The notes beneath the pieces are model-generated. The model was not told the DNA's origin. It saw only the letters and a list, made by a program, of their open reading frames with translations, and made no database searches. Source: Closterium sp. NIES-65 (lineage: Eukaryota; Streptophyta; Zygnematophyceae; Desmidiales; Closteriaceae). From it: 64,000 nt of DNA. Numbering within the stretch: the stretch's first letter is position 1; the number at the start of each line of letters is the position of its first letter. Below are positions 1 to 64,000 of this stretch, in pieces. The translations under genes and the position numbers were made by a program. The stretch spans positions 1,296,001-1,360,000 of the forward strand of contig CANXME010002453.1 in assembly GCA_948144175.1 (NCBI GenBank), given 5' to 3'.

Positions 1-259
1 CGGAGACGACATGACCAAGAGGAGAGGGAGTGGGTGAAAGAGGATAAACGGGATGAGATGAGATGAGTGGATACGAGAGGGAGGCAAGGGAGAAAGGGTT
101 AAGTGCATTATGAACAGGAGTGGTAGCGATGAGGGGATGGGAGACAGAAGAGGAAGGGAAGGCTTGTGACGCACGAATCAGGATGGCAGTGGAAAGAGCA
201 GACAGTCCAACACAACACACCAGTGGTAGAAAAAGGAAAAACCTTTCTCACGGTTCCCT

Positions 260-398
260 TTCAACACAACCTGGTTTTTTAGAATTCTCAAGAACCTTTC
301 TCAGGGCTCCCTTTCAACACAACCTGGTTTATTAAAGAATTCTCAAGAACCTTTCTCAGGGCTCCCTTTCAACACAAACTTTTGAGTCGTCTCAAAAG
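260..398. repeat. About 60-bp tandem repeat ending in a TTTTGAG palindrome
   Basis: Three imperfect copies of a unit containing CTTTCTCAGGGCTCCCTTTC and an EcoRI-like AGAATTCTCAAG. The last copy runs into TTTTGAGTCGTCTCAAAA at 380-397, a near-palindrome of the dispersed family described in the findings. It lies in the 3' intron side of the GIDE gene. Confidence 0.8.
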
Positions 399-401
399 CT
401 C

Positions 402-693
402 TCTTGCAACTTTCGGAACTTCCACACAGCAGAGCCGATAACGCCTGCAGCGGCGGCAGAGAGCAGCAACCCTTGCACCCACGCACACCCACATGCACAC
501 TTCAACACCCACCTACACCCACGCCCACACCCACAACCACACCCACACCCACATGCACGAACTTCCACACAGCAAGGCCGATAACGCCTGCAGCGGAGGC
601 AGAGAGCAGCACACAGAAACCCTTGCACCCACGCACACACACACAGCCACACACACACACCCACACACACGCGCGCGCGCACACACCCACACA

Positions 694-739
<46 letters not shown>

Positions 740-995
740 ACTTCCACACAGCAAGGCCGATGACGCCTGCAGCGGCAGCAGACAGCAGCACTCCCCATCC
801 AAGCAGCGACCCCCACCGCTGGTTGAGCTTCTGCATCATGCCCGCCTTGGACTCTGGGAAGCTGGAAAAAGATGGGAGAAAGGGGTAATATAAGAGATTG
901 GCCGTTAACATGCACCCCAGCCCTCCCCACCCCAGCAGTGCTCCCCACCGCTGCTTCGGCTTCTGAATCATGCCCGCCTTGGTCTCTGGAAAGCT
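402..995 (-). repeat. Partial exon copies of the second membrane-span exon, with (CA)n tract
   Basis: The exon coding SAAAAGVIG-AVWK occurs three times (about 402-462, 555-608, 735-795). Its upstream half, coding KAGM-QK--QRWG, occurs twice (about 823-864 and 940-994). Only 735-864 carries both halves joined with an acceptor and a GT donor. Between the copies are CA/CCCACA tracts, the longest at about 640-738. Confidence 0.75.
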
Positions 996-3900
996 GCGAA
1001 GAGATGGGGGTAAGGGGCATGTGAAGGGGTGGTGAATAGGGTCACGGCTACCATAACAGAAAGGGATCTGGAGGATAGAGGAAGAAGACAGTAGAAATGG
1101 ATGCACCCAATGATGAGAGAGTGACCCTACGTCAAGGAAAGCACTCACAGGAAGAAGGAGTTGACTTTTGAGTCGACTCAAAAGTCAACTCTCTACGTCA
1201 AGGAAAGCACTCACAGGAAGGAGTTGACTTTTGAGTCGACTCAAAAGTCAACTCTCTACGTCAAGGAAAGCACTCACAGGAAGAAGGAGTTGACTTTTGA
1301 GTCGACTCAAAAGTCAACTCTCTACGTCAAGGAAAGCACTCACAGGAAGGAGTTGACTTTTGAGTCGACTCAAAAGTCAACTCTCTACGTCAAGGAAAGC
1401 ACTCACAGGAAGAAGGAGTTGACTTTTGAGTCGACTCAAAAGTCAACTCTCTACGTCAAGGAAAGCACTCACAGGAAGAAGGAGTTGACTTTTGAGTCGA
1501 CTCAAAAGTCAACTCTCTACGTCAAGGAAAGCACTCACAGGAAGAAGGAGTTGACTTTTGAGTCGACTCAAAAGTCAACTCTCTATGTCAAGGAAAGCAC
1601 TCACAGGAAGAAGGAGTTGACTTTTGAGTCGACTCAAAAGTCAACTCTCTACGTCAAGGAAAGCACTCACAGGAAGAAGGAGTTGACTTTTGCGTCGACT
1701 CAAAAGTCAACTCTCTACGTCAAGGAAAGCACTCACAGGAAGAAGGAGTTGACTTTTGAGTCGACTCAAAAGTCAACTCTCTACGTCAAGGAAAGCACTC
1801 ACAGGAAGAAGGAGTTGACTTTTGAGTCGACTCAAAAGTCAACTCTCTACGTCAAGGAAAGCACTCACAGGAAGAAGGAGTTGACTTTTGAGTCGACTCA
1901 AAAGTCAACTCTCTACGTCAAGGAAAGCACTCACAGGAAGGAGTTGACTTTTGAGTCGACTCAAAAGTCAACTCTCTACGTCAAGGAAAGCACTCACAGG
2001 AAGAAGGAGTTGACTTTTGAGTTGACTCAAAAGTCAACTCTCTACGTCAAGGAAAGCACTCACAGGAAGAAGGAGTTTACTTTTGAGTCGACTCAAAAGT
2101 CAACTCTCTACGTCAAGGAAAGCACTCACAGGAAGAAGGAGTTGACTTTTGAGTCGACTCAAAAGTCAACTCTCTACGTCAAGGAAAGCACTCACAGGAA
2201 GAAGGGGAACTTGGGCGAAGCGAAGATGGCAGGCCGACCGTCGGATCTTCGCCTCACATGGCCGACAGCTGTCAGCTCGTGATTGATTGGCAGCACCCTC
2301 TCGTCTGTCCGCAGGCCCACCTGGGGAAGGTACATATGGGGGAGTGGTATTACTTATTCACCAACTCATTCATTCATACACAAAATGACATATGAGACAG
2401 GCAGCACCCTCTCGTCCGTGCGCAGGCCCACCTGGGGAAGGTGTATGTGCGGAGTGGTACTCATTCATCAACTCATTTATTTGATTCATGCACGCAATGA
2501 CAACATGAGGCTGACAGCACCCTCTCTTCCGTGCGCATGCACACCTGGGGAAGGCATATGTGCGGAGTGGGATTCATTCATTCATTCATAATCACAATGG
2601 GAAGATGGCGTACAAGCACATGCATGCCAGGATCTCCTCTGAGCATTTTGCAGAGAAAAAAACCCCAACATAAGTACATTAAGCACACGCGCAGCTCTTA
2701 TATAAAAGTATACTCACCGGAAGGAACTTCCCTATAAGCATATGCAAGGATTTAGCATGGAGAGCAAACAGAAGGCGACTAGAAGTTCCTATAAGCATAT
2801 GCATGGTTGATAAAGAGTACGTGCAGCCCTCATGGGGCGCCTCCAGGCACTCACTCACCGGCAGGCGCTTCCCTATAAGCACGTGCAGGGCGGTGGCGCC
2901 CCATGACGGGTCGGCCTTTTGCATGTGACTGTAGACGGTGTGCAGTGGCAGTGGCTGTGTGGCGCCCACCAATGAGATGTCGACACGTGGCGCTGACAGG
3001 TGTGAGGTATCTGCTAGAGAGAAAGGGACCTGCGGGGAAGTGGTGAGAGGGGAGAGAGAGAGAGAGATGAAGGGAGAACAAAGCGGATAATGCAAGAAGT
3101 GGTGATGGGGGGGAAAAGAAACAGGGGACGGTGAAGCGGGGGGGGGGAGGAGAGGAGAAATCGGGGAAGATGGATAGAAGAGGAGAGATGAGGCGAGGAC
3201 AATATCAGAGGTATCAGCTGGAGCAGGCAAGGGAGAGGGCAGGAGAGTGAGGCGTTGGGGGGGACAGGGAAGGTGGGGAGAAGGATAGCCGAGGCGAGGG
3301 GGATGATAGGTAAGGCGAGGGGGATGATAGGTAAGGCGAGGGGGATGATAGGTAAGGCGAGGGGGATGATAGGTAAGGCGAGGGGGATGATAGGTAAGGC
3401 GAGGGGGATGATAGGTAAGGCGAGGGGGATGATAGGTAAGGCGAGGGGGATGATAGGTAAGGCGAGGGGGATGATAGGTAAGGCGAGGGGGATGATAGCC
3501 AAGGCGAGGGGGATGATAGGTAAGGCGAGGGGGATGATAGGTAAGGCGAGGGGGATGATAGGTAAGGCGAGGGGGATGATAGGTAAGGCGAGGGGGATGA
3601 TAGGTAAGGCGAGGGGGATGATAGGTAAGGCGAGGGGGATGATAGGTAAGGCGAGGGGGATGATAGGTAAGGCGAGGGGGATGATAGGTAAGGCGAGGGG
3701 GATGATAGCCAAGGCGAGGGGGATGATAGGTAAGGCGAGGGGGATGATAGGTAAGGCGAGGGGGATGATAGCCAAGGCGAGGGGGATGATAGGTAAGGCG
3801 AGGGGGATGATAGGTAAGGCGAGGGGGATGATAGGTAAGGCGAGGGGGATGATATCCAAGGCGAGGGGGATGATAGGTAAGGCGAGGGGGATGATAGGTA

Positions 3901-5664
3901 AGGCGAGGGGGATGATAGGTAAGGCGAGGGGGATGATAGGCAACGCAGCGGGGTGGGCAGAGGAAGGGAATCAAGAAAAAGGCTTGAAAATGGTAAGGCT
4001 TGTCATTATGGAAGGACAGGAGGGATGAAACAAAGCCATGTGGTAGAGAAAATGGTAGTCGGTGTCGGTGACGAGCGAGGGGAATGTGAGGAACGGAAAG
4101 GCAGGGGACGGGTGGACGCGAAGGGCAGGGTAAAGGCAGGAACGGAAGAGAGCTCACAGATTGTCTGACAAGGTTAACCTGTTCTGACTTAACGACCCAG
4201 CCCAGCAGCGGGTGCAGCTCCGAGTATAGCATCTGAAGCAAGGCAAGGCAGGGCAACAGCACGGGACTTGAAGAGGATGTCAGGTTTGTTTAGAAACGGA
4301 TGATGAGGAGGAGCCAGGACTTGACCATGACAAGCCCAGCAGCGGGTGCAGCTCCAAGTATAGCATCTGAAGCAAGGCAAGGCAAGGCAAGGCAGGACGC
4401 CAACAGAGTCCCGGGCGGAAGATTTTAACGAGGTGAATGTGGAGAGCCAAACCCTGACCTTGTTTTTTGAGACGTCTCAAACTCAAAAGTTCCGAGACGT
4501 CTCAAACTCAAAAGTTCCGAGACGTCTCAAACTCAAAAGTTCCGAGACGTCTCAAAAGGTGAATGTGGAGAGCCAAACCCTGACCTTGACAAGCCCCTTC
4601 CTCTTCCCCCCTTCCCACCCACCCACCCACCCACCCACCCACCAGAGGACACTCATCCGCATCCTGACACCTCCCACCCGCCCACTCACCACATCTGACC
4701 GCTCCACCACAGCGCATGGCTGCTTGGCGCCATGCACTGGAAGCAGCGGAGAGCAGCCTGGCCCAGCTCCAGCAGCTGGAGGAGAGCCCAACTCTATCCC
4801 TGACCCCTGCCCTCCCCCCACCGCCCCAGACCCTTTCCCCGCCCCTAACTTGGGGAGCGAGAAGGAGAGCGGAGAGGAAGAGGAGGTGGAGGAGGAGGAG
4901 GGGGGAGAAGGCGAGGAGGAGAGCTGCACGGATCCCCTGACGAGCACCAGCTCGTGGGGGTTGGTGTAATCCGCTAGCTCACTCGCATCTGACGGGCCCC
5001 GGCCCAGCTCACGTTGCCCCCATGCTGCTGCTGACTGGCTTGACGACCCTTCGTCGCTCTTGCTTCTTCCCACGGGTAACAGCCATTTCAACCCGCCACT
5101 GCTGCTGCTGCTGCTGCTGCTGCTGGTGGTGCCACCACCAGTGGTGCCACCAACGCTGCTGTCGCTGCGGACGCTGAGAATGCTGCTATCATCCTTCCCT
5201 GGCCTGCTCTCTCCGCCTCCATTTCCCCGCCATAGGCGCGTGAAGTATCCACTACTTTCACCGCTGCCATTACTCCTCTTATCCCCGCTACTGCTGCTAC
5301 CTCCCGCACCGTCAAATCCCCCCCCGCCTGTCCCGCTGGCCTGCTCCGGCGCGCGCCTGAACCACCGCCGCCACCCGCCGCTTCCGCCAGCCTTTCCCCC
5401 GGCCGCGCGGGGAAACTCCGAAGCTCCGCCTCCGCCGCCCGCCGGCGGAATCCCGTTGAGTTCCGCGATGGTCGTTTCGCGCGCGGATTTGAGCGCCTTG
5501 AGCGAGCGCGACACGCCGTAGAGCTGCCACCAGGCCTGCGTCGCGCTGCCGGCGATTAAGAGGCCGAATAATACCTCCTCCTGCGCGAGAAGCGCGCGGA
5601 GGAGCGCTACCCAGCTTCCGCCGCCGCCTGACGCGCCGTAATCCGCGCCGCCGGACGACGTCAT
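402..5664 (-). CDS. SP1/MUL1-like GIDE-domain membrane E3 ubiquitin ligase, 3' end outside window
   Basis: Family role: E3 ligases of organelle outer membranes, with two membrane spans around a GIDE domain and a C-terminal RING. Seen: start ATG at 5662-5664; first exon 4690-5664 (325 codons) with a hydrophobic span at residues 31-50, a Gly/Ser-rich linker, then LVLVRGSVQ and CAVVERSD, which look like the start of GIDE; donor GTGAGT follows. Further exon pieces: about 4194-4232 (MLYSELHPLLG), about 2867-3015 (DISLVGATQPLPL to IGKRLP, donor GTGAGT), about 2400-2432 (VGLRTDERVLPV, the typical end motif of GIDE), and about 735-864 (second span, LLSAAAAGVIGLAVWK). The RING is not visible and should lie to the left. 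Most exons have truncated tandem copies, so the exact exon choice is uncertain. Family assignment rests on motif order, not on a search. Confidence 0.6.
1143..2203. repeat. 63/66-bp tandem satellite, each unit with a 34-bp perfect palindrome
   Basis: About 16 nearly identical units. Each contains a self-complementary 34-mer starting GAGTTGACTTTTGAG and centred on GTCGAC, followed by CTACGTCAAGGAAAGCACTC and one or two AAG-type triplets, which give the 63 or 66 bp length. Single changes (GTCGAC to GTTGAC near 2022, GAGTCG to GCGTCG near 1691) break individual palindromes. Because the unit is a multiple of three it makes a long open frame, which I do not regard as a gene. Confidence 0.95.
2288..2551 (-). 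repeat. Three tandem copies of the GIDE end-motif exon
   Basis: Copies at about 2288-2323, 2400-2437 and 2515-2551, each an AG acceptor followed by codons for VGLRTDERVL or a mutated version. The middle copy keeps the motif and is followed by GTCTCA. The others are altered after VLP or have CAT for CGG. Spacing is about 112 bp. Confidence 0.75.
2715..2890 (-). repeat. Tandem partial copies of the exon end coding ALHVLIGKRLP
   Basis: Complete 3' exon edge at about 2862-2890 with donor GTGAGTG. Decayed copies lie at about 2714-2750 and 2783-2810 (LHMLIGKFLP-like and LIGTSS-like), the first also keeping a GTGAGT donor. Confidence 0.7.
3287..3945. repeat. 21-bp tandem satellite, about 31 copies
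   Basis: Unit GGTAAGGCGAGGGGGATGAT plus A, almost invariant apart from scattered GGTAAG to GCCAAG or TCCAAG changes. It sits in an intron of the GIDE gene. The 21-bp length keeps all frames open, producing artefactual ORFs of 257, 309 and 527 codons on the two strands. Confidence 0.97.
4194..4395 (-). repeat. Two copies of a GIDE-gene exon (MLYxELHPLLG)
   Basis: About 60 bp containing the acceptor CTTGCTTCAG and the exon occurs at about 4198-4256 and 4337-4395. The lower-coordinate copy reads MLYSELHPLLGW then GTCGTT; the other reads MLYLELHPLLGL. Confidence 0.7.
4431..4588. repeat. 32-bp direct repeats flanking a palindrome array
   Basis: The same 32 bases occur at 4431-4462 and 4557-4588. 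Between them are four copies of GAGACGTCTCAAA, the first in the complete form TTGAGACGTCTCAA (4467-4480) and the others separated by ACTCAAAAGTTCC. This is a clean case of a palindrome at a tandem-duplication junction. Confidence 0.9.
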
Positions 5665-5669
5665 TCACG

Positions 5670-6660
5670 AGGAAGACGTGTGGGATACAGAAAGGACGAA
5701 TATTTCTTGTCTACTGATTCGAAAACAAGAACGAGAGCGCTTTGTACAGTTACTTGGCAATATACCTTATTTGGCTAGCTACATGTAGTGTACCGTACAT
5801 GACTATTATATGTAGGATATTGTATAGGGCTACTATATGTAGCGTATGGTGACTAGGTATTTTACACTTGGAGCTTGACTGAGAGCCATAGGATCCACAG
5901 CAGCGAGCGACGTGACTAAGGTGCCAAGGCTAGAACTACCAGTTTGACGCGAAACATCGAGAAAAGGGGAAAAAAAACGTATACGACGTCACGGACGCAG
6001 CGTGATAGGTACCCGTTGAATGAAGCGAAACGGAACACAAGCAAGCAAACAGCAACAGAACGAGCTATGAGGAAATGGAAACGCGAATGGAATCCCAACG
6101 TTGGCAGCGGCCTTTCAGGCGCTTCCTCTGAGCAATTATACGTGTACTTTGACCTCGCTGGGGTCCGAGGGCGCATTCCCAGCATCGCGTCTGACGTCTC
6201 TACCGCATCACGTTCGTTTCAAACCGCGACACAAGACGACAACTACAAGTGAATCAACATCTGCACCGCAAAATACCGAGCAATAAGAACGTGAGATGTT
6301 TGAGACGCGAAGGAAAAATCGCTGATTGAAATGCGATGCGAAGATTTCCGCTCATCCCTCAATTTCAGCTCGTCAGGGGTTTTCTCGCCCTAGATTTCGG
6401 CTCGTTTTGCGTGCTCTCAGTTATCCGCGTTTCCTGTCAAGACCACGTACCCCGCTTTTTGTTTGGTGCTCTGCGTTTCAAAGCGGTATCTTAACATGAA
6501 AAGTGGGGAAAATAAAAACAAAAGTTAATCCAGTCAACTTGAGAGGGTTCAAGACTAGCGTCTCCACCTAAATGTTTCTAAGTTGATGGCATATACACAA
6601 ACTAAGAGGATTCAGCATGGTGCAAGGAAGCATGTGCATTCTTATGCGCAATGTGAAAAG
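5670..6660. other. Intergenic region upstream of the GIDE gene
   Basis: No gene recognised. It should hold the promoter of the minus-strand GIDE gene. I see short repeats of TATATGTAG around 5805-5840 but no convincing TATA box at a fixed distance. Confidence 0.5.
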
Positions 6661-7131
6661 GGGTCAAACACAGGGATATCAGACTTTAGAGTCTGAATCA
6701 GAGTCAGTTCAGACTTTTTTTTGGTACCGTACCTAGTCTGCACTCTATGAATTTTTTTTGGGGCCTTGTCTGATGTTTCAGAGTTTTTTTAACATACTTG
6801 TCTGTAATTTCATACTATTTTTAGTAGTGTAGGCTGTGCCTCAGACTTGTATCGGGGGTGCATTCTAAATCCGATAATACAGGGGGTAGGGTCCAGCCTG
6901 GCGGCGTGGAGCAGTAACCCCGTCAATCACGGGCGGGAACCCACGATTTCGCCAGCGCGACAACGCACAGTTGCGTTGGTACAGCGTTGCTGTAATCCCA
7001 CCCAATTCTGACCAATCGCGGCTGCGCCGCAGGCAGTGTTGGCAAGATTCCTTGCCAACACATAGCTCGCCACGCACTGCACCCTCGCTGTACACCACAA
7101 CCATCCACCACACCCCGCCTTCAATGTTGCC

Positions 7132-7242
7132 TGTCTGAACATTATAGCTTATGCTTATGCCCATAAGGGGTACAACCCAATTAGGGTTAGTACTTGTACC
7201 CAACTGTTTCATAGTTCATTCATTCTCGTTTCAGTTTTCTCA
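7132..7242 (+). repeat. copia-1 5' LTR (111 bp)
   Basis: Starts TGTCTGAACATTATAGCTTA and ends CAGTTTTCTCA. It matches the 3' LTR but lacks about 20 bases (the ACATTTGTGTAGGCTATAG part) present there, so the LTRs have diverged since insertion. Very short for a copia LTR. Confidence 0.92.
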
Positions 7243-7260
7243 TGGTATCGAGCAGGTTCC
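7243..7260 (+). promoter_or_regulatory. Primer-binding site of copia-1
   Basis: TGGTATCGAGCAGGTTCC directly abuts the 5' LTR. Plant copia elements use TGGTATCAGAGC, complementary to the 3' end of initiator tRNA-Met. Here one base of that motif is missing. Confidence 0.85.
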
Positions 7261-7299
7261 CTCGTGGGAACTGTTTCTAGGGCCCACCGATTCGATTTT

Positions 7300-8175
7300 T
7301 TTTTTCCTGCCCGGAGCGCGCTCAGCCCTTGCTCGAGTCGCGCTCCCCTTTCTCGACCCTGTCGCGCCGCCCTAGCGGCTGTATCGCGCCGCCCTAGCGG
7401 CTGTGTCGCGCCGCCCTTGCGGCCCCGATCCGCTGCCCTAGCGACCCGTCGCCTACCTCTGCGGCCCCGGCGCCGCCCTTGACAGCCCCGATCCGCCGCC
7501 CTAGCGGCCCCGTCGCCTACCCTGCGGCCCTGGCGCCGCCCTTCCTGGCCCCGATCCGCCGCCCTGCGACCCCGTCGCCTACCCCGCGGCCCTCGCGCCG
7601 CCCTTCCCAACCCAGCCCCGCCCTTGCTGGCCCCGTCGCCTACCTGCGGCCCCGTCGCCTACCCTGCGGCCCCGGCGCCTACCCTACGGCCCCGTCGCCT
7701 ACCCTGCGGTCGCCTACCCTGCGGCCCCGTCGCCTACCCTGCGGCCCCGGCGCCTACCCTGCGGCCCCGTCACCTACCCTGCGGCCCCGTCGCCTACCCT
7801 GCGGCCCCGTAGCCTACCCTGCGGCCCCGGCGCCACCCTTCCCGACCCAGCCCAGCCCTTACTGGCCCCGTCGCCTACCTGCGGCCCCGGCGCTACACTT
7901 CCCGGCCCCGTAGCCTACCTGTGCGGCCCCGGCGCCGCCTCTGCCGGCCCCGCCGCCGTCCCCACGCGGCCCCGCCATCACCACCGAGCCGCCGGCGCCG
8001 TCGCCTGCTGCCGAGCCGCCCGCCACCCAAGCCGCCAGCCGCCGCACCGCGCCGAGTTGCCGAGTCGCCCGCTGAGCCGCCCGAGCCGCCGAGCTGCAAA
8101 TGTTGTCGAGCCGCCGTACCGCCGAGCCGCCCGAGCCGCTGAGTTGCCGAGCCGCCGAGCCGACGAGCCACCCGA
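7300..8175 (+). repeat. C-rich tandem-repeat leader of copia-1
   Basis: The stretch between primer site and gag is built of variants of CCCTGCGGCCCCGTCGCCTA, then of GAGCCGCC units. It is open in several frames (Pro/Ala/Arg-rich) but has no recognisable domain, and gag starts after it at 8257. Probably an untranslated leader. Confidence 0.75.
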
Positions 8176-8256
8176 GCCCCGCTGTCTGGTAAGAGCAGCG
8201 CCTCTGTCACTGCACTGCCCTTACCCTACTGTCCGAGCTGCTAGTCTACTGCTGTC

Positions 8257-9318
8257 ATGGCTACCCCTAGTGTCCTCACTTTTGACGCTGAGGGTCGGGC
8301 CATTGACTTTGACGTCTGGGTAGATGACCTGCAGCTTTTCCTACAGTGCGATAGGGCAGACGGTCTCTCTCTCTTTGACCTCACCTCTGGTGCCTCTCCT
8401 GCCCCTGCTGCTGATGCCGACGCCACTGTTCGCTCACAGTGGGCCACACGCGATGCTGCTGCACGTATTGCTGTGCGTCGCCACCTGCCTACCTCTGAGC
8501 GTGCGCACTTTAGTCAGTACAAGAGTGCTCAGACCTTGTACGACGCTGTAGTTGCACGCTACTCCTCCCCCGCCACTGCTGCACTGAGCCGCCTCATGCT
8601 CATGCTACCGTACCTCTTCCCTGACCTTGCTGCCTTTCCGACAGTCGCTGAACTCATTACGCACCTCCGCACTAGTGACACTCGCTACCGCGCTGCACTC
8701 CCTGCTGAGTTCTGCGCTAAGAGCCCCCCCCCTCCCATGTACATCACCCTCTACTACATAGTCACCCGGCTCCCAAACTCCCTTCGCGTAGTCAGGGACC
8801 ACTTCCTCTCTGTTTGCCCCACCACTCTCACCGTTGACCTCCTCGAGAAGGCCCTCCTAGCAGCGGAGAAGAGCATAGTAGCTGTAGGAGACTCTCGTGG
8901 TGACCCTCGCACCCCCATCTTTGAGGGGTGTTCCCCCTCCCCCCTTTTGCCCTCTGTTGCCTCTGCTGCTGCGTCCGACCTTGTTGGTCTGGAGTCGGTC
9001 GGTGCGGCGTCTACCCCTAGCGGGAAGCGCCACCCTGGCAAGGGCAAGGGGGGCAGGGGTGCTGGAGGAGCTAGCGGGGGCGGTGGAGGCGGCGGTGGAG
9101 GCGGTGGAGGGGGTGGGGGTGGCGGTGGGGGTGGCGGCGGGGGTGGAGGTGGAGGTGGCGGCAGTGGAGGCGGAGGAGGCGGCGGCGGTGGCGGTGGGAG
9201 CGGAGGTAGCGGAGGTGGCGGCGGTGGAGGAGGCGGTGGCGGAGGAGGTGGAGCTGGTCGGGGTGGCGCTGCGCAGAGGGTCGGCTCTGGTAGTGGTCAG
9301 CCCCAGCAGCAGCAGTAG
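8257..9318 (+). CDS. copia-1 Gag with long polyglycine tract
   Basis: 353 codons starting MATPSVLTFDAEGRAIDFDV. The N-terminal 230 residues have the usual UBN2/retrotran_gag layout (W-DDLQLFLQCD, then -YDAVVARYSS-, -ELITHLRT-). After a basic KGKGGRGAGG stretch comes about 75 residues of almost only glycine with a few serines, encoded by mixed GGN codons. The frame stops after QQQQ at 9316-9318; the normal gag-pol continuation follows in the same frame, so the stop probably reflects a mutated CAG. No CCHC knuckle is present in the Gly region; a Cys/His cluster (C-x13-C-x3-H-x4-C) lies just after the stop at about 9400-9475. Confidence 0.85.
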   Translation: MATPSVLTFDAEGRAIDFDVWVDDLQLFLQCDRADGLSLFDLTSGASPAPAADADATVRSQWATRDAAARIAVRRHLPTSERAHFSQYKSAQTLYDAVVARYSSPATAALSRLMLMLPYLFPDLAAFPTVAELITHLRTSDTRYRAALPAEFCAKSPPPPMYITLYYIVTRLPNSLRVVRDHFLSVCPTTLTVDLLEKALLAAEKSIVAVGDSRGDPRTPIFEGCSPSPLLPSVASAAASDLVGLESVGAASTPSGKRHPGKGKGGRGAGGASGGGGGGGGGGGGGGGGGGGGGGGGGGGGGSGGGGGGGGGGGSGGSGGGGGGGGGGGGGGAGRGGAAQRVGSGSGQPQQQQ

Positions 9319-12300
9319 CAGCACACTCATGACATCCCCCCCCCCCGGCAGCAGCTCCGTGAGTGGTACGTTGCACGCCAGCGGGGTGGGGGGGCTGGTC
9401 CGTGCACCTACGTCCTACGCACCGGCGACCGCGCGGGTGAGCAGTGCGGGGGAGCGCACTCCACCCAGCGCTGCTTTGGCCGCCTGACGGACGCTTGGCG
9501 TCACCAGTTCCCGGAGGCCACTAAGATCCCCTGTTGGGGTGAGCTGTCTAGGGCGGGAGTAGCTGTCTTTGACCTTGACTTTGATGCTATTCTTCCTGCC
9601 ATATATGCTGTGACTATTAGTGATGAGGGTGACTGTTACCGGTGTTTTCCGCCCGACCCGGGCATTGAGACTGCTGCTCTAGGTACTGGTGAGGCTGTTG
9701 CTCTAGGTGCTAGCGAGGCTGCTGCTCTAGGTGGAAGTGCGTCTGCGTCCTCAGGTGCTGGTGAGTCTGCTCTCTCAGGTACTGCGTCGGCTTCGGCCTC
9801 CCTCACCTTCACCCTTGACTCGGGGGCTTCTCGCTCCTTCTTTCGAGACCGCACCACACTCACGCCGCTTGGTCGGCCAGTTGCAGTCTCTCTGGCAGAC
9901 CCCTCTGGGGGTCCTGTCCTTGCTCACTTCTCCACTGTCCTCCCGTGTCTGGTGGCTCCCTCTGGCACCCTGTCTGGTCTTTACCTCCCCTCATTCTGTA
10001 CGAACTTGGTGAGTGGTGCTGACCTACAGGATGGGGGATTTCACCAGTTCACTCCTGCTAGCCAGCGGGTGACCCACTGCACGGACGCTCGTACGGGCCG
10101 ACACGTGGCCACGTTTACACGTCGGCCGGGGTCGAGCCTGTACACACTGACCACTGGGTCTCCTCCTGTCCCTGTGTCTGGTCAGGTAGCTGCGTCGAGT
10201 CAAGTGTTTGCTGCGGCGTCCAGGTCTGGTCCTGAGTCTGCCCCCTGCTCGTGTCGCCTCCTGTCTCACCAGACTCTCCTCTGGCACCACCGCCTTGGTC
10301 ACCCCTCCCTGCTTCGTCTCAGAGGCATGGCCTCCTGTCTCCTTGTTTCTGGTCTTCCCCGGTCCCTCCCTCCCCTTCCTCCGGGGCCTGGCCCTACCTG
10401 TGTCCCCTATGTCGAGGGGCGGCAGCGGGCTGCCCCTCACTCCTCCCAGTTTCCTTCGAAAGAGGCCCCGCTGCAGATGGTTCACATGGACGTGTGGGGC
10501 CCGGCCCGCGTCTGTGGACAGGGTCATGAGCGCTACTTCCTGCTGGTGGTTGACGACTACTCGCGTTACACCGCAGTCTTCCCCTTGTGCAGCAAGGGTG
10601 ATGTCACTGCGGTGTTGATCAACTGGATCCGCACAGCTCGTCTCCAACTCAGGCAGAGCTTCGGCTCGGACTTTCCTGTTCTGCGTCTGCACTCTGATAG
10701 AGGCGGAGAGTTCTCCTCTGGCCTTCTGCGAGCCTACTGTCGTGCACGAGGCATCCGTCAGACCTTCACACTTCTGGACTCTCCGCACCAAAATGGGATT
10801 GCTGAGCGCCGCATTGGCATGGTCATGGACGTCGCTCGTACGTCCATGATGCATGCGGCTGCCCCCCATTTTCTGTGGCCATTTGCGGTTCGGTATGCGG
10901 CGCATCATATCAACCGTCACCCCAGGGTCTCCAGGTCGGAGACCTCCCAAGCTTTGCTGTGGACGGGGAAGGTTGGCGATGCGTCTGCGTTCCATGTCTG
11001 GTGATCTCGGGCGTTTGTCCGCGACTTGTCTGCGGACAAGCTGTCTCCTCGTGCTGCTCCTTGCGTCTTCCTTGGCGTCCCCCCTGACGCGCCAGGGTGG
11101 CAGTTCTACCACCCCACCTCTCGCCGTGTTCTGTCCTCCCAGGACATCACGTTTGACGAGTCGGTCCCCTACTACCGCCTCTTCCCCTACCGCAATCCGT
11201 CCCTCCCCCCGCCACCGCTCTTCCTTGTGCCAGGTCCCCCCCCGGTAGACCCCCTCCCCCCTCAGGGTCCTGCCTCTTCAGGTGTGTCCCAGGTAGACGC
11301 AGTCGACCCTCTCGAGGTTACTGGTCACTCTGGTGCTGCTGAGGGTGCTGAGCCTGGGGGTGCTGACTCTGGGAGTGCTGAGCGTATGGGTGCTACGCGT
11401 GCGGGTGCTGAGCCTGGGGGTGCTGGTACTGGGGGTGCTGAGCCTGGGGGTGCTGAGCCTGGGGGTGCTGAGATTGGGGGTGCTGGGTCTGGGGGTGCTG
11501 AGCCTGGGGGTGCTGAGCCTGGAGGTGCTACGCCTGGGGGTGCTGAGCCTGGGGGTGCTACGACTAGAGGTGCTGAGCGTGGGGGTGCGGAGCCTGAGGG
11601 AGCTCGGCCTGCTCGTGTGGCGTCTAGCGGTGCTGGACCTGGAGGTTCTCCGGGTGCTTTGTCTCGGCGGGAGCCACTCTCTCCACAGGAGCTGCGCGAG
11701 TGGTTTGCCCGGCGCTGGAGGCGTGCTGCTGGAGCTGGTAGTTCTTCGGTTGCTGAGGGTGCTGGTGCCGCGGGTCCCGGAGGTGCTCGTACTGGGAGTA
11801 TTGGAGCTGCTGGGCCTGCGGCTACGACTAGAGCTGGAGCTACTGAGGGTGTTGGGGCTGAGGCTAATGCTGTTGGTCCTGGAGGCGGTCCTGCTGAGGG
11901 TGCTACTGTTGCTGCTGGAGGTCCTGGAGCTGGAGGTGCTGCTGGCGCTGGTGCTGCCGCTGGGGGTGCTGGTGCTGTCCCTGCTGTGTCTGTAGTCGCC
12001 GCGCGGCCTCAGCCGTACTTCGTTCCGCTCCTTGAGCAGGTTCTTGGTCTCCCGCCTTCTACTGGTCCTCCTCCTCCCTTAGAGTGTCCACGGCCTGTCC
12101 CGTCACAGTTACAGTTACAGCCGGCCTCCCCTTTGCCTGCTCCTTCTCCCTACACTGGTCCTACTGGAGGTCTTGCTGAGCGTCGTGAGCGTGCGTCTTG
12201 CCCTGCGTCGCCTGTCTGTGCTGCTCGCACTAGTGGTCCTGGTTCCCGTCAGCGTCCTCCTCCTGTCCCTGGCACGCACCGGATGTCTCTGCGTCTGTCC

Positions 12301-14270
12301 ACTGTTCCTCTGCGTGCTCCTTTGCCTTCTCCTCCTGAGTCCTCTCTCCCTGCTCTTGCCGACCCGGAGTCGGACTCTCTTCGTGCTGCCAGTCCTACTG
12401 TCACGCATCTTCTTGCTACTGCCGTCACTGACCCTTCCTTTGAGTCCACTGCTGCGTCTGCCCTTGTTGCTGAGCTCGTCGACTTTGCTGCTCGCTGTCG
12501 TCTAGACTACGCTGCTAGTCTTGTCGCTGAGTCTGGGTCTGTCTGTCCTCCGTCCGTCGGGGGTGAGTGTGCCCTTGGCACGGACGTCCTTGAGGACAGG
12601 CAGGAGGAGTTCCAGTGTCTGGCTGCTGCTTCACCTCATCTCGTGTCTATACTCCTTACCCCTAAGGGAGACCCGGATGCACTTGACATCCCGACTCCGC
12701 GCTCTTACGCGGAGGCGATAGAGGGTCCCTACTCCTCTCAGTGGCAGGCAGCTATGGACGCAGAGATGGCTTCCTGGAAGTCCGCAGGCACCTACGTTGA
12801 CAAGGTTCCCCCGCCTGGGGCGAACATCGTCAGTGGCATGTGGATTTTCAGGGTGAAGCGGCCGCCAGGTTTTCCGCCTGTCTTCAAGGCGCGTTACGTG
12901 GCTCTTGGCTTCAGTCAGCGGCAGGGAGTTGACTACTTTCAGACCTTCTCTCCCACCCCGAAGATGACCACTCTTCAGGTGCTGCTGCACATAGCCACTC
13001 AGCGCGACTACGAGTTTCACTCTCTTGACTTCAACACTGCTTTCTTGCAGGGCAGCCTGCACGAGGAGATCTGGCTGCGCCGCCCACCTGGCTTCACTGG
13101 GACTTTTCCTCCTGGCACCCAGTAGAGCCTCCGGCGGCTAGTCTACGGTCTCCGCTAGGCACCGCGTGAGTGGCACGACACACTGAGGACTACGCTTGCG
13201 GCTCTTGGGTTTGCTCCCTCTACTGCCGACCCGTCGCTATTTCTGCGCACCGACACTTCTTTGCCGCCGTTCTACATCCTCGTGTACGTCGACGACTTGG
13301 TCTTTGCCACAGCTGACACTGCTGGACTCGCCCACGTGAAGTCGGAGTTGCAGAAGAGACACACGTGCACAGACCTGGGTGAACTGCGCAGCTACCTTGG
13401 CTTGCAGATCACCCGGGACAGAGCACGCCGCACCATTACCCTGACTCAGTCACACATGGTGCAGCAGGTCCTTCAGCGCTTCGTCTTCACGTACTCCTCG
13501 CCTCATGCCACTCCTCTGCCTACTCGCCACTCGCTCTCAGCTCTGCCTTCGGATGAGTCCGTAGAGTCGAGTGGCCCGTACGCAGAGCTTGTTGGCTGCC
13601 TCATGTACCTGATGACCTGCACACGACCTGACCTTGCATACCCTCTTAGCATTCTCGCACGCTATGTTGCTCCTAGAAAACACAAACCAAAGCACATGGC
13701 TGCAGCAAAGAGGGTGTTGCGCTACTTGTGCAGTACGTCGGGCATGGGGCTTGTGCTTGGAGGGCAGAGTCCAGTGGTCCTCACTGGGCACGCAGACGCT
13801 TCTTGGGCTGACGACCAGGCTACGCAGCGGTCGCCACAGGGTTACACCTTCAGCCTTGGTTCCGGCTCTGTTTCGTTGCGGGCTACCCGCTCGTCTTCTG
13901 TTCTCGGCTCCAGTTGTGAGGCTGAGATCTACGCAGGGGCCATGGCTGCACAGGAGCTTCGCTGGCTCACCTACCTGCTGACTGACCTAGGAGAGCCGCC
14001 TCGTTCTCCTCCAGTGCTGTACGTAGACAACAAGGCCATGCTGGCCTTGTGTCGGGAGCAGAGACTGGAGCACAGAATGAAGCACATTGCTCTTCGCTAC
14101 TTCCTTGCTCGTGAGCTACAGCAGCGTGGTCAGCTGCGCCTTGCGTACGTGGCCTCTTAGGCCAACACTGCTGATATCTTCACCAAGGCACTTGTGCCTT
14201 GTGATCATCAGTGCTTTTGTACTCAGCTGGGTCTTGTGTCTGCCTTGCCTCACTTGCTCACCCCTTGACC
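9319..14270 (+). pseudogene. copia-1 pol region (protease, integrase, RT, RNase H)
   Basis: Protease motif LDSGASRSFF near 9820; GAG-pre-integrase HHRLGH near 10286 with CVPY where a second Cys is expected; integrase core D (HMDVWGP, near 10486), D (HSDRGGEF, near 10690) and E (AERR, near 10803). Ala/Gly-rich linker 11320-12000. RT from about 12780 with FKARYVA, YVDDLVF at 13286 and LGLQITRD; RNase H with TGHADASWA (13784) and ADIFTKAL (14172). Stops at 11002 (TGA), 13123 (TAG in a Trp position), 13156 (TAG in a Gln position) and 14158 (TAG in a Glu position) break it. Confidence 0.92.
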
Positions 14271-14477
14271 TTGTTTGTACTGCTACATATATTTATACAC
14301 CTGCTCTTGCTTGTCTAGCCTTATATATATATATGTAATCCTGCATGTGAACTGGCCTTGTGGCCTTGAACTTGTGCTCGGAATGTGTGGTGACTTTGTG
14401 ATCCACCCTGAGCTTGCTTTGCTTTGCTTGACTGGTCTTGTGACCCCTTGTTCTCCCCCACTTTGCCTATGGGGGTG

Positions 14478-14608
14478 TGTCAGAACATTATAGCTTATAC
14501 ATTTGTGTAGGCTATAGTGGGGTAGCCCATAAGGGGTACAACCCAATTAGGGTTAGTACTTGTACCCAACTGTTTCATAGTTCATTCATTCTCGTTTCAG
14601 TTTTCTCA
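14478..14608 (+). repeat. copia-1 3' LTR (131 bp)
   Basis: Begins TGTCAGAACATTATAGC right after the purine tract TATGGGGGTG and ends TTTTCTCA. Followed by the TTGCC target duplication. Confidence 0.92.
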
Positions 14609-14964
14609 TTGCCAGCGCATAGCTCGCAGCGCGCTGCCACTCTCACGTCACCACGTCCATCCACCCCACCCCACCTTCCCAGTTGCCAACGCAGGGCTTG
14701 CACCACGCTGCTTCTCTCACGTGACTCCATCCATCAACCCCAATCACCCCACCTTCCAAGGATTCATGCCCAGGTGCAGTGCATGCAATGACCTTCTGGG
14801 AGATGGGAGGTCCTATTACACGAGGGTTTCTCATCTTCTTCTTGGTCATCGTTCTTGTAGTCCCTCTCATGGCCCGCTCCATTTGCCTGGACTCAAACTA
14901 GTGTAGGAGCCCTTGTTTCAGGCTCCCACCTCCTAGCTCGCTACTCCTCTGCTCGGCAGGCTCA

Positions 14965-17894
14965 ATGGCAGTTACAGAGGCTGTCGCGGATGGGCCCGAC
15001 GACAAGGATGATGCAATCGGTCGCCCAGTATCCGGCCCAGTATCCGACCCTCTCACCGGTCTAGATTTTCTTAGGTATGTCCTACCGAAGCACAATCCAC
15101 CTCCAACGCCACCGTCGCAACCTAGCTCGAGCCGCCCACCTATTCCCAGAGACACCACATCTCTGCACGAGGCCGTCACTGAACCAGCGACCGCTGCGCA
15201 ACAGGCGGTGCCCCATGAGGCGTCTGTTGGTGCACCTTCTCGTCCCGCGCCACCGTCAAAGCTGCGGTACCGGCAGTCCACCCTTGGTTGGGCCACTCCG
15301 CCTCCTCCATCGACCGTTGTGACTCCTGCGGGCGACGATTCTCTCATGGAGGACAGCTCCATGCCCACGCAGGGCAGCCCGAGGCCCACGCAGGACAGGT
15401 CAAAGCCCAAATCCGATAATCCTGAGTTGAAATACGAGGAAGCGCATGAGAGATTCAAATCGAAGTGGTCCACCGATTACAGTTGGCTTGTTCTAACTAA
15501 GACCTCTTCTGGTGCCCCTTCTTTCAAGTGCAGTATTTGCCTGGAGTTTGCGGGATTGAAAGGCAAGTGTGGGCGGCGTACCGAGGGAGCTACAGACGTG
15601 CAGACACAGTCCTTCAAGAAGCACGAAGGGACGGTGAAGCACCGATTTGCTCTGCAGCGCCAAGAGGACTTGCTGCAGAAGTACGGGCGGCAGTAGCGCA
15701 TCGACATGCACCCGAAAGCGCAAGACATGGAGCTGCTGCAGGTGTCGTCGCTCGTCGACGCGCTGTACTTCATGGGGAAGTGCAACGAGCCCATGGACTC
15801 GTGGATCCGGCTCGTGCGCTACTTGGCGAAGAAGAAAGTGCCCGGGTTTCCCGAGCAGGGATACGGCACATACTATAACACGTACGTAAATTCTTATGTG
15901 TGTCCCGTGTGTACAACGTTGTATCCTTGCTGACCGTCACTAACGACCTTGTCTTCCTTCTGTAGGTACGGCTTTGGAGAGCTCACTCAAGCCATTGCGA
16001 CATGGCTTCAGACAACGCAACTGGAGCACCTCCTCTCGAGCCCTTTCATCGGGATAACGCTCGTTGAGAGCACCGACCGTCGGCGCGGCAAGCACATGAT
16101 TGTGTTTGCCACGTTTCTCCGCGAAGGCCGAGTTGTCACTGAGTTCGTCGCGCATTTAACGGTTGATAGGGCTGACGCTGCATCTTTGTGCAGTTTGTTG
16201 CTTTCCCACCTCAGGGCAGTCGGCGTTGACCTCCGGCGTATCTCGGGAGTGAGCACGGATGGCGCCCTGTGATGGCGGGGAGTCAAAACGGTGTGGTTGC
16301 TCGTCTGCGAATGCTCATCCCCAACCTGGTCTCGTTTCACTGCATCGCTCACAGGTGCGTTTGTGTTTTAACGCCATGTGTAAACGGCAAATCTGTTTGT
16401 TTTATGAAAAACTAACCGTGCATGTGTGGTTTTGTCTGGCAGGGAGGCCTTGGCTGCCAAGGCCGCAGCGGAGAAGATACCCACCTTCAACATGGTCGAC
16501 GACGTGATCCGCGTCGTCGCAGAGTACCTCGGGCAATCAGGGCCGTGGCATCAGCGCTTCATGGAGCTCTAGGAGGTGTTCACGTCCACCATCCTCGAGG
16601 TCCAAGGCATACACGACGTGCGGTGGCTGTCCAGAGGAGCTGCAGTTGCCCGCTTCGTCCAAGTCCTACCTGCCATCATGGTCATGTTGTCGGAGTGGAA
16701 GGACCAGACCATGTACGAACTCGTCACGTCGTACAGGTTCCAGTTCCTCATCAGGTTCCTCGCGGACATGCTGGAGCAGCTCAACGTCCTCTCCTCAGTT
16801 TTTCAGAAGCGAGAAGTAAGTGAATTTGAGGGTGTAGATTGTATTGGTTTAAGTTCGAGACCCATTGTACTAATTCTCTTTGTATGTTTGTGATGCAGCT
16901 CGACTACGCGCTGGTGCACACGCAGATTGTGCGCACCACATCGATCCTGGAGGTTTGGGGGGGGGGGGGGGGGGGCGACCGAGAGGCTCTACCGCTTCAT
17001 TGAGAAGCACGGTCCGGGAGGGACACCAGAAATGGTGGTGGAAGGATCATCGTCCGACGGCAGTATGAACCGCTTCAAGGTGAAGCTTCACGAACGCACA
17101 AACCCAAGCTATCGTGGGCCTGGTCATCACCACGCTGCGTTGCGCTCTGCACCGACATGGCCGAGCTCGTTGTCGAGCAGCTCCAGTCCAAGCTCGGCGA
17201 CCTTGACTCACTTTCCGGAGTGCGGCTGTTTATTCCGAAGATGTGGCAACCTCACTGGGACCGGGACGCACGGCAGGCACAGTGCCTGGAGTGGCTGATG
17301 TCGCTTGTCACGTTGTTTCGCGCAGATGAAGCCGACGAGATACTACCTGGTATGGTTTTGTGTCACCCCGCCCCTTTCCCCCTTTGGCTATGGCTCGTTT
17401 ACTTAACCCGTGTCTCGTTTTGCCTTGCAGGCATTGACAAGAAAAAAGCCATGAGGGAGCTGCGCACACTGTGTCCGGTCCTTGCCAGAGCCCCCAAGAG
17501 CGAGCGCAAGTTCCACACGGGACTTAGTGCGATGCTCAGGACACCCGACTGGCAGCAGGCGTACCCCAACCTGGTCGGACTGTGGGTGGCGATTGCGGTG
17601 CTGCCTCTCAGCACGGTCGAGTGCGAGCGCGGTTTCTCCCGACAGAATCTCATCAAAACGTGGCAGAGGGGCAGCATTAAGGACTGTAGGCTGAGTGATC
17701 TGCTCTGTATTTCACTCCTAGACTATGAGCTAGATGTCCCAGGAGTAGTAGAGATATGGCGCAGCTACAAGAAGTGCCGGCCGGTCACAGCACCTGCTGC
17801 AAGGCACAAAGAGGAGCCCTCGTGGGCTGGGAAGGAGCCTGTAGACGAGGCAGTAGTAGAACGTGAACCTGTATTAGACTATCAAGAAATGTAA
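14965..17894 (+). pseudogene. hAT-family transposase, broken
   Basis: Starts MAVTEAVADGPDD. A TTF/BED-like zinc finger (CSIC...KKHEGTVKH) lies at about 15529-15640. An apparent intron 15882-15965 (GTACGT to TTCTGTAG) restores the frame. After it come a catalytic-core region (GVSTDGA near 16249; FHCIAHR in a shifted frame near 16340) and the typical C-terminal hAT dimerisation block (VLPLSTVECERGFS near 17598, then SDLLCISL). Breaks: TAG at 15694, a one-base frameshift near 16268, TAG near 16570, a G homopolymer at about 16959-16974 that shifts frame, and another shift near 17150. Further GT-AG introns appear at about 16354-16440, 16815-16898 and 17350-17430. Confidence 0.85.
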
Positions 17895-18113
17895 GAAGGT
17901 TACTTAGTGTTTTCATTATAACAACAAAATTGACTGACTCTGTATGTTCAGCGTAGAAGTGCAAGTGTAGTCTGAAATCTCAGACTTAAAAAATCAGGTC
18001 ACTCTGACAGCCAGACTAGGAAGAGCAGTGTACTCTGAGGCCTCAGACTACCTCAAAACGAATCTAGGGGCCTGGTCAAACATATGTAAGAGGTGGGAGA
18101 AGATGAAAGCCCA

Positions 18114-21100
18114 TCAAGGTGCCTCAACAGTAGCAGGTGCATTTTCATCCGCCAATGCAGGAATGGAGTCGAGCGTTGGCAAGAACTGGGGTGGAAGCGG
18201 AGGAGAGAGCACTTGTGCCGTGTGACCGATGGAGTTCTTTTCTCGGAGCTCACATAGGTCTGCCTTTTCTGCGGCCATGCGTGCCTGTGGAGGATGTGAG
18301 AGGACAGAGTCAAGATGGGAGAGGAGAGAAGTGAGGAAAATTGAGAGGGGAGCGAGAGGAGGGGAGAGAGGGTAAGGGAGAGGGGAAGGCAGAGGGTGGG
18401 TGAGAGCAGGGACGGGAGAGGTGGGGAGAGGAAAGGGGCTTGCATTGACAGCAAGCCAAGAAACCATGTCATACTTCAACATTCAAAAAGCAAGTGGCAA
18501 ACTTGCACAAGCCCCCAGCGCACTGAGCATCAAAGTCACCAAACATTATTTTAGCCTCTCAAAAACACCCTGAGCACAGGTGTTACAAGGGGTGTTACTG
18601 ATCCCAGTACTCACTTGAAACTTGAGATCGCTGATCTCATCCTCCCAGCCTTGATCCTGAGCTTGAGCGAGCTCAGAGCAGCAAGGGTTACACCCCGAGC
18701 AAACAAGTCACCAAGCCCAGCTACTCACCTGGAACTTGAGGTCGCTGATCTCGTCGTCTGCAGCTTTGATCCTGAACTTGAGAGCGTTCAGAGCCGCTAG
18801 GGCCGCACCCGATGGGTCCGCACCTAACGTCCCCTCTCCCACACTGCTGCTTCCACCACTGCTGCTGCTGCTCTCACCGCCGTTCTCTGTATCTGCTGCA
18901 CCCTCAGTTATCTGCATGGGCAGAGAGGTACAGATGGAGCAGATTGCCATGTGAAACTCATAGCAATCCACGCATAGCTACGGCAGCAGCATGTGAAATA
19001 TATTTATGTGGCGCCTCAAAGACAGAGGCACAGAGGGAGCAGAGTGTCATGTGAAACTCAAAACGAGTTTCACGCATAGCTGCTGCAGCATGTCAAATCC
19101 GCGTCAAAGCAATGAGCTCAGTTGAAGTGAGTGAGGTGACTCGTAGCGAGAGAAATGCAACTGGGTCGTGAGGACGTGGCACTGACCTGGAGGACAGCTT
19201 GGCAGACAGTGAGCAGCTTCTGTGCCACGTCAGCACTGCCCCTCTCCACCTCCTGCAATAAAGGGGAACCCGGGTATGCAGGGAGCAGAGAAACACAGTT
19301 TGACCAAATGGGCAGCTTGGGGGGGTCTTCAGCCCTATAGGGGAAGAGGGGAGGAGGGAAGAGGCAGCAGTTGGACCGCCACCACCCACCACCCACCACC
19401 CACCTCCAGTCGCTGCTGCAGCCTCGCCTCCTCATCATAGCCAATCAATCCTCTCCGCCTGTCCCGCCCTTGCCCCTGTGCTAACCCCTGGTTCTACACT
19501 CGCACTCCTCCCTTCCCCTTACCCACCCACCCACCTCCTGTCGCTGCTGCAGCCTCGCCTCCTCATCATAGCCAATCTTCTCCGCCTGCCCCCCCTTCCT
19601 CTCATGCTGGTATGACATTTGAGAATTCTCAAAAGCTACACAACCCCACCTTTAGACGGACCCATCACCACTGCTTACCTCCAGTCGCTGCTGCAGCCTC
19701 GCCTCCTCATTAAAATCAATTTTCTCTGCCTGCCCCGCCTTGCGCCTGTGCTAACCCCTCTGGTGCTACATCCCACCACCACCACCAACACTATCACCCA
19801 CCTCCAGTCGCTGCTGCAGCCTCGCCTCCTCATCAAAATCAATTCTCTCTGCCTGCCCCGCCTTCTTCCTGTGCCGCCCCACCTCCTCCTCCAGCCGCTT
19901 CACTCGCAACTCCATGCGCTTCACTGCTGCTGCCATCTCCTCGTTCTGCGCCCTCAGAGTGCTGTTCTCCACCTGTGTGAGGGGGAAAGGAGGTCGTCAG
20001 AGATGGGGGAAGGAGAGGAGGGGTTGGGATTGTGGCTTCACCCGCCCTTCCATGCGCTTCACTGCTGCTCCAAGCTCCTCGTTCTGCGCCCTCAGAGTGC
20101 TGTTCTCCAGCTGTGCAAGAAAGAATCTTAGGGGAGGGGGGGGAAGCGTGGAGGGAGTGTGGGGGAGGAAAAGGGCGAAGGGTGGAAGGGAGAGAGGAGT
20201 TGAGAGAGTGGCTTCACCCGCCCCTCCATTCGCTTCACTGTTGCTGCCAGCTCCTCGTTCTGTGCCCGCAAAGCGCTGTTCTCCACCTGTGTGGGGAGAG
20301 GGGGGAACGCAGGGGAGGAGACAAGCGGTTGAGACAGTAACTTCACCCGCCCCTCCATATGCTTCACTGTTGCTGCCAGCTCCTCGTTCTGCGCCCTCAG
20401 AGCAACGTTGTCCGCCTGAGCAGGTGGAAGGTTTAGTTTTGAGTGAACTCAAAAGTAAGTTTAGTTTTGAGTGAACTCAAAACTCAGCTCCTCGTTCTGC
20501 GCCCTCAGAGCAACGTTGTCCGCCTGAGCAGGTGGAAGGTTTAGTTTTGAGTGAACTCAAAAGTAAGTTTAGTTTTGAGTGAACTCAAAACTCAGCTCCT
20601 CGTTCTGCGCCCTCAGAGCAACGTTGTCCGCCTGAGCAGGTGGAAGGTTTAGTTTTGAGTGAACTCAAAAGTAAGTTTAGTTTTGAGTGAACTCAAAACT
20701 CAGCTCCTCGTTCTGCGCCCTCAGAGCAACGTTGTCCGCCTGAGCAGGTGGAAGGTTTAGTTTTGAGTGAACTCAAAAGTAAGTTTAGTTTTGAGTGAAC
20801 TCAAAACTCAGCTCCTCGTTCTGCGCCCTCAGAGCAACGTTGTCTGCCTGAGCAGGTGGAAAGAAACGGAAAAGTGGAGGTGGAAAGGGAAAGCAAGGGG
20901 GTTCGCGATGGCGTGGATTCACGTCCCCTGCTACACAACACAATTCGCTGCTGCTGCTAGCCGCGCCAGCTCAACCCACCCTCAGCCTGGAAAACACTTG
21001 CAGTGGTTCAAGCTGTGGTATTAAACCACCCTCCACACCCCCACACACCTTGAGCTTGAATGCGCTGGTTTAGGCTGTGCTGCCCCACCAGCATCTGCAG

Positions 21101-24100
21101 TTCACCCCACTCTAATCTGGAATAGCCATCCTTCCCTTAATCTCGTACCTTGACCTTGGAAAACACGTGCAGCACAAGCTGAAGGAAGGATGACCATTCA
21201 CGATAAATCTAGCACTGCTTCGGCTTGTGCTGCACCACCAGCCGCGCCAGTTCGTGAGGTGACACCCGAGTCAACTCAAAGGTCTCTCCCCATTCACACC
21301 CCTCCACACCCTAACGCACCTTTACCTTGGAAAACGTGTGAATGCGCAGTTTTGGATTGTGCTGCCCCACCAGCCCCGCCAGCTCCCTCTCTCTTTTCTT
21401 CCAACATCAACCCACCCTCAACTTGGAAGATCGAACCCTCTGACTATGCCTCACCTTGACCTTGGAAAACGTGTGAATGCGCTGTTTCGGGTTGTGCTGC
21501 CCCACCAGCCCCGCCAGCTCCCTCTCTCGTTTCTTCCAACATCAACCCACCCTCAGCTTGGAAGATCGAACCCTCTGACTATGCCTCACCTTGACCTTGG
21601 AAAACGTGTGAATGCGCTGTTTCGGGTTGTGCTGCCCCACCAGCCCCACAAGCTCGCCCTCTGCCTTCTCCAACTGCTGCTGCACGCCCTCCAGTTGTTG
21701 CTGGGGTGGGGTAGAAAGATGAGCGAAAGGAAAGGAGAAGAGAAGAGAAAACAAAGGGTGACGGGACGAACAGGAGAGGCCAAACCCGAGTATCTCCCTC
21801 GCCAGCACACTCCACCTTCTCCAACTGCTGCTGCACGTCCACCACTTGTTGCTGGGTTAGGGGAAGGAGCCACGAAAAGGGGAAGAGGCAAAAGAACCAT
21901 AAATCAAGAAAATGGTTCACACCGGCCTCTCCATTTCGCCCTCTGCCTCCTAACAACTGCTGTTGCACGCCCTCCAGTTGTTTGCTGGTGGGGGAGGAGA
22001 GAGGAGGGTGGAAGGGATGTTTTCTGTTGAACCACTGCCTTGCGCTGTCGCTCTGGATGCCACTGCTGCAGTGCAGTGCCTGCTGCTGCACTGCACCAAA
22101 AGACAGTTTCTAAGACGCCCTAGAAGCACAATCTCACGCTGAGCACTCTTCTGGAAAAGCACCTGGTCCCTCTCCCAGTAATCCGTTCCGCCATGCTCCT
22201 CTGCAGCACTGCATGCCGCAGATGCTGACCGCTTCTGACCGCTGCACTGATTGCTGCTGTGCTGGATGTAGCTGCTGCACTAAGAAACTGTTTCTGAGGA
22301 GTTATAGAAACCCGCTCTCACCTTAAGGTGAGCATTCTCCTGGGAGAGCGCGTGATTCTTCTGCAGGCTCTTGTCTGCCATGCTCCTCTGCAGCACTGCC
22401 TCCGACTGCTGTGCTGCCCCCTTCTGCTGCATTTCCTGCTGAAGCACTACCTTCAACCCATCAAGCGCCTCTCACCTTGAGGTGAGCATTCTCCTGCGTG
22501 AGCGTGTGGTTCTTCTGCATGCACTTGTCCGCCATGCTCCTCTGCAGCACTGCCTCTGACCGAATCTGCTGTATCTCCACCAGAAATCTGGCGGGATGGG
22601 GAATGTATGAGAAACGGACAGAATGAGTGTGATCAGGATGGGGCGGACAGAAAACTCTAGGGAATATATGAGAAACAGAAACCGCAATGCATAGCCACAG
22701 CACCACATCAAACCGTGTTTCCTGCACGCTGCATCTTCACTACCAGAATTAGCATGAAATGGATGCTGGGAAAGCACAGATCGGGAGTTCCGAACGCCGT
22801 GTAAGTGGGTGTTGAAAATCCTCCAAGGAAGAAGCCAGTGACAAAGTGTTTCCAGAAGTGCAAGTTCTTAATGCTTGTTGCAAGCAACACCAGAGGAGAG
22901 GGGAATGGATGAAATGAGGAGTGTCTGGGAAGGCGGAAGGTTGAGGAGCGGAGCAGAGAGGTGAATGAGGAACGGTCGAGATACACCTCTTTTTTAAGAA
23001 TGGAAAAGGATCCGAGTAGAGAGAGAGCAGGTGAAAAGAAGAAGGGTGGCGTATGTCTTGTTCTCGACAATGAGAAAGGGATTTCAGAGCTGAGAGGGCA
23101 GATGAGAAGGCAAGGTTGACGTACTTGTCTTTCTCGTGAAGGAGGAGGTCTTGCTGCGTGCGAAGCTGGCGAATCTCGTGATCCTGGCAGAAGAAGCAAC
23201 GAGGGACGGAGTTCAAAAGGGGAGAGATAAGGAAGGGGAAGGACGAAGACAAGGTGAGGGAATGGGCAAAGGCATGGACGTTGGAAGCTGGCGGATCTCG
23301 TGATCCTGGCAGAAGAAGCAATGAGGAGGAGAGGTCGGAAGGAAAGGGACAGGGAAGGGAAGGACGAAGGCAAGCACGTTGGCAGAAAATCTATGGTCCT
23401 GATGGAGGCGAGGCGACAAGGAGGGGACGAGAGGGCGTGGGTGGAGGGAAAACTTGCCACCATGGCAGGGTTGCTGATTGAAGGAGCCATCTGTGCCACG
23501 TGAAGTGCATGATTGAGGAGAGCATGGAACATTCTGGGAGTGGGGCTGCCGTAGTAATAAACAAGGCCACCAACTCGCCTGTGCAGTAAATCAACTAAAA
23601 AAACTGTGCCACGTGAAGTGCATGATTGAGGAGGAGAGCACGGAACATTCTGGGAGTGGGAGTAACAACCAAGGCCACCAACCCACTCAATGCATCACCT
23701 GTTTGCTGAGGCGCCTCAACACCTGAGCGCGGCAACCCACCTTTTGCAGCACTTGCTGGTGCCTCCTCAGTGCTTTCGCCTTTAGCAGTTCCACTGCTGC
23801 CCCTCCTGCTGCTGCACCTGCTGCATCAGGCGAGCATCCCCCATCCGCGGCCGCTTCACTGCCTCCAATACCCGACTCTGATGCCGATCCTGCTGCTTCA
23901 AGAATGGAGCCCATGCCCATGCCCATGCCCATGCTCATGCTCATATCCGTCGCTCCAGGTGACCCGTCTTGTGTGCTTCGTCTGCTCCTTGCCCGCGTGG
24001 GAGCTGGAGTGCTCATGGCAGCGAGTGAGCCGCGCACCGACTGCTCCGATGCACACAGCTGGGCGTGAAGCAGGCGGTTCTGGTAGGGATGGGAGGGACG

Positions 24101-27100
24101 GGAGGGATGGGAGGGATGGGAAGGATAGGCGCACGGGAAGGTTGGGTTGTGATGAAGGAAAATCTGCGGTGGAGTGCTCATGGCAGCGCGTGAGCCGCGG
24201 ACTGACTGACTGCTCCGATGCACACAGCTGGGCGTGAAGCAGGCGGTTCTGGGGGTATGGACTGGAGAGATGGGGGCATGGGAAAGAGCAGCGAGAATGG
24301 AAACACGCCTGTGCTGGAGTGCTCATGGCAGAGCGTGACCCGTGCACTGACTGCTCTGACGCTCTCAGCTGGGCGTGCAGTGTATGGTTCTGCAGGTATA
24401 AGGGCTATCGGAGGGATGAGAGGGATGGGTTAATGCGGGGATGAGAGGGATGCGGTAATGCGGGGATGAGAGGGATGGGGTAATGCGGGGATGAGAGGGA
24501 TGGGGGATGGGTGATGAGAGGGATGGGGGCATGGACAGGAAGGGGGGCGAGTTGAGAGCGATAGGGGCATGGCCAGGCTTTCACAATGCAGTGCTAGAAA
24601 AGGTGAAAGTTGTTGTGGGACATCTCCCAAGTACGCACCTCCTTCTGAAGAACTTCAATCTGCTTCACCAGCTGCTTCACCTCGCCCTCCTTCCTCTCCA
24701 TCTCCCTCTCCCTCTCCCTCTCCCTCTCCATCCTCCCACTCCACCATTCATCACCACTCCCCACCGCTCCCTCCCTCCCACTCTCCAAACCGCCAGCAGC
24801 ACACACCACACTTCCATCCAGACGTGCAGGCAAGCTCATTCTCCCACCCTGCCTCCCTCTCCCCAGTTCACGAGAAGCCGAGAAGAGCACTGGAGTGGCA
24901 TGTGGCTGCTGCAAGCTCACTGCTGACACCCCATCTGTTCCCACGTCGGCAGCACGAACAGGAGAACTCAGGACCCCCATCCCATGCTCCTCCCCACCTT
25001 CTTCCCACCCAACCCCTTCCCCATCTCCCTTCTCCTCGCTCCTCCTTTCCCCCTCATCCTCTCCTTTCCCCTTTTCCTCCTCCCCATTCTCCTTCTCCTT
25101 CTCCACCTTCTCCTCCACCCCAGACTCCCCCCTCTGATCCAACAGCCACCTTTCCCGCTCCAGAACCTCCCTTACTGCTCGCATCTGCTCCACCTCCCTC
25201 CTCTGCTTCTCCCTCTCCGCCCTAAACCCTGCCAATTCAGCATCCATCTGTGCTCCCTGCCCCTCCAGAGCAGCAGACGATGCTCTCAGCCGCTCCTCCT
25301 CCATCCTTCTCTCATCCTCCGTCTGCCCCCTACCCTCCTTCGCTCGCTGCCCTTCCCCCTCTGCCTGCACTGCCGGTGTGACCTCCCCCTTCTCCCCCAT
25401 CTCCGCCACCTCAGGCATTTCCGCCAACTCCCCCATCTCCCCCATCTCCCCCGTTCCCAACACCTCTTCCCGCTCGATACTCCCCACTCCTATCCCCTCC
25501 ATCTCTGATGATATCTCATCCCGATCCCTCTCTTCCTGCAGCACACCCTCCTCGCCCAGCACACCCCCCTCACCCGCCTCCTCATCCCGCCTCCTCTTTT
25601 CCTCCACCTCTCTCCTCCTCTCCTCCACCTCCCTCCTCCTCTCCTCCACCACCCTCCTCTCCCTCTCCACCCTCGCTTCCTCCCCTTCCAACTCCCTCTC
25701 CCTCACCCTCCCATCCCAAATCCTCGCTCTAAGCGCCCCAATTGCAAGCTCAAAGCTCTCTCTCCTCCCCTTCCCCGGCACCGGAACCACATCCCCTTCC
25801 TCCAACCCCAACCGCCCCCTCAGCACCCCATTCTCATCCACCAAAGCCCTCACTTCCTTCTCCGCTTTCCACACTGCCTCATCCGCCTCTCTCCTCTCCT
25901 CCTCCGCCCTCTCCTTCCCCTCCTTAACCCCCCTCAGCTCTCGCTGTACCAGCTCCAGAACCACCCTCCCCCAGTTATACCTCACACCCATGTCATACCA
26001 ACATCCCCCTGGATATTGCACCTCTTGCCGGTGAGTCTCCCAGGCCCCCCACGTGTCCTCCCACACTCCCAGCTTCACCGTCACCTCTTCCAACTCCCTC
26101 CGACTCCTCTCCAACTCCTCCTTATGCCTCCGAATCTCCTCCTCTTTCCCCTCAACCTCCTCTCGCACCTGCAACAACTCCCCCTCCAGCTCTTCCCGAG
26201 ACTGCCCCTGCTCCAGCCCCCCTTCTCCTTCCATCTTCACCATTCCAAACCGACCAATACCTTCCATATCTTCCAGTATCCCCTGCAGCAACATCACCTC
26301 TGCATTCGCCCTGACAGCTTCTGCCTCCTCACTCTGCATCAGACCCTCCAGAACCTCCAGCCTCGCTCTCACACTCTCCTCTTCCTCCAGCCTCTCTCTC
26401 ACTCTCTCCCCTGCCAAAGCCGCTTCTTCCTGCGCCTCCTGCACCTTCCTCACTGCCTCCGCCAGTCTCACCGCATCCTCTTCCGCCCTCCTCTCCGCCT
26501 CCCGCCCGTTCTCCTCCAATTCCTCTACCTTCCTCATAAGCTCATCCACTAGCCGTTGTGCCTGCTCCCTCTCTACCTCCTCCCCCTCGCTCACCCTCAC
26601 CTCTCCTCCTGCCACCTCACTCCCCGCATCCACCACGTCACCCTCCCCACCTGCCACCTCATCCCCCCCAACACCCGCCCCAACTCCCCCTTCCCCCACC
26701 TCACCTCCCGCACCCACCACCCCGCCCTCCCTCACCCTCCTCTCTGCCTCCTCCGCCCTCTCCCCTGCACTCAACACCTGCGCTCTCACCGCACCCATTT
26801 CCTCCCTCATCCTCTCCAACGCCTTCTCATCCTCCACCTTCTGTTCCGCCGCCTTCACCAGCCTCTGTAACGCCGCCCGTAGCTCATGCTTCAACCTCAC
26901 ATACTTGGCCTTCGTCTCCTCCGAATCATCCAGCAATCCCCGCAGATTCTTCGCCTCATCCATCGTCCTCTGAAGGCTCCTCTCTGCAGCAATCCTCCTA
27001 GCAGTCGCCTCTTGAGTCTTCTTCCACTCTGCTTCCGCCAATTGTGCCGCCTCCTCCCCCAAATCCCTCTCCCTCCTTAGCGCCTCTTCCAAATCCCTCT

Positions 27101-30100
27101 TCTCCTCCTCGCTCCGCTCCTCTCGACCCTGCAGCGCCCGAACCTGTTCCTGAATCGCCCGCAGCTGCTCCTCCACCGAAGCTTTTTCCCGAGCCAACGC
27201 CGCAGCCGCGGCGGCCGCTTCCCGAACCTCTCTCTCCGCTTCCTCCGCCAGCCTCTCCGCCTCGTGCCTCCGCCCCTCCTCCGTCTGCATCCTCTCTACA
27301 AGCTCCCTCGCTTCCTGCTCCTGGAGCTTCAGATTCGCCTTGAGCGCGCTATTAGCCCACTCTGCCTCGAGTTTCCCTTTAATTGCCGAGTCCAAATCCA
27401 ACCTCTGCTGCCTGAACCGGTCCTGATCCTTCCCCACATGCCTGAGTGAAGACCTACAGTCAACCACACATTCCATACCTCCCACTCTTCCCCCTCCTCC
27501 TCCCCCTCCGCCTCCGCCTCTTCCTGCTGTAGCACCCTTGCCCCTCGTTGAAAGCGGAGTCTCAAACCCCTTGGCGCCAGAAAACGCCTCCTCGAGATTC
27601 CTATTGATGCCTGCCCCCAGTGCGGTACCAAACCCGCCGCTGCTGGGAGTGGTGACATGAGCGCCCCGAGTGGTGGTGACCAGAGGCGTGGGAATGAGAG
27701 TGCTGGGGGCAGCAGCACGGGCGACTGATGGGACGGGAGTGGGCGCGGAGGTAAGACCTCCCTTCTGTGTGGTGAGGCCTCTCTGGAACGCGGAGGAGGA
27801 GGTATCGGCGTTTAGAGCCTTGAGAGAGCTGATTTGCTCTTCCAGAGAGAGGTTCTGAGCAGCCAGCAGCTGCATCTCCGCCTCCATCTCTTTCGTTTGC
27901 CTGTTGGATGGGCAGAAGAGGGATCGAGGCATGGAAGGACGGAGGGATGGAAGGATGAAGGGGTGGGGGAGCGGATGGCGCGCATAAATTGAGACTTTCA
28001 GCAGCCAGCAGCTGCATCTCCGCCCCTGCACCCGGCCAGCTTTTGAGTTGACTCAAGAGTCACCTAACCCATCATCCACCATTCGTCTCTCACCTCGACA
28101 GCTGCTCATTGGCAGCATCAGACAGCCTTACGCGCTCCCTGCACGGATCCACCTGGTGTGCTCCCTGCAGCGAGCCAGCTGTTGCGTCGACTCAAGAGTC
28201 ACCTACTGTCTGCCGCTCAGCTCGCCGGCTCCGACAGCCCGCCCTAGCTGCTCCCTGCAGCGAGCCAGCTGCTCACGCACTCCCCAGCATCACTATACCT
28301 GCATTTCCCTCTGGATCTTGCCGGTCTCTCACCTCGCCAGCTGCTCGTTAGCAGCATCTGACAGCCGTAGGTGCTCCCTGCAGCGACCCAGCTCTGCCCG
28401 TGCGCCCTGCAGCTCCTGCGTGAGCTCCTCTATGTGCGCCTGCGCGTGGCCCCCGCCCGCTGCTGCCTTCTGCACCAACAGCTCCGCCACCTGGTGAGGA
28501 GAAACGAAGGAGAGGGCAAGGAGGGTAGGGGAGGAAGGGAGGGCAGGGAGGGCAGGGAGGGCAGGGAGGAAGCGGGGCAGGGAGGGCAGGGAGTGGGGGA
28601 GGGCAGAGAGGGAGTGGGGCAGGGAGGTAAGCATCAGACAGCCTTAGGTGCTCCCTGCAGCGACCCAGCTCCGCCCGTGCGCCCTGCAGCTCCTGCGTGA
28701 GCTCCTCTATGCGCGCCTGCGCGTGGCCCCCGCCCGCTGCTGCCTTCTGCACCAACAGCTCCGCCACCTGGTGAGGAGAAATACGTGTGGTGAGAAAATG
28801 GAGGGCAAGGTTGAAAGGGAGGGGGTATGGGAGTGCTGCCCCTTGCTGCTGCCTTCTGCACCAGCAGCTCCGCCAACTGGTGAGCAGGAACACGTGTGGG
28901 GAGAATCCAGGGATGGGAGGACAGGGAGGGCAGGGATGGCAGGAAGAAGGGAGGGGATGTAAGGCAGGAGGGGCAGGGGGGGCAGGGAGCGGAGGTAAGG
29001 CAAGGAGGGCAGGCAGGGGAGGTAATGCACAGGAGGACGGGAGACACTCCGCAGTGCTCTCCCATTACACCACACTGTTCTTCCCTCACACCGCATTGTT
29101 CTCCCCTCTCACCGCACTGCTCTCCTCTCACACCGAACTGCGCTCGCCTGACCCTCCAGTTCGCTCAACCACACTACACAGTGCTCACCTGATCCTTCAG
29201 ATTCTCCATATCACTCTGCACACCCTCCGACCCACTTCCCTCCTCCTCCACCTCCTCCTCCTCCTCCCCCTCCTCCACAGTCGCCAACCTTCCTTCCATC
29301 CCCTCCCCCTCTGCACCACCAGCATCACCAGCACCACCGTTAGCACCCATCACATCAACCTGATTCCCACCCCCACCACGAGCAGCAGTAGCAGCAGCAG
29401 CGGAAGCAGCAGCGAGCTGCTTCCTCAGCTTCGCATTCTCGCCCCTCAGAACGCCCACTTCCCTCTCCAGCTCCCTCTCCCTGCGCAAGCACCCCGCCAG
29501 CGTCCGCTCCAGCCGCTCAATCTCCCCCAGCAGCTGCACATGCCTGGGCGAGTTCGCCCTCTCCTGCAACGCTATTGCCAGTGGGGAGCAGGCAGCAGCA
29601 CTGGTGGAGGTACCAGCAGCATTGGTGGCAGGGTTGCGGGGTGTCCTGGGTGTGGTGGTGCGGGAGTGAGGGAGGGAGAAGGGCGGCGAGGAGGAGGAGG
29701 CAGGGAGGAGCAAACGGGCTTCGCAGGTGCAGAGCTTGTACAGTCGATGAAGCTCGTCCTGTGTGTGGGGATGGTGGGAGAGGAGGGGAGAAGAGGGAGG
29801 ACGCATGGTTGAAGGGAAACGAGGCAGCAGGGAGTGAGAATGACAGGAGAAGGTGTCGTTAGGAAGGAGATAAGTAGAAACAAGAGAGACAGGCAAGGCG
29901 AGGATCCATCAAACTCAAAATGCACCTGAAGGTTGTTCTTCGTGCGTTGAGTCGACTAAGAAGAGGCTCACCTTGTGCCTCACCTTGAGCACCGTGTGCA
30001 TGACTGTGAGCATTGCCGTGCGCACCCTGAGCCATATAAGGGGGCAGGGAGCTTCGCAGCTTGAGGGCGTCATGCTCACCCTCTGAGACATTTGGAGTTG

Positions 30101-32358
30101 TGCTGAGTTGTCTCAGAACGCACCTTGTGCTCGGCTAGCTCGTGCTTGAGAGCATCTTTTCTACCCTCCGCAGCCTCGTTCACCACCGGTCCACTGCCTT
30201 GTTGTGCATTCTGACTCGACTGAAAATACACCTAAGCATCGCACCTTGAGCCTTGCGATTTCCTTCTTGAGAGCGTCCTTCTCGCCCTCTGCAGCCTCAT
30301 TCACCACTGCCTTGTTATGCACCAGCTTCGCCCGCTGTGCGAATTTGAGCGTACTGTGCGACTCCCGGAATGACCTGCGGATGCAGCCACACACGAGGCA
30401 CGGTAACAAGAGATTATGCATGAGATGAGGCATCCCGAGAACTTGCCCTGATGTGAGACTCACAGCACGATCTTGGCATGTATGAATGCATGCAGGGGAG
30501 ACATGCTACACAAGGGACGCGATATGTGCCAGAGCGTCACACGAGAAAAACTAAGAAGAAAAGGCTTCAAGGACGACAAGGGAGGGAGGTGGGGGACGGA
30601 GACTTAAGAGCCGAGTCTGAGTTGTGAGCGGGCAGCAGTGTCACGGGAAGGTGCGTGCCCCGTGCTCGCTATCATGCTTACCTCTCTTGCTGCTGGCATT
30701 CCTGCTGCTTACCCTGCGAATGGGCTGATGCACGCGATAATGGTGGTCTTTGAGTTGCCTCCCAGAGAGTCCTGCACACGGAGATGGTGGTGAGTGGAAG
30801 GAGGAGCAAGAGTATTCACCTGGAAGAGCAAGGAGGAAGAGTATTCACCTGGAAGAGCAAGGAGGAAGAGTATTCATCTGGAAGAGCAAGGAGGAAGGGT
30901 ATTCACATGGAGGAGCGAATTGAAAACCCGGAGGAAGAAGAGGCAAGAATATTTACCTGGAGGGGAAAGGGAACCTCACCTGGAGAAGCCATGGTGTTCA
31001 CCTGGAGAAGAAAGGTGAGGTAGGAGTCGCGGTAGGGCACGTGGCGAGGCCTGTTCTCCCTCAGCGACTCCACCAGCACCATGATCACCTTGCTGTTACA
31101 CACAAACACACAAACACAGACGATTGTGGGACACAGGAATCAAAACAAATGACATGTGATAAGCGCTTGCGTAGCGACTCCACCTGATGCCCGGCCCTCA
31201 ATTGAATAAGTGGCATTGATCCGACTAGCACCGTAATGACCTTCATCATACGTGCACACAGCATATTAAGAAGAGGAGAGTGGCTGGCGACAACCCCGAG
31301 TTGGGAGGGAGATGTGTTGATGGAGCTCGCCACCTTGATCCACACATGCTCTCAAAGCGTCCTCTCAGCAATTCACATAGAAGCACTCATTCTCGGCACG
31401 CACAGGCAAGGGAGAGAGCCAAGGGAGAGAGGCGACGAACCCGAGCTGGGAGAGGGAAGTGTTGATGGAGCTCGCCTCCTTGAGCCGCTCATGTCCTCAA
31501 AGCATCCCCTCAGCATTTTAAACAGTGTGCATGCGTGCATACAGCATCACGGTGCATCATGCACAGATAAGGATGAGAGGTGACAAACCCGAGCTGGGAG
31601 AGCGAGGTGTTGATGGAGCTCGCCTCCTTGAGCCGCTCTCCTGTGGCCCCTGATGACTTCTGCCTGGCAGGGGTGGAGCGCAGTGGGGTGGGGAGGGGTG
31701 GAGTGGGAAATTGAGGGGTGGAGTGGGGTGGGAAGTACTCTTTGTAATGGGGAAGAGGGGATGAGGGATACCTTTCAAGATGTGCAACAGGGTAAGCGAG
31801 GTACCCTTTCAGAGCATCAAAAGGCAAGTCAATAGATGGCGAGAGGGGATGGGAGGGGGTACCTTTCAGAGCCTGCTAGGTCAACGAGATTGAGTTGACC
31901 AAAGCGCCGATTGCTGATACCCTCAACCGTCCACTGCAGCGGAGGGAAGGGGAGACATGGGAGGCGTGGTGAGGCACGTCAAGACACGCACACATCTGCA
32001 TACTTGCACATATGCACACACACATGCTGTTGCATGATGCATGCATGAGAGAACGTAAGCATGGAAGAGGCACCCAATGAGTGTGCCCACTGTGCTATCA
32101 GCGCTCACATTGCTCTCTCTCAGTACGCCAGGTATGTGTTGCCATCTGTGCATGTGTGTGTCTGCAGCAGCAGCAGCAGCAGCAGCACTCACTGTGCTCT
32201 CAATGCTGCCAGTGGCAGGCACTCACGGTTCTCCTCCGCAAGCCTGCCAGCACCAGCACTGCACTTACCGTGCTCTCGATGTTGCACGTGAAGACGCTGT
32301 GAGACCGGCTGCTCTCCCGGTTCATGTTCGTCCCCGCCACCCGCCGGTTCTTCGCTCC

Positions 32359-32431
<73 letters not shown>

Positions 32432-35400
32432 GATGTCAACACTTTGTTACAACATTGAGCCGACTCAGAAGTAGACGACTTTCTAGACGTCTCAAAAGTT
32501 GCACACACACACACAGACACGCCGATGTCAACACTCTGTTACAACCTTGAGCCAACTCGAAGGCATCTCTGTGCATAAGAGCAGGCCACTTACTCGCTGG
32601 ATGAGCTCCATGACTTGAGCAAAGCAGGTGACCGGCTGCTTGGTGAGATTCTCCACATAAACGCCATTGGGGCCCTCCCGGATCTGAGGGAGACAAAAAG
32701 GGGAGGGCGTGGGGAAGAGGGGGGGGGGGGGAAGGCAGGAAAGAGTGTTTGAGAGGCTTACAAATGTGTGTGACAGGAATGGATAGGCGAATAAAGACTG
32801 GATTGTAAATATCCAGGAATGAGCACGTTCACATGAACGTGAGACGCTCGCCCTACACCTGAAACCCTAAGCGTTATACCCTGAACCCTGAACCCTGGAA
32901 CCACATGCAGGTTGCAGCGCTTGAGGTCCAGCAGATCATACAGAAAGTGCTCGTTGTAACTTTCCAGGAAGGAGCACGTGCAGATGAAAGTGAGACGTCT
33001 CAAGACACATGCACCCTACACCTTAAACCCTAAGCCCTCATCCCTGTGCTCACGTGCAGGTTGCAGCGCTTGGGGTCTAGCAGGTCATAGAAGTGCTCGT
33101 TGTAGATTTCCAGGAAAGAGCACGTGCAGATGAACGTGAGGCGCTCGCCCGCCCTCTGCTGCTTCTCCTGGCAAGGTTGACGGATGGGGAGAGGAGGGAA
33201 GAAACAGAGGTGGAGAGAGGAGGAAAGAAACAGAGGTGGAGAGAGGAGGGAAGAAACAGAGGTGGGGAGAGGAGGGAAGAAACAGAGGTGGGGAGAGGAG
33301 GGAAGAAACAGAGGTGGGGAGAGGAGGGAAGAAACAGAGGTGGGGAGAGGAGGGAAGAAACAGAGGTGGGGAGAGGAGGGAAGAAACAGAGGTGGAGAGA
33401 GGAGGGAAGAAACAAAGGTGGGGAGAGGAGGGAAGACACAGAGGTGGAGAGAGGAGGGAAGTCACAGAGGTGGGGAAAGGAGGAGGGAAAGAATAAAAGG
33501 TGGGAAGAGAGAAGGAGGAAAGGAAGAGACGAGGGGCAAGAAGAAGGGAAGGGAGATGGCATTGGGAAAGGGAGAAGGAGAGTGAGACTCTGGTTAGGAG
33601 AAATGGAGTTGGTGGGGGCAAGAGTTGAAGGGTGATGGAAGAAGGTGTGATGGACTCAAACACGGGCATGGTGAAACGGAAGGTAGAGTAGAGCAGCAAA
33701 CAGCTAGCAGACAGACGGACGGTTGTCAAATTTTTGAGTCGACTCAAAAACAGAGTGAAGGAAGGGGAAGGGGAGGATGAGGAAGGTGTGGTTGTGGAGG
33801 AGGATGAAGGGTTTTTGAGTCGACTAAAAAACGGAAGGTAGAGTAGAGCAGCAAACAGGTAGCAGACAGACGGACAGTTGTCAAATTAAAGCAAGGTCTG
33901 CTGTCAATATTCAGTCGGCTTAGAAGCAACCACATCAGGCAGCCGTAAATTTCCAATCAAGATCCCAATCCAGATTTGAAATCCCAAGGTTCTGGTCCCC
34001 AGAAGTTCTGCACGCAGGCAGCAAGGAGTGCCGGCAGCGAGGTGTGCAGTCTTTTTGAGACGCACCTGTTGCATCAGGGCGAAGACCAGCTGGAAGACTC
34101 GCGGGATCATCCCCCACCTCGACCCGACCTCCACGTCAGTGTTATCCCCTCGCAATCTGTCCACGTCAGCCTTGTCCACGTCAGCTCCAAACATTGTGTA
34201 CGTCTTCCCGCTGCCCGTCTGAGATGTGTCATGAGGAAGAGGGAGTGGGCAAACGGGGGGAGGAAAGGAGAGTGGCCAGGAGGAGGGAGGGAGGGCATAC
34301 AAAAAGGTTGAAATGGAATATGAAAGGATGACAATCTAAGACATCTCAAAAGTAGAGGGAGAGCATGCAGAAAGAAAGAAACAAGGATATGCTCTAGGAA
34401 GGGGATACTGCATGAATAAGACTGCTGGGGATGTTGTCAAGGGGTTCAGGGGATAGGGAAAGGGCAAGAGGGACGGGGGGGGAATACCACCATGTTATAT
34501 GCCACAATTTTTTAGGCGCCTCAAAACTGAGACGATTTTTGAGGCGCCTCAAAAATGTTGTCAGGGGGTTCAGGGAATAGGGAAGAGGCAAGAGGGACGG
34601 GTGGGGAAATACCACCATGCCATATGCCACACACGGGAAGCCTTGAAACCACCGTTATCCATGGCAGATACAACGAACCTGGCCATACGCGAACATAGTG
34701 CTGTTGTACCCAGCTAGGCAGTTCTCGACTATGGGCCTCCCTGCCAGCTCGAACAGGTCCTCCTGCACAGGGAAAGGGGGGAAGGGGGGCAACGAGGGAG
34801 AGGGACAGGGGATGGGGGCTTAGAGAAGAGCTTTGTAACTATGGCCTCCCTGCCAGCTCAAACAGGCCTCCTGCACAGGGAAAGGGGGGAAAAAGGGGCA
34901 ATGGGGGAGAGTGGTAGGGGATGGGGGCTTAGAGAAGATATTCTAAACTATGGGCCTCCCTCCCAGCTCGAACAGAACCTCCTGCACGAGGAGAAGTGGG
35001 GAAAAGGGGCAAGAAGGGGGGAAGGGGCTTATGAGGCGCTTCAGAGAGAGGCAATTCTCGACTATGGGCCTCCCTGCCAGCTCGAACAGGTCCTCCTGCA
35101 CGAGTAGACAACGGAGAGGGACCAGGGAGGGGGAAGGGAGAGGGGGAAGCGGGTGAGGGGAGCAGCGAGAGGTGGAAGGAAGGAACAACGACCAGACGTG
35201 GAAGGAAGGAAAAGAACCTGTCTTGGTTCACCAGGAGCAGCGACCAGGGGCCGTCTTGTGCCCCTGTTCCCACGAGTACCTTCAATAGGTTCTACCTCGA
35301 CCTTCATTTCAAGAGCTCTGCCACTCCCATCCCCATGCCCACCTGCGACGCGCTCACCCCTACCCTTCAATCCAACAACCCCCGATCCCTGATCCCCACG

Positions 35401-36920
35401 CCCACCTGCACCGCGCTCTCCCCTGCCACGTGGTCGAATGTGAACTGCTCCGCTGCGCCCGCCCTGTCCGGGTTCACTAGGAACAGCGACCGGGGGCCGT
35501 CCTGTGCCACACACTTGGCCCCGGGATACCCCGTCAGCTCAGGGCCTGCTGGCGGTCGCACCCTCACGATCACCTGACGGTGGGCGATTTGGGTAAAGGG
35601 GGGAGAGAGAGAAAGAAAAAACGGAGGTGAAATTAGAGTTGGCAAAAGAGCGACTGGGGGCCGTCCTGTGCCACGCACCGCCCCCCAGGGTACCCCGTCA
35701 GCTCAGGGCCTGCTGGCGGCCGCACCCTCACGATCACCTGATGGTGGGGTGGGAGGAGGGGGAGAGAAGAAGAAAAGAGGTTACAATCAAGTCAACTAAA
35801 GAGCGACCAAGAGCCGTCCTGTACCACACACTTGGCTTCGGAATACCCTGTCAGCTCAGGGCCTGCTGGCGGCCGCACCCTCACGATCACCTGATGGTGC
35901 GACGCGCGGTTGGGGGTGGGGAGAGAGGGCAGAAATAGATATGACGTTTGAGTCGACTTGGGGGGAGAGAGAAGAAACGGAAGTTACTTTTGAGTCGACT
36001 CAAGTCGGTACACAAAAGGAGGTGGCCCAAAAAGAGTGGGAGCTTGAGTCCTAACCATGATCCAGCGCAGCAAGCAAACGCACACTCTCATGCAAAGGAC
36101 TCTGAAACGTGACATCTCATGCATTCGATCCTGAATTCCTCTTCGAAATTCCTCTGAATCTTCAAATCACCCTCGCCCATGTATGAAATGTGAGACATCC
36201 AATTTCCCTTGGATTCCTTACTTGGATGTTGGAATCATCCGAGATTGCGGCTGATAACCGTGTGGGGACGGGACGAGTCCTCGTGGCAGTGCTCGGGGTC
36301 TTGACAGCGATGGTGCGATCGCGATCTGCAGGTAGAGAGGGACGCACGGACGGATAACGCATGAATCCGGTAAATCAGAGGCAGAAAGGTAAAATTGCTT
36401 TGAGACGTCTCAGAGCAAATTCTGTTTCACGCTGCTCGAATCTTGACAGCGATGGTGCGATAACGATCTGCGGGTAGAGAGGATAAATGACCGGCGTAGG
36501 TCCTGGCAAAGAGGACGCACGGAAGGATGAAGCATGAATCATGGTCAACGTGCGGACTGTTGAGTCGACTCAGAAATCGGCCGCGAATAGACGCACGGAA
36601 GGATGACAAAAACAAGAGATGGTCGTATCAAAATAAGAGGGTGATTGGAGTATCGTCCATAGTGCCTCAAGTGCAGTACGGCTCAAATACTCACACGCCT
36701 GCGACTGCGGCGTAAGCACGTTGCCGGTCAGCGTCGCAAGCCCCGCTCTAGGCGTGCCTCGCTGCGACAACGACGACGACGACGATCCTCCTGCCTGCAA
36801 CGACGACGACGAACCCCCTTGTGTCTGACGGCTGAGAGGTTCAGCCTTGCTGGGTCCGCTTTGCAGTCCCGCGGACCTGTGACGGCCTACGGAAGCGGGC
36901 GACGGAGCCATGTTCTCCAT
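18114..36920 (-). CDS. Kinesin-12, phragmoplast-associated / POK-like
   Basis: Family role: microtubule plus-end motor guiding the phragmoplast and division plane in streptophyte cytokinesis. Motor exons, all joining in frame: 36695-36920, 36222-36325, 35406-35573, 34679-34762, 34066-34218, 33054-33167, 32594-32683, 32269-32358, 31863-31933, 31589-31663, 31002-31092, 30713-30771, 30245-30374, about 29190-29758. Start ATG 36918-36920; a TTTCAG just upstream leaves a 5' exon possible. Motor about residues 111-485: VIVRVRPP, P-loop GQTGSGKT (193-200), SSRSH (329-333), LVDLAGSE (359-366), LKFAQRAK. Exon 24639-27900 alone codes about 1,087 residues of heptad-rich coiled coil. Smaller coiled-coil exons follow, e.g. 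28338-28493 (upstream of it), 23740-24082, about 23123-23186, 22478-22590, 21600-21705. Last exon 18114-18284, stop TGA. No break seen in the motor. Confidence 0.92.
18600..18930 (-). repeat. Kinesin intron: duplicated coiled-coil exon edge
   Basis: The exon end coding [11 protein letters not shown] (about 18728-18770) has a decayed copy at about 18612-18665, each preceding a CTCACCTGGAA/CTCACTTGAAA donor complement. Confidence 0.65.
19380..19870 (-). repeat. Four tandem copies of exon coding [10 protein letters not shown]
   Basis: The motif CCAGTCGCTGCTGCAGCCTC recurs at about 19406, 19540, 19682 and 19806, each followed by CGCCTCCTCAT. A perfect 16-base palindrome TTTGAGAATTCTCAAA (19618-19633) lies between the second and third copies. 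Confidence 0.8.
19900..20420 (-). repeat. Tandem copies of exon coding [22 protein letters not shown]
   Basis: Four copies spaced about 130-180 bp (around 19915-19980, 20050-20115, 20225-20292, 20352-20415). Each has CTCCTCGTTCTG and several keep a CACCTG acceptor complement. More than one could be a genuine exon; all code heptad-like sequence. Confidence 0.75.
20377..20870 (-). repeat. 108-bp tandem repeat carrying an exon piece and two near-palindromes
   Basis: Four to five almost identical units. Each holds the exon piece for [13 protein letters not shown] with its acceptor and two copies of TTTTGAGTGAACTCAAAA. Only the lowest-coordinate copy runs on to a GTGAAG donor; the others end in the palindrome. 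Confidence 0.92.
21150..21900 (-). repeat. Four or more tandem copies of a coiled-coil exon and flanks
   Basis: TTGACCTTGGAAAACGTGTG and GTGCTGCCCCACCAGCC recur at about 21150-21250, 21323-21390, 21458-21520 and 21590-21650 (about 130-bp period). The last keeps a full exon coding [22 protein letters not shown]; related [14 protein letters not shown] pieces recur at about 21665-21700, 21810-21850 and 21955-21985. Confidence 0.8.
22110..22600 (-). repeat. Three tandem copies of exon coding RSMADK--QKNHTL-QENAHLK
   Basis: Copies around 22130-22220, 22318-22410 and 22478-22590. CCGCCATGCTCCTCTGCAGC or a near variant marks each. The highest-coordinate copy has the complete exon with the preceding [15 protein letters not shown]. 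Confidence 0.8.
23480..23690. repeat. Direct duplication of about 85 bp in a kinesin intron
   Basis: CTGTGCCACGTGAAGTGCAT through GGCCACCAAC occurs at about 23489-23576 and 23605-23681, separated by TAAATCAACTAAAAA, which could be a decayed copy of the TTTTGAG palindrome. Confidence 0.75.
23990..24400 (-). repeat. Three tandem copies of exon coding LHAQL-ASEQSV-GS
   Basis: Copies at about 24000-24085, 24165-24260 and 24305-24400. The lowest-coordinate one continues as a long open exon to a donor at about 23740; the others are truncated. Confidence 0.8.
28030..28890 (-). repeat. Repeated copies of exon coding [22 protein letters not shown]
   Basis: Full copies at about 28338-28493 and 28635-28770, a short one at about 28845-28885, and decayed tail copies at about 28095-28150 and 28160-28275. 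The copy at 28338-28493 ends ANEQLAR with donor GTGAGA and joins in frame to exon 24639-27900. Palindromes of the TTGAG-NNNN-CTCAA type lie at about 28041-28058 and 28191-28206. Confidence 0.85.
30122..30374 (-). repeat. Duplicate of the end-of-motor exon
   Basis: Exon 30245-30374 ([13 protein letters not shown]...KKEIARLK) has a truncated, mutated copy at about 30122-30213 carrying the same HNKAV-NEAAEG-KDALK segment. CTGACTCGACTGAAAA between them resembles a decayed palindrome. Confidence 0.8.
30790..31015 (-). repeat. Short repeats of the exon end coding FLLQ plus donor
   Basis: CACCTGGAGAAG marks the true exon end at 31002. CACCTGGAAGAGCAAGGAGG and variants recur at about 30815, 30844, 30872, 30902, 30953 and 30975. 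These are copies of a 15-25 bp exon/intron edge. Confidence 0.75.
31160..31663 (-). repeat. Tandem copies of exon coding [15 protein letters not shown] and next exon start
   Basis: The functional copy is 31589-31663. Truncated copies lie at about 31432-31492 and 31290-31345, with period about 145 bp, and each retains CCCGAGCTGGGAG or a near match. A decayed copy of the following exon's start lies at about 31165-31240. Confidence 0.85.
32340..32565. repeat. (CA)n microsatellite and duplicated block with palindromes
   Basis: About 35 CA units at 32360-32430. Then CGATGTCAACACT-TGTTACA to the decayed palindrome TTGAGCCGACTCAGAAG occurs at 32431-32470 and again at 32523-32562. Between the two lies TCTAGACGTCTCAAAAG. 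Confidence 0.88.
32805..33167 (-). repeat. Three tandem copies of the exon coding [16 protein letters not shown]
   Basis: The functional exon is 33054-33167. A near-complete but frameshifted copy lies at about 32905-33000 and a short copy at about 32805-32865. The middle copy ends in GAGACGTCTCAAG (about 32991-33003) where the real exon reads GAGGCGCTCGCC. Confidence 0.88.
33187..33480. repeat. 28-bp purine-rich tandem satellite in kinesin intron
   Basis: About ten units of GAGGAGGGAAGAAACAGAGG followed by TGGGGAGA, with GGGG/GGAG variants. On the transcribed strand this is a long polypyrimidine stretch. Confidence 0.92.
33670..33890. repeat. 155-bp duplication containing two palindromes
   Basis: ACGGAAGGTAGAGTAGAGCA through TTGTCAAAT occurs at 33676-33730 and 33831-33886. 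The first copy is followed by the perfect TTTTTGAGTCGACTCAAAAA (33731-33750); the second is preceded by TTTTTGAGTCGACTAAAAAA (33812-33831), one base off. Confidence 0.93.
34431..34631. repeat. 76-bp direct repeats flanking two GGCGCC palindromes
   Basis: Copies at about 34431-34506 and 34555-34631 (about 90% identical by eye), separated by a 48-bp spacer. The spacer holds TTTTTAGGCGCCTCAAAA and, at 34535-34556, a perfect 22-base palindrome with core GAGGCGCCTC. Confidence 0.93.
34725..35110 (-). repeat. Four tandem copies of the exon coding [14 protein letters not shown]
   Basis: The complete exon is 34679-34762. Copies truncated after about 45 bp lie at about 34833-34876, 34950-34990 and 35058-35105, each with the CTCCTGCAC acceptor complement. 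Confidence 0.9.
35210..35900 (-). repeat. Four copies of the first motor exon ([17 protein letters not shown])
   Basis: The functional exon is 35406-35573. Copies truncated at the GTCGCT position lie at about 35650-35742 and 35803-35894, and an internal fragment at about 35222-35262. GTCAAC and TAGAGTTGGCAAAAG remnants at the joins (about 35780, 35630) resemble decayed palindromes. Confidence 0.9.
35917..36610. repeat. Duplications with palindromes near kinesin exon 2
   Basis: TTTGAGTCGACTTGG (35946) and TTGAGTCGACTCAA (35989-36002) follow two copies of a GGGGAGAGAG-AGAAA block. GACGCACGGA-GGAT occurs at 36341, 36513 and 36590, with TTTGAGACGTCTCAGAG (about 36400) and TTGAGTCGACTCAG (about 36560) between successive copies. 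The exon 2 start is duplicated at about 36435-36475. Confidence 0.85.
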
Positions 36921-36984
36921 CCTGAAACTGGGGGAGAAGCGAGAAGAATGGAGAGAATGGAGAGTAAAAACAGGAAACATTTAA

Positions 36985-37860
36985 GAGGTGAATGGGGAAA
37001 CGTCGAGACTTCAAATCTTGCTGTCCGTTACTTGGAACGATGCTTCTACGATTCATTCACTGGATGTAGATATTCCAGGTGAAAATTGTCAGCTGAGCCT
37101 TGACTCCGAAGTCGGAAAAGCTTACTATCACCTCGTCACATATGTCGGAAGTAAAGGCCTTACAGTGTAAGAAATGAATGTATTTTCTTGGTTGACGATT
37201 GAAGTCCTTAGCGTTCAGTAAACAGTTAAACCGAATTCAACAGCTCAAAAGGCGATAAGGCCAGCGAGATGCTGGCGACCCTAGGATGCAAGCCTACGAG
37301 GTAACTTACAGTCAACTCAACAACCAGCCTCTACTAAGCTAAAAAAGCTGTCACGTCGAGACCAGAAGCCATGTAAGCTAAACAGTAATCTAAAGGGATC
37401 TGCTGAACGGCATCGTGCCACTACCCTGAAGTAGTATTAGAACTGTTCAACTTGTGAGCCAACAGGTACCTAGCGGGACTCTAGCAGTAGTTTTGCCTTG
37501 GAGTTGCCTAGGAGTTGTCTTGGAGTTAGTCTTAGAAATGTATTGGAGCTGCCTATGAGTTGTCTTGGGTTTGAACTTCTTAGGATGTGGTTGGCAGTTG
37601 GGATTGAATGGGTGGAGAGGTTCCTTTGACCTAGGCTGCCCTGCCTACCACAAGTTTTTCATTCGTACGATGAGCATTTGCTCAATCCATGGTTACATAT
37701 TACAGTCATCCGAGTTGAATGAACCTTTCAGAAGGGACGACAAAACTCATTCAACCGAACCATAACGAAACCCGCGACCACGACTGGGCGAAGTCACCCC
37801 ATGCAATACCTGATTGCTATGCGGAATACACACAAGATTGACCGATAATTTAGGGCAATG
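36985..37860. other. Intergenic region between kinesin and the LINE
   Basis: No gene, RNA or element recognised. It should contain the kinesin promoter. GGAGTTG-CT motifs recur loosely at 37498-37565. Confidence 0.4.
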
Positions 37861-37879
37861 CTTCGAATCCACCAGGACG

Positions 37880-38062
37880 CGGAGCCGGCGGAAGATTTCT
37901 GCCCGGGGCAAAAAAAAAGTATTCCCCATCGCGACCGGCATGCCGTTCGGGAGCCTCAACCCTAAAATTTTAGGGTTGATGCTCCCGAGCCGCATGCCTT
38001 CCGAGTGGGTTTTAGTTTTTTTCTTGCCCGCGGGCAGATCCCTTCCGCGAGCAGGCGGAAGC
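37880..38062. repeat. Imperfect foldback (inverted repeat), arms about 85-90 bp
   Basis: The arms pair from about 37882 with about 38058; the centre at 37967/37968 is a perfect 24-base palindrome around ACCCTAAAATTTTAGGGT. Paired landmarks: TCTGCCCG-GGGCAA with its complement, GCATGCCG with CGGCATGC, CGGGAGC with GCTCCCG. It could be a MITE or a hairpin small-RNA source. No target duplication found. Confidence 0.7.
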
Positions 38063-38787
38063 GGTCGCGCAATCGCCCGTGGTTTACTGTTCCTGCTCGT
38101 ATGAACATTTGAAAAGCCCTGATTGTTTCCTATCTCTGACGAGCCGCGGAAACTAACTGGAGTGGTCAGGTTCAAATATTCGCGCGCGAAGAAACCACCG
38201 GAGTCCTGGAAAGATAGTATAAATGCGCGAAGAAACCACCCGAGTGTAGAACTGACCAGTATCTGTTCAAGATCCAGGGAATCTCAGACCACTGCTCGCA
38301 CGAATTCTGACAATGACAGCCTCGAGCTCGCCGCCATGGCTGCCTACCGCTTGCCTGGAACTCACATTGCGTGAAGCATGTTTATCAGCTGGTTTTAATT
38401 TTACCGGCTTCGGATTCGCTACACCTTTACGAAGAAGACTATACCCTTTATGTGTTCATCAGGCGAACATTGAACGGTCTTCTCAAGGGTGTCTTTCGCT
38501 GGTCATAGTTTCAAAGCCCGATGCTAACGCGTGGCTCTCTAGGTTCTAGTTCATTGTCAAGGAACAACCTAAGCTATCTACCATTGGCTACTCAGATGTT
38601 ACGCAACGGGATGATCCCGAAGTGTTACCCTCAACAATGCAACACCTATGCCATGAACAATGGACAACGTCAGGAGGCTATCATCTATTTAACATTGCTG
38701 TGCTCAGACGACCGGCTCATCAGCTCAATCAGTTCTCTCAGATCTTGCTCCAAGAGCTCCTGCCAGGTCATTGTAATCATCGCACGA

Positions 38788-40119
38788 TGCCTCCGAAGAA
38801 CTCACGCGCTAAGCCTGTGGTCGATGCCCCTATTGGTGGGAGTGATCCTGCAGGCAGTACAACACCAGGCAAGGGAAAGGTGATCATTGATAACCTTCCG
38901 TCGGAAGCGGAAGTGACGGCTGGCAACTCCGGACTGACCCTTGAAGAGAAGTTGAAGGCGCTGGCTACGGTGGCCTCGGATGATTTTTTCATCGATGATG
39001 ATTCGGACGAGAAGCTCGACATTATGGCAACAAAGAGCTCTTACCCGCATTTGCGCTTCACGGCGATCCTGCTCTTCCCGGTTATTCCTTCCCGTGAAGT
39101 CGCTTCGGTCATTTTGACCGTGAAAACGCTGATGAAGCGCGTCTGGTCTAACCTGTTGACTGGCGATGTTCTCGTTTCGGTGAAGTTCCAGGAGCTGCTC
39201 CCTGCCTTCGTCACAAAGACCCGTTATAGTCGGTTTCAGGTCTCCTTCCTGCACGAAGCTGACGTGGTGAGCATCAAGCAGACTGCGGTCGAACACAAGC
39301 GTCAGAACGGCACGACGATTCACTGCTTATGGCTGCATCAGGAGGATGCGGCTTACCTTCGCAAGAAGGCTTTGAGCCCGCAGCTGCTGGAGGTTTTCTT
39401 CAAGAACGTACCTGCTGACATCCCGCCTGAGCTGGTTAAGGAGATCATGGTGACTCACCCCTTCAAGATCCGGAGGCAGTCTGCCTTCGCTGAAGGCCAC
39501 TGCTTCCACCATGTCCTACATCCCGTCACTGATGCGGATACGGACAAAGTCAATGTATTGGTGATCCAGCACGCCGGCGACAAGCACCGTTGGCGTCACG
39601 AGTTCCGTCATCAGTCGCTGGGAGGAACGTTCCTGTTGGCTCACTACCCGCTGCTATCTTGCGCGCTCTGTGGTGGTCATCATTAGGACAAGTTTCATAA
39701 TGCTTTCATCACGGAGCGTCAGAATAACATAGGGAAGTGGAGTTTAACTGTGGGTCGGGTCCATACGATCAATGGTAACCGCATCTCACCATTTCCGGGT
39801 TGTCGTTTTGCTTTGCATGTCTTAACGGTTACTAACGCGCCGCTTGCCTCTTGCAGCTGCTTCTCTCCACGCTTCCCCGCTTATCACCCCGCTACTGCTG
39901 GATGCGGCTTTTGTGCTGATCTCTACTGGGAGCAACCGCGAGGAGTGGTTGTGCACTCTCGAAAGCTGCGGGAAGGCCCACGGCAAGTCTTTTATGGCAG
40001 CAGCAGACCATATCACGTCGGCGAGTCACTTGCTGGGCCTGGAGATGCTGGGCGCTGCCACCCGCTGCTCTCTGGAGAAGCTAGGTCTGCATATCATCCG
40101 CAAGGAGTACAAGATCTGA
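38788..40119 (+). pseudogene. LINE ORF1
   Basis: Starts MPPKNSRAKPVVDAP. Reads to TAG at 39684, which interrupts a Cys/His cluster (CALCGGHH then DKFHNAF). Continues with a frameshift before about 39844, after which the frame TPLLLDAAFVLISTGSN to IIRKEYKI ends at TGA 40117-40119. Probably an RNA-binding nucleocapsid-like protein. Confidence 0.7.
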
Positions 40120-40261
40120 GATCATCACATGCATACCTGACGCAGTGTAGTGTTGTGGTGGAGCCGATGCGTGTTTGTGTAGTTGTAGCCGGTTGTACCC
40201 GCCCGTGGATGCGATGGGGCTAGTCATAAGTGATTAAACGAATACAAAAACCTATTATCTT

Positions 40262-41165
40262 TGGCAGGCCTGAATGTCAACGGCCTGGGAGATGGGAACA
40301 AGCAACAACACACGAAATGATGGACCAGACAGGCTGCAGATGTTATTCTGTTATCTGACGTCAGGCTCTCAGACGACCACACCTTCTGGAAATCTCTTAA
40401 CCAACCCAACATCTTAGTCGCCCCGCCTACCACCAAAGCCGGGGGTGTGGCTCTCATCTCCCGCGGACCCGGCCTCTCCCTTCACAACACGCTGGTTCAC
40501 TCGTCAGGCAGACTTGTCGCAGCGGAAGTCCGCCTTGACTCTTTCAGCATCACTTTGCTGGCCGTCTATTTCCCGGCGGATGCAGACGAAAGAAAGGCTT
40601 TCGTTCGCAGAACCCTGGGCTCGGTGATTGATTCGGTGCAGTCGGGTTCGCACCTGCTTATCCTGGGGGACTTCAACCTGATAGAGGACCCACTAATGGA
40701 TAGGACGTCGAGGAAAGGTTGGGCAAAAGAGAATGAGGAGCTCTATCAGCGGTGCTGCGCTTTCAGTGTTTCGGACGCTTTCAGGGTGCTGCACCCTTAC
40801 AAGCGGGAGTTTACCTTTTACTCATGTGCTAACCAGTCCAGCTCGCGGATTGATAGGGCGCTTATCTCGCAGTCGTTGCTATCGCACGTGGAGTTTGCCC
40901 TTACACATCATGCCGGCGGACCCGATCTCGGACCACACCTTCGCGGTGAAGGTCGCCTTCTGGATGGATACACGGGTGTAGCTCGAGCCCGGGCTTTGGA
41001 AGCTGCCTGCATACATGATCGGGCGGCCGGGGGTCAGGAAGATTATTGAAGCAGTGGATAGGCAACTGGCGTCGAATGGGGAGAACTTCGAGCTGCTGAT
41101 CTCGCGGCTTAATGCCGGTCTCAAATCTTGCGTGAAGGAGGAGCGTAAGCGGGTTAAAGCCACGT
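40262..41165 (+). pseudogene. LINE ORF2, APE-type endonuclease part
   Basis: GLNVNGLG near 40268, TGA at about 40318, GGVALISRGPG (40441), LLILGDFNL (about 40657, with the metal-binding D and N), SSRIDRALIS (about 40840) and ISDHTF (about 40927) in a shifted frame. This order is that of APE-like LINE endonucleases. The frame then reaches the copia-2 junction. Confidence 0.85.
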
Positions 41166-41169
41166 TGGT

Positions 41170-44100
41170 CCACCTAGGTGCTGGTGGGGCTGCTACTCTA
41201 GGTGCTAGCGCGTCTGCTGCCCAAGGTGCTGGTGAGTCTGCCCTCTCACGTACCATGTCGGCTCAGGCCTTCCACACCTTCACCCTTGACTCAGGTGCTT
41301 CCCGCTCCTTCTTTCGGGACCGCACCACACTTACGCCGCTTAGTCGGCCGGTCGCGGTCTCCCTGGCGGACCCCTCTGGGGTTCCTGTCCTTGCTCACTT
41401 CTCCACTGTCTTACCGTATCCGGCAGCCCCCTCTGGCACCCTGTCAGGTCTCTGCCCCCCCTCGTTCTCTACGAACTTGGTGAGTGGCATTGATCTATAG
41501 GATAAAGGGGTTGACCAACTTCACATGTGCTCGGACAGGCCGACACTTGGCCACGTTCACCCGTCGGCCAGGGTCGAGCCTGTACACCCTCACTATCGAG
41601 TCTCCTCCAGCTGCTGAGCCTGGTCAGGTCGCTGCATCAAGTCAGGTGTTTGCTACAGCGTCCAGATCTAGTCCTGAGTCTGCTCCCTGCTCGTGTCGTC
41701 TCCTGTCTCACCAGACTCTCCTTTGGCACCACCGCCTTGGTCACCCCTCCCTGCCTCGTCTCCGAGGCATGGCCTCCCATGTCCTTGTCTCTGGTCTCCC
41801 CCGGTCTTTCCCTCCTCTACCTCCGGGGCCTGCCCCTACCACCGTCCCCTGCGTTGAAGGGCGACAACGCGACGCCCCTCACTCCTCAGAGTTTCCTCCG
41901 ATAGAGGCTCCGTTGTAGACTCTTCACATGGACGTGTGGTGCCCCACCCGCGTCCGTGGCCAGGGGCACGAGCGTTACTTCCTGTTGGTGGTTGACGACT
42001 ACTCGCGTTACACCACGCTCTTCCCCTTGCGCAGCAAGGGCGACGTCACTGAGGTGTTGATCAACTGGATCCGCGCAGCTCGTCTCCAGCTCAGAGAGAG
42101 TTTCGGCTCCAACTTTCGTGTTCTGCGTCTGCACTTTGACAAGGGCGGGGACTTTTCCTCTGCCCATCTGGGAGCCTTCTGTCAGGCACAGGGCATCCGC
42201 CAGACCTTCACGCTTCCGGCATCTCTACAGCAAAATGAGATTGCTGAGCGCCGCATTGGCATGGTCATGGACGTCGCTCGTACGTCCATGATCCATGCGG
42301 CTGCCCCTCATTTTCTGTGCACCTCATTTTCTGTGGCCGTTTGCGGTTCAGTACGCGGCGCATCAACTCAACCTTCAGCCCCGAGTCTCCTTGCCAGAGA
42401 ACTCCCCCACCTTGCGGTGGACGGGGAAGGTTGATGATGCGTCTGAGTTTCGGGTCCGGGGATTTCGGGCGTTTGTCCGCGACTTGTCTGCGAACAAGCT
42501 GTCCCCCGATGCTGTTCCCTGCGTCTTCCTTGGCTTCCCCCCTGACGCGCCTGGTTGGCAGTTTTACCACCCCACCTCATGCCGTCTTCTGTCCTCCCAG
42601 GACGTCACATTTGACGAATCGGTGCCTTACTACCGTCTCTTCCCCTACCGCGCCGCGCCCCTTCCCCCGCCGCCGCTCTTCCTTGCACCAGGTCCTCCCC
42701 CGGTAGACCCCGTCCCCCCTCACGGTCTTGCCCCGTCAGGTATGTCCCAGGTAGACACAGTCGAGCCTGTTGAGGTAGCTGTTGACTCTCCTGCTGCTAG
42801 AGGTGCTGAGCCTGCGGGTGCCGGGTCTGGGGGTGCTGAGCCTGCGGGTGCCAGGTATAGGGGTGCTGAGCTTGGGGGTGCTAAGACTGGGGTTGCTGAG
42901 TCTGGGGGTGCTGAGTCTGGAGGTGCTGAGCCTGGGGGTGCGGAGCCTGGGGGTGCGGAGCCTGGGGGTGCGGAGTCTGGGGGCGCTGGGTCTGCTTGTG
43001 TGGCCGCCGGCGGTGCTTCGTCGAGGCAGGAGCCACTCTCTCCGCTGGAGCTGCGCGAGTGGTTTGCCCGGCGCTGGAGCCGCGCTGCTGGAGCTGGAGG
43101 TACTACTGTTGCTTCTGGTCATGGAGGTGCTCGTACTAGCGGTGCCGGAGCTGCTGGGCCTGGGGGTGCTGCTGGGGCTGCTGGAGTTGGTCCTGCTGGA
43201 GCTTCTGGCGGTACTGGAGCTGCCGGTCCTGCTCGAGTTGGTGGTGCTGGAGTTGCTGGAGCTTCTGGAGCTGGAGCTGCTGGGGGTGTTGGCGCTCGTG
43301 GTTTTGCTGGCGCTGGTGCGTCTGAGGGTGCTAGAGTTGGTGCTGTTGGAGCTGGAGGTGCTGCTGGCGCTGGTGCTACCGCTGGGGGTACTGGTGCTGT
43401 CCTTGCTGGTTCTGGAGGCACTGCGCGGCCGCGGCCGCACTTCGTTCCGCTACTTGAGCAGGTTCTTGGTCTCCCACCCTCTACTGGTCCTCCTCCTCCC
43501 TTAGAGTGTCCACAGCCTTTCCAGTCGCAGTCACAGTTACAGCCCGCCTCCCCTCTACCTGCTCTTTCTCCATACACTGGTCCTACTGGAGGTCTTGCTG
43601 AGCGACGTGAGCCTGCGTCTCGTCCTGCGTCGCCTGTTCGTGCTGCTCGCACTAGTAGTCGTGCTCCGCATCCGCGTCCTCTTGCGGTCCAAGGCACACA
43701 CGAGATGGCCCTGCTCCTTCCACTGCTCCTCTGCATGTCCCGTTGCCGTCTCCTCCAAAATCCTCTCTTCTTGTCCTTCCTGATCCTTAGTCTGACTCTC
43801 TTCGTGCTGCCAGACCTACTGTCACTTGCTCTTGGCCACGGTTGTCTCTGACCCTTTCTTTGAGTCCACTGCTGCGTCTGCCTTAGTGTCTGAGCTTGTG
43901 AACTTCGCTGTTCGCTGTCGTCTAGACTACGCCACTAGTCTTGTTGCTGAGTCGGAGTCTGTCTGTCCTTCGTCCGTCAGGGGTGGGTGTGCTCTTAGCA
44001 CGGACGTCCTTGAGGAGAGGCAGGAGGAGTTTGTGTGTTTTGCTGCTGCTTTGTCTCATCTCGTGTCCACGCTGATTGCCCCTTGAGGGAGACCCGGATG

Positions 44101-45669
44101 CACCAGACATCCGGACTCCTCGATCGTACGCTGAGGCGATCGAGGGTCCCTACTCCTCTCAGAGGAATTCAGCTATGGACGCAAAGATGGCTTCCTGGAA
44201 GTCCACAGGCACCTAGGTCGACGAGGTTCCCCCACCTGGGGCCAACATTGTCAGTGGCATGTGGATTTTCAGGGTGAAGCGGCCGCCGGGCTCTTCGCCT
44301 GTCTTCAAGGCGCGTTACGTGGCTCGAGGCTTCAGTCGGCGGTAGGGAGTTGACTACTTTCGGACCTTTTCTCCCAACCCGAAGATGACCACGCTTCGGG
44401 TGCTGCTGCACATAGTCGCTCAACGCGACTACGAACTTCACTCTCTTGACTTCAGCATAGCTTTCCTGTAGGGCAGCCTCCACGAGGAGATCTGGCTGCG
44501 CCGCCCACCTAGCTTCACTGGGTCGTTTCCTCCTGGTACCTAGTGGAGCCTCCGGCGGCCAGTCTACGGTCTCCGCCAGGCGCCTCGTGAGTGGCATGAC
44601 AGACTGAGGACTACACTTGCGGCTCTTGGGTTTGCTCCTTCTACAGCCGACCGGTCGCTGTTTCTGCGCACCGACACCTCTTTGCCGCCGTTCTACATCC
44701 TTGTGTACGTCGACGACTTGGTCTTTGCCACTCCTGACACTGCTGGACTCGCCCACGTGAAGTCTGAGCTGCAAAAGAGACACACGTGCACAGACCTGGG
44801 TGAACTGCGCAGCTACCTTGGCTTGCAGATCACCCTGGACAGAGCACAGCGCACCATTACCCTGACTCAGTCACACATGGTGCACTAGGTCCTTCAGCGC
44901 TTCGGCTGCACGTACTCCTCGCCTCAAGCCACTCCTCTGTCTATTCGCCACTCGCTCTCAGCTTTGCCTTCGGATGAGTACGTAGAGTCGAGTGGCCCAT
45001 ACCCAGAGCTTGTTGGCTGCCTCATGTACCTAATGACCTGCACATGATCTGACCTTGCATACCCTCTTAGCATCTTGGCACTCTATGTTGCTCCTTGGAG
45101 ACACAGACCAGAGCACATGGCTACAGCGAAGAGGGTGTTGCGCTACGTGTGCAGTACGTCGGGCATGGGGCTAGTGCTTGGAGGGCGACGTCGAGTGGTC
45201 CTCACAGGTCACGCAGATGCTTCTTGGGCTGACGACTAGCGGACACAGCAATCGTTACAGGGTTACACCTTCAGCCTTGGCTCCGACTCTGTTTCGTGGC
45301 GGTCTACCCGCTCGTCTTTTGTTCTCACCTCCCAGCTGTGAGGCTGAGATCTACGCGGGGGCCATGACTGCACAGGAGCTACGCTGGTTCACCTACCTGC
45401 TGAATGACCTAGGAGAGCCGCCTTGTTCTCCTCCAGTTATGTACATAGACAACAAGGCCATGCTGGCCTTGTGTCGTGAGCACAGACTGGAGCACAGAAC
45501 GAAGCACATTGCTCTTCGCTTCTTCCTTGCTCGTGAGCTGCAGCAGCGTGTTCAACTCCGCCTCACCTACGTGGCCTTTGAGGCCAACACTGCTGATATC
45601 TTTACCAAGGCCCTTCCGCCTTGTGATCATCAGGGCTTCTGTGCTATGCTAGGTCTTGTGCCTACTTAG
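41170..45669 (+). pseudogene. copia-2 pol remnant
   Basis: LDSGASRSFF (about 41288), integrase block near 41930-42330 with a duplicated CATTTTCTGTG near 42310 that shifts frame, Ala/Gly linker 42780-43400, RT with YVDDLVF (about 44707), RNase H with ADIFTKAL (about 45594). Many stops: 41499, 41918, 44083, 44215, 44344, 44468, 44542, 44886, 45046 and 45238 among them. It shares the element family with copia-1 but is older or less constrained. Confidence 0.88.
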
Positions 45670-45889
45670 CCTCACTTGCTCATTGCTTGACCTTGTTTGT
45701 AGTGTACTCTTTCTATACTTGCACTTGCTTGTTTACCTTTATATATACGATCTTGCATGTGAACTGGCCTTGTGGCCTTGCTCTTGTGCTCGGACTGTGT
45801 GGTGACGTTGGGATCCCCCCTGAGCTTGCCTTGTTTTGCTTGACTGGTCTTGTGACCCCTTGTTCTCCCCCTTTTTGCCTATGGGGGTG

Positions 45890-46015
45890 TGTCAGGCATA
45901 TATGCTATAGTTTGTGTAGGCTGTAGTGGGGGAGTTCATATGGGGTACAACACTTTAGGGTTTACGACTTGTACTCCTCATTTTGCCCAATGCATTTATT
46001 CCTTGCTTCTTATCA
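45890..46015 (+). repeat. copia-2 3' LTR (about 126 bp)
   Basis: Starts TGTCAGGCATATATGC after the ATGGGGGTG purine tract and ends near TTCTTATCA. Similar to the copia-1 LTR across GGGGTACAAC and GTAGGCT. Confidence 0.75.
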
Positions 46016-48933
46016 CCAGGATGTTGTCGTGGTGCTGAAACAGGAGTGGATGGGTGACCCGGGGAATGACCGGCTAAAGGCTCTGTTTGTCGAGAAGGAG
46101 TCGCAGCTTCGCGGGTATCAACTGGCGAGGCAAGAGAGATTGCATGTGATGGCTGGCATGGACGACGCGATGGCTGGGGAGATTGCGTCCCCGTTCTTGT
46201 GAGGGAAGATCAAGGCAAGACGAGAGAAAACACAGATCAAGGAACTGTGTGCTGGAGGCGTGAGGGTCACTAACAATTAAGCAATACTTTTGGTTGCAAC
46301 GCAATTTTATAGAGACCTTTTCAGGCACGACAGGCAGCTGATTGAGTCAGGCTGGGCTCCTGCCGGTGGCAGGACGCTGTCGCCGACATCTAGGGAGAGG
46401 CAAACGGTGGCATGGTCGGAGAGGGAGGTGAAAAGCGCTTTTCGCGCAATGGAGAAGAATAAGGCTTCAGGGAGCAATGGGCTACCAAGGGAGCTGTTTG
46501 AGGAGCACTGGGATGTGCTGGGTAAGCACTTCATGGCGCTGGTGGAGAGTTTCACCGAGTCGTCGGAGCTCTCGCAAGCACAAGGAGCGCTGTTACGATT
46601 CTGTTGCACAAAAAAGGCGGAAGGGATGCGGTTGAAAACTATCGCCCCATCACGCTCCTGAGCTTCGCTTACAAGGTATTGGCACGAGTCATCGCAGACA
46701 GAATGAAGGGTGTCCTGAACGAGGTGATCTCGTCAGAGCAGTACGGGTTTCTGCCGGGCCGGAGGCTCTCTGATGCGGTGGGGTTGGTCGCTGACGTGAT
46801 CGATGCTGCAAAGAACGAACAGGCGGACTGGTACCTCCTGCTGGTGGATTTCAAGAAGGCTTTTGACTCAGTCTCGACGAATTACCTATTTTTGGTGCTG
46901 GAAAAGATGGGCTTCCCCAGTAAGTTCGTCGGCTGGATAAGGGGTTTGCACGAGGAAACACAGACACGACTTTAAGTCAACGGCTGGATGGGAGAAGTGG
47001 TTGAAGTGGTATCGGGGGTGCGGCAAGGCTGTCCCCTCGCGCCTTACCTTTTCTTGTGCGCCGTTGAGCCGCTGGCACAGGAAGCTGTAAATCGCAATCT
47101 GGGCCTCACAGGGGGTCATCAACGACTAGCCAACCTGGGGTACGCTGACGACGCGACGTTGCTCCTGCAAGGGGAAGAACAGATGTCAGAGGCTGAGAAG
47201 CTGCTGGACGACTTCGAAAAGGAATCGGGGCTGGCGACCAACAAATCGAAGTCGGCTGTCCTACCCTTGGGCTGCAATTTGAACAAACAGGCTAGCAAAA
47301 TTGATGGTTTCAAATGGGTGAAGGCCGACGAGGCGGAGAGACTGTTGGGGGTCTGGGTGACGGCGGCCGGTTGCTGCGCGCCCACCTGGGAGAGGGCATT
47401 CACACGGATAAAGGAGAAACTGGGGTAGTGGGAGGTGCAACACCTGATGACCGGTGCGAGAGCAGCAGTAATAAACTGTTACATCTCACCTATCATCTTC
47501 TTTCAGGCGCAGGTGTACCCACCTCCGGTTGACATATGGGGAAGGATTCTGAAGCTGACACACAACTTCATGTCTGGGAACCGTGCCTCCACAGACAAAG
47601 CCTTCATTCTGTGGAGCAAGGAGTTGCTGTACATGGCTAGAGAGGATGGGGGTGTGGGGGTGTGCGATCCGGAGATAGTCATCGCCTGTCTCTCGGCTAG
47701 GCGTATCGGCTTACTCCTCACCGAGACAAACGAGCTGAAACGGGACATTATGCTCAAGGCTGCTGACTTGCCGCTGGGGCTGGACAACTTTGTTTCTCAT
47801 GTCGAGCTCCTGAAGTGCTGGAGTGGGAAGAGTGAGCGATAGAAGCTGGCTTGTGGCGACTTCATGCAATCGCCGCTGGCCGACACATCTCCTGCACTGT
47901 CACGGGCGGAGGCAGAGAAGGAGAGGATCGTTTTCAACCGACATATTTTGCTAAACAGGAGGACTCCGATGGGAGGGCAGAAGGCAGCGGAGAAGCTCTA
48001 GGAGGTGCGGCTTAGCGACTTGCTAAGCCCGGACGGTGCGGGGGGCCGGTGGCCTAAGGACGTAAAGCTCCTGGCGAAGGAGCTAGGCGGTACCAAACAA
48101 GCAAAGCTGGCGCTGCGAGCCTGGGATGCAGTGCCGCAGAACTGGAAGCTGCTCCTTCTGCCTGCCGAGCAACAGGATGGGGACGTTATGGCTACGAGGG
48201 CTCCCTTGCAGAGAACCCTGGTGCTCAGCGATGGGCAGCTGATGTGGCTGAGGGAGCTAAAGGGATGCTGGCAGCAGAAGAAACATCAGTCCGCGAAGAG
48301 AGAGTTGTGGGCGGGCAGATGGGGAGGAGAAATTAACTGGAAGGAGGTTATCAAGATCCGGGACTCTTTGGTGACACCAAACAGGCGCGGGACGTACTGC
48401 TAAGGATTCACAGTTTGAATCTGCAAGAGGGGAAACGACTCTCTTTCCTAAGTGGCAAGCCGGTCTGCCCGCACTGTGAAGATTTTGAGACCATAGAGCA
48501 CTACCTCTTCACCTGCCCGCGCATTCAGCTGGTGGTGGGGGCAGTCTGGCCGGCCATGCTTTTGCTTCATCCAGTGAGGCAAGTGGAGAGCCTAGGTGAT
48601 TTGTTGTTCGGTAAGGCAGCATCCACCTCAGCCTTCCCTGAAGCCTCGCTCGCAGCAATTGCGGTGCATCAGATATGGACAGAGCGGTGTGATTGTGTTT
48701 TTCGAGAGAAGCGTTTCCGGGCTCGGCGCGTTCTCAGGCGCATTGAGGAAGCTTTTCCTCTGCATGTGAAAGTGTACACCCATGCAATGGGGAGGGAGCT
48801 GGGAAAGGGCGGTGGTTCGAAGCGACAAGGGAGGACTTTTGCACTGGCGGGCTTGGAGAACTATTTGCTTGGACGCATCCGATGCATGAATGAGAAGGGC
48901 TGGAAGTGGACCCGCAATTTTGGGGCACTGTAA
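46016..48933 (+). pseudogene. LINE ORF2, reverse transcriptase and zf-RVT part
   Basis: DVVVVLKQEW to KNKASGSNGLPRELF (about 46456), frameshift near 46600, YRPITLLSFAYKVLA (46637), VDFKKAFDSV (about 46846), YADD (about 47140), then a zf-RVT-like CPHC...H...C motif (CPHCEDFETIEHYLFTC, about 48466). Stops at 46201, 46975, 47427, 47840, 47999 and 48402. Final stop 48931-48933. Confidence 0.9.
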
Positions 48934-49624
48934 AACCTCGCGCGTGGCGCTCTGCATCCGCCTTAGACGCTTCCTCTAGGGCCGTTACTAGTTCTCGGCC
49001 TTTTGCGATCAGTTAAGACTGACATATGTTTTGGTATACGCATGTACCACCAGTGTATAGTGAACATATTACACAAAAAAAATGCGCTAAATGCTCCCTC
49101 ATTAATTTATGCGTCATCCTTTCGCAAATACATTTCGCAACTGAAGAGTAAGTGTTGAAGAGATTGTAACACCCTACCAATCAGCTGTAAGCGGCACTGA
49201 CACAATGCGGTAAGTCATGACGAGGTCATGGCAGCAATCCAGATAAGCTGGAAATTTCGCGAACCCCCAGAGCACAAGATCAGTGTGCGAACTACAGCGA
49301 TTTTGAAATCACCTCGCGAACTTCTCTATGGTGCCTCTCCCACATTCTACCTGGTTTGGCCGCTCCAGTCTGAAGCTAGGGTCTTTCGCTGAGATCGCCC
49401 AAACTGGGTTCATCGCAGCATCTTCTCGCATGCGACCATGTTACGACTTTCCTTCCAACGTTTCGTACTCCCAACGAAGATCCTTATAGCGAAAATTAGT
49501 GACAACCACCCCTGCCCAAGCTAAATGGTAATTCTCATCCAAGGAAGATTTCGTCCGTTATAATGGTAGAACGTGATAGCTTCCAGTATTGCATGACTGT
49601 TATTATCTCTCGTGAGTCGTGACT
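48934..49624. other. LINE 3' tail and upstream region of the HECT gene
   Basis: LINE 3' end with A-run to 49082, then about 540 bp without a recognised feature that should contain the HECT gene promoter. Confidence 0.5.
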
Positions 49625-52600
49625 ATGGCTGGCCATAATTTCTTGCCTCGCAGGGATTGGGACCCCTGCTCGTCTAGCAAAAAAATGAGAGAACGTCGTA
49701 ACTATCCCGACGACCGCTTGGTTTCCTCGTCTTCACCCCCAGCTGCTCCAAGCTCTTCGTTCCTTCCCGTTTCGTCTTCGCCTCCTCCTAGACCGCTCTC
49801 CGTCCCCTCCTCTCTTTCCGCTTCTTTCTCCTCCTCACTAGCAGCAAAGCAGGCTCAGACCATGCTTTTGAGAGAATTAGTGGAACCTGCGCGGAAGCTT
49901 CTTCCCGCGTCGCCTTACCTGAATCCGAGCTCCAACGGCCATCCGTCCACTCCACCTCCTAATCCCAAGGTACATATTTTAACTCACTTTCATGAAGCAT
50001 GCTTTCTCTCACTTTGTATGGAGTTGCTTCGTGCAAAGTGAGAGAAAGTAGGCAACTTCGAACATACTTTTCCCATTCACAGTACGTTTTATTCTCGAGA
50101 TTTGGAACATACCCGTGGCCGTTCTGCTTTCTCCGTTCCCCACTCCCCGTTCCCCACTCCCCATTTACCACTCCCTCTTTCCACTCGCCACCGCTCTCCT
50201 ACCCTCAGAAATCCCGCCATCTCTGCGCCACCATCATCCAGGCCGTCTCTCGGTTCGTCGCCTCGTTGTCTCGCGTCAAGCCTGCTTCCCTTCCCTAACC
50301 CGTCCCACTCCCCACCCTCCCTCTCCCTCCCTTCAGGAATCCCGCCATCTCTGCGCCACCATCATTCAGGCCGTCTCTCGCTTCGTTGCCTCCTCATCCC
50401 ACGTCAATCCCACACTGCCCTTCCCTTCTCCTCCACTCCCCCCCCCCCCCCCCCTCTTCCCCTCCTCCCCTTCCTCCCCGTAACCTCAGGAGTCCCGCCA
50501 TCTGCGCGCCACCATCATTCAGGCCGTCTCTCGCTTCATTGCATCCTCATCTCAAGACAGGCCAACTTCCACAGCCCCTCGCTTTCCTCCCTCCCCGTCC
50601 CTCAGGAGTCACTTCAACTCCACGCCACCATCATCAAGGCCGTCTCTCGCTTTGTTGCCTCCTCAGTTCAGGTCAAGTTCACTTTCCTTCCCCAAACTCC
50701 CCCTTTTTTTCCTCCACTCAGGAGTCCCGTCATCTGCGCTCAACAATCATTCAGGCCGTCTCTCACTTCGTCGCCTCCTCCTCGCGCATCAAGCCCTCCC
50801 AGCTGCCTTTGCTCGTCTCTGCTTTCTTCATCTCACCCATTCCAGCCGTTTCAAACCCATGTCATCATACCAGACCAAACCGTTCTAAACCTTCTGCCCT
50901 TGCAACTGCTGCTCCCGCCGCTGCGTCTGATTCTGCTTCTCCTGCTGCTACTGCTGCTGTTGCTTCCGCCACTGTTGCTTCGCCTGTCCCTGCTGCTGCC
51001 CCCCGTGCTGCTGCTCCTCCTGCCGCTGCTGCTTCTGTGTCCTGTCCAACTCCTGCCGATGCTCTTCTAGCGCTGCTCTTAGCAGAGCAGCCTACATGTT
51101 GCAGGAGTGGTGGAGGGTGCGCGGAGGTGGAGGGCGGTGCTGCAGGGTGTGCAGCAGATGCTGAGTGTGGGGCTGAATGCATTCGAGTGCTCACGAGGCC
51201 TCCTGCCTCCACCAAAGAAGCTAAGGTACTTCGCTTTATCTTCTGTTTACTTTGTGCCTATGCTGTGCTTTGCTTGTCTCCTGCCTGCGTATATCCAGTA
51301 CTCTTCCTCCATAGCCTTCAGTTCTCCACCTATTTCCTGCAAACGATCAATGATTTTTTTTTGTGTTCCAGTTTGGCACAGATGATGTCTTTTTCCATAC
51401 ATCGGCCATATGCCCGTCCCTTACTCGTCTTCAACCCTTCCTCCTTCCTCCTTCCTTTCCTTGCTTCCCCCTTTCCCCACTCCAGCTGCAGCACTGTCTC
51501 GTCCCACTCCTCCTTCACATCGCATCCCGCCTTGTCACTGCCACAGCAAATTCGCCCTACGCTCACTCTCCAATTCCACCCAACACCAGGGCCCATCCCC
51601 ACCCCTATAATGCACATCCGCACTCCTATCACCTTCAACTGCAATCTCTGTCGACCAGTCATGCACATCCGCTGTCCGCCACTCAGACTCATCTGGGCTG
51701 TGCGTTTGACACGTGCCGCCACGCCCTTGCCCGCCTATCTTCTGAGCTCGGTCCACTGCAGTGCTCCCAGCATCTGCTACTACACGCTGATATTGTTGAT
51801 GCTACTGATGTTGGTGCAGCAGCAGCTGCTGTTGCTGCTCCTCCTGCTGCTTCTTGTTTTCCCGCTGTTTGCACACCTGCTCCTGTCTTTTCTGCTGCTG
51901 CTGCTCCTGGCACCAGGGATATCGGCCCTTCTGGTGCTCAATTTGCTGCAGTTGCAGCTCCTGCTGTCACCAGCAGCAGCAGCAGCAGTGCAGTCACATC
52001 ACTCTCCCTGCTGCTGCTCCAGTGCTTACAGCGCACAGCAGCTGCCATCCAAGCCTCTCCTCTCCCCCAGTCTGAAGAAACCTCAGCAGCAGCAGCGTCA
52101 GGGGCAGGCAAGTCAGCACCAGCAGGGGAAGGAATGGCAGCAGAAGAAGAGAAAGCAAGGACAGCAACCTCGGAAGGAAAGGTAGCAGGAGAAAGTGAGA
52201 ACTGCAAGGGCAGCAAAGCCGGTGCCCCTTGTTACATGTCCACAAGGGAGGCATGTGCCCTTCTTTCCTCCCTCTCCTCTTCACTCCCTGAGACAGACAT
52301 TGCTCTGCTCTCTGCCTGCTTGCCTGTCCTCCTCCTTTTGCTCTTGACCTCCAATGAGCCTTCGAATGTGTCTCAGAATGAGCCTCAAAACGCAACCGCT
52401 TTGGCCCCCCAGCAGCGAGTGGAGAAGCAGCAAAGGCAACAGAAGCAGCAGCAGAAAGAGCAGCAGCAGTGGGTGGAGGCGGAGGAGAAGCAGCTCCTGC
52501 AGAAACTAGCTGCGGCGCCTTTATTGTTGCAGCAGCAGCAGCACAGAGTACCCTCACTGCCCAGAGATCAGCTTACGTCAATGAAAGCAGCGCCATCAAC

Positions 52601-55600
52601 AATGGCAACGCCACTGCCCTATCAGCCTCTCCCTTCTCAGCCTCTGTTGCCGCCTGCACAGCAATCATTGCTGCCTGCACAGCAATCATTGCTGCCTGCA
52701 CAGCAATCATTGCTGCCTGCACAGCAATCATTGCTGCCTGCACAGCAATCATTGCCGCCTGCACAGCAATCATTGCCGCCTGCACAGCAATCATTGCCGC
52801 CTGCACAGAAATCATTGCCGCTTGCACAGAAATCATTGCCGCCTGCACAGCAATCATTGCCGCTGAGAGTGCAAGTGCAATCATCGCCGCTTGCAGTGCC
52901 TTCATTGACCACCGCTACACAGTCATCCGCACGGCAGGCAGAGAGGGCCAGCAGGCCGCGTGGCCAAGGGAAAGTGCAAACGGGCAGATCAGCAGACTGG
53001 GATGCGTTAGCAGTGCCTTTCGAGGCGCCTCAAAAGTCGTTTCCTGTCTCGCGTGGCCAAGGGAAAGTGCAAACGGGCAGACCGGCAGACTGGGATGCGT
53101 TTGCAGTGCCGGATGGATTTCCAGGAAGAATATTAGAGGGAGCAGGTCCTTTCTCCGCTGCCCGTGGAGCCAGGAAGACACTTGAGGCGGCGCCTCAAGA
53201 TGCGTGCACAACGCCTCCTGGAGTAGCCGATAGAATACCCCATGCGTTTGCAGCACTCAAGGGAGGACCTCCTTTTTCCAGCACCCGTGGAGCCAGCAAG
53301 ACACTTGAGGCGGCGCGTCAAGATGCGTTTGCAGTGCCTCCTGGAGTAGCCGATGTAACCGATAGAAACGATAGAATTCCTGAGGGAGTATCTCCTTTTT
53401 TCAGTGCCTGTGGAGCCAGGAAGAGACGGAAATTAGCAGCAGATGCTGTTCAGGTGGCTTCCGATGCTTGTGCAGTGCCTTCAGGTGGTTTTCAGGTGCC
53501 TTCAGGTTCTTTTGGGGCGCGCTCCGCTGTTTCCCAAGTGCCTTTGGATACTTCAGGTGCTTTTCAGGTGCCGTCAGGTGGAGGCGGAAGGCGGGTGAAA
53601 CCAGTGTTGAAGCAAAGTCAGGTGCTTTCGGTGGACGCTGATGTGGCAGTTCCTGATTGGCATTTATCAAAGCGTGAAAACGTTAGGGCACGAAGACTGC
53701 CAATGCGGAGCATGGAAGCAGCAGCAGCAGCAGCAGCAGCAGATGAAGAGGTAGGAGATATGACAGTAGCAGCAGCACTATCAGCAAGAGAAGTAGCAGC
53801 AGTAGAGATTGCAGCAGCAACAGCACCAACAGCAGCTGTGGAAATGGCATCTAAGAGGGAAGCACGGAGTAGGAATACTGTTGCTTCTCCGCCCTTAGCA
53901 ACACCACAAGCAGTTTGGGAACCCTCCTCCTTCAACTCACACTCACACTCACACTCACCCTCACAATCCATCTCAACCCACTTTCCATCACAAAGCTTTC
54001 ACTCTCCCTCCTTGATTCACTTCTTCCCTCTGATTTCCTCCTGTTCCGCCCTCCTCTCCTCTCTCCACACCTGCCTCCTCTCCTTAATCCCACTCCACCG
54101 CATACCACCCCACGGGTTCCCCCTGCCCTGGCCCTTCGAGCCCCCCCTCTCTCCAGAATCTTCTGGGAAGCTTCTTCGGGATAAGTCGCAATTTGACCAG
54201 CTGGTGATGCTGCTTGGAGCATTGTATGTGGCTTCTTGTGCTGCCGCTGCTTGTGATAATGGTGGTGGTGGTGATGCTGCTGCTGCGGTGTCTGCTGCTG
54301 GTGGTGATAGTGATGGTGGTGGTGCTGCTGATTCTGCAGCTATTGATAGTTCTCCTGCTACTACTGCTGTTGTCGCTGCCGTAACTGCTGGTAGTGATGG
54401 TGCTGCTGCTGCTGCTGCTGTTGCCACCGTCGATGCTGTTGCTGATGCTGCTGCTGATTTTTCTGCGGATGCGTGTCTATCAGCAGCAATCAACACCTCT
54501 CTCTCCTCCTTCAAATGGTCCTTCACCCATCAGTTCCTCTCCTTCGCCCGTCGCCATAGCCACATCCTCAGCCTTCTCTTCTCAGCCTCTCTCGCCCGCT
54601 GCTCCTCCTCCTTGCTCCACCCCTCACTCCTTCACAACTTCACTGCATCAGAGACGAATGTTATGGCCCCTCCAAGCTCATTTTCTGCCCGCTGCTCCTC
54701 CTCCTCTTCGCTCCACCCCTCGCTCCTCCTCAACCTCACTACACCGCCCGCTACCCTGTCCGCCTCCACACACATTCCTTCTCAGTCCCAGCCAAAAATC
54801 CCCGCCCAGGAGCGTGCTTACGAGGAGAAGTCAGTGTGGACAAGGGGAGGAGGGGGACTGCATGTGGATGGTTGGAATGGTGGGGAAAATGGGAGGGATG
54901 GTGAGGATGGGAAGGATGGAGAGGATGGGAAGAAAAGAGCTAAACCATTTCCGGCATGGGAGGAAGTGCTGATGTATGGGAACCGAGGCATGCCTCTTGC
55001 ATGGATGCTGCAGCCTTTAGAACGCATGTTTCCGTCTCCCTTCTCCTGCTGCAGTAGGATGAGTTGCAGGGCGGATGGAATAGGCAGGGCAGGAATTGCC
55101 AGGAGGAGGGGCGGGGAAAGCAGTGGGAACAGTGAGAGAAGTGGTGGCGACGAAAGTAGTGGGGGCAGTGAGAGCAGTGAAAGTAGTGGGAGTGACCTGC
55201 TAAGTCAGGAGGGCAAGAGGAGCTGGGTGCAGTGGTGCCTACCTCCCCCCCGGGACGACTACCGGGACAAAGAGTTCATTCAGGTGGGTGTTGTGCGGGT
55301 GTGTGTGTGTGCATGCCTGCAGGCGGGCGGGCGCGCGTGTGCGCATGTGCTTGTATGCGCATGCACTCTTTGTTTAGTAATGAAGGATTTGAAACTCAAT
55401 CTGTGCGCATAAGCTCAATGAACTCCCTGTCTCATCCCTCCGTCCTCCTCCTCATTTTCCCATTTTCCCAACCCTTTCTATCCCTATCCTCAGATTGAAC
55501 GAGGCCCGCTAGCCCTTCACCAGGCCTTCATTCAAATCCTTTCTGCGGACCCAACAGCCCTCCGAACCGGAGGCTTGGACGTTCGGTTCACAGGCGAGGG

Positions 55601-56816
55601 TGGGGCCGCAGGTCCGGGAGTGCTTCGGGAGTTCTTCGCCTTCGTTCGGGCACACCTCTTCGACCCGAACCTGGGCCTCTTCTCTCCCGTACCTCACGAC
55701 CCGAGCCGGTTCTCCCTCTCCCTGGCCTCCCGAGCCAACCCTGCCGAAGCTAAGGAGTACCTTCGATTTGCCGGACGTATCCTGGCCCTTGCTTTGGCGC
55801 ATCAGGTCCCATTAGGAGTGAAGCTGTCTCGGTCCCTGTTTGTGTTGCTTGCGGCTCGCACACCCTCGCTGGCTGATGCTGCTGATGATGATCCCCAGCT
55901 TGTTGCTAGCTGTCGGTCTTTGCTGGCTATGGCTGAAAGGGAGAGGGAAGAAGCAGCACAGGGAGGAGGAGGAAGAGAAGGAGGAGGAGTGGAGTCATTG
56001 TGTCTCACCTTTGTGGCTTCGGTAGAGGATCCGATGGGGGGGGCACCAATCGAAGCAGAGCTTGTTCCAGGTGGCAGCGAGCGAGTGGTTCGTGCTGATG
56101 ATGTGGCGGAGTTTGTGCAGCGGATGGTGCAGTTTAGAGTGTGCGGGGTGGTGGAGGAGGAGGGGGAGGCGTTGCGGCGAGGCATGGAGGATATATTGGG
56201 GAGCGGAGGAGGGCGGGATGTGATTGTAGGGAAAGGAGATGTGGTGGAAGGAAGGGAAGGGACGGATGGGAAAGGAGGGATGGGTGGAACAGAAGGGAGT
56301 TTGGGAGGATTGGGAGGTGGCTTTGAGAGAGATGAGGAACAACACCTGTCGATCCACAAGGATGATGATTGTTGCGGTGATTCGATTGAAGGCCTGAGTC
56401 TCGATGCCATGCTCGCTCCCCTTTCATGCGATGATCTCAATTTGCTTCTCCACGGGGAGGACCGCCACGTGGCGGTCTCTGATTGGCAGGCACACACGGT
56501 GTACCATGGGTATTGTCCGGAAGATCCCCAAGTTTTGTGGTTTTGGGAAGTTGTGGAGTCGCTTTCGGGTGAGCAGCGGAAGTCGCTGCTGTTTTTTGCG
56601 ACTGCTGTTTCGAATCTGCCCGTTAACGGATTCAAGGGGCTGGCGATGGGGTTTCATCTGCATCGGGCAGATGGGGATCTTTCGCGCCTGCCCACGGCAC
56701 ACACGTGCTTTCATCAGTTTCTGCTACCCCCATATGAGAGCATAGAGATGATGCGTATGCGCTTGCTCACTCTCGTGAGCACGTCATATATTGTTCACAG
56801 CTTTGGATTTGCATGA
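49625..56816 (+). CDS. UPL5-like HECT-type E3 ubiquitin ligase
   Basis: Transfers ubiquitin from E2 to substrate through a catalytic Cys thioester. Four exons joining in frame: 49625-49969, 50722-51225, 51372-55283, 55494-56816, about 2,027 residues. All boundaries are GT-AG. The HECT domain fills the last exon: TGPGV-like AAGPGVLREFF, FAGRILALALAHQVPLGV, SDWQAHTVYHGY, DPQVLWFWEVVESL, and LPTAHTCFHQFLLPPYES with the catalytic Cys codon at 56706-56708 (about residue 1992, 36 from the end). The long third exon is low-complexity (Ser/Ala/Pro/Gln) with coding minisatellites. An N-terminal ubiquitin-like domain, present in some relatives, is not seen. The start is the first Met of an open exon. 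The choice of the fifth of five copies for exon 2 rests on its running open to a good donor. Confidence 0.88.
50205..50800 (+). repeat. Five tandem copies of HECT exon 2 start (ESRHLCATIIQAVSRFVASS)
   Basis: Copies at about 50209-50275, 50338-50400, 50489-50555, 50606-50668 and 50722-50795, each with a CAG acceptor and a following C-rich intron piece. All five encode nearly the same peptide, so alternative use of copies is possible; only the fifth leads to a long open exon. No TTTTGAG palindrome is seen at these joins. Confidence 0.88.
52640..52866 (+). repeat. 21-bp coding minisatellite, heptapeptide QQSLLPA/QQSLPPA
   Basis: About ten units of CTGCCTGCACAGCAATCATT, all in frame in HECT exon 3. 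Later units replace CAG with AAG at Q (KSLPPA) or change CTG to CCG. Probably a disordered linker. Confidence 0.93.
52959..53440 (+). repeat. Coding tandem duplications with GGCGCC palindromes in the HECT gene
   Basis: CGTGGCCAAGGGAAAGTGCA to GCAGTGCC occurs at 52959-53017 and 53052-53110, with TTTCGAGGCGCCTCAAAAG (53018-53036) in between. A second repeat of about 120 bp (GTGGAGCCAG-AAGACACTTGAG) occurs at about 53164 and 53284, with TTGAGGCGGCGCCTCAA and its mutated copy, and partly again at 53409. Confidence 0.9.
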
Positions 56817-57124
56817 TATGGTATGTAGCAGGCAAGATTCGCTCAGGGCCACGAGGCGCTGATTGCGGAATGGTGGTTTCAGTTCACATAACCGTGATCC
56901 CTCACACACTTGTTTACTTTGGCAGGTTATAATTTGGCTTTCCATTTGGTTCATGTGCATTGGACAAATCACAGATGCCATAGTTATACCTTTTTAATTT
57001 GCAAGGAGGCTACAGTATTCTGCGGGTGCAAGACCTCTGGTCTCTGTGAGGATGCTTGTTGGGAACTTCTGGTACCGTAAACGTTACTGAATTTGGAGCC
57101 ATGTTGGACAGACAAAGCACATCT

Positions 57125-58602
57125 TTATAATATCTCCTTCAGGCCGTCCTTGAAATAGATGAAGGTGAGATTGGCAGCACCATCCTTGTGGTAAGCATAA
57201 ACGAGTGAGCCGTCCAAATCCTCCAAACTCATGCTCTCACCAGCAAAGCTGCATGAGAGGAAAAACAAACAAACAAACAAACAAACAAAAACAACAAATC
57301 AATCAATCAATCAATCAGAGAGCAGGGAATATGTCGACAAGACCGATCTGAACACTGCAAGGCTCGAGGTTAGGGGTAGTGCGGGATGGGGGGAGGTGGA
57401 GGGAAAGATGAGGAGTGGGAAGTTGCGGCCGAAAACGTACAACTTCAGGTCAGCGAGATTGGAGATGAGCCAATTGGCAGCATCGGACGAGTGCGCCCTA
57501 AGTTTCATTTTCCTGTCATCAGAAATCAGGCTTGTGAGCTTATACATGTAATTCTTCAGGTAAGTGCCGAGCGCCCTCTTGTCAAATGGTGGTAGTTCCT
57601 GCACTTCACAAAAAAAAAGGAGAAAAAAACAACACGGATGCGGAGGCAACGGATGGTCAGGCATATAAGAAGAGCATTCGAAAACGACGATGGCTAGCAC
57701 AGATCATGTAAACTTTGACCGTAACTAGAGCAACCCTAGTACGAAATGGCTTGGCACTAGTATTATATTCTTAGTATGATCATTGTTAACGTGCCTGTAG
57801 GTTGAACATGGAGACAATATTCACGACCTTCTCGGGCTCACCCTCCTCCTCCTCGTCCTCGCCACGGCTCTTTTCCAGCCACTGCACATGTACACATGAT
57901 CGCAATGTCATCCAGACAACGATAAGATTAGCTACACGCGTGCGATCATTTGTGCTGACAAAGAACTTCTTGAAGTACTAGGTAAGATCTCTTAGGATCG
58001 CAACTGACGGGGTAAGATCTCTTAGGATCGCAACTGACGGGGTAAGATCTCTTAGGATCGCAACTGACGGGGTAAGATCTCTTAGGATCGCAACTGACGG
58101 GGTAAGATCTCTTAGGATCGCAACTGACGGGGTAAGATCTCTTAGGATCGCAACTGACGGGGTAAGATCTCTTAGGATCGCAATTGACGGGGTAAGATCT
58201 CTTAGGATTGCAACTGACGAGGTAAGATCTCTTAGGATCGCAACTGACGAGGTAAGATCTCTTAGGATCGCAACTGACGGGGTAAGATATCTTAGGATCG
58301 CAATTGACGGGGTAAGATCTCTTAGGATCGCAACTGACAAGGTAAGATCCCTTAGCATCGCAACCGACGGAATAAGATCTCTTAGGATCGCAACAGATCG
58401 CACTTGGCTCTCGACTTCGTAGAAGATGCCGTTGTGGGTCTCCTCGATTTCAAGAGCGCTGGACAGCAGGTCGTCACCTAATAACACGAATGAAAATCGA
58501 ATTGAGATTATCATGAAAAAAACTCGCATGTATGGAAACTCGCCGCATCGGACATCCTATAGCATGCAACGTACCGGAAATCAGATCCTGATAGAGAACC
58601 AT
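57125..58602 (-). CDS. TCTP: Translationally controlled tumour protein (TCTP)
   Basis: A small conserved eukaryotic cytosolic protein linked to growth control. Five exons: 58575-58602, 58404-58477, 57795-57881, 57444-57598, 57125-57248, total 155 codons plus stop, in frame throughout. Reads [26 protein letters not shown], then an acidic loop (GEDEEEEGE), [28 protein letters not shown], and the conserved end [20 protein letters not shown]. Plant TCTPs have about 168 residues; the shortfall is in the loop after EVES. Intron 3 starts GC (CAG then GCACGT) and ends CAG. Intron 2 holds a 30-bp satellite. Convergent with the HECT gene. Confidence 0.93.
57262..57320. repeat. (AAAC)n and (AATC)n microsatellites in TCTP intron 4
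   Basis: About six AAAC and five AATC units just inside intron 4. Confidence 0.9.
57978..58400. repeat. 30-bp tandem satellite in TCTP intron 2, starting at the splice donor
   Basis: About 14 units of GGTAAGATCTCTTAGGATCG plus CAACTGACGG, the first eight almost identical. The units nearest the exon are the most diverged. The donor region itself (CAA then GTGCGATCTGTTGCGATC) contains the GCGATC core of the unit. The unit is 30 bp, so the exon frame stays open through the whole array. Confidence 0.95.
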
Positions 58603-58669
58603 GGCTGCTGACGGAAGTGAGAAATAAGGTGGTTCCTTGTATGGCTGACACGAGGTGCCGCACCCATTT

Positions 58670-58678
58670 CTATTTATA
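58670..58678 (-). promoter_or_regulatory. TATA box of TCTP
   Basis: TATAAATAG on the minus strand, about 68 bp upstream of the ATG. Initiation about 30 bp downstream would leave a roughly 40-base leader with a pyrimidine-rich CCTTATTTCTCACTTCC, reminiscent of the TOP leaders of TCTP mRNAs in other eukaryotes (inference). Confidence 0.7.
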
Positions 58679-58689
58679 GCGGCTTGGAA

Positions 58690-60225
58690 GTGCTGAAAGC
58701 CGCGGCAGAGTAAGGTCGGGAAAAAATTGGACCCCGGGTCTAGTGTTGCCTCGCGTCACTATTTTTCCGGGGACCGTCGGGCGCAGCACCTCGAGGGGCA
58801 AAAGGACACGACCTTCCCGTCACCCCGCGCGGGCGCCCGAAAAATAACCCAGCACGTAGCTGGGAAGACGGGGAAGTTGTGGTTCCCCTGATAGTATCAG
58901 CAGCGCCCCACCCAGATATCTTAGTTCGCGATGGACTCCAGCCCACTCTCGACGGCCCAGGTCCTCTCGAACCTTGCCCAAGCCCCGCCAGGCCCGAAGG
59001 GAGTCGGCGTCTGTAACCCCGGGCACGCGAGGCCGGATGGTTCGGCACTCACCCTCGCCGACCCATAGTCGCCGAGCCAAAGTCGGTCATCTCTCTGCAA
59101 AACTCGGGCGCTCCTTTCCACCCCTGCCTACGTAGTAGTACCGGGGACCACATCCAGCTCCCTCACAACTGAGGCAATAGTGTCTCCCACCCACACTTCC
59201 CCCAGCCTCTGTTCGGTAGTACACGTGATGCTCGTTTGACTAACCCAAGGTTGCCTTGTAGAGAAGGCTTTTAAATGTTTCTAATTGTTTCGCGAATTTC
59301 GTCAACGTCGCACCTAGCAAAAAAGGGCATATAAAACAACTGTAACTCTCCATTGACTTTTTTACTTCAGTCTCTTCAGATATTCTTTGGTTTCTGTGGT
59401 TACTATTGGTTCATAGCCAATGCAGCTTGCTTAGGGTGCTTGTACTGTGGGTGCAGCTGGCTGGCGCAAAATACACGGGTGCAGAGTTTTTGGCGCGTCC
59501 AGGGAAAATTCGCGCGGAGCAGTTGAGCAACATGTGTACAAGAGCAGTACGGAACTGAGTCTCTGTTTGACACAGTGCTTTCTTTACTGAGCTGGTCCGA
59601 GCCGCACTGTGGCAGTGGTTGGTTCCTTTTCCGAACCTACAGCCCCCTAAAAGCAAACAGATTAGAAGTGCAGAAAGAAACTGTAGTGAAAGTTCAAAAA
59701 GTAAAACCAAGTGAATCAAACCATGTTGTACAATAACATACGGTATGGATAAAACAAAGGTTTTTGAGTTGATCACGCACGGTTACTGCCCAGTTTTCGA
59801 TCAGGGCGTGGAAGCAGCGCACCTTCAACGAAGTTATGCGACCCTGGGAGGCATCAACCCTAAAAACGATGCGAGTGTTTCTAGGTTCCCTAGGGTCTTA
59901 TTTTTTCTGCCCAGCCCTAACAGTTCCCGGTAGCGTCATCTAGTGCCCGGTAGCGTTCGGTGGAAATGTTTAGGGCTGACTGTCAAATGTTGTTTATATG
60001 TTTGTTAGGATTCTAGCCTACAGTCAGGTTCACAATATGGGTTACATCATTCTCTCCACACTTGACTTGTACTCCCTTTCCCTAACTACTCAACCATTCC
60101 GCTGTTCATTTATGAGATGGTATCATGAGTAGGTACGCTCCTAGCCTAGCCTAATCCCGCCCGTGCTCTGTTGCCTAGCCTAACCTAGTACCGTTTCGTC
60201 GCTCCGTTACTCCGTAGTAGCCTAC
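58690..60225. other. Unassigned region upstream of TCTP
   Basis: 58740-59125 is GC-rich and differs from its surroundings; the rest is AT-richer. I recognise no gene, RNA or element. The GC-rich block could be an old insertion. Confidence 0.35.
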
Positions 60226-60227
60226 CC

Positions 60228-60670
60228 TACGTAGCACACGCCACCCAGCAAAGCAGCACGCGCCACCCAGCAGAGCAGCGTGCGCCACCCAGCAAAGCAG
60301 CTCGCGCCCCTGTAGAGCAGCGCGCGGCCCTACAGAGCATCGCACGACCTTACGTAGCAGCGCGCGCCACCTTGCAGAGCAGCGAGCACCCCAACAGAGC
60401 AGCGCGCGCCTCGGCAGAGCAGCACGTGCCACCCCGCAAAGCAGTGGACGCCCCAGCAGAGCAGCGCGCGCCAACCAGCAGAGAAGCGCGCCCCTGCAGA
60501 CTAGTGCGCGCGCCCCTGCAGAGCAGCGCGCGCCACTCAGCAGTGCAGCGCGCGAACCTGCAGAGCAGCACGCGACCTTACAGAGCAGCGCGTGCCACCC
60601 TGCAGAGCAGCGCGCGCCACCCTGCAGAGCAGTGCGCCCCTGCAGACCAGCGTGTGCCCCTGCAAAAACC
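60228..60670. repeat. Degenerate 22-26 bp GC-rich tandem repeat
   Basis: Variants of CAGAGCAGCGCGCGCCACCC repeat about 19 times with varied spacing. Open in both strands (Ala/Arg/Ser/Cys-rich) but with no conserved frame, so not treated as coding. Confidence 0.85.
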
Positions 60671-61281
60671 ATGCGTAAAAAACGACAGTACTGTGCTTTT
60701 GGAGTTTAGTTTTAGTATACCCGCGTAATCAGCCGAAAACCCTAAAAAAAATGTCAAGAGAGACAGAGGGCCTCTCGGGAAAGGATAGTTCGTTCGCCGT
60801 TTTCAAAATTTCACTCCATACACTTGTACGCACGCGATGATACGGGGCACAGGGTGTAAGCGCGAGAGAGTGCACACTGACCATGCACGCAATTTTTTCG
60901 CGCTGCGCAAGACTTGTAGGGGCGAGTGTCCACATGGAGAGCGTCTAGTTTTTGTGCCACATACATGACTGCACTCACGCGTATCAATGGTTGTGTTCAG
61001 TAGCAAGGGTAACTCGCCAGCAATGGGCAAGATATGGGAGCCATTTTGGCGGAAAATCATGCTCGTCTTGGGAAAAGCGTAGAGTGATCGTTATCCGACC
61101 GAGCTCGGACCTGCTTCAGATGCTCGAAATTCCCAAACTGGTTTAGGCCTATTTCTCCCTTGTTCAATGTGCACTGGCAAACCATTGTACAGTGAACCAC
61201 GGACAAAACCAACCCCCATTTTTTAACCCTTGCTCCTGTGGTTAGGGAACGGGTTTGGAAAAACCTATGGGCAGATTAGGT

Positions 61282-61415
61282 TGTCGAGAGTAAAGGGAAG
61301 GATGGAATTGACTATCGAGAGTTTGGTACAAAAATATAACCTAAGGGGTTGTACCCCACAGTGAGTACCCCACTAAAGCTTACCCAAACTATAACATATA
61401 ACTATATGTTTGACA
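61282..61415 (-). repeat. copia-3 3' LTR (about 134 bp)
   Basis: On the minus strand starts TGTCAAACATATAGTTATA after TATGGGGGTG and probably ends at CTCTCGACA. Shares GGGGTACAACCC with the other LTRs. The end is inferred from length and the CA rule. Confidence 0.65.
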
Positions 61416-61603
61416 CACCCCCATAGGCAAAGTGGGGGAGAACAGAGGGTCACAAGACCAGTCGGGAAGTGCAAAGCAAGCTCAAGGTGGATCACAACGT
61501 CACCACGCAGTCTGAGATATATATGGAACAAGAATAGCACAGTGATCTCTACCTACAAGAGCAAGCATGCAGGTGTATATATAGATCACAGTACAAGCAA
61601 CGT

Positions 61604-63103
61604 CTACAGCAAGTGAGGAAAAGTGGGCACAAGGCCTAACAAAGTGCAAAAACGCTGATGATCACCAGACGGAAGTGCCTTGGTGAATATATCAGCTGTG
61701 TTGGCCCTAGTGGCCACGTAAGCAAGACGAAGCTGACCACGCTGCTGCAACTCTCGAGCCAGGAAGTAACGCAATGCGATGTGCTTCGTTCTGTGCTCCA
61801 GTCTGTGCTCCTCACACAAGGCAATGATTGCCTTGTTGTCGACGTACAGCACTGGAGGAGAACGAGGCCACTCTCCCAGGTCGCTCAGCAGGTAGGTGAG
61901 CCGGCATAACTCCTGTGCAGCCATGGCTGTGGCGTAGATATCAGCCTCACAACTGGAGCTGAGACCTGAAGACGAGCGTGTAGAACGCCAAGAAACTGAA
62001 CCAGAGCCAAGGGTGAAGGTGTAACCCTGTGACGACCGCTGCGTAGCCTGGTCGTCAACCCAAAAAGCGTCTGAGTGCCCAGTGAGGACAACTGGGCTCC
62101 GCCCTCCAAGCACGAGCCCCATGCCCGACGTACTGCACAAGTAGCGTAGTACCCTCTTAGCAGCATCCATGTGCACCTTTCAGTGCCGACCAGGAGCCAC
62201 GTAGCGAGCCAGAAGGCCAAGTGGGTACGCAAGGTCAGGACGAGTGCAGGTCATCAGGTACATGAGGCAGCCCACTAGCTCTGGGTAAGGACCACTCGGC
62301 TCTACGGACTCGTCCGAAGGTGGAGCTGAGAGCGAGTGACCTGTAGCCAGAGGAGTGTGCTGTGGCGAGGACCAGGTGAAGCCGAAGTGTTGAAGGACCT
62401 GCTGCACCATGTGTGACTGAGTCAAGGTGATTGTGCAAAGCCGGTCCATAATGAATATTCAAGCGAATTTTGCTGTCACTACGCGGATGGAAAGTCAGCG
62501 TATCTCCGTGCGGCGTGCTCTGTCCCGGGTGATCTGCAAGCCAAGGTAACTGCGCAGCTCACCCAGGTCTGTGCAAGTGTGTCTCTTCTTCAGCTCCGAC
62601 TTCACCACGGCGAGAGCCTCAGTGTCAGTAGTGGCAAAGACCAATTCGTCAACGTACACGAGGATGTAGAACGGCGGCAGCGAAGTGTCGGTGCGCAGAA
62701 ACAGCGACGGGTCAGCAGTCGACGGAGCAAACCCAAGAGCAGCAAGTGTCATCCTCAGTGTGTCGTGCTACTCATGTGGCGCCTAGCGGAGACCGTAGAC
62801 CGGCCGCCGTAGGCTCCACTCTGTACCAGGAGGGAACGACCTAGTGAAGTCAGGAGGGCGGCAAAGCCAGATCTCCTCGTGTAGGCTGCCCTGTAAGAAA
62901 GCTGTGCTGAAGTCAAGAGAGTGAAGCTCGTAGTCACGCTGAGCGGCAACGTGCAGCAGTACCCGAAGAGTGGTCATCTTTGGGGTGGGGGAGAAGGTCT
63001 GGAAGAAGTCGACTCCCTCCCGCTGACTGAAGCCTCGAGCAACGTAACGAGCCTTGAAGACAGGCGGAGAACGTGGCGGCCGCTTCACCCTGAAAATCCA
63101 CAT
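61604..63103 (-). pseudogene. copia-3 reverse transcriptase and RNase H
   Basis: RT from MWIFRVKRPP (about 63103) through FKARYVARGFSQREGVDFF and FLQGSLHEEIWL; TAG near 62769; LGLQITRDRARRT interrupted at about 62505; continuation ITLTQSHMVQQVL from about 62430; RNase H MHMDAAKRVLRYL to TADIFTKALPSG, stop at 61604. Only a few lesions, so younger than copia-2. Confidence 0.85.
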
Positions 63104-63154
63104 GCCACTGACGATGTTCGCCCTAGGAGGGGGAACCTCGTCGACGTAGGTGCC

Positions 63155-63534
63155 TGTGAGGATCTAGGATCGAGCTCAGAAAAGAGAGTTTGAATTGAAT
63201 CGAATTGAATGATTCACCTGGGTACAGCACGAGGCTATATATAGGCTCGACACAAGGCCAGTTACCCAGGTGTTACGCGAATGTTCTGAGGGTCGCGAAG
63301 CGCCCCGAACAGAACCTTCCCAAACTCAGTAGAAAGCAATTCGGTGGAAACCGAACAGGCTTGAGTTCGGTACACGTAACCTGGTTCGGTGCTATAACTA
63401 TACTTATATATAGGAATGCACCTAACCTAGGAAATCAAGCATATCTATGCATGATAAATAAAACCCAAGCTAGATATAGCGTAATAAAGTCTAGGCATGC
63501 TAGCAAAGCCAGCATAAGCCGTCGTACTCTCACA
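63155..63534. mobile_element. 380-bp solo LTR nested in copia-3
   Basis: Starts TGTGAG and ends CTCACA (inverted ends) and is flanked by GTGCC on both sides (63150-63154, 63535-63539). Removing it rejoins the RT reading GTYVDEVPPP with WKSTGT. It contains TATATATAGG (about 63236) and AATAAA-type signals. Unrelated to the short copia LTRs here. Confidence 0.85.
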
Positions 63535-63539
63535 GTGCC

Positions 63540-64000
63540 TGTGGACTTCCAGGATGCCATCTCTGCATCCATGGCTATCTGCCGCTGAGAGGAGTACTCA
63601 CCCGCGATCGCCTCAGCGTAAGAGCGCGGGGTCGGGATGTCTGGAGCATCCGGGTCTCCCTCAGGGGCAAGTAGCATGGACACGAGATGAGGCGCAGTGG
63701 CTATAAGACACTCAAGGTCCTCCTGCCTGTCCTCAAGGACGTCCGTGCCAAGAGCACACTCACCCCCGACGGACGGAGGACAGACAGACTCAGACTCAGC
63801 AACAAGACTAGCGGCGTAGTCTAGACGACATGCAGCAGCAAAGTCAACAAGCTCAGCGACTAAGGCAGACGCAGTAGCAGACTCAAACGACGGGTCAGTG
63901 ACGACTGTGGCTAGCAGACGCGTGATAGTAGGGTGAGCAGCACGGGTGCGGTCAGACTCAGGCGCAAGGAACGGTAGGCAGAGAGGATGCAGGAGGGGAC
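63540..64000 (-). pseudogene. copia-3 pol, linker and RT start
   Basis: Codes PSFES-TASALVAELVDFAA, CPPSVGGECALGTDVLEDRQE, LLAPEGDPDAPDIPTPRSYAEAI and MDAEMASWKSTGT, homologous to 12420-12790 of copia-1. Open to the window edge, except that the insertion at 63534 cuts it from the rest. Confidence 0.8.

Follow-up and report, generated by a model that had tools for sequence, protein, structure and literature searches.

Within the window (the 64,000-nt stretch of Closterium sp. NIES-65 DNA analysed here, in which all positions are numbered), a near-palindrome, TTTTGAG-N4-CTCAAAA (hereafter P), lies flush between two copies of a directly repeated flank (X) at 8 of 18 P loci, an arrangement that we denote X-P-X. 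A joint origin of the palindrome and the flank duplication is supported by the flush junctions, by the correlated ages of X and P at ten chosen loci and by two arrays whose outer ends both read as X, as well as by single-copy, palindrome-free proteins in two strains and a palindrome-compatible X-P-X in strain NIES-64. We give a little better than even odds (roughly 55%) to the reading that a staggered break, fill-in and joining through palindromic filler produce X-P-X in one event, with arrays arising by later slippage.

A recurrent palindrome in a duplication-rich region

The recurrence of the palindrome in the 64-kb window exceeds chance. The motif TTGAG-N4-CTCAA matched 30 times, as compared with 0.08 in shuffled sequences, with two tandem arrays supplying 23 of the 30 matches, and a degenerate search (at least 12/16 arm positions and 7/8 inner positions, with the core unscored) detected 43 sites, as compared with 1.2 on average over 10 shuffles. 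These 43 sites form 16 clusters. P is only ~18-34 bp long, and its arms finish in a T/A run. In a hand-made list of 20 sites, each representing a locus or a distinct P, the four-base core is self-complementary in 14, being TCGA in 5, GCGC in 4, ACGT in 3 and AATT in 2. Neither a source of P nor an enzyme or RNA behind it was identified, and no Rfam match occurred at the gathering threshold across the 64-kb window. A viral or bacterial source of the NCGN-core form appears unlikely, its 20-mer having matched 0 viral contigs and 8 isolated sites in prokaryote genomes, in searched sets from which records of the Closterium source genome were possibly excluded.

The surrounding region is rich in duplications, with 110 rows reported by TRF (some overlapping) and 48 spaced pairs. 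Segments at 18600-21700 are densely duplicated in tandem, most of the pairs listed there being devoid of P; these segments are apparently exon-intron units of what we take to be a minus-strand coiled-coil gene. Two frames that are presumably copia-like polyproteins, 8245-14160 (broken by in-frame stops) and 42292-43851, contained no P site in the window searches. The peptide specified by P, in two of three frames, was present in none of the 120 Closterium relatives listed, out of 7998, for part of the first frame, and copia-like polyproteins were therefore rejected as an insertion trap for P. The window also contains a hAT match under the Pfam cut-off, a reading frame at 40321-41049 that we take to be a LINE-like endonuclease and, at 37888-38048, an imperfect inverted repeat of ~160 bp (arms of ~80 bp around CCCTAAAATTTTAGGG), which resembles a hairpin element and by eye is unlike P in sequence.

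Palindromes between direct repeats

At 4431..4588, two copies of a 32-bp X (4431-4462 and 4557-4588, 32/32 identical) enclose a palindromic array of core ACGT with four P cores; at 33676..33885, copies of 55 bp (33676-33730 and 33831-33885, 53/55 identical) enclose P, 61 bp and another P, with core TCGA; and at 34431..34631, copies of 77 bp (34431-34507 and 34555-34631; 69 matches, 7 mismatches and 2 gap columns) enclose two P separated by a short spacer, with core GCGC. Each of these three inserts has a palindrome at both termini, exactly or nearly. The coding locus at 52958..53109 (plus strand) consists of X (59 bp), a 34-bp insert with P at 53017-53036 (core GCGC) and X (59 bp), the copies 52958-53016 and 53051-53109 being identical at 56/59 positions. 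At 18924..19098, a locus absent from the initial annotation, P (19003-19022, core GCGC) separates copies of ~79 and ~76 bp that have diverged (63 matches, 10 mismatches and 9 gap columns), and at 32413..32553 an insert with P at 32479-32498 (core ACGT) separates copies of ~50 bp that overlap a CA tract, into which the repeat at 32431/32523 continues leftwards.

Several loci are arrays. That at 240..398 reads X(35) P X P X', with X identical at 33/35 positions and core AATT; the further P at 379-398 (core TCGT) has no flush repeat of its own. The 66-bp array at 1127..2205 (16.5 units by TRF) contains 16 P, in which P sits in a 34-bp palindrome with core TCGA; it fails the strict test described below, and by reading both of its outer ends are X (CTACGTC...GAAGAAGG). 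The 108-bp array at 20377..20861 comprises five X of 53 bp and four inserts of two P each (core TGAA), and again reads as X at both outer ends. That X, and never P, is outermost in the 66-bp and 108-bp arrays is expected if X-P-X formed first and amplification followed.

Other junctions are less exact. P at 19616..19635 (core AATT) lies between copies of a ~140-bp tandem unit, with gaps of 7 and 7 that become 67 and 78 when wider flanks are used. The locus at 36291..36599 is loose and non-flush: repeats containing GACGCACGGA, at 36341, 36514 (36513 in the initial annotation) and 36590, accompany P 36397 (core ACGT) and P 36557 (core TCGA), which lie 6-22 bp off the repeat ends and give a weak test (p = 0.094 and 0.089). 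The segment 35917-36000 reads X P X P, the order expected if a unit of X+P had simply been duplicated, and lies outside the X-P-X pattern.

At the nine loci measured, among which the loose 36300 locus is not counted, X spans 35, 32, 32, 53, ~79, ~50, 55, 77 and 59 bp. At least two P sharing one core occur in four inserts (4463, 20430, 33731 and 34508), and extra bases are present in those at 52958, 20377 and 32413. No local template for the filler was found beside or between P at the three loci examined.

Flush junctions occur more often than at random sites

In a strict test, which scores X-P-X as flush at a score of at least 25 with both gaps at most 15, the 8/18 P loci (16 clusters, two of them split) compare with 7.4% of random window blocks (p = 2 x 10-5, binomial) and with 13.2% of blocks at most 1.5 kb from P loci (p = 0.0012), the P blocks having been drawn by hand once the sequence had been read, with two block choices allowed at one locus. 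Suffix-prefix overlap at the site reached a score of at least 25 in 10/16 clusters, as compared with 14.3% of 700 random positions (p = 1.2 x 10-5), where each cluster was allowed at most 7 block choices and each random position two. An earlier, looser flank test accepted any repeat around the site; it placed 9/16 clusters within the top 14% of random sites and the remaining 7/16 at 22% or worse. The junctions at 4464, 33731 and 34508 leave gaps of 0-1 bp.

Ten of the 18 loci fail the strict test (379, 23703, 28040, 28179, 30747, 34333, 35987 and 36557, with 275 and 1165 as borderline failures). At 275 the gaps become 0 and 0 once the block is shortened by two bases, and at 1165 a 26-bp copy abuts P, yet the aligner chose the next, complete copy (gap 63). 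Outside the count of 18, as they were below the cluster threshold or hand-drawn, are the blocks at 6404, 18546, 29944, 30100, 32988-33005, 35028, 35948 and 36397, among which 32988-33005 (gaps 0 and 0) and 35028 (gaps 1 and 6) look flush and the other six do not.

In the reverse direction, spaced direct duplications were filtered for complexity and freed of overlapping pairs, which left a list of 48; in 10 of these P lies inside the spacer, as compared with 2.3% of random spacers. Three of the ten rows derive from the 66-bp array, so that eight loci underlie the ten, and the 4431 case escaped the list, having been merged into its inner array. The spacers of the other 38 carry no palindrome, and P is thus unnecessary for duplication. 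The initial annotation had quoted six repeat examples, all of which exist to within 1-2 bases (five tight, and one, 36300, loose), and had placed the palindromes at tandem-duplication junctions at large; this placement holds for the 8/18 flush loci and is too general for the window, given the 10/18 that fail and the 38/48 duplications free of P.

The mismatch fraction of X correlates with the number of P mismatches (rho = 0.77, p = 0.009, n = 10 loci), across loci hand-picked for a readable X pair (36300 included, 19616 left out, and one of the two P at 32413 used), some P mismatches possibly being original instead of decay. Short of proof, this supports that the X pair and P arose jointly.

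The coding locus in other Closterium strains

The coding X-P-X is in frame, within an open reading frame upstream of a HECT domain, and P contributes the peptide FEAPQK, the window protein reading ERASRPRGQGKVQTGRSADWDALAVP-FEAPQK-SFPVS-RGQGKVQTGRPADWDAFAVPDG. The predicted proteins P0026 and P0027 (NIES-54) and P0028 (Naga37s-1) contain one X copy, ERANRSRGKGKVQPGRADWDAFTVPDG, and no palindrome peptide. This single-copy state of a duplicated stretch, seen at one locus and at the protein level (P0026-P0028), suggests that one event may have both duplicated X and sealed the joint with the palindrome, in a comparison of predicted proteins of one gene whose models may skip segments. NIES-65 P0001 aligns on both sides of the coding segment and not across it, and is therefore uninformative on X copy number.

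At nearly the same place, NIES-64 P0029 carries a different repeat of 16 residues, NERSVQRDKCMQKIGK-DCFETSQ-NERSVQRDKCMQKIGK. Its C-F-E-T-S-Q-N could be encoded by TGT TTT GAG ACG TCT CAA AAY, a palindrome with an ACGT core, and P0029 is the only palindrome-peptide match among 127 Closterium proteins (two of three frames covered), 120 of which came from the copia-like search.

The frame 55422-56816, assigned to HECT by a Pfam HECT match, matches Closterium predicted proteins of NIES-65 (98% and 86%) and Yama58-4 (82%). P0003 and P0028 are gene models with HECT and Phosphate-induced protein 1 domains, perhaps fused from neighbouring genes. Inside the coding repeats, 53184-53199 (GAGGCGGCGCCTCAAG) and 53307-53322 (GAGGCGGCGCGTCAAG) are P-like with a GCGC core and are perhaps plain coding sequence.

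Discussion

In the mechanism that we favour, a gene would be broken with staggered ends tens of bases apart, and fill-in of both overhangs would leave either side of the break with its own copy, X, of the sequence that separates the nicks. The ends would then be joined through palindromic filler P, whose core is in most cases self-complementary (NCGN or AATT) and which at times is accompanied by extra bases or by another P; identically tailed ends could pair through this core to give X-P-X, and later tandem slippage of P+X would generate the X-bounded arrays.

P could instead be a very small palindromic mobile element whose insertion duplicates a long, variable stretch of the target, for example by target-primed reverse transcription in which the two break ends prime on an identical A-tailed RNA end, from an RNA or longer element ending in NCTCAAAA. 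The recurrent sequence with discrete ends, the variable X lying flush on both sides at several loci, the T/A run that closes the P arms and the presumed LINE-like endonuclease frame at 40321-41049 all fit such an element; however, P is short (~18-34 bp), an autonomous relative was not identified, the cores vary among loci, several inserts carry extra bases or two P, and an informal look at the half-sites listed for the window made no larger element apparent. We regard this origin as unlikely. It is quite improbable, in our judgement, that P came first by any route and that its hairpin stalled replication, with template switching then copying X across P. The arrays do show expansion of P-containing units, one locus reads X P X P, and some P forms fold better as single strands than shuffles do (z = -6.8 for the 34-bp form, -5.7 for an insert with two P, and -2.8 and -2.4 for short forms), yet the folding of the coding P (53017) is no better than that of shuffles (z = 0.87), and the one-X proteins at that site lack the palindrome peptide. 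Simple back-slip would moreover yield X P X P in place of X P X, and an extra loss step would be needed at each X-P-X locus.

Coincidence would require frequent exon-intron duplication together with P insertions retained solely where an intron separates duplicated exons. Duplications abound in the region, the local null already stands at 13.2% and 19616 lies inside such an array, so that coincidence can account for loose loci of this kind; it cannot account for the flush and coding ones, given the 0-1 bp gaps at 4464, 33731 and 34508, the position of 53017 in an open coding frame, the NIES-64 repeat in a predicted protein and the decay of P in step with X divergence, and for the locus set as a whole we hold it to be highly improbable.

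Several known systems share features with X-P-X. Two studies of mouse cells (PMC5730883, PMC8355091) describe tandem duplications that result from end-joining of breaks with protruding ends, made by nicks on opposite strands; the duplications span tens of bp between the staggered nicks, sometimes with further changes at the joint, and these sources in turn cite plant cases including 'patch-mediated' duplications in rice (PMC4020087). The Closterium loci likewise show adjacent direct duplication of variable length, in the tens of bp (X of 32-79 bp at nine loci). Joints of that kind would be expected to be blunt or to carry non-recurrent or locally templated filler, whereas those of Closterium carry the recurrent P; because the same arms occur at separate sites, random or locally templated filler would not produce P. 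MITEs and the Introners of algae resemble X-P-X in placing an inverted-repeat sequence inside a direct target duplication, which at some Introner families is 3-9 bp according to PMC9860276. Here, in contrast, the duplication is variable, at 32-79 bp, and the insert is largely palindrome. The fixed, short target duplication of a cut-and-paste transposon or MITE is thus unlike X, and the variation in X disfavours cut-and-paste with a fixed stagger; staggered-break repair fits the variable X better than a cut-and-paste transposon does. LINE-type target-primed insertion matches the variable length of the target duplication. It would be expected to leave a LINE or SINE 3' end together with its tail; the arms of P finish in a T/A run, and an element from which they could derive was not identified. 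GC clusters of yeast mitochondria, double-hairpin elements and bacterial palindromic elements are palindromic mobile repeats that, like P, are short, dispersed and hairpin-forming; to our knowledge they occur in organelles or bacteria, and not within long direct duplications. The stem 'palindrom' does not occur in the Closterium NIES-65 genome paper (PMC10407611), and the titles and abstract openings retrieved on palindromes with long target duplications, or on tandem duplication with palindromic or templated insertions, contained no matching case.

The initial annotation had offered insertion with a long target duplication and staggered-break repair as two readings, either of them a new route for duplication within genes. 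Cut-and-paste with a fixed target duplication drops out, X being 32-79 bp, which leaves staggered-break repair or an insertion with variable stagger. Staggered-break duplication has already been described and most of the listed local duplications are free of P, and what stands of the claimed route is the recurrent palindromic joint, in which, rather than in the duplication itself, the novelty would lie.

Small tandem duplications feed new protein sequence, and the event itself usually leaves no label. If the recurrent palindrome marks the joint, such duplications would become countable, datable and comparable among strains, and a search for the enzyme behind the palindrome would become possible. 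Joining by palindromic filler might, in a specific form that we consider distinctly unlikely, depend on a dedicated end-tailing activity that copies a template; in Closterium it may be, for example, telomerase-like or a retroelement reverse transcriptase. Each 3' end left by a staggered break would receive an identical short tail of approximately TTTTGAGNC, and the two tails would pair through their self-complementary core and be sealed into X-palindrome-X. If this were true, end-tailing would constitute a sequence-marked route of gene-internal duplication at work in several strains, at least two.
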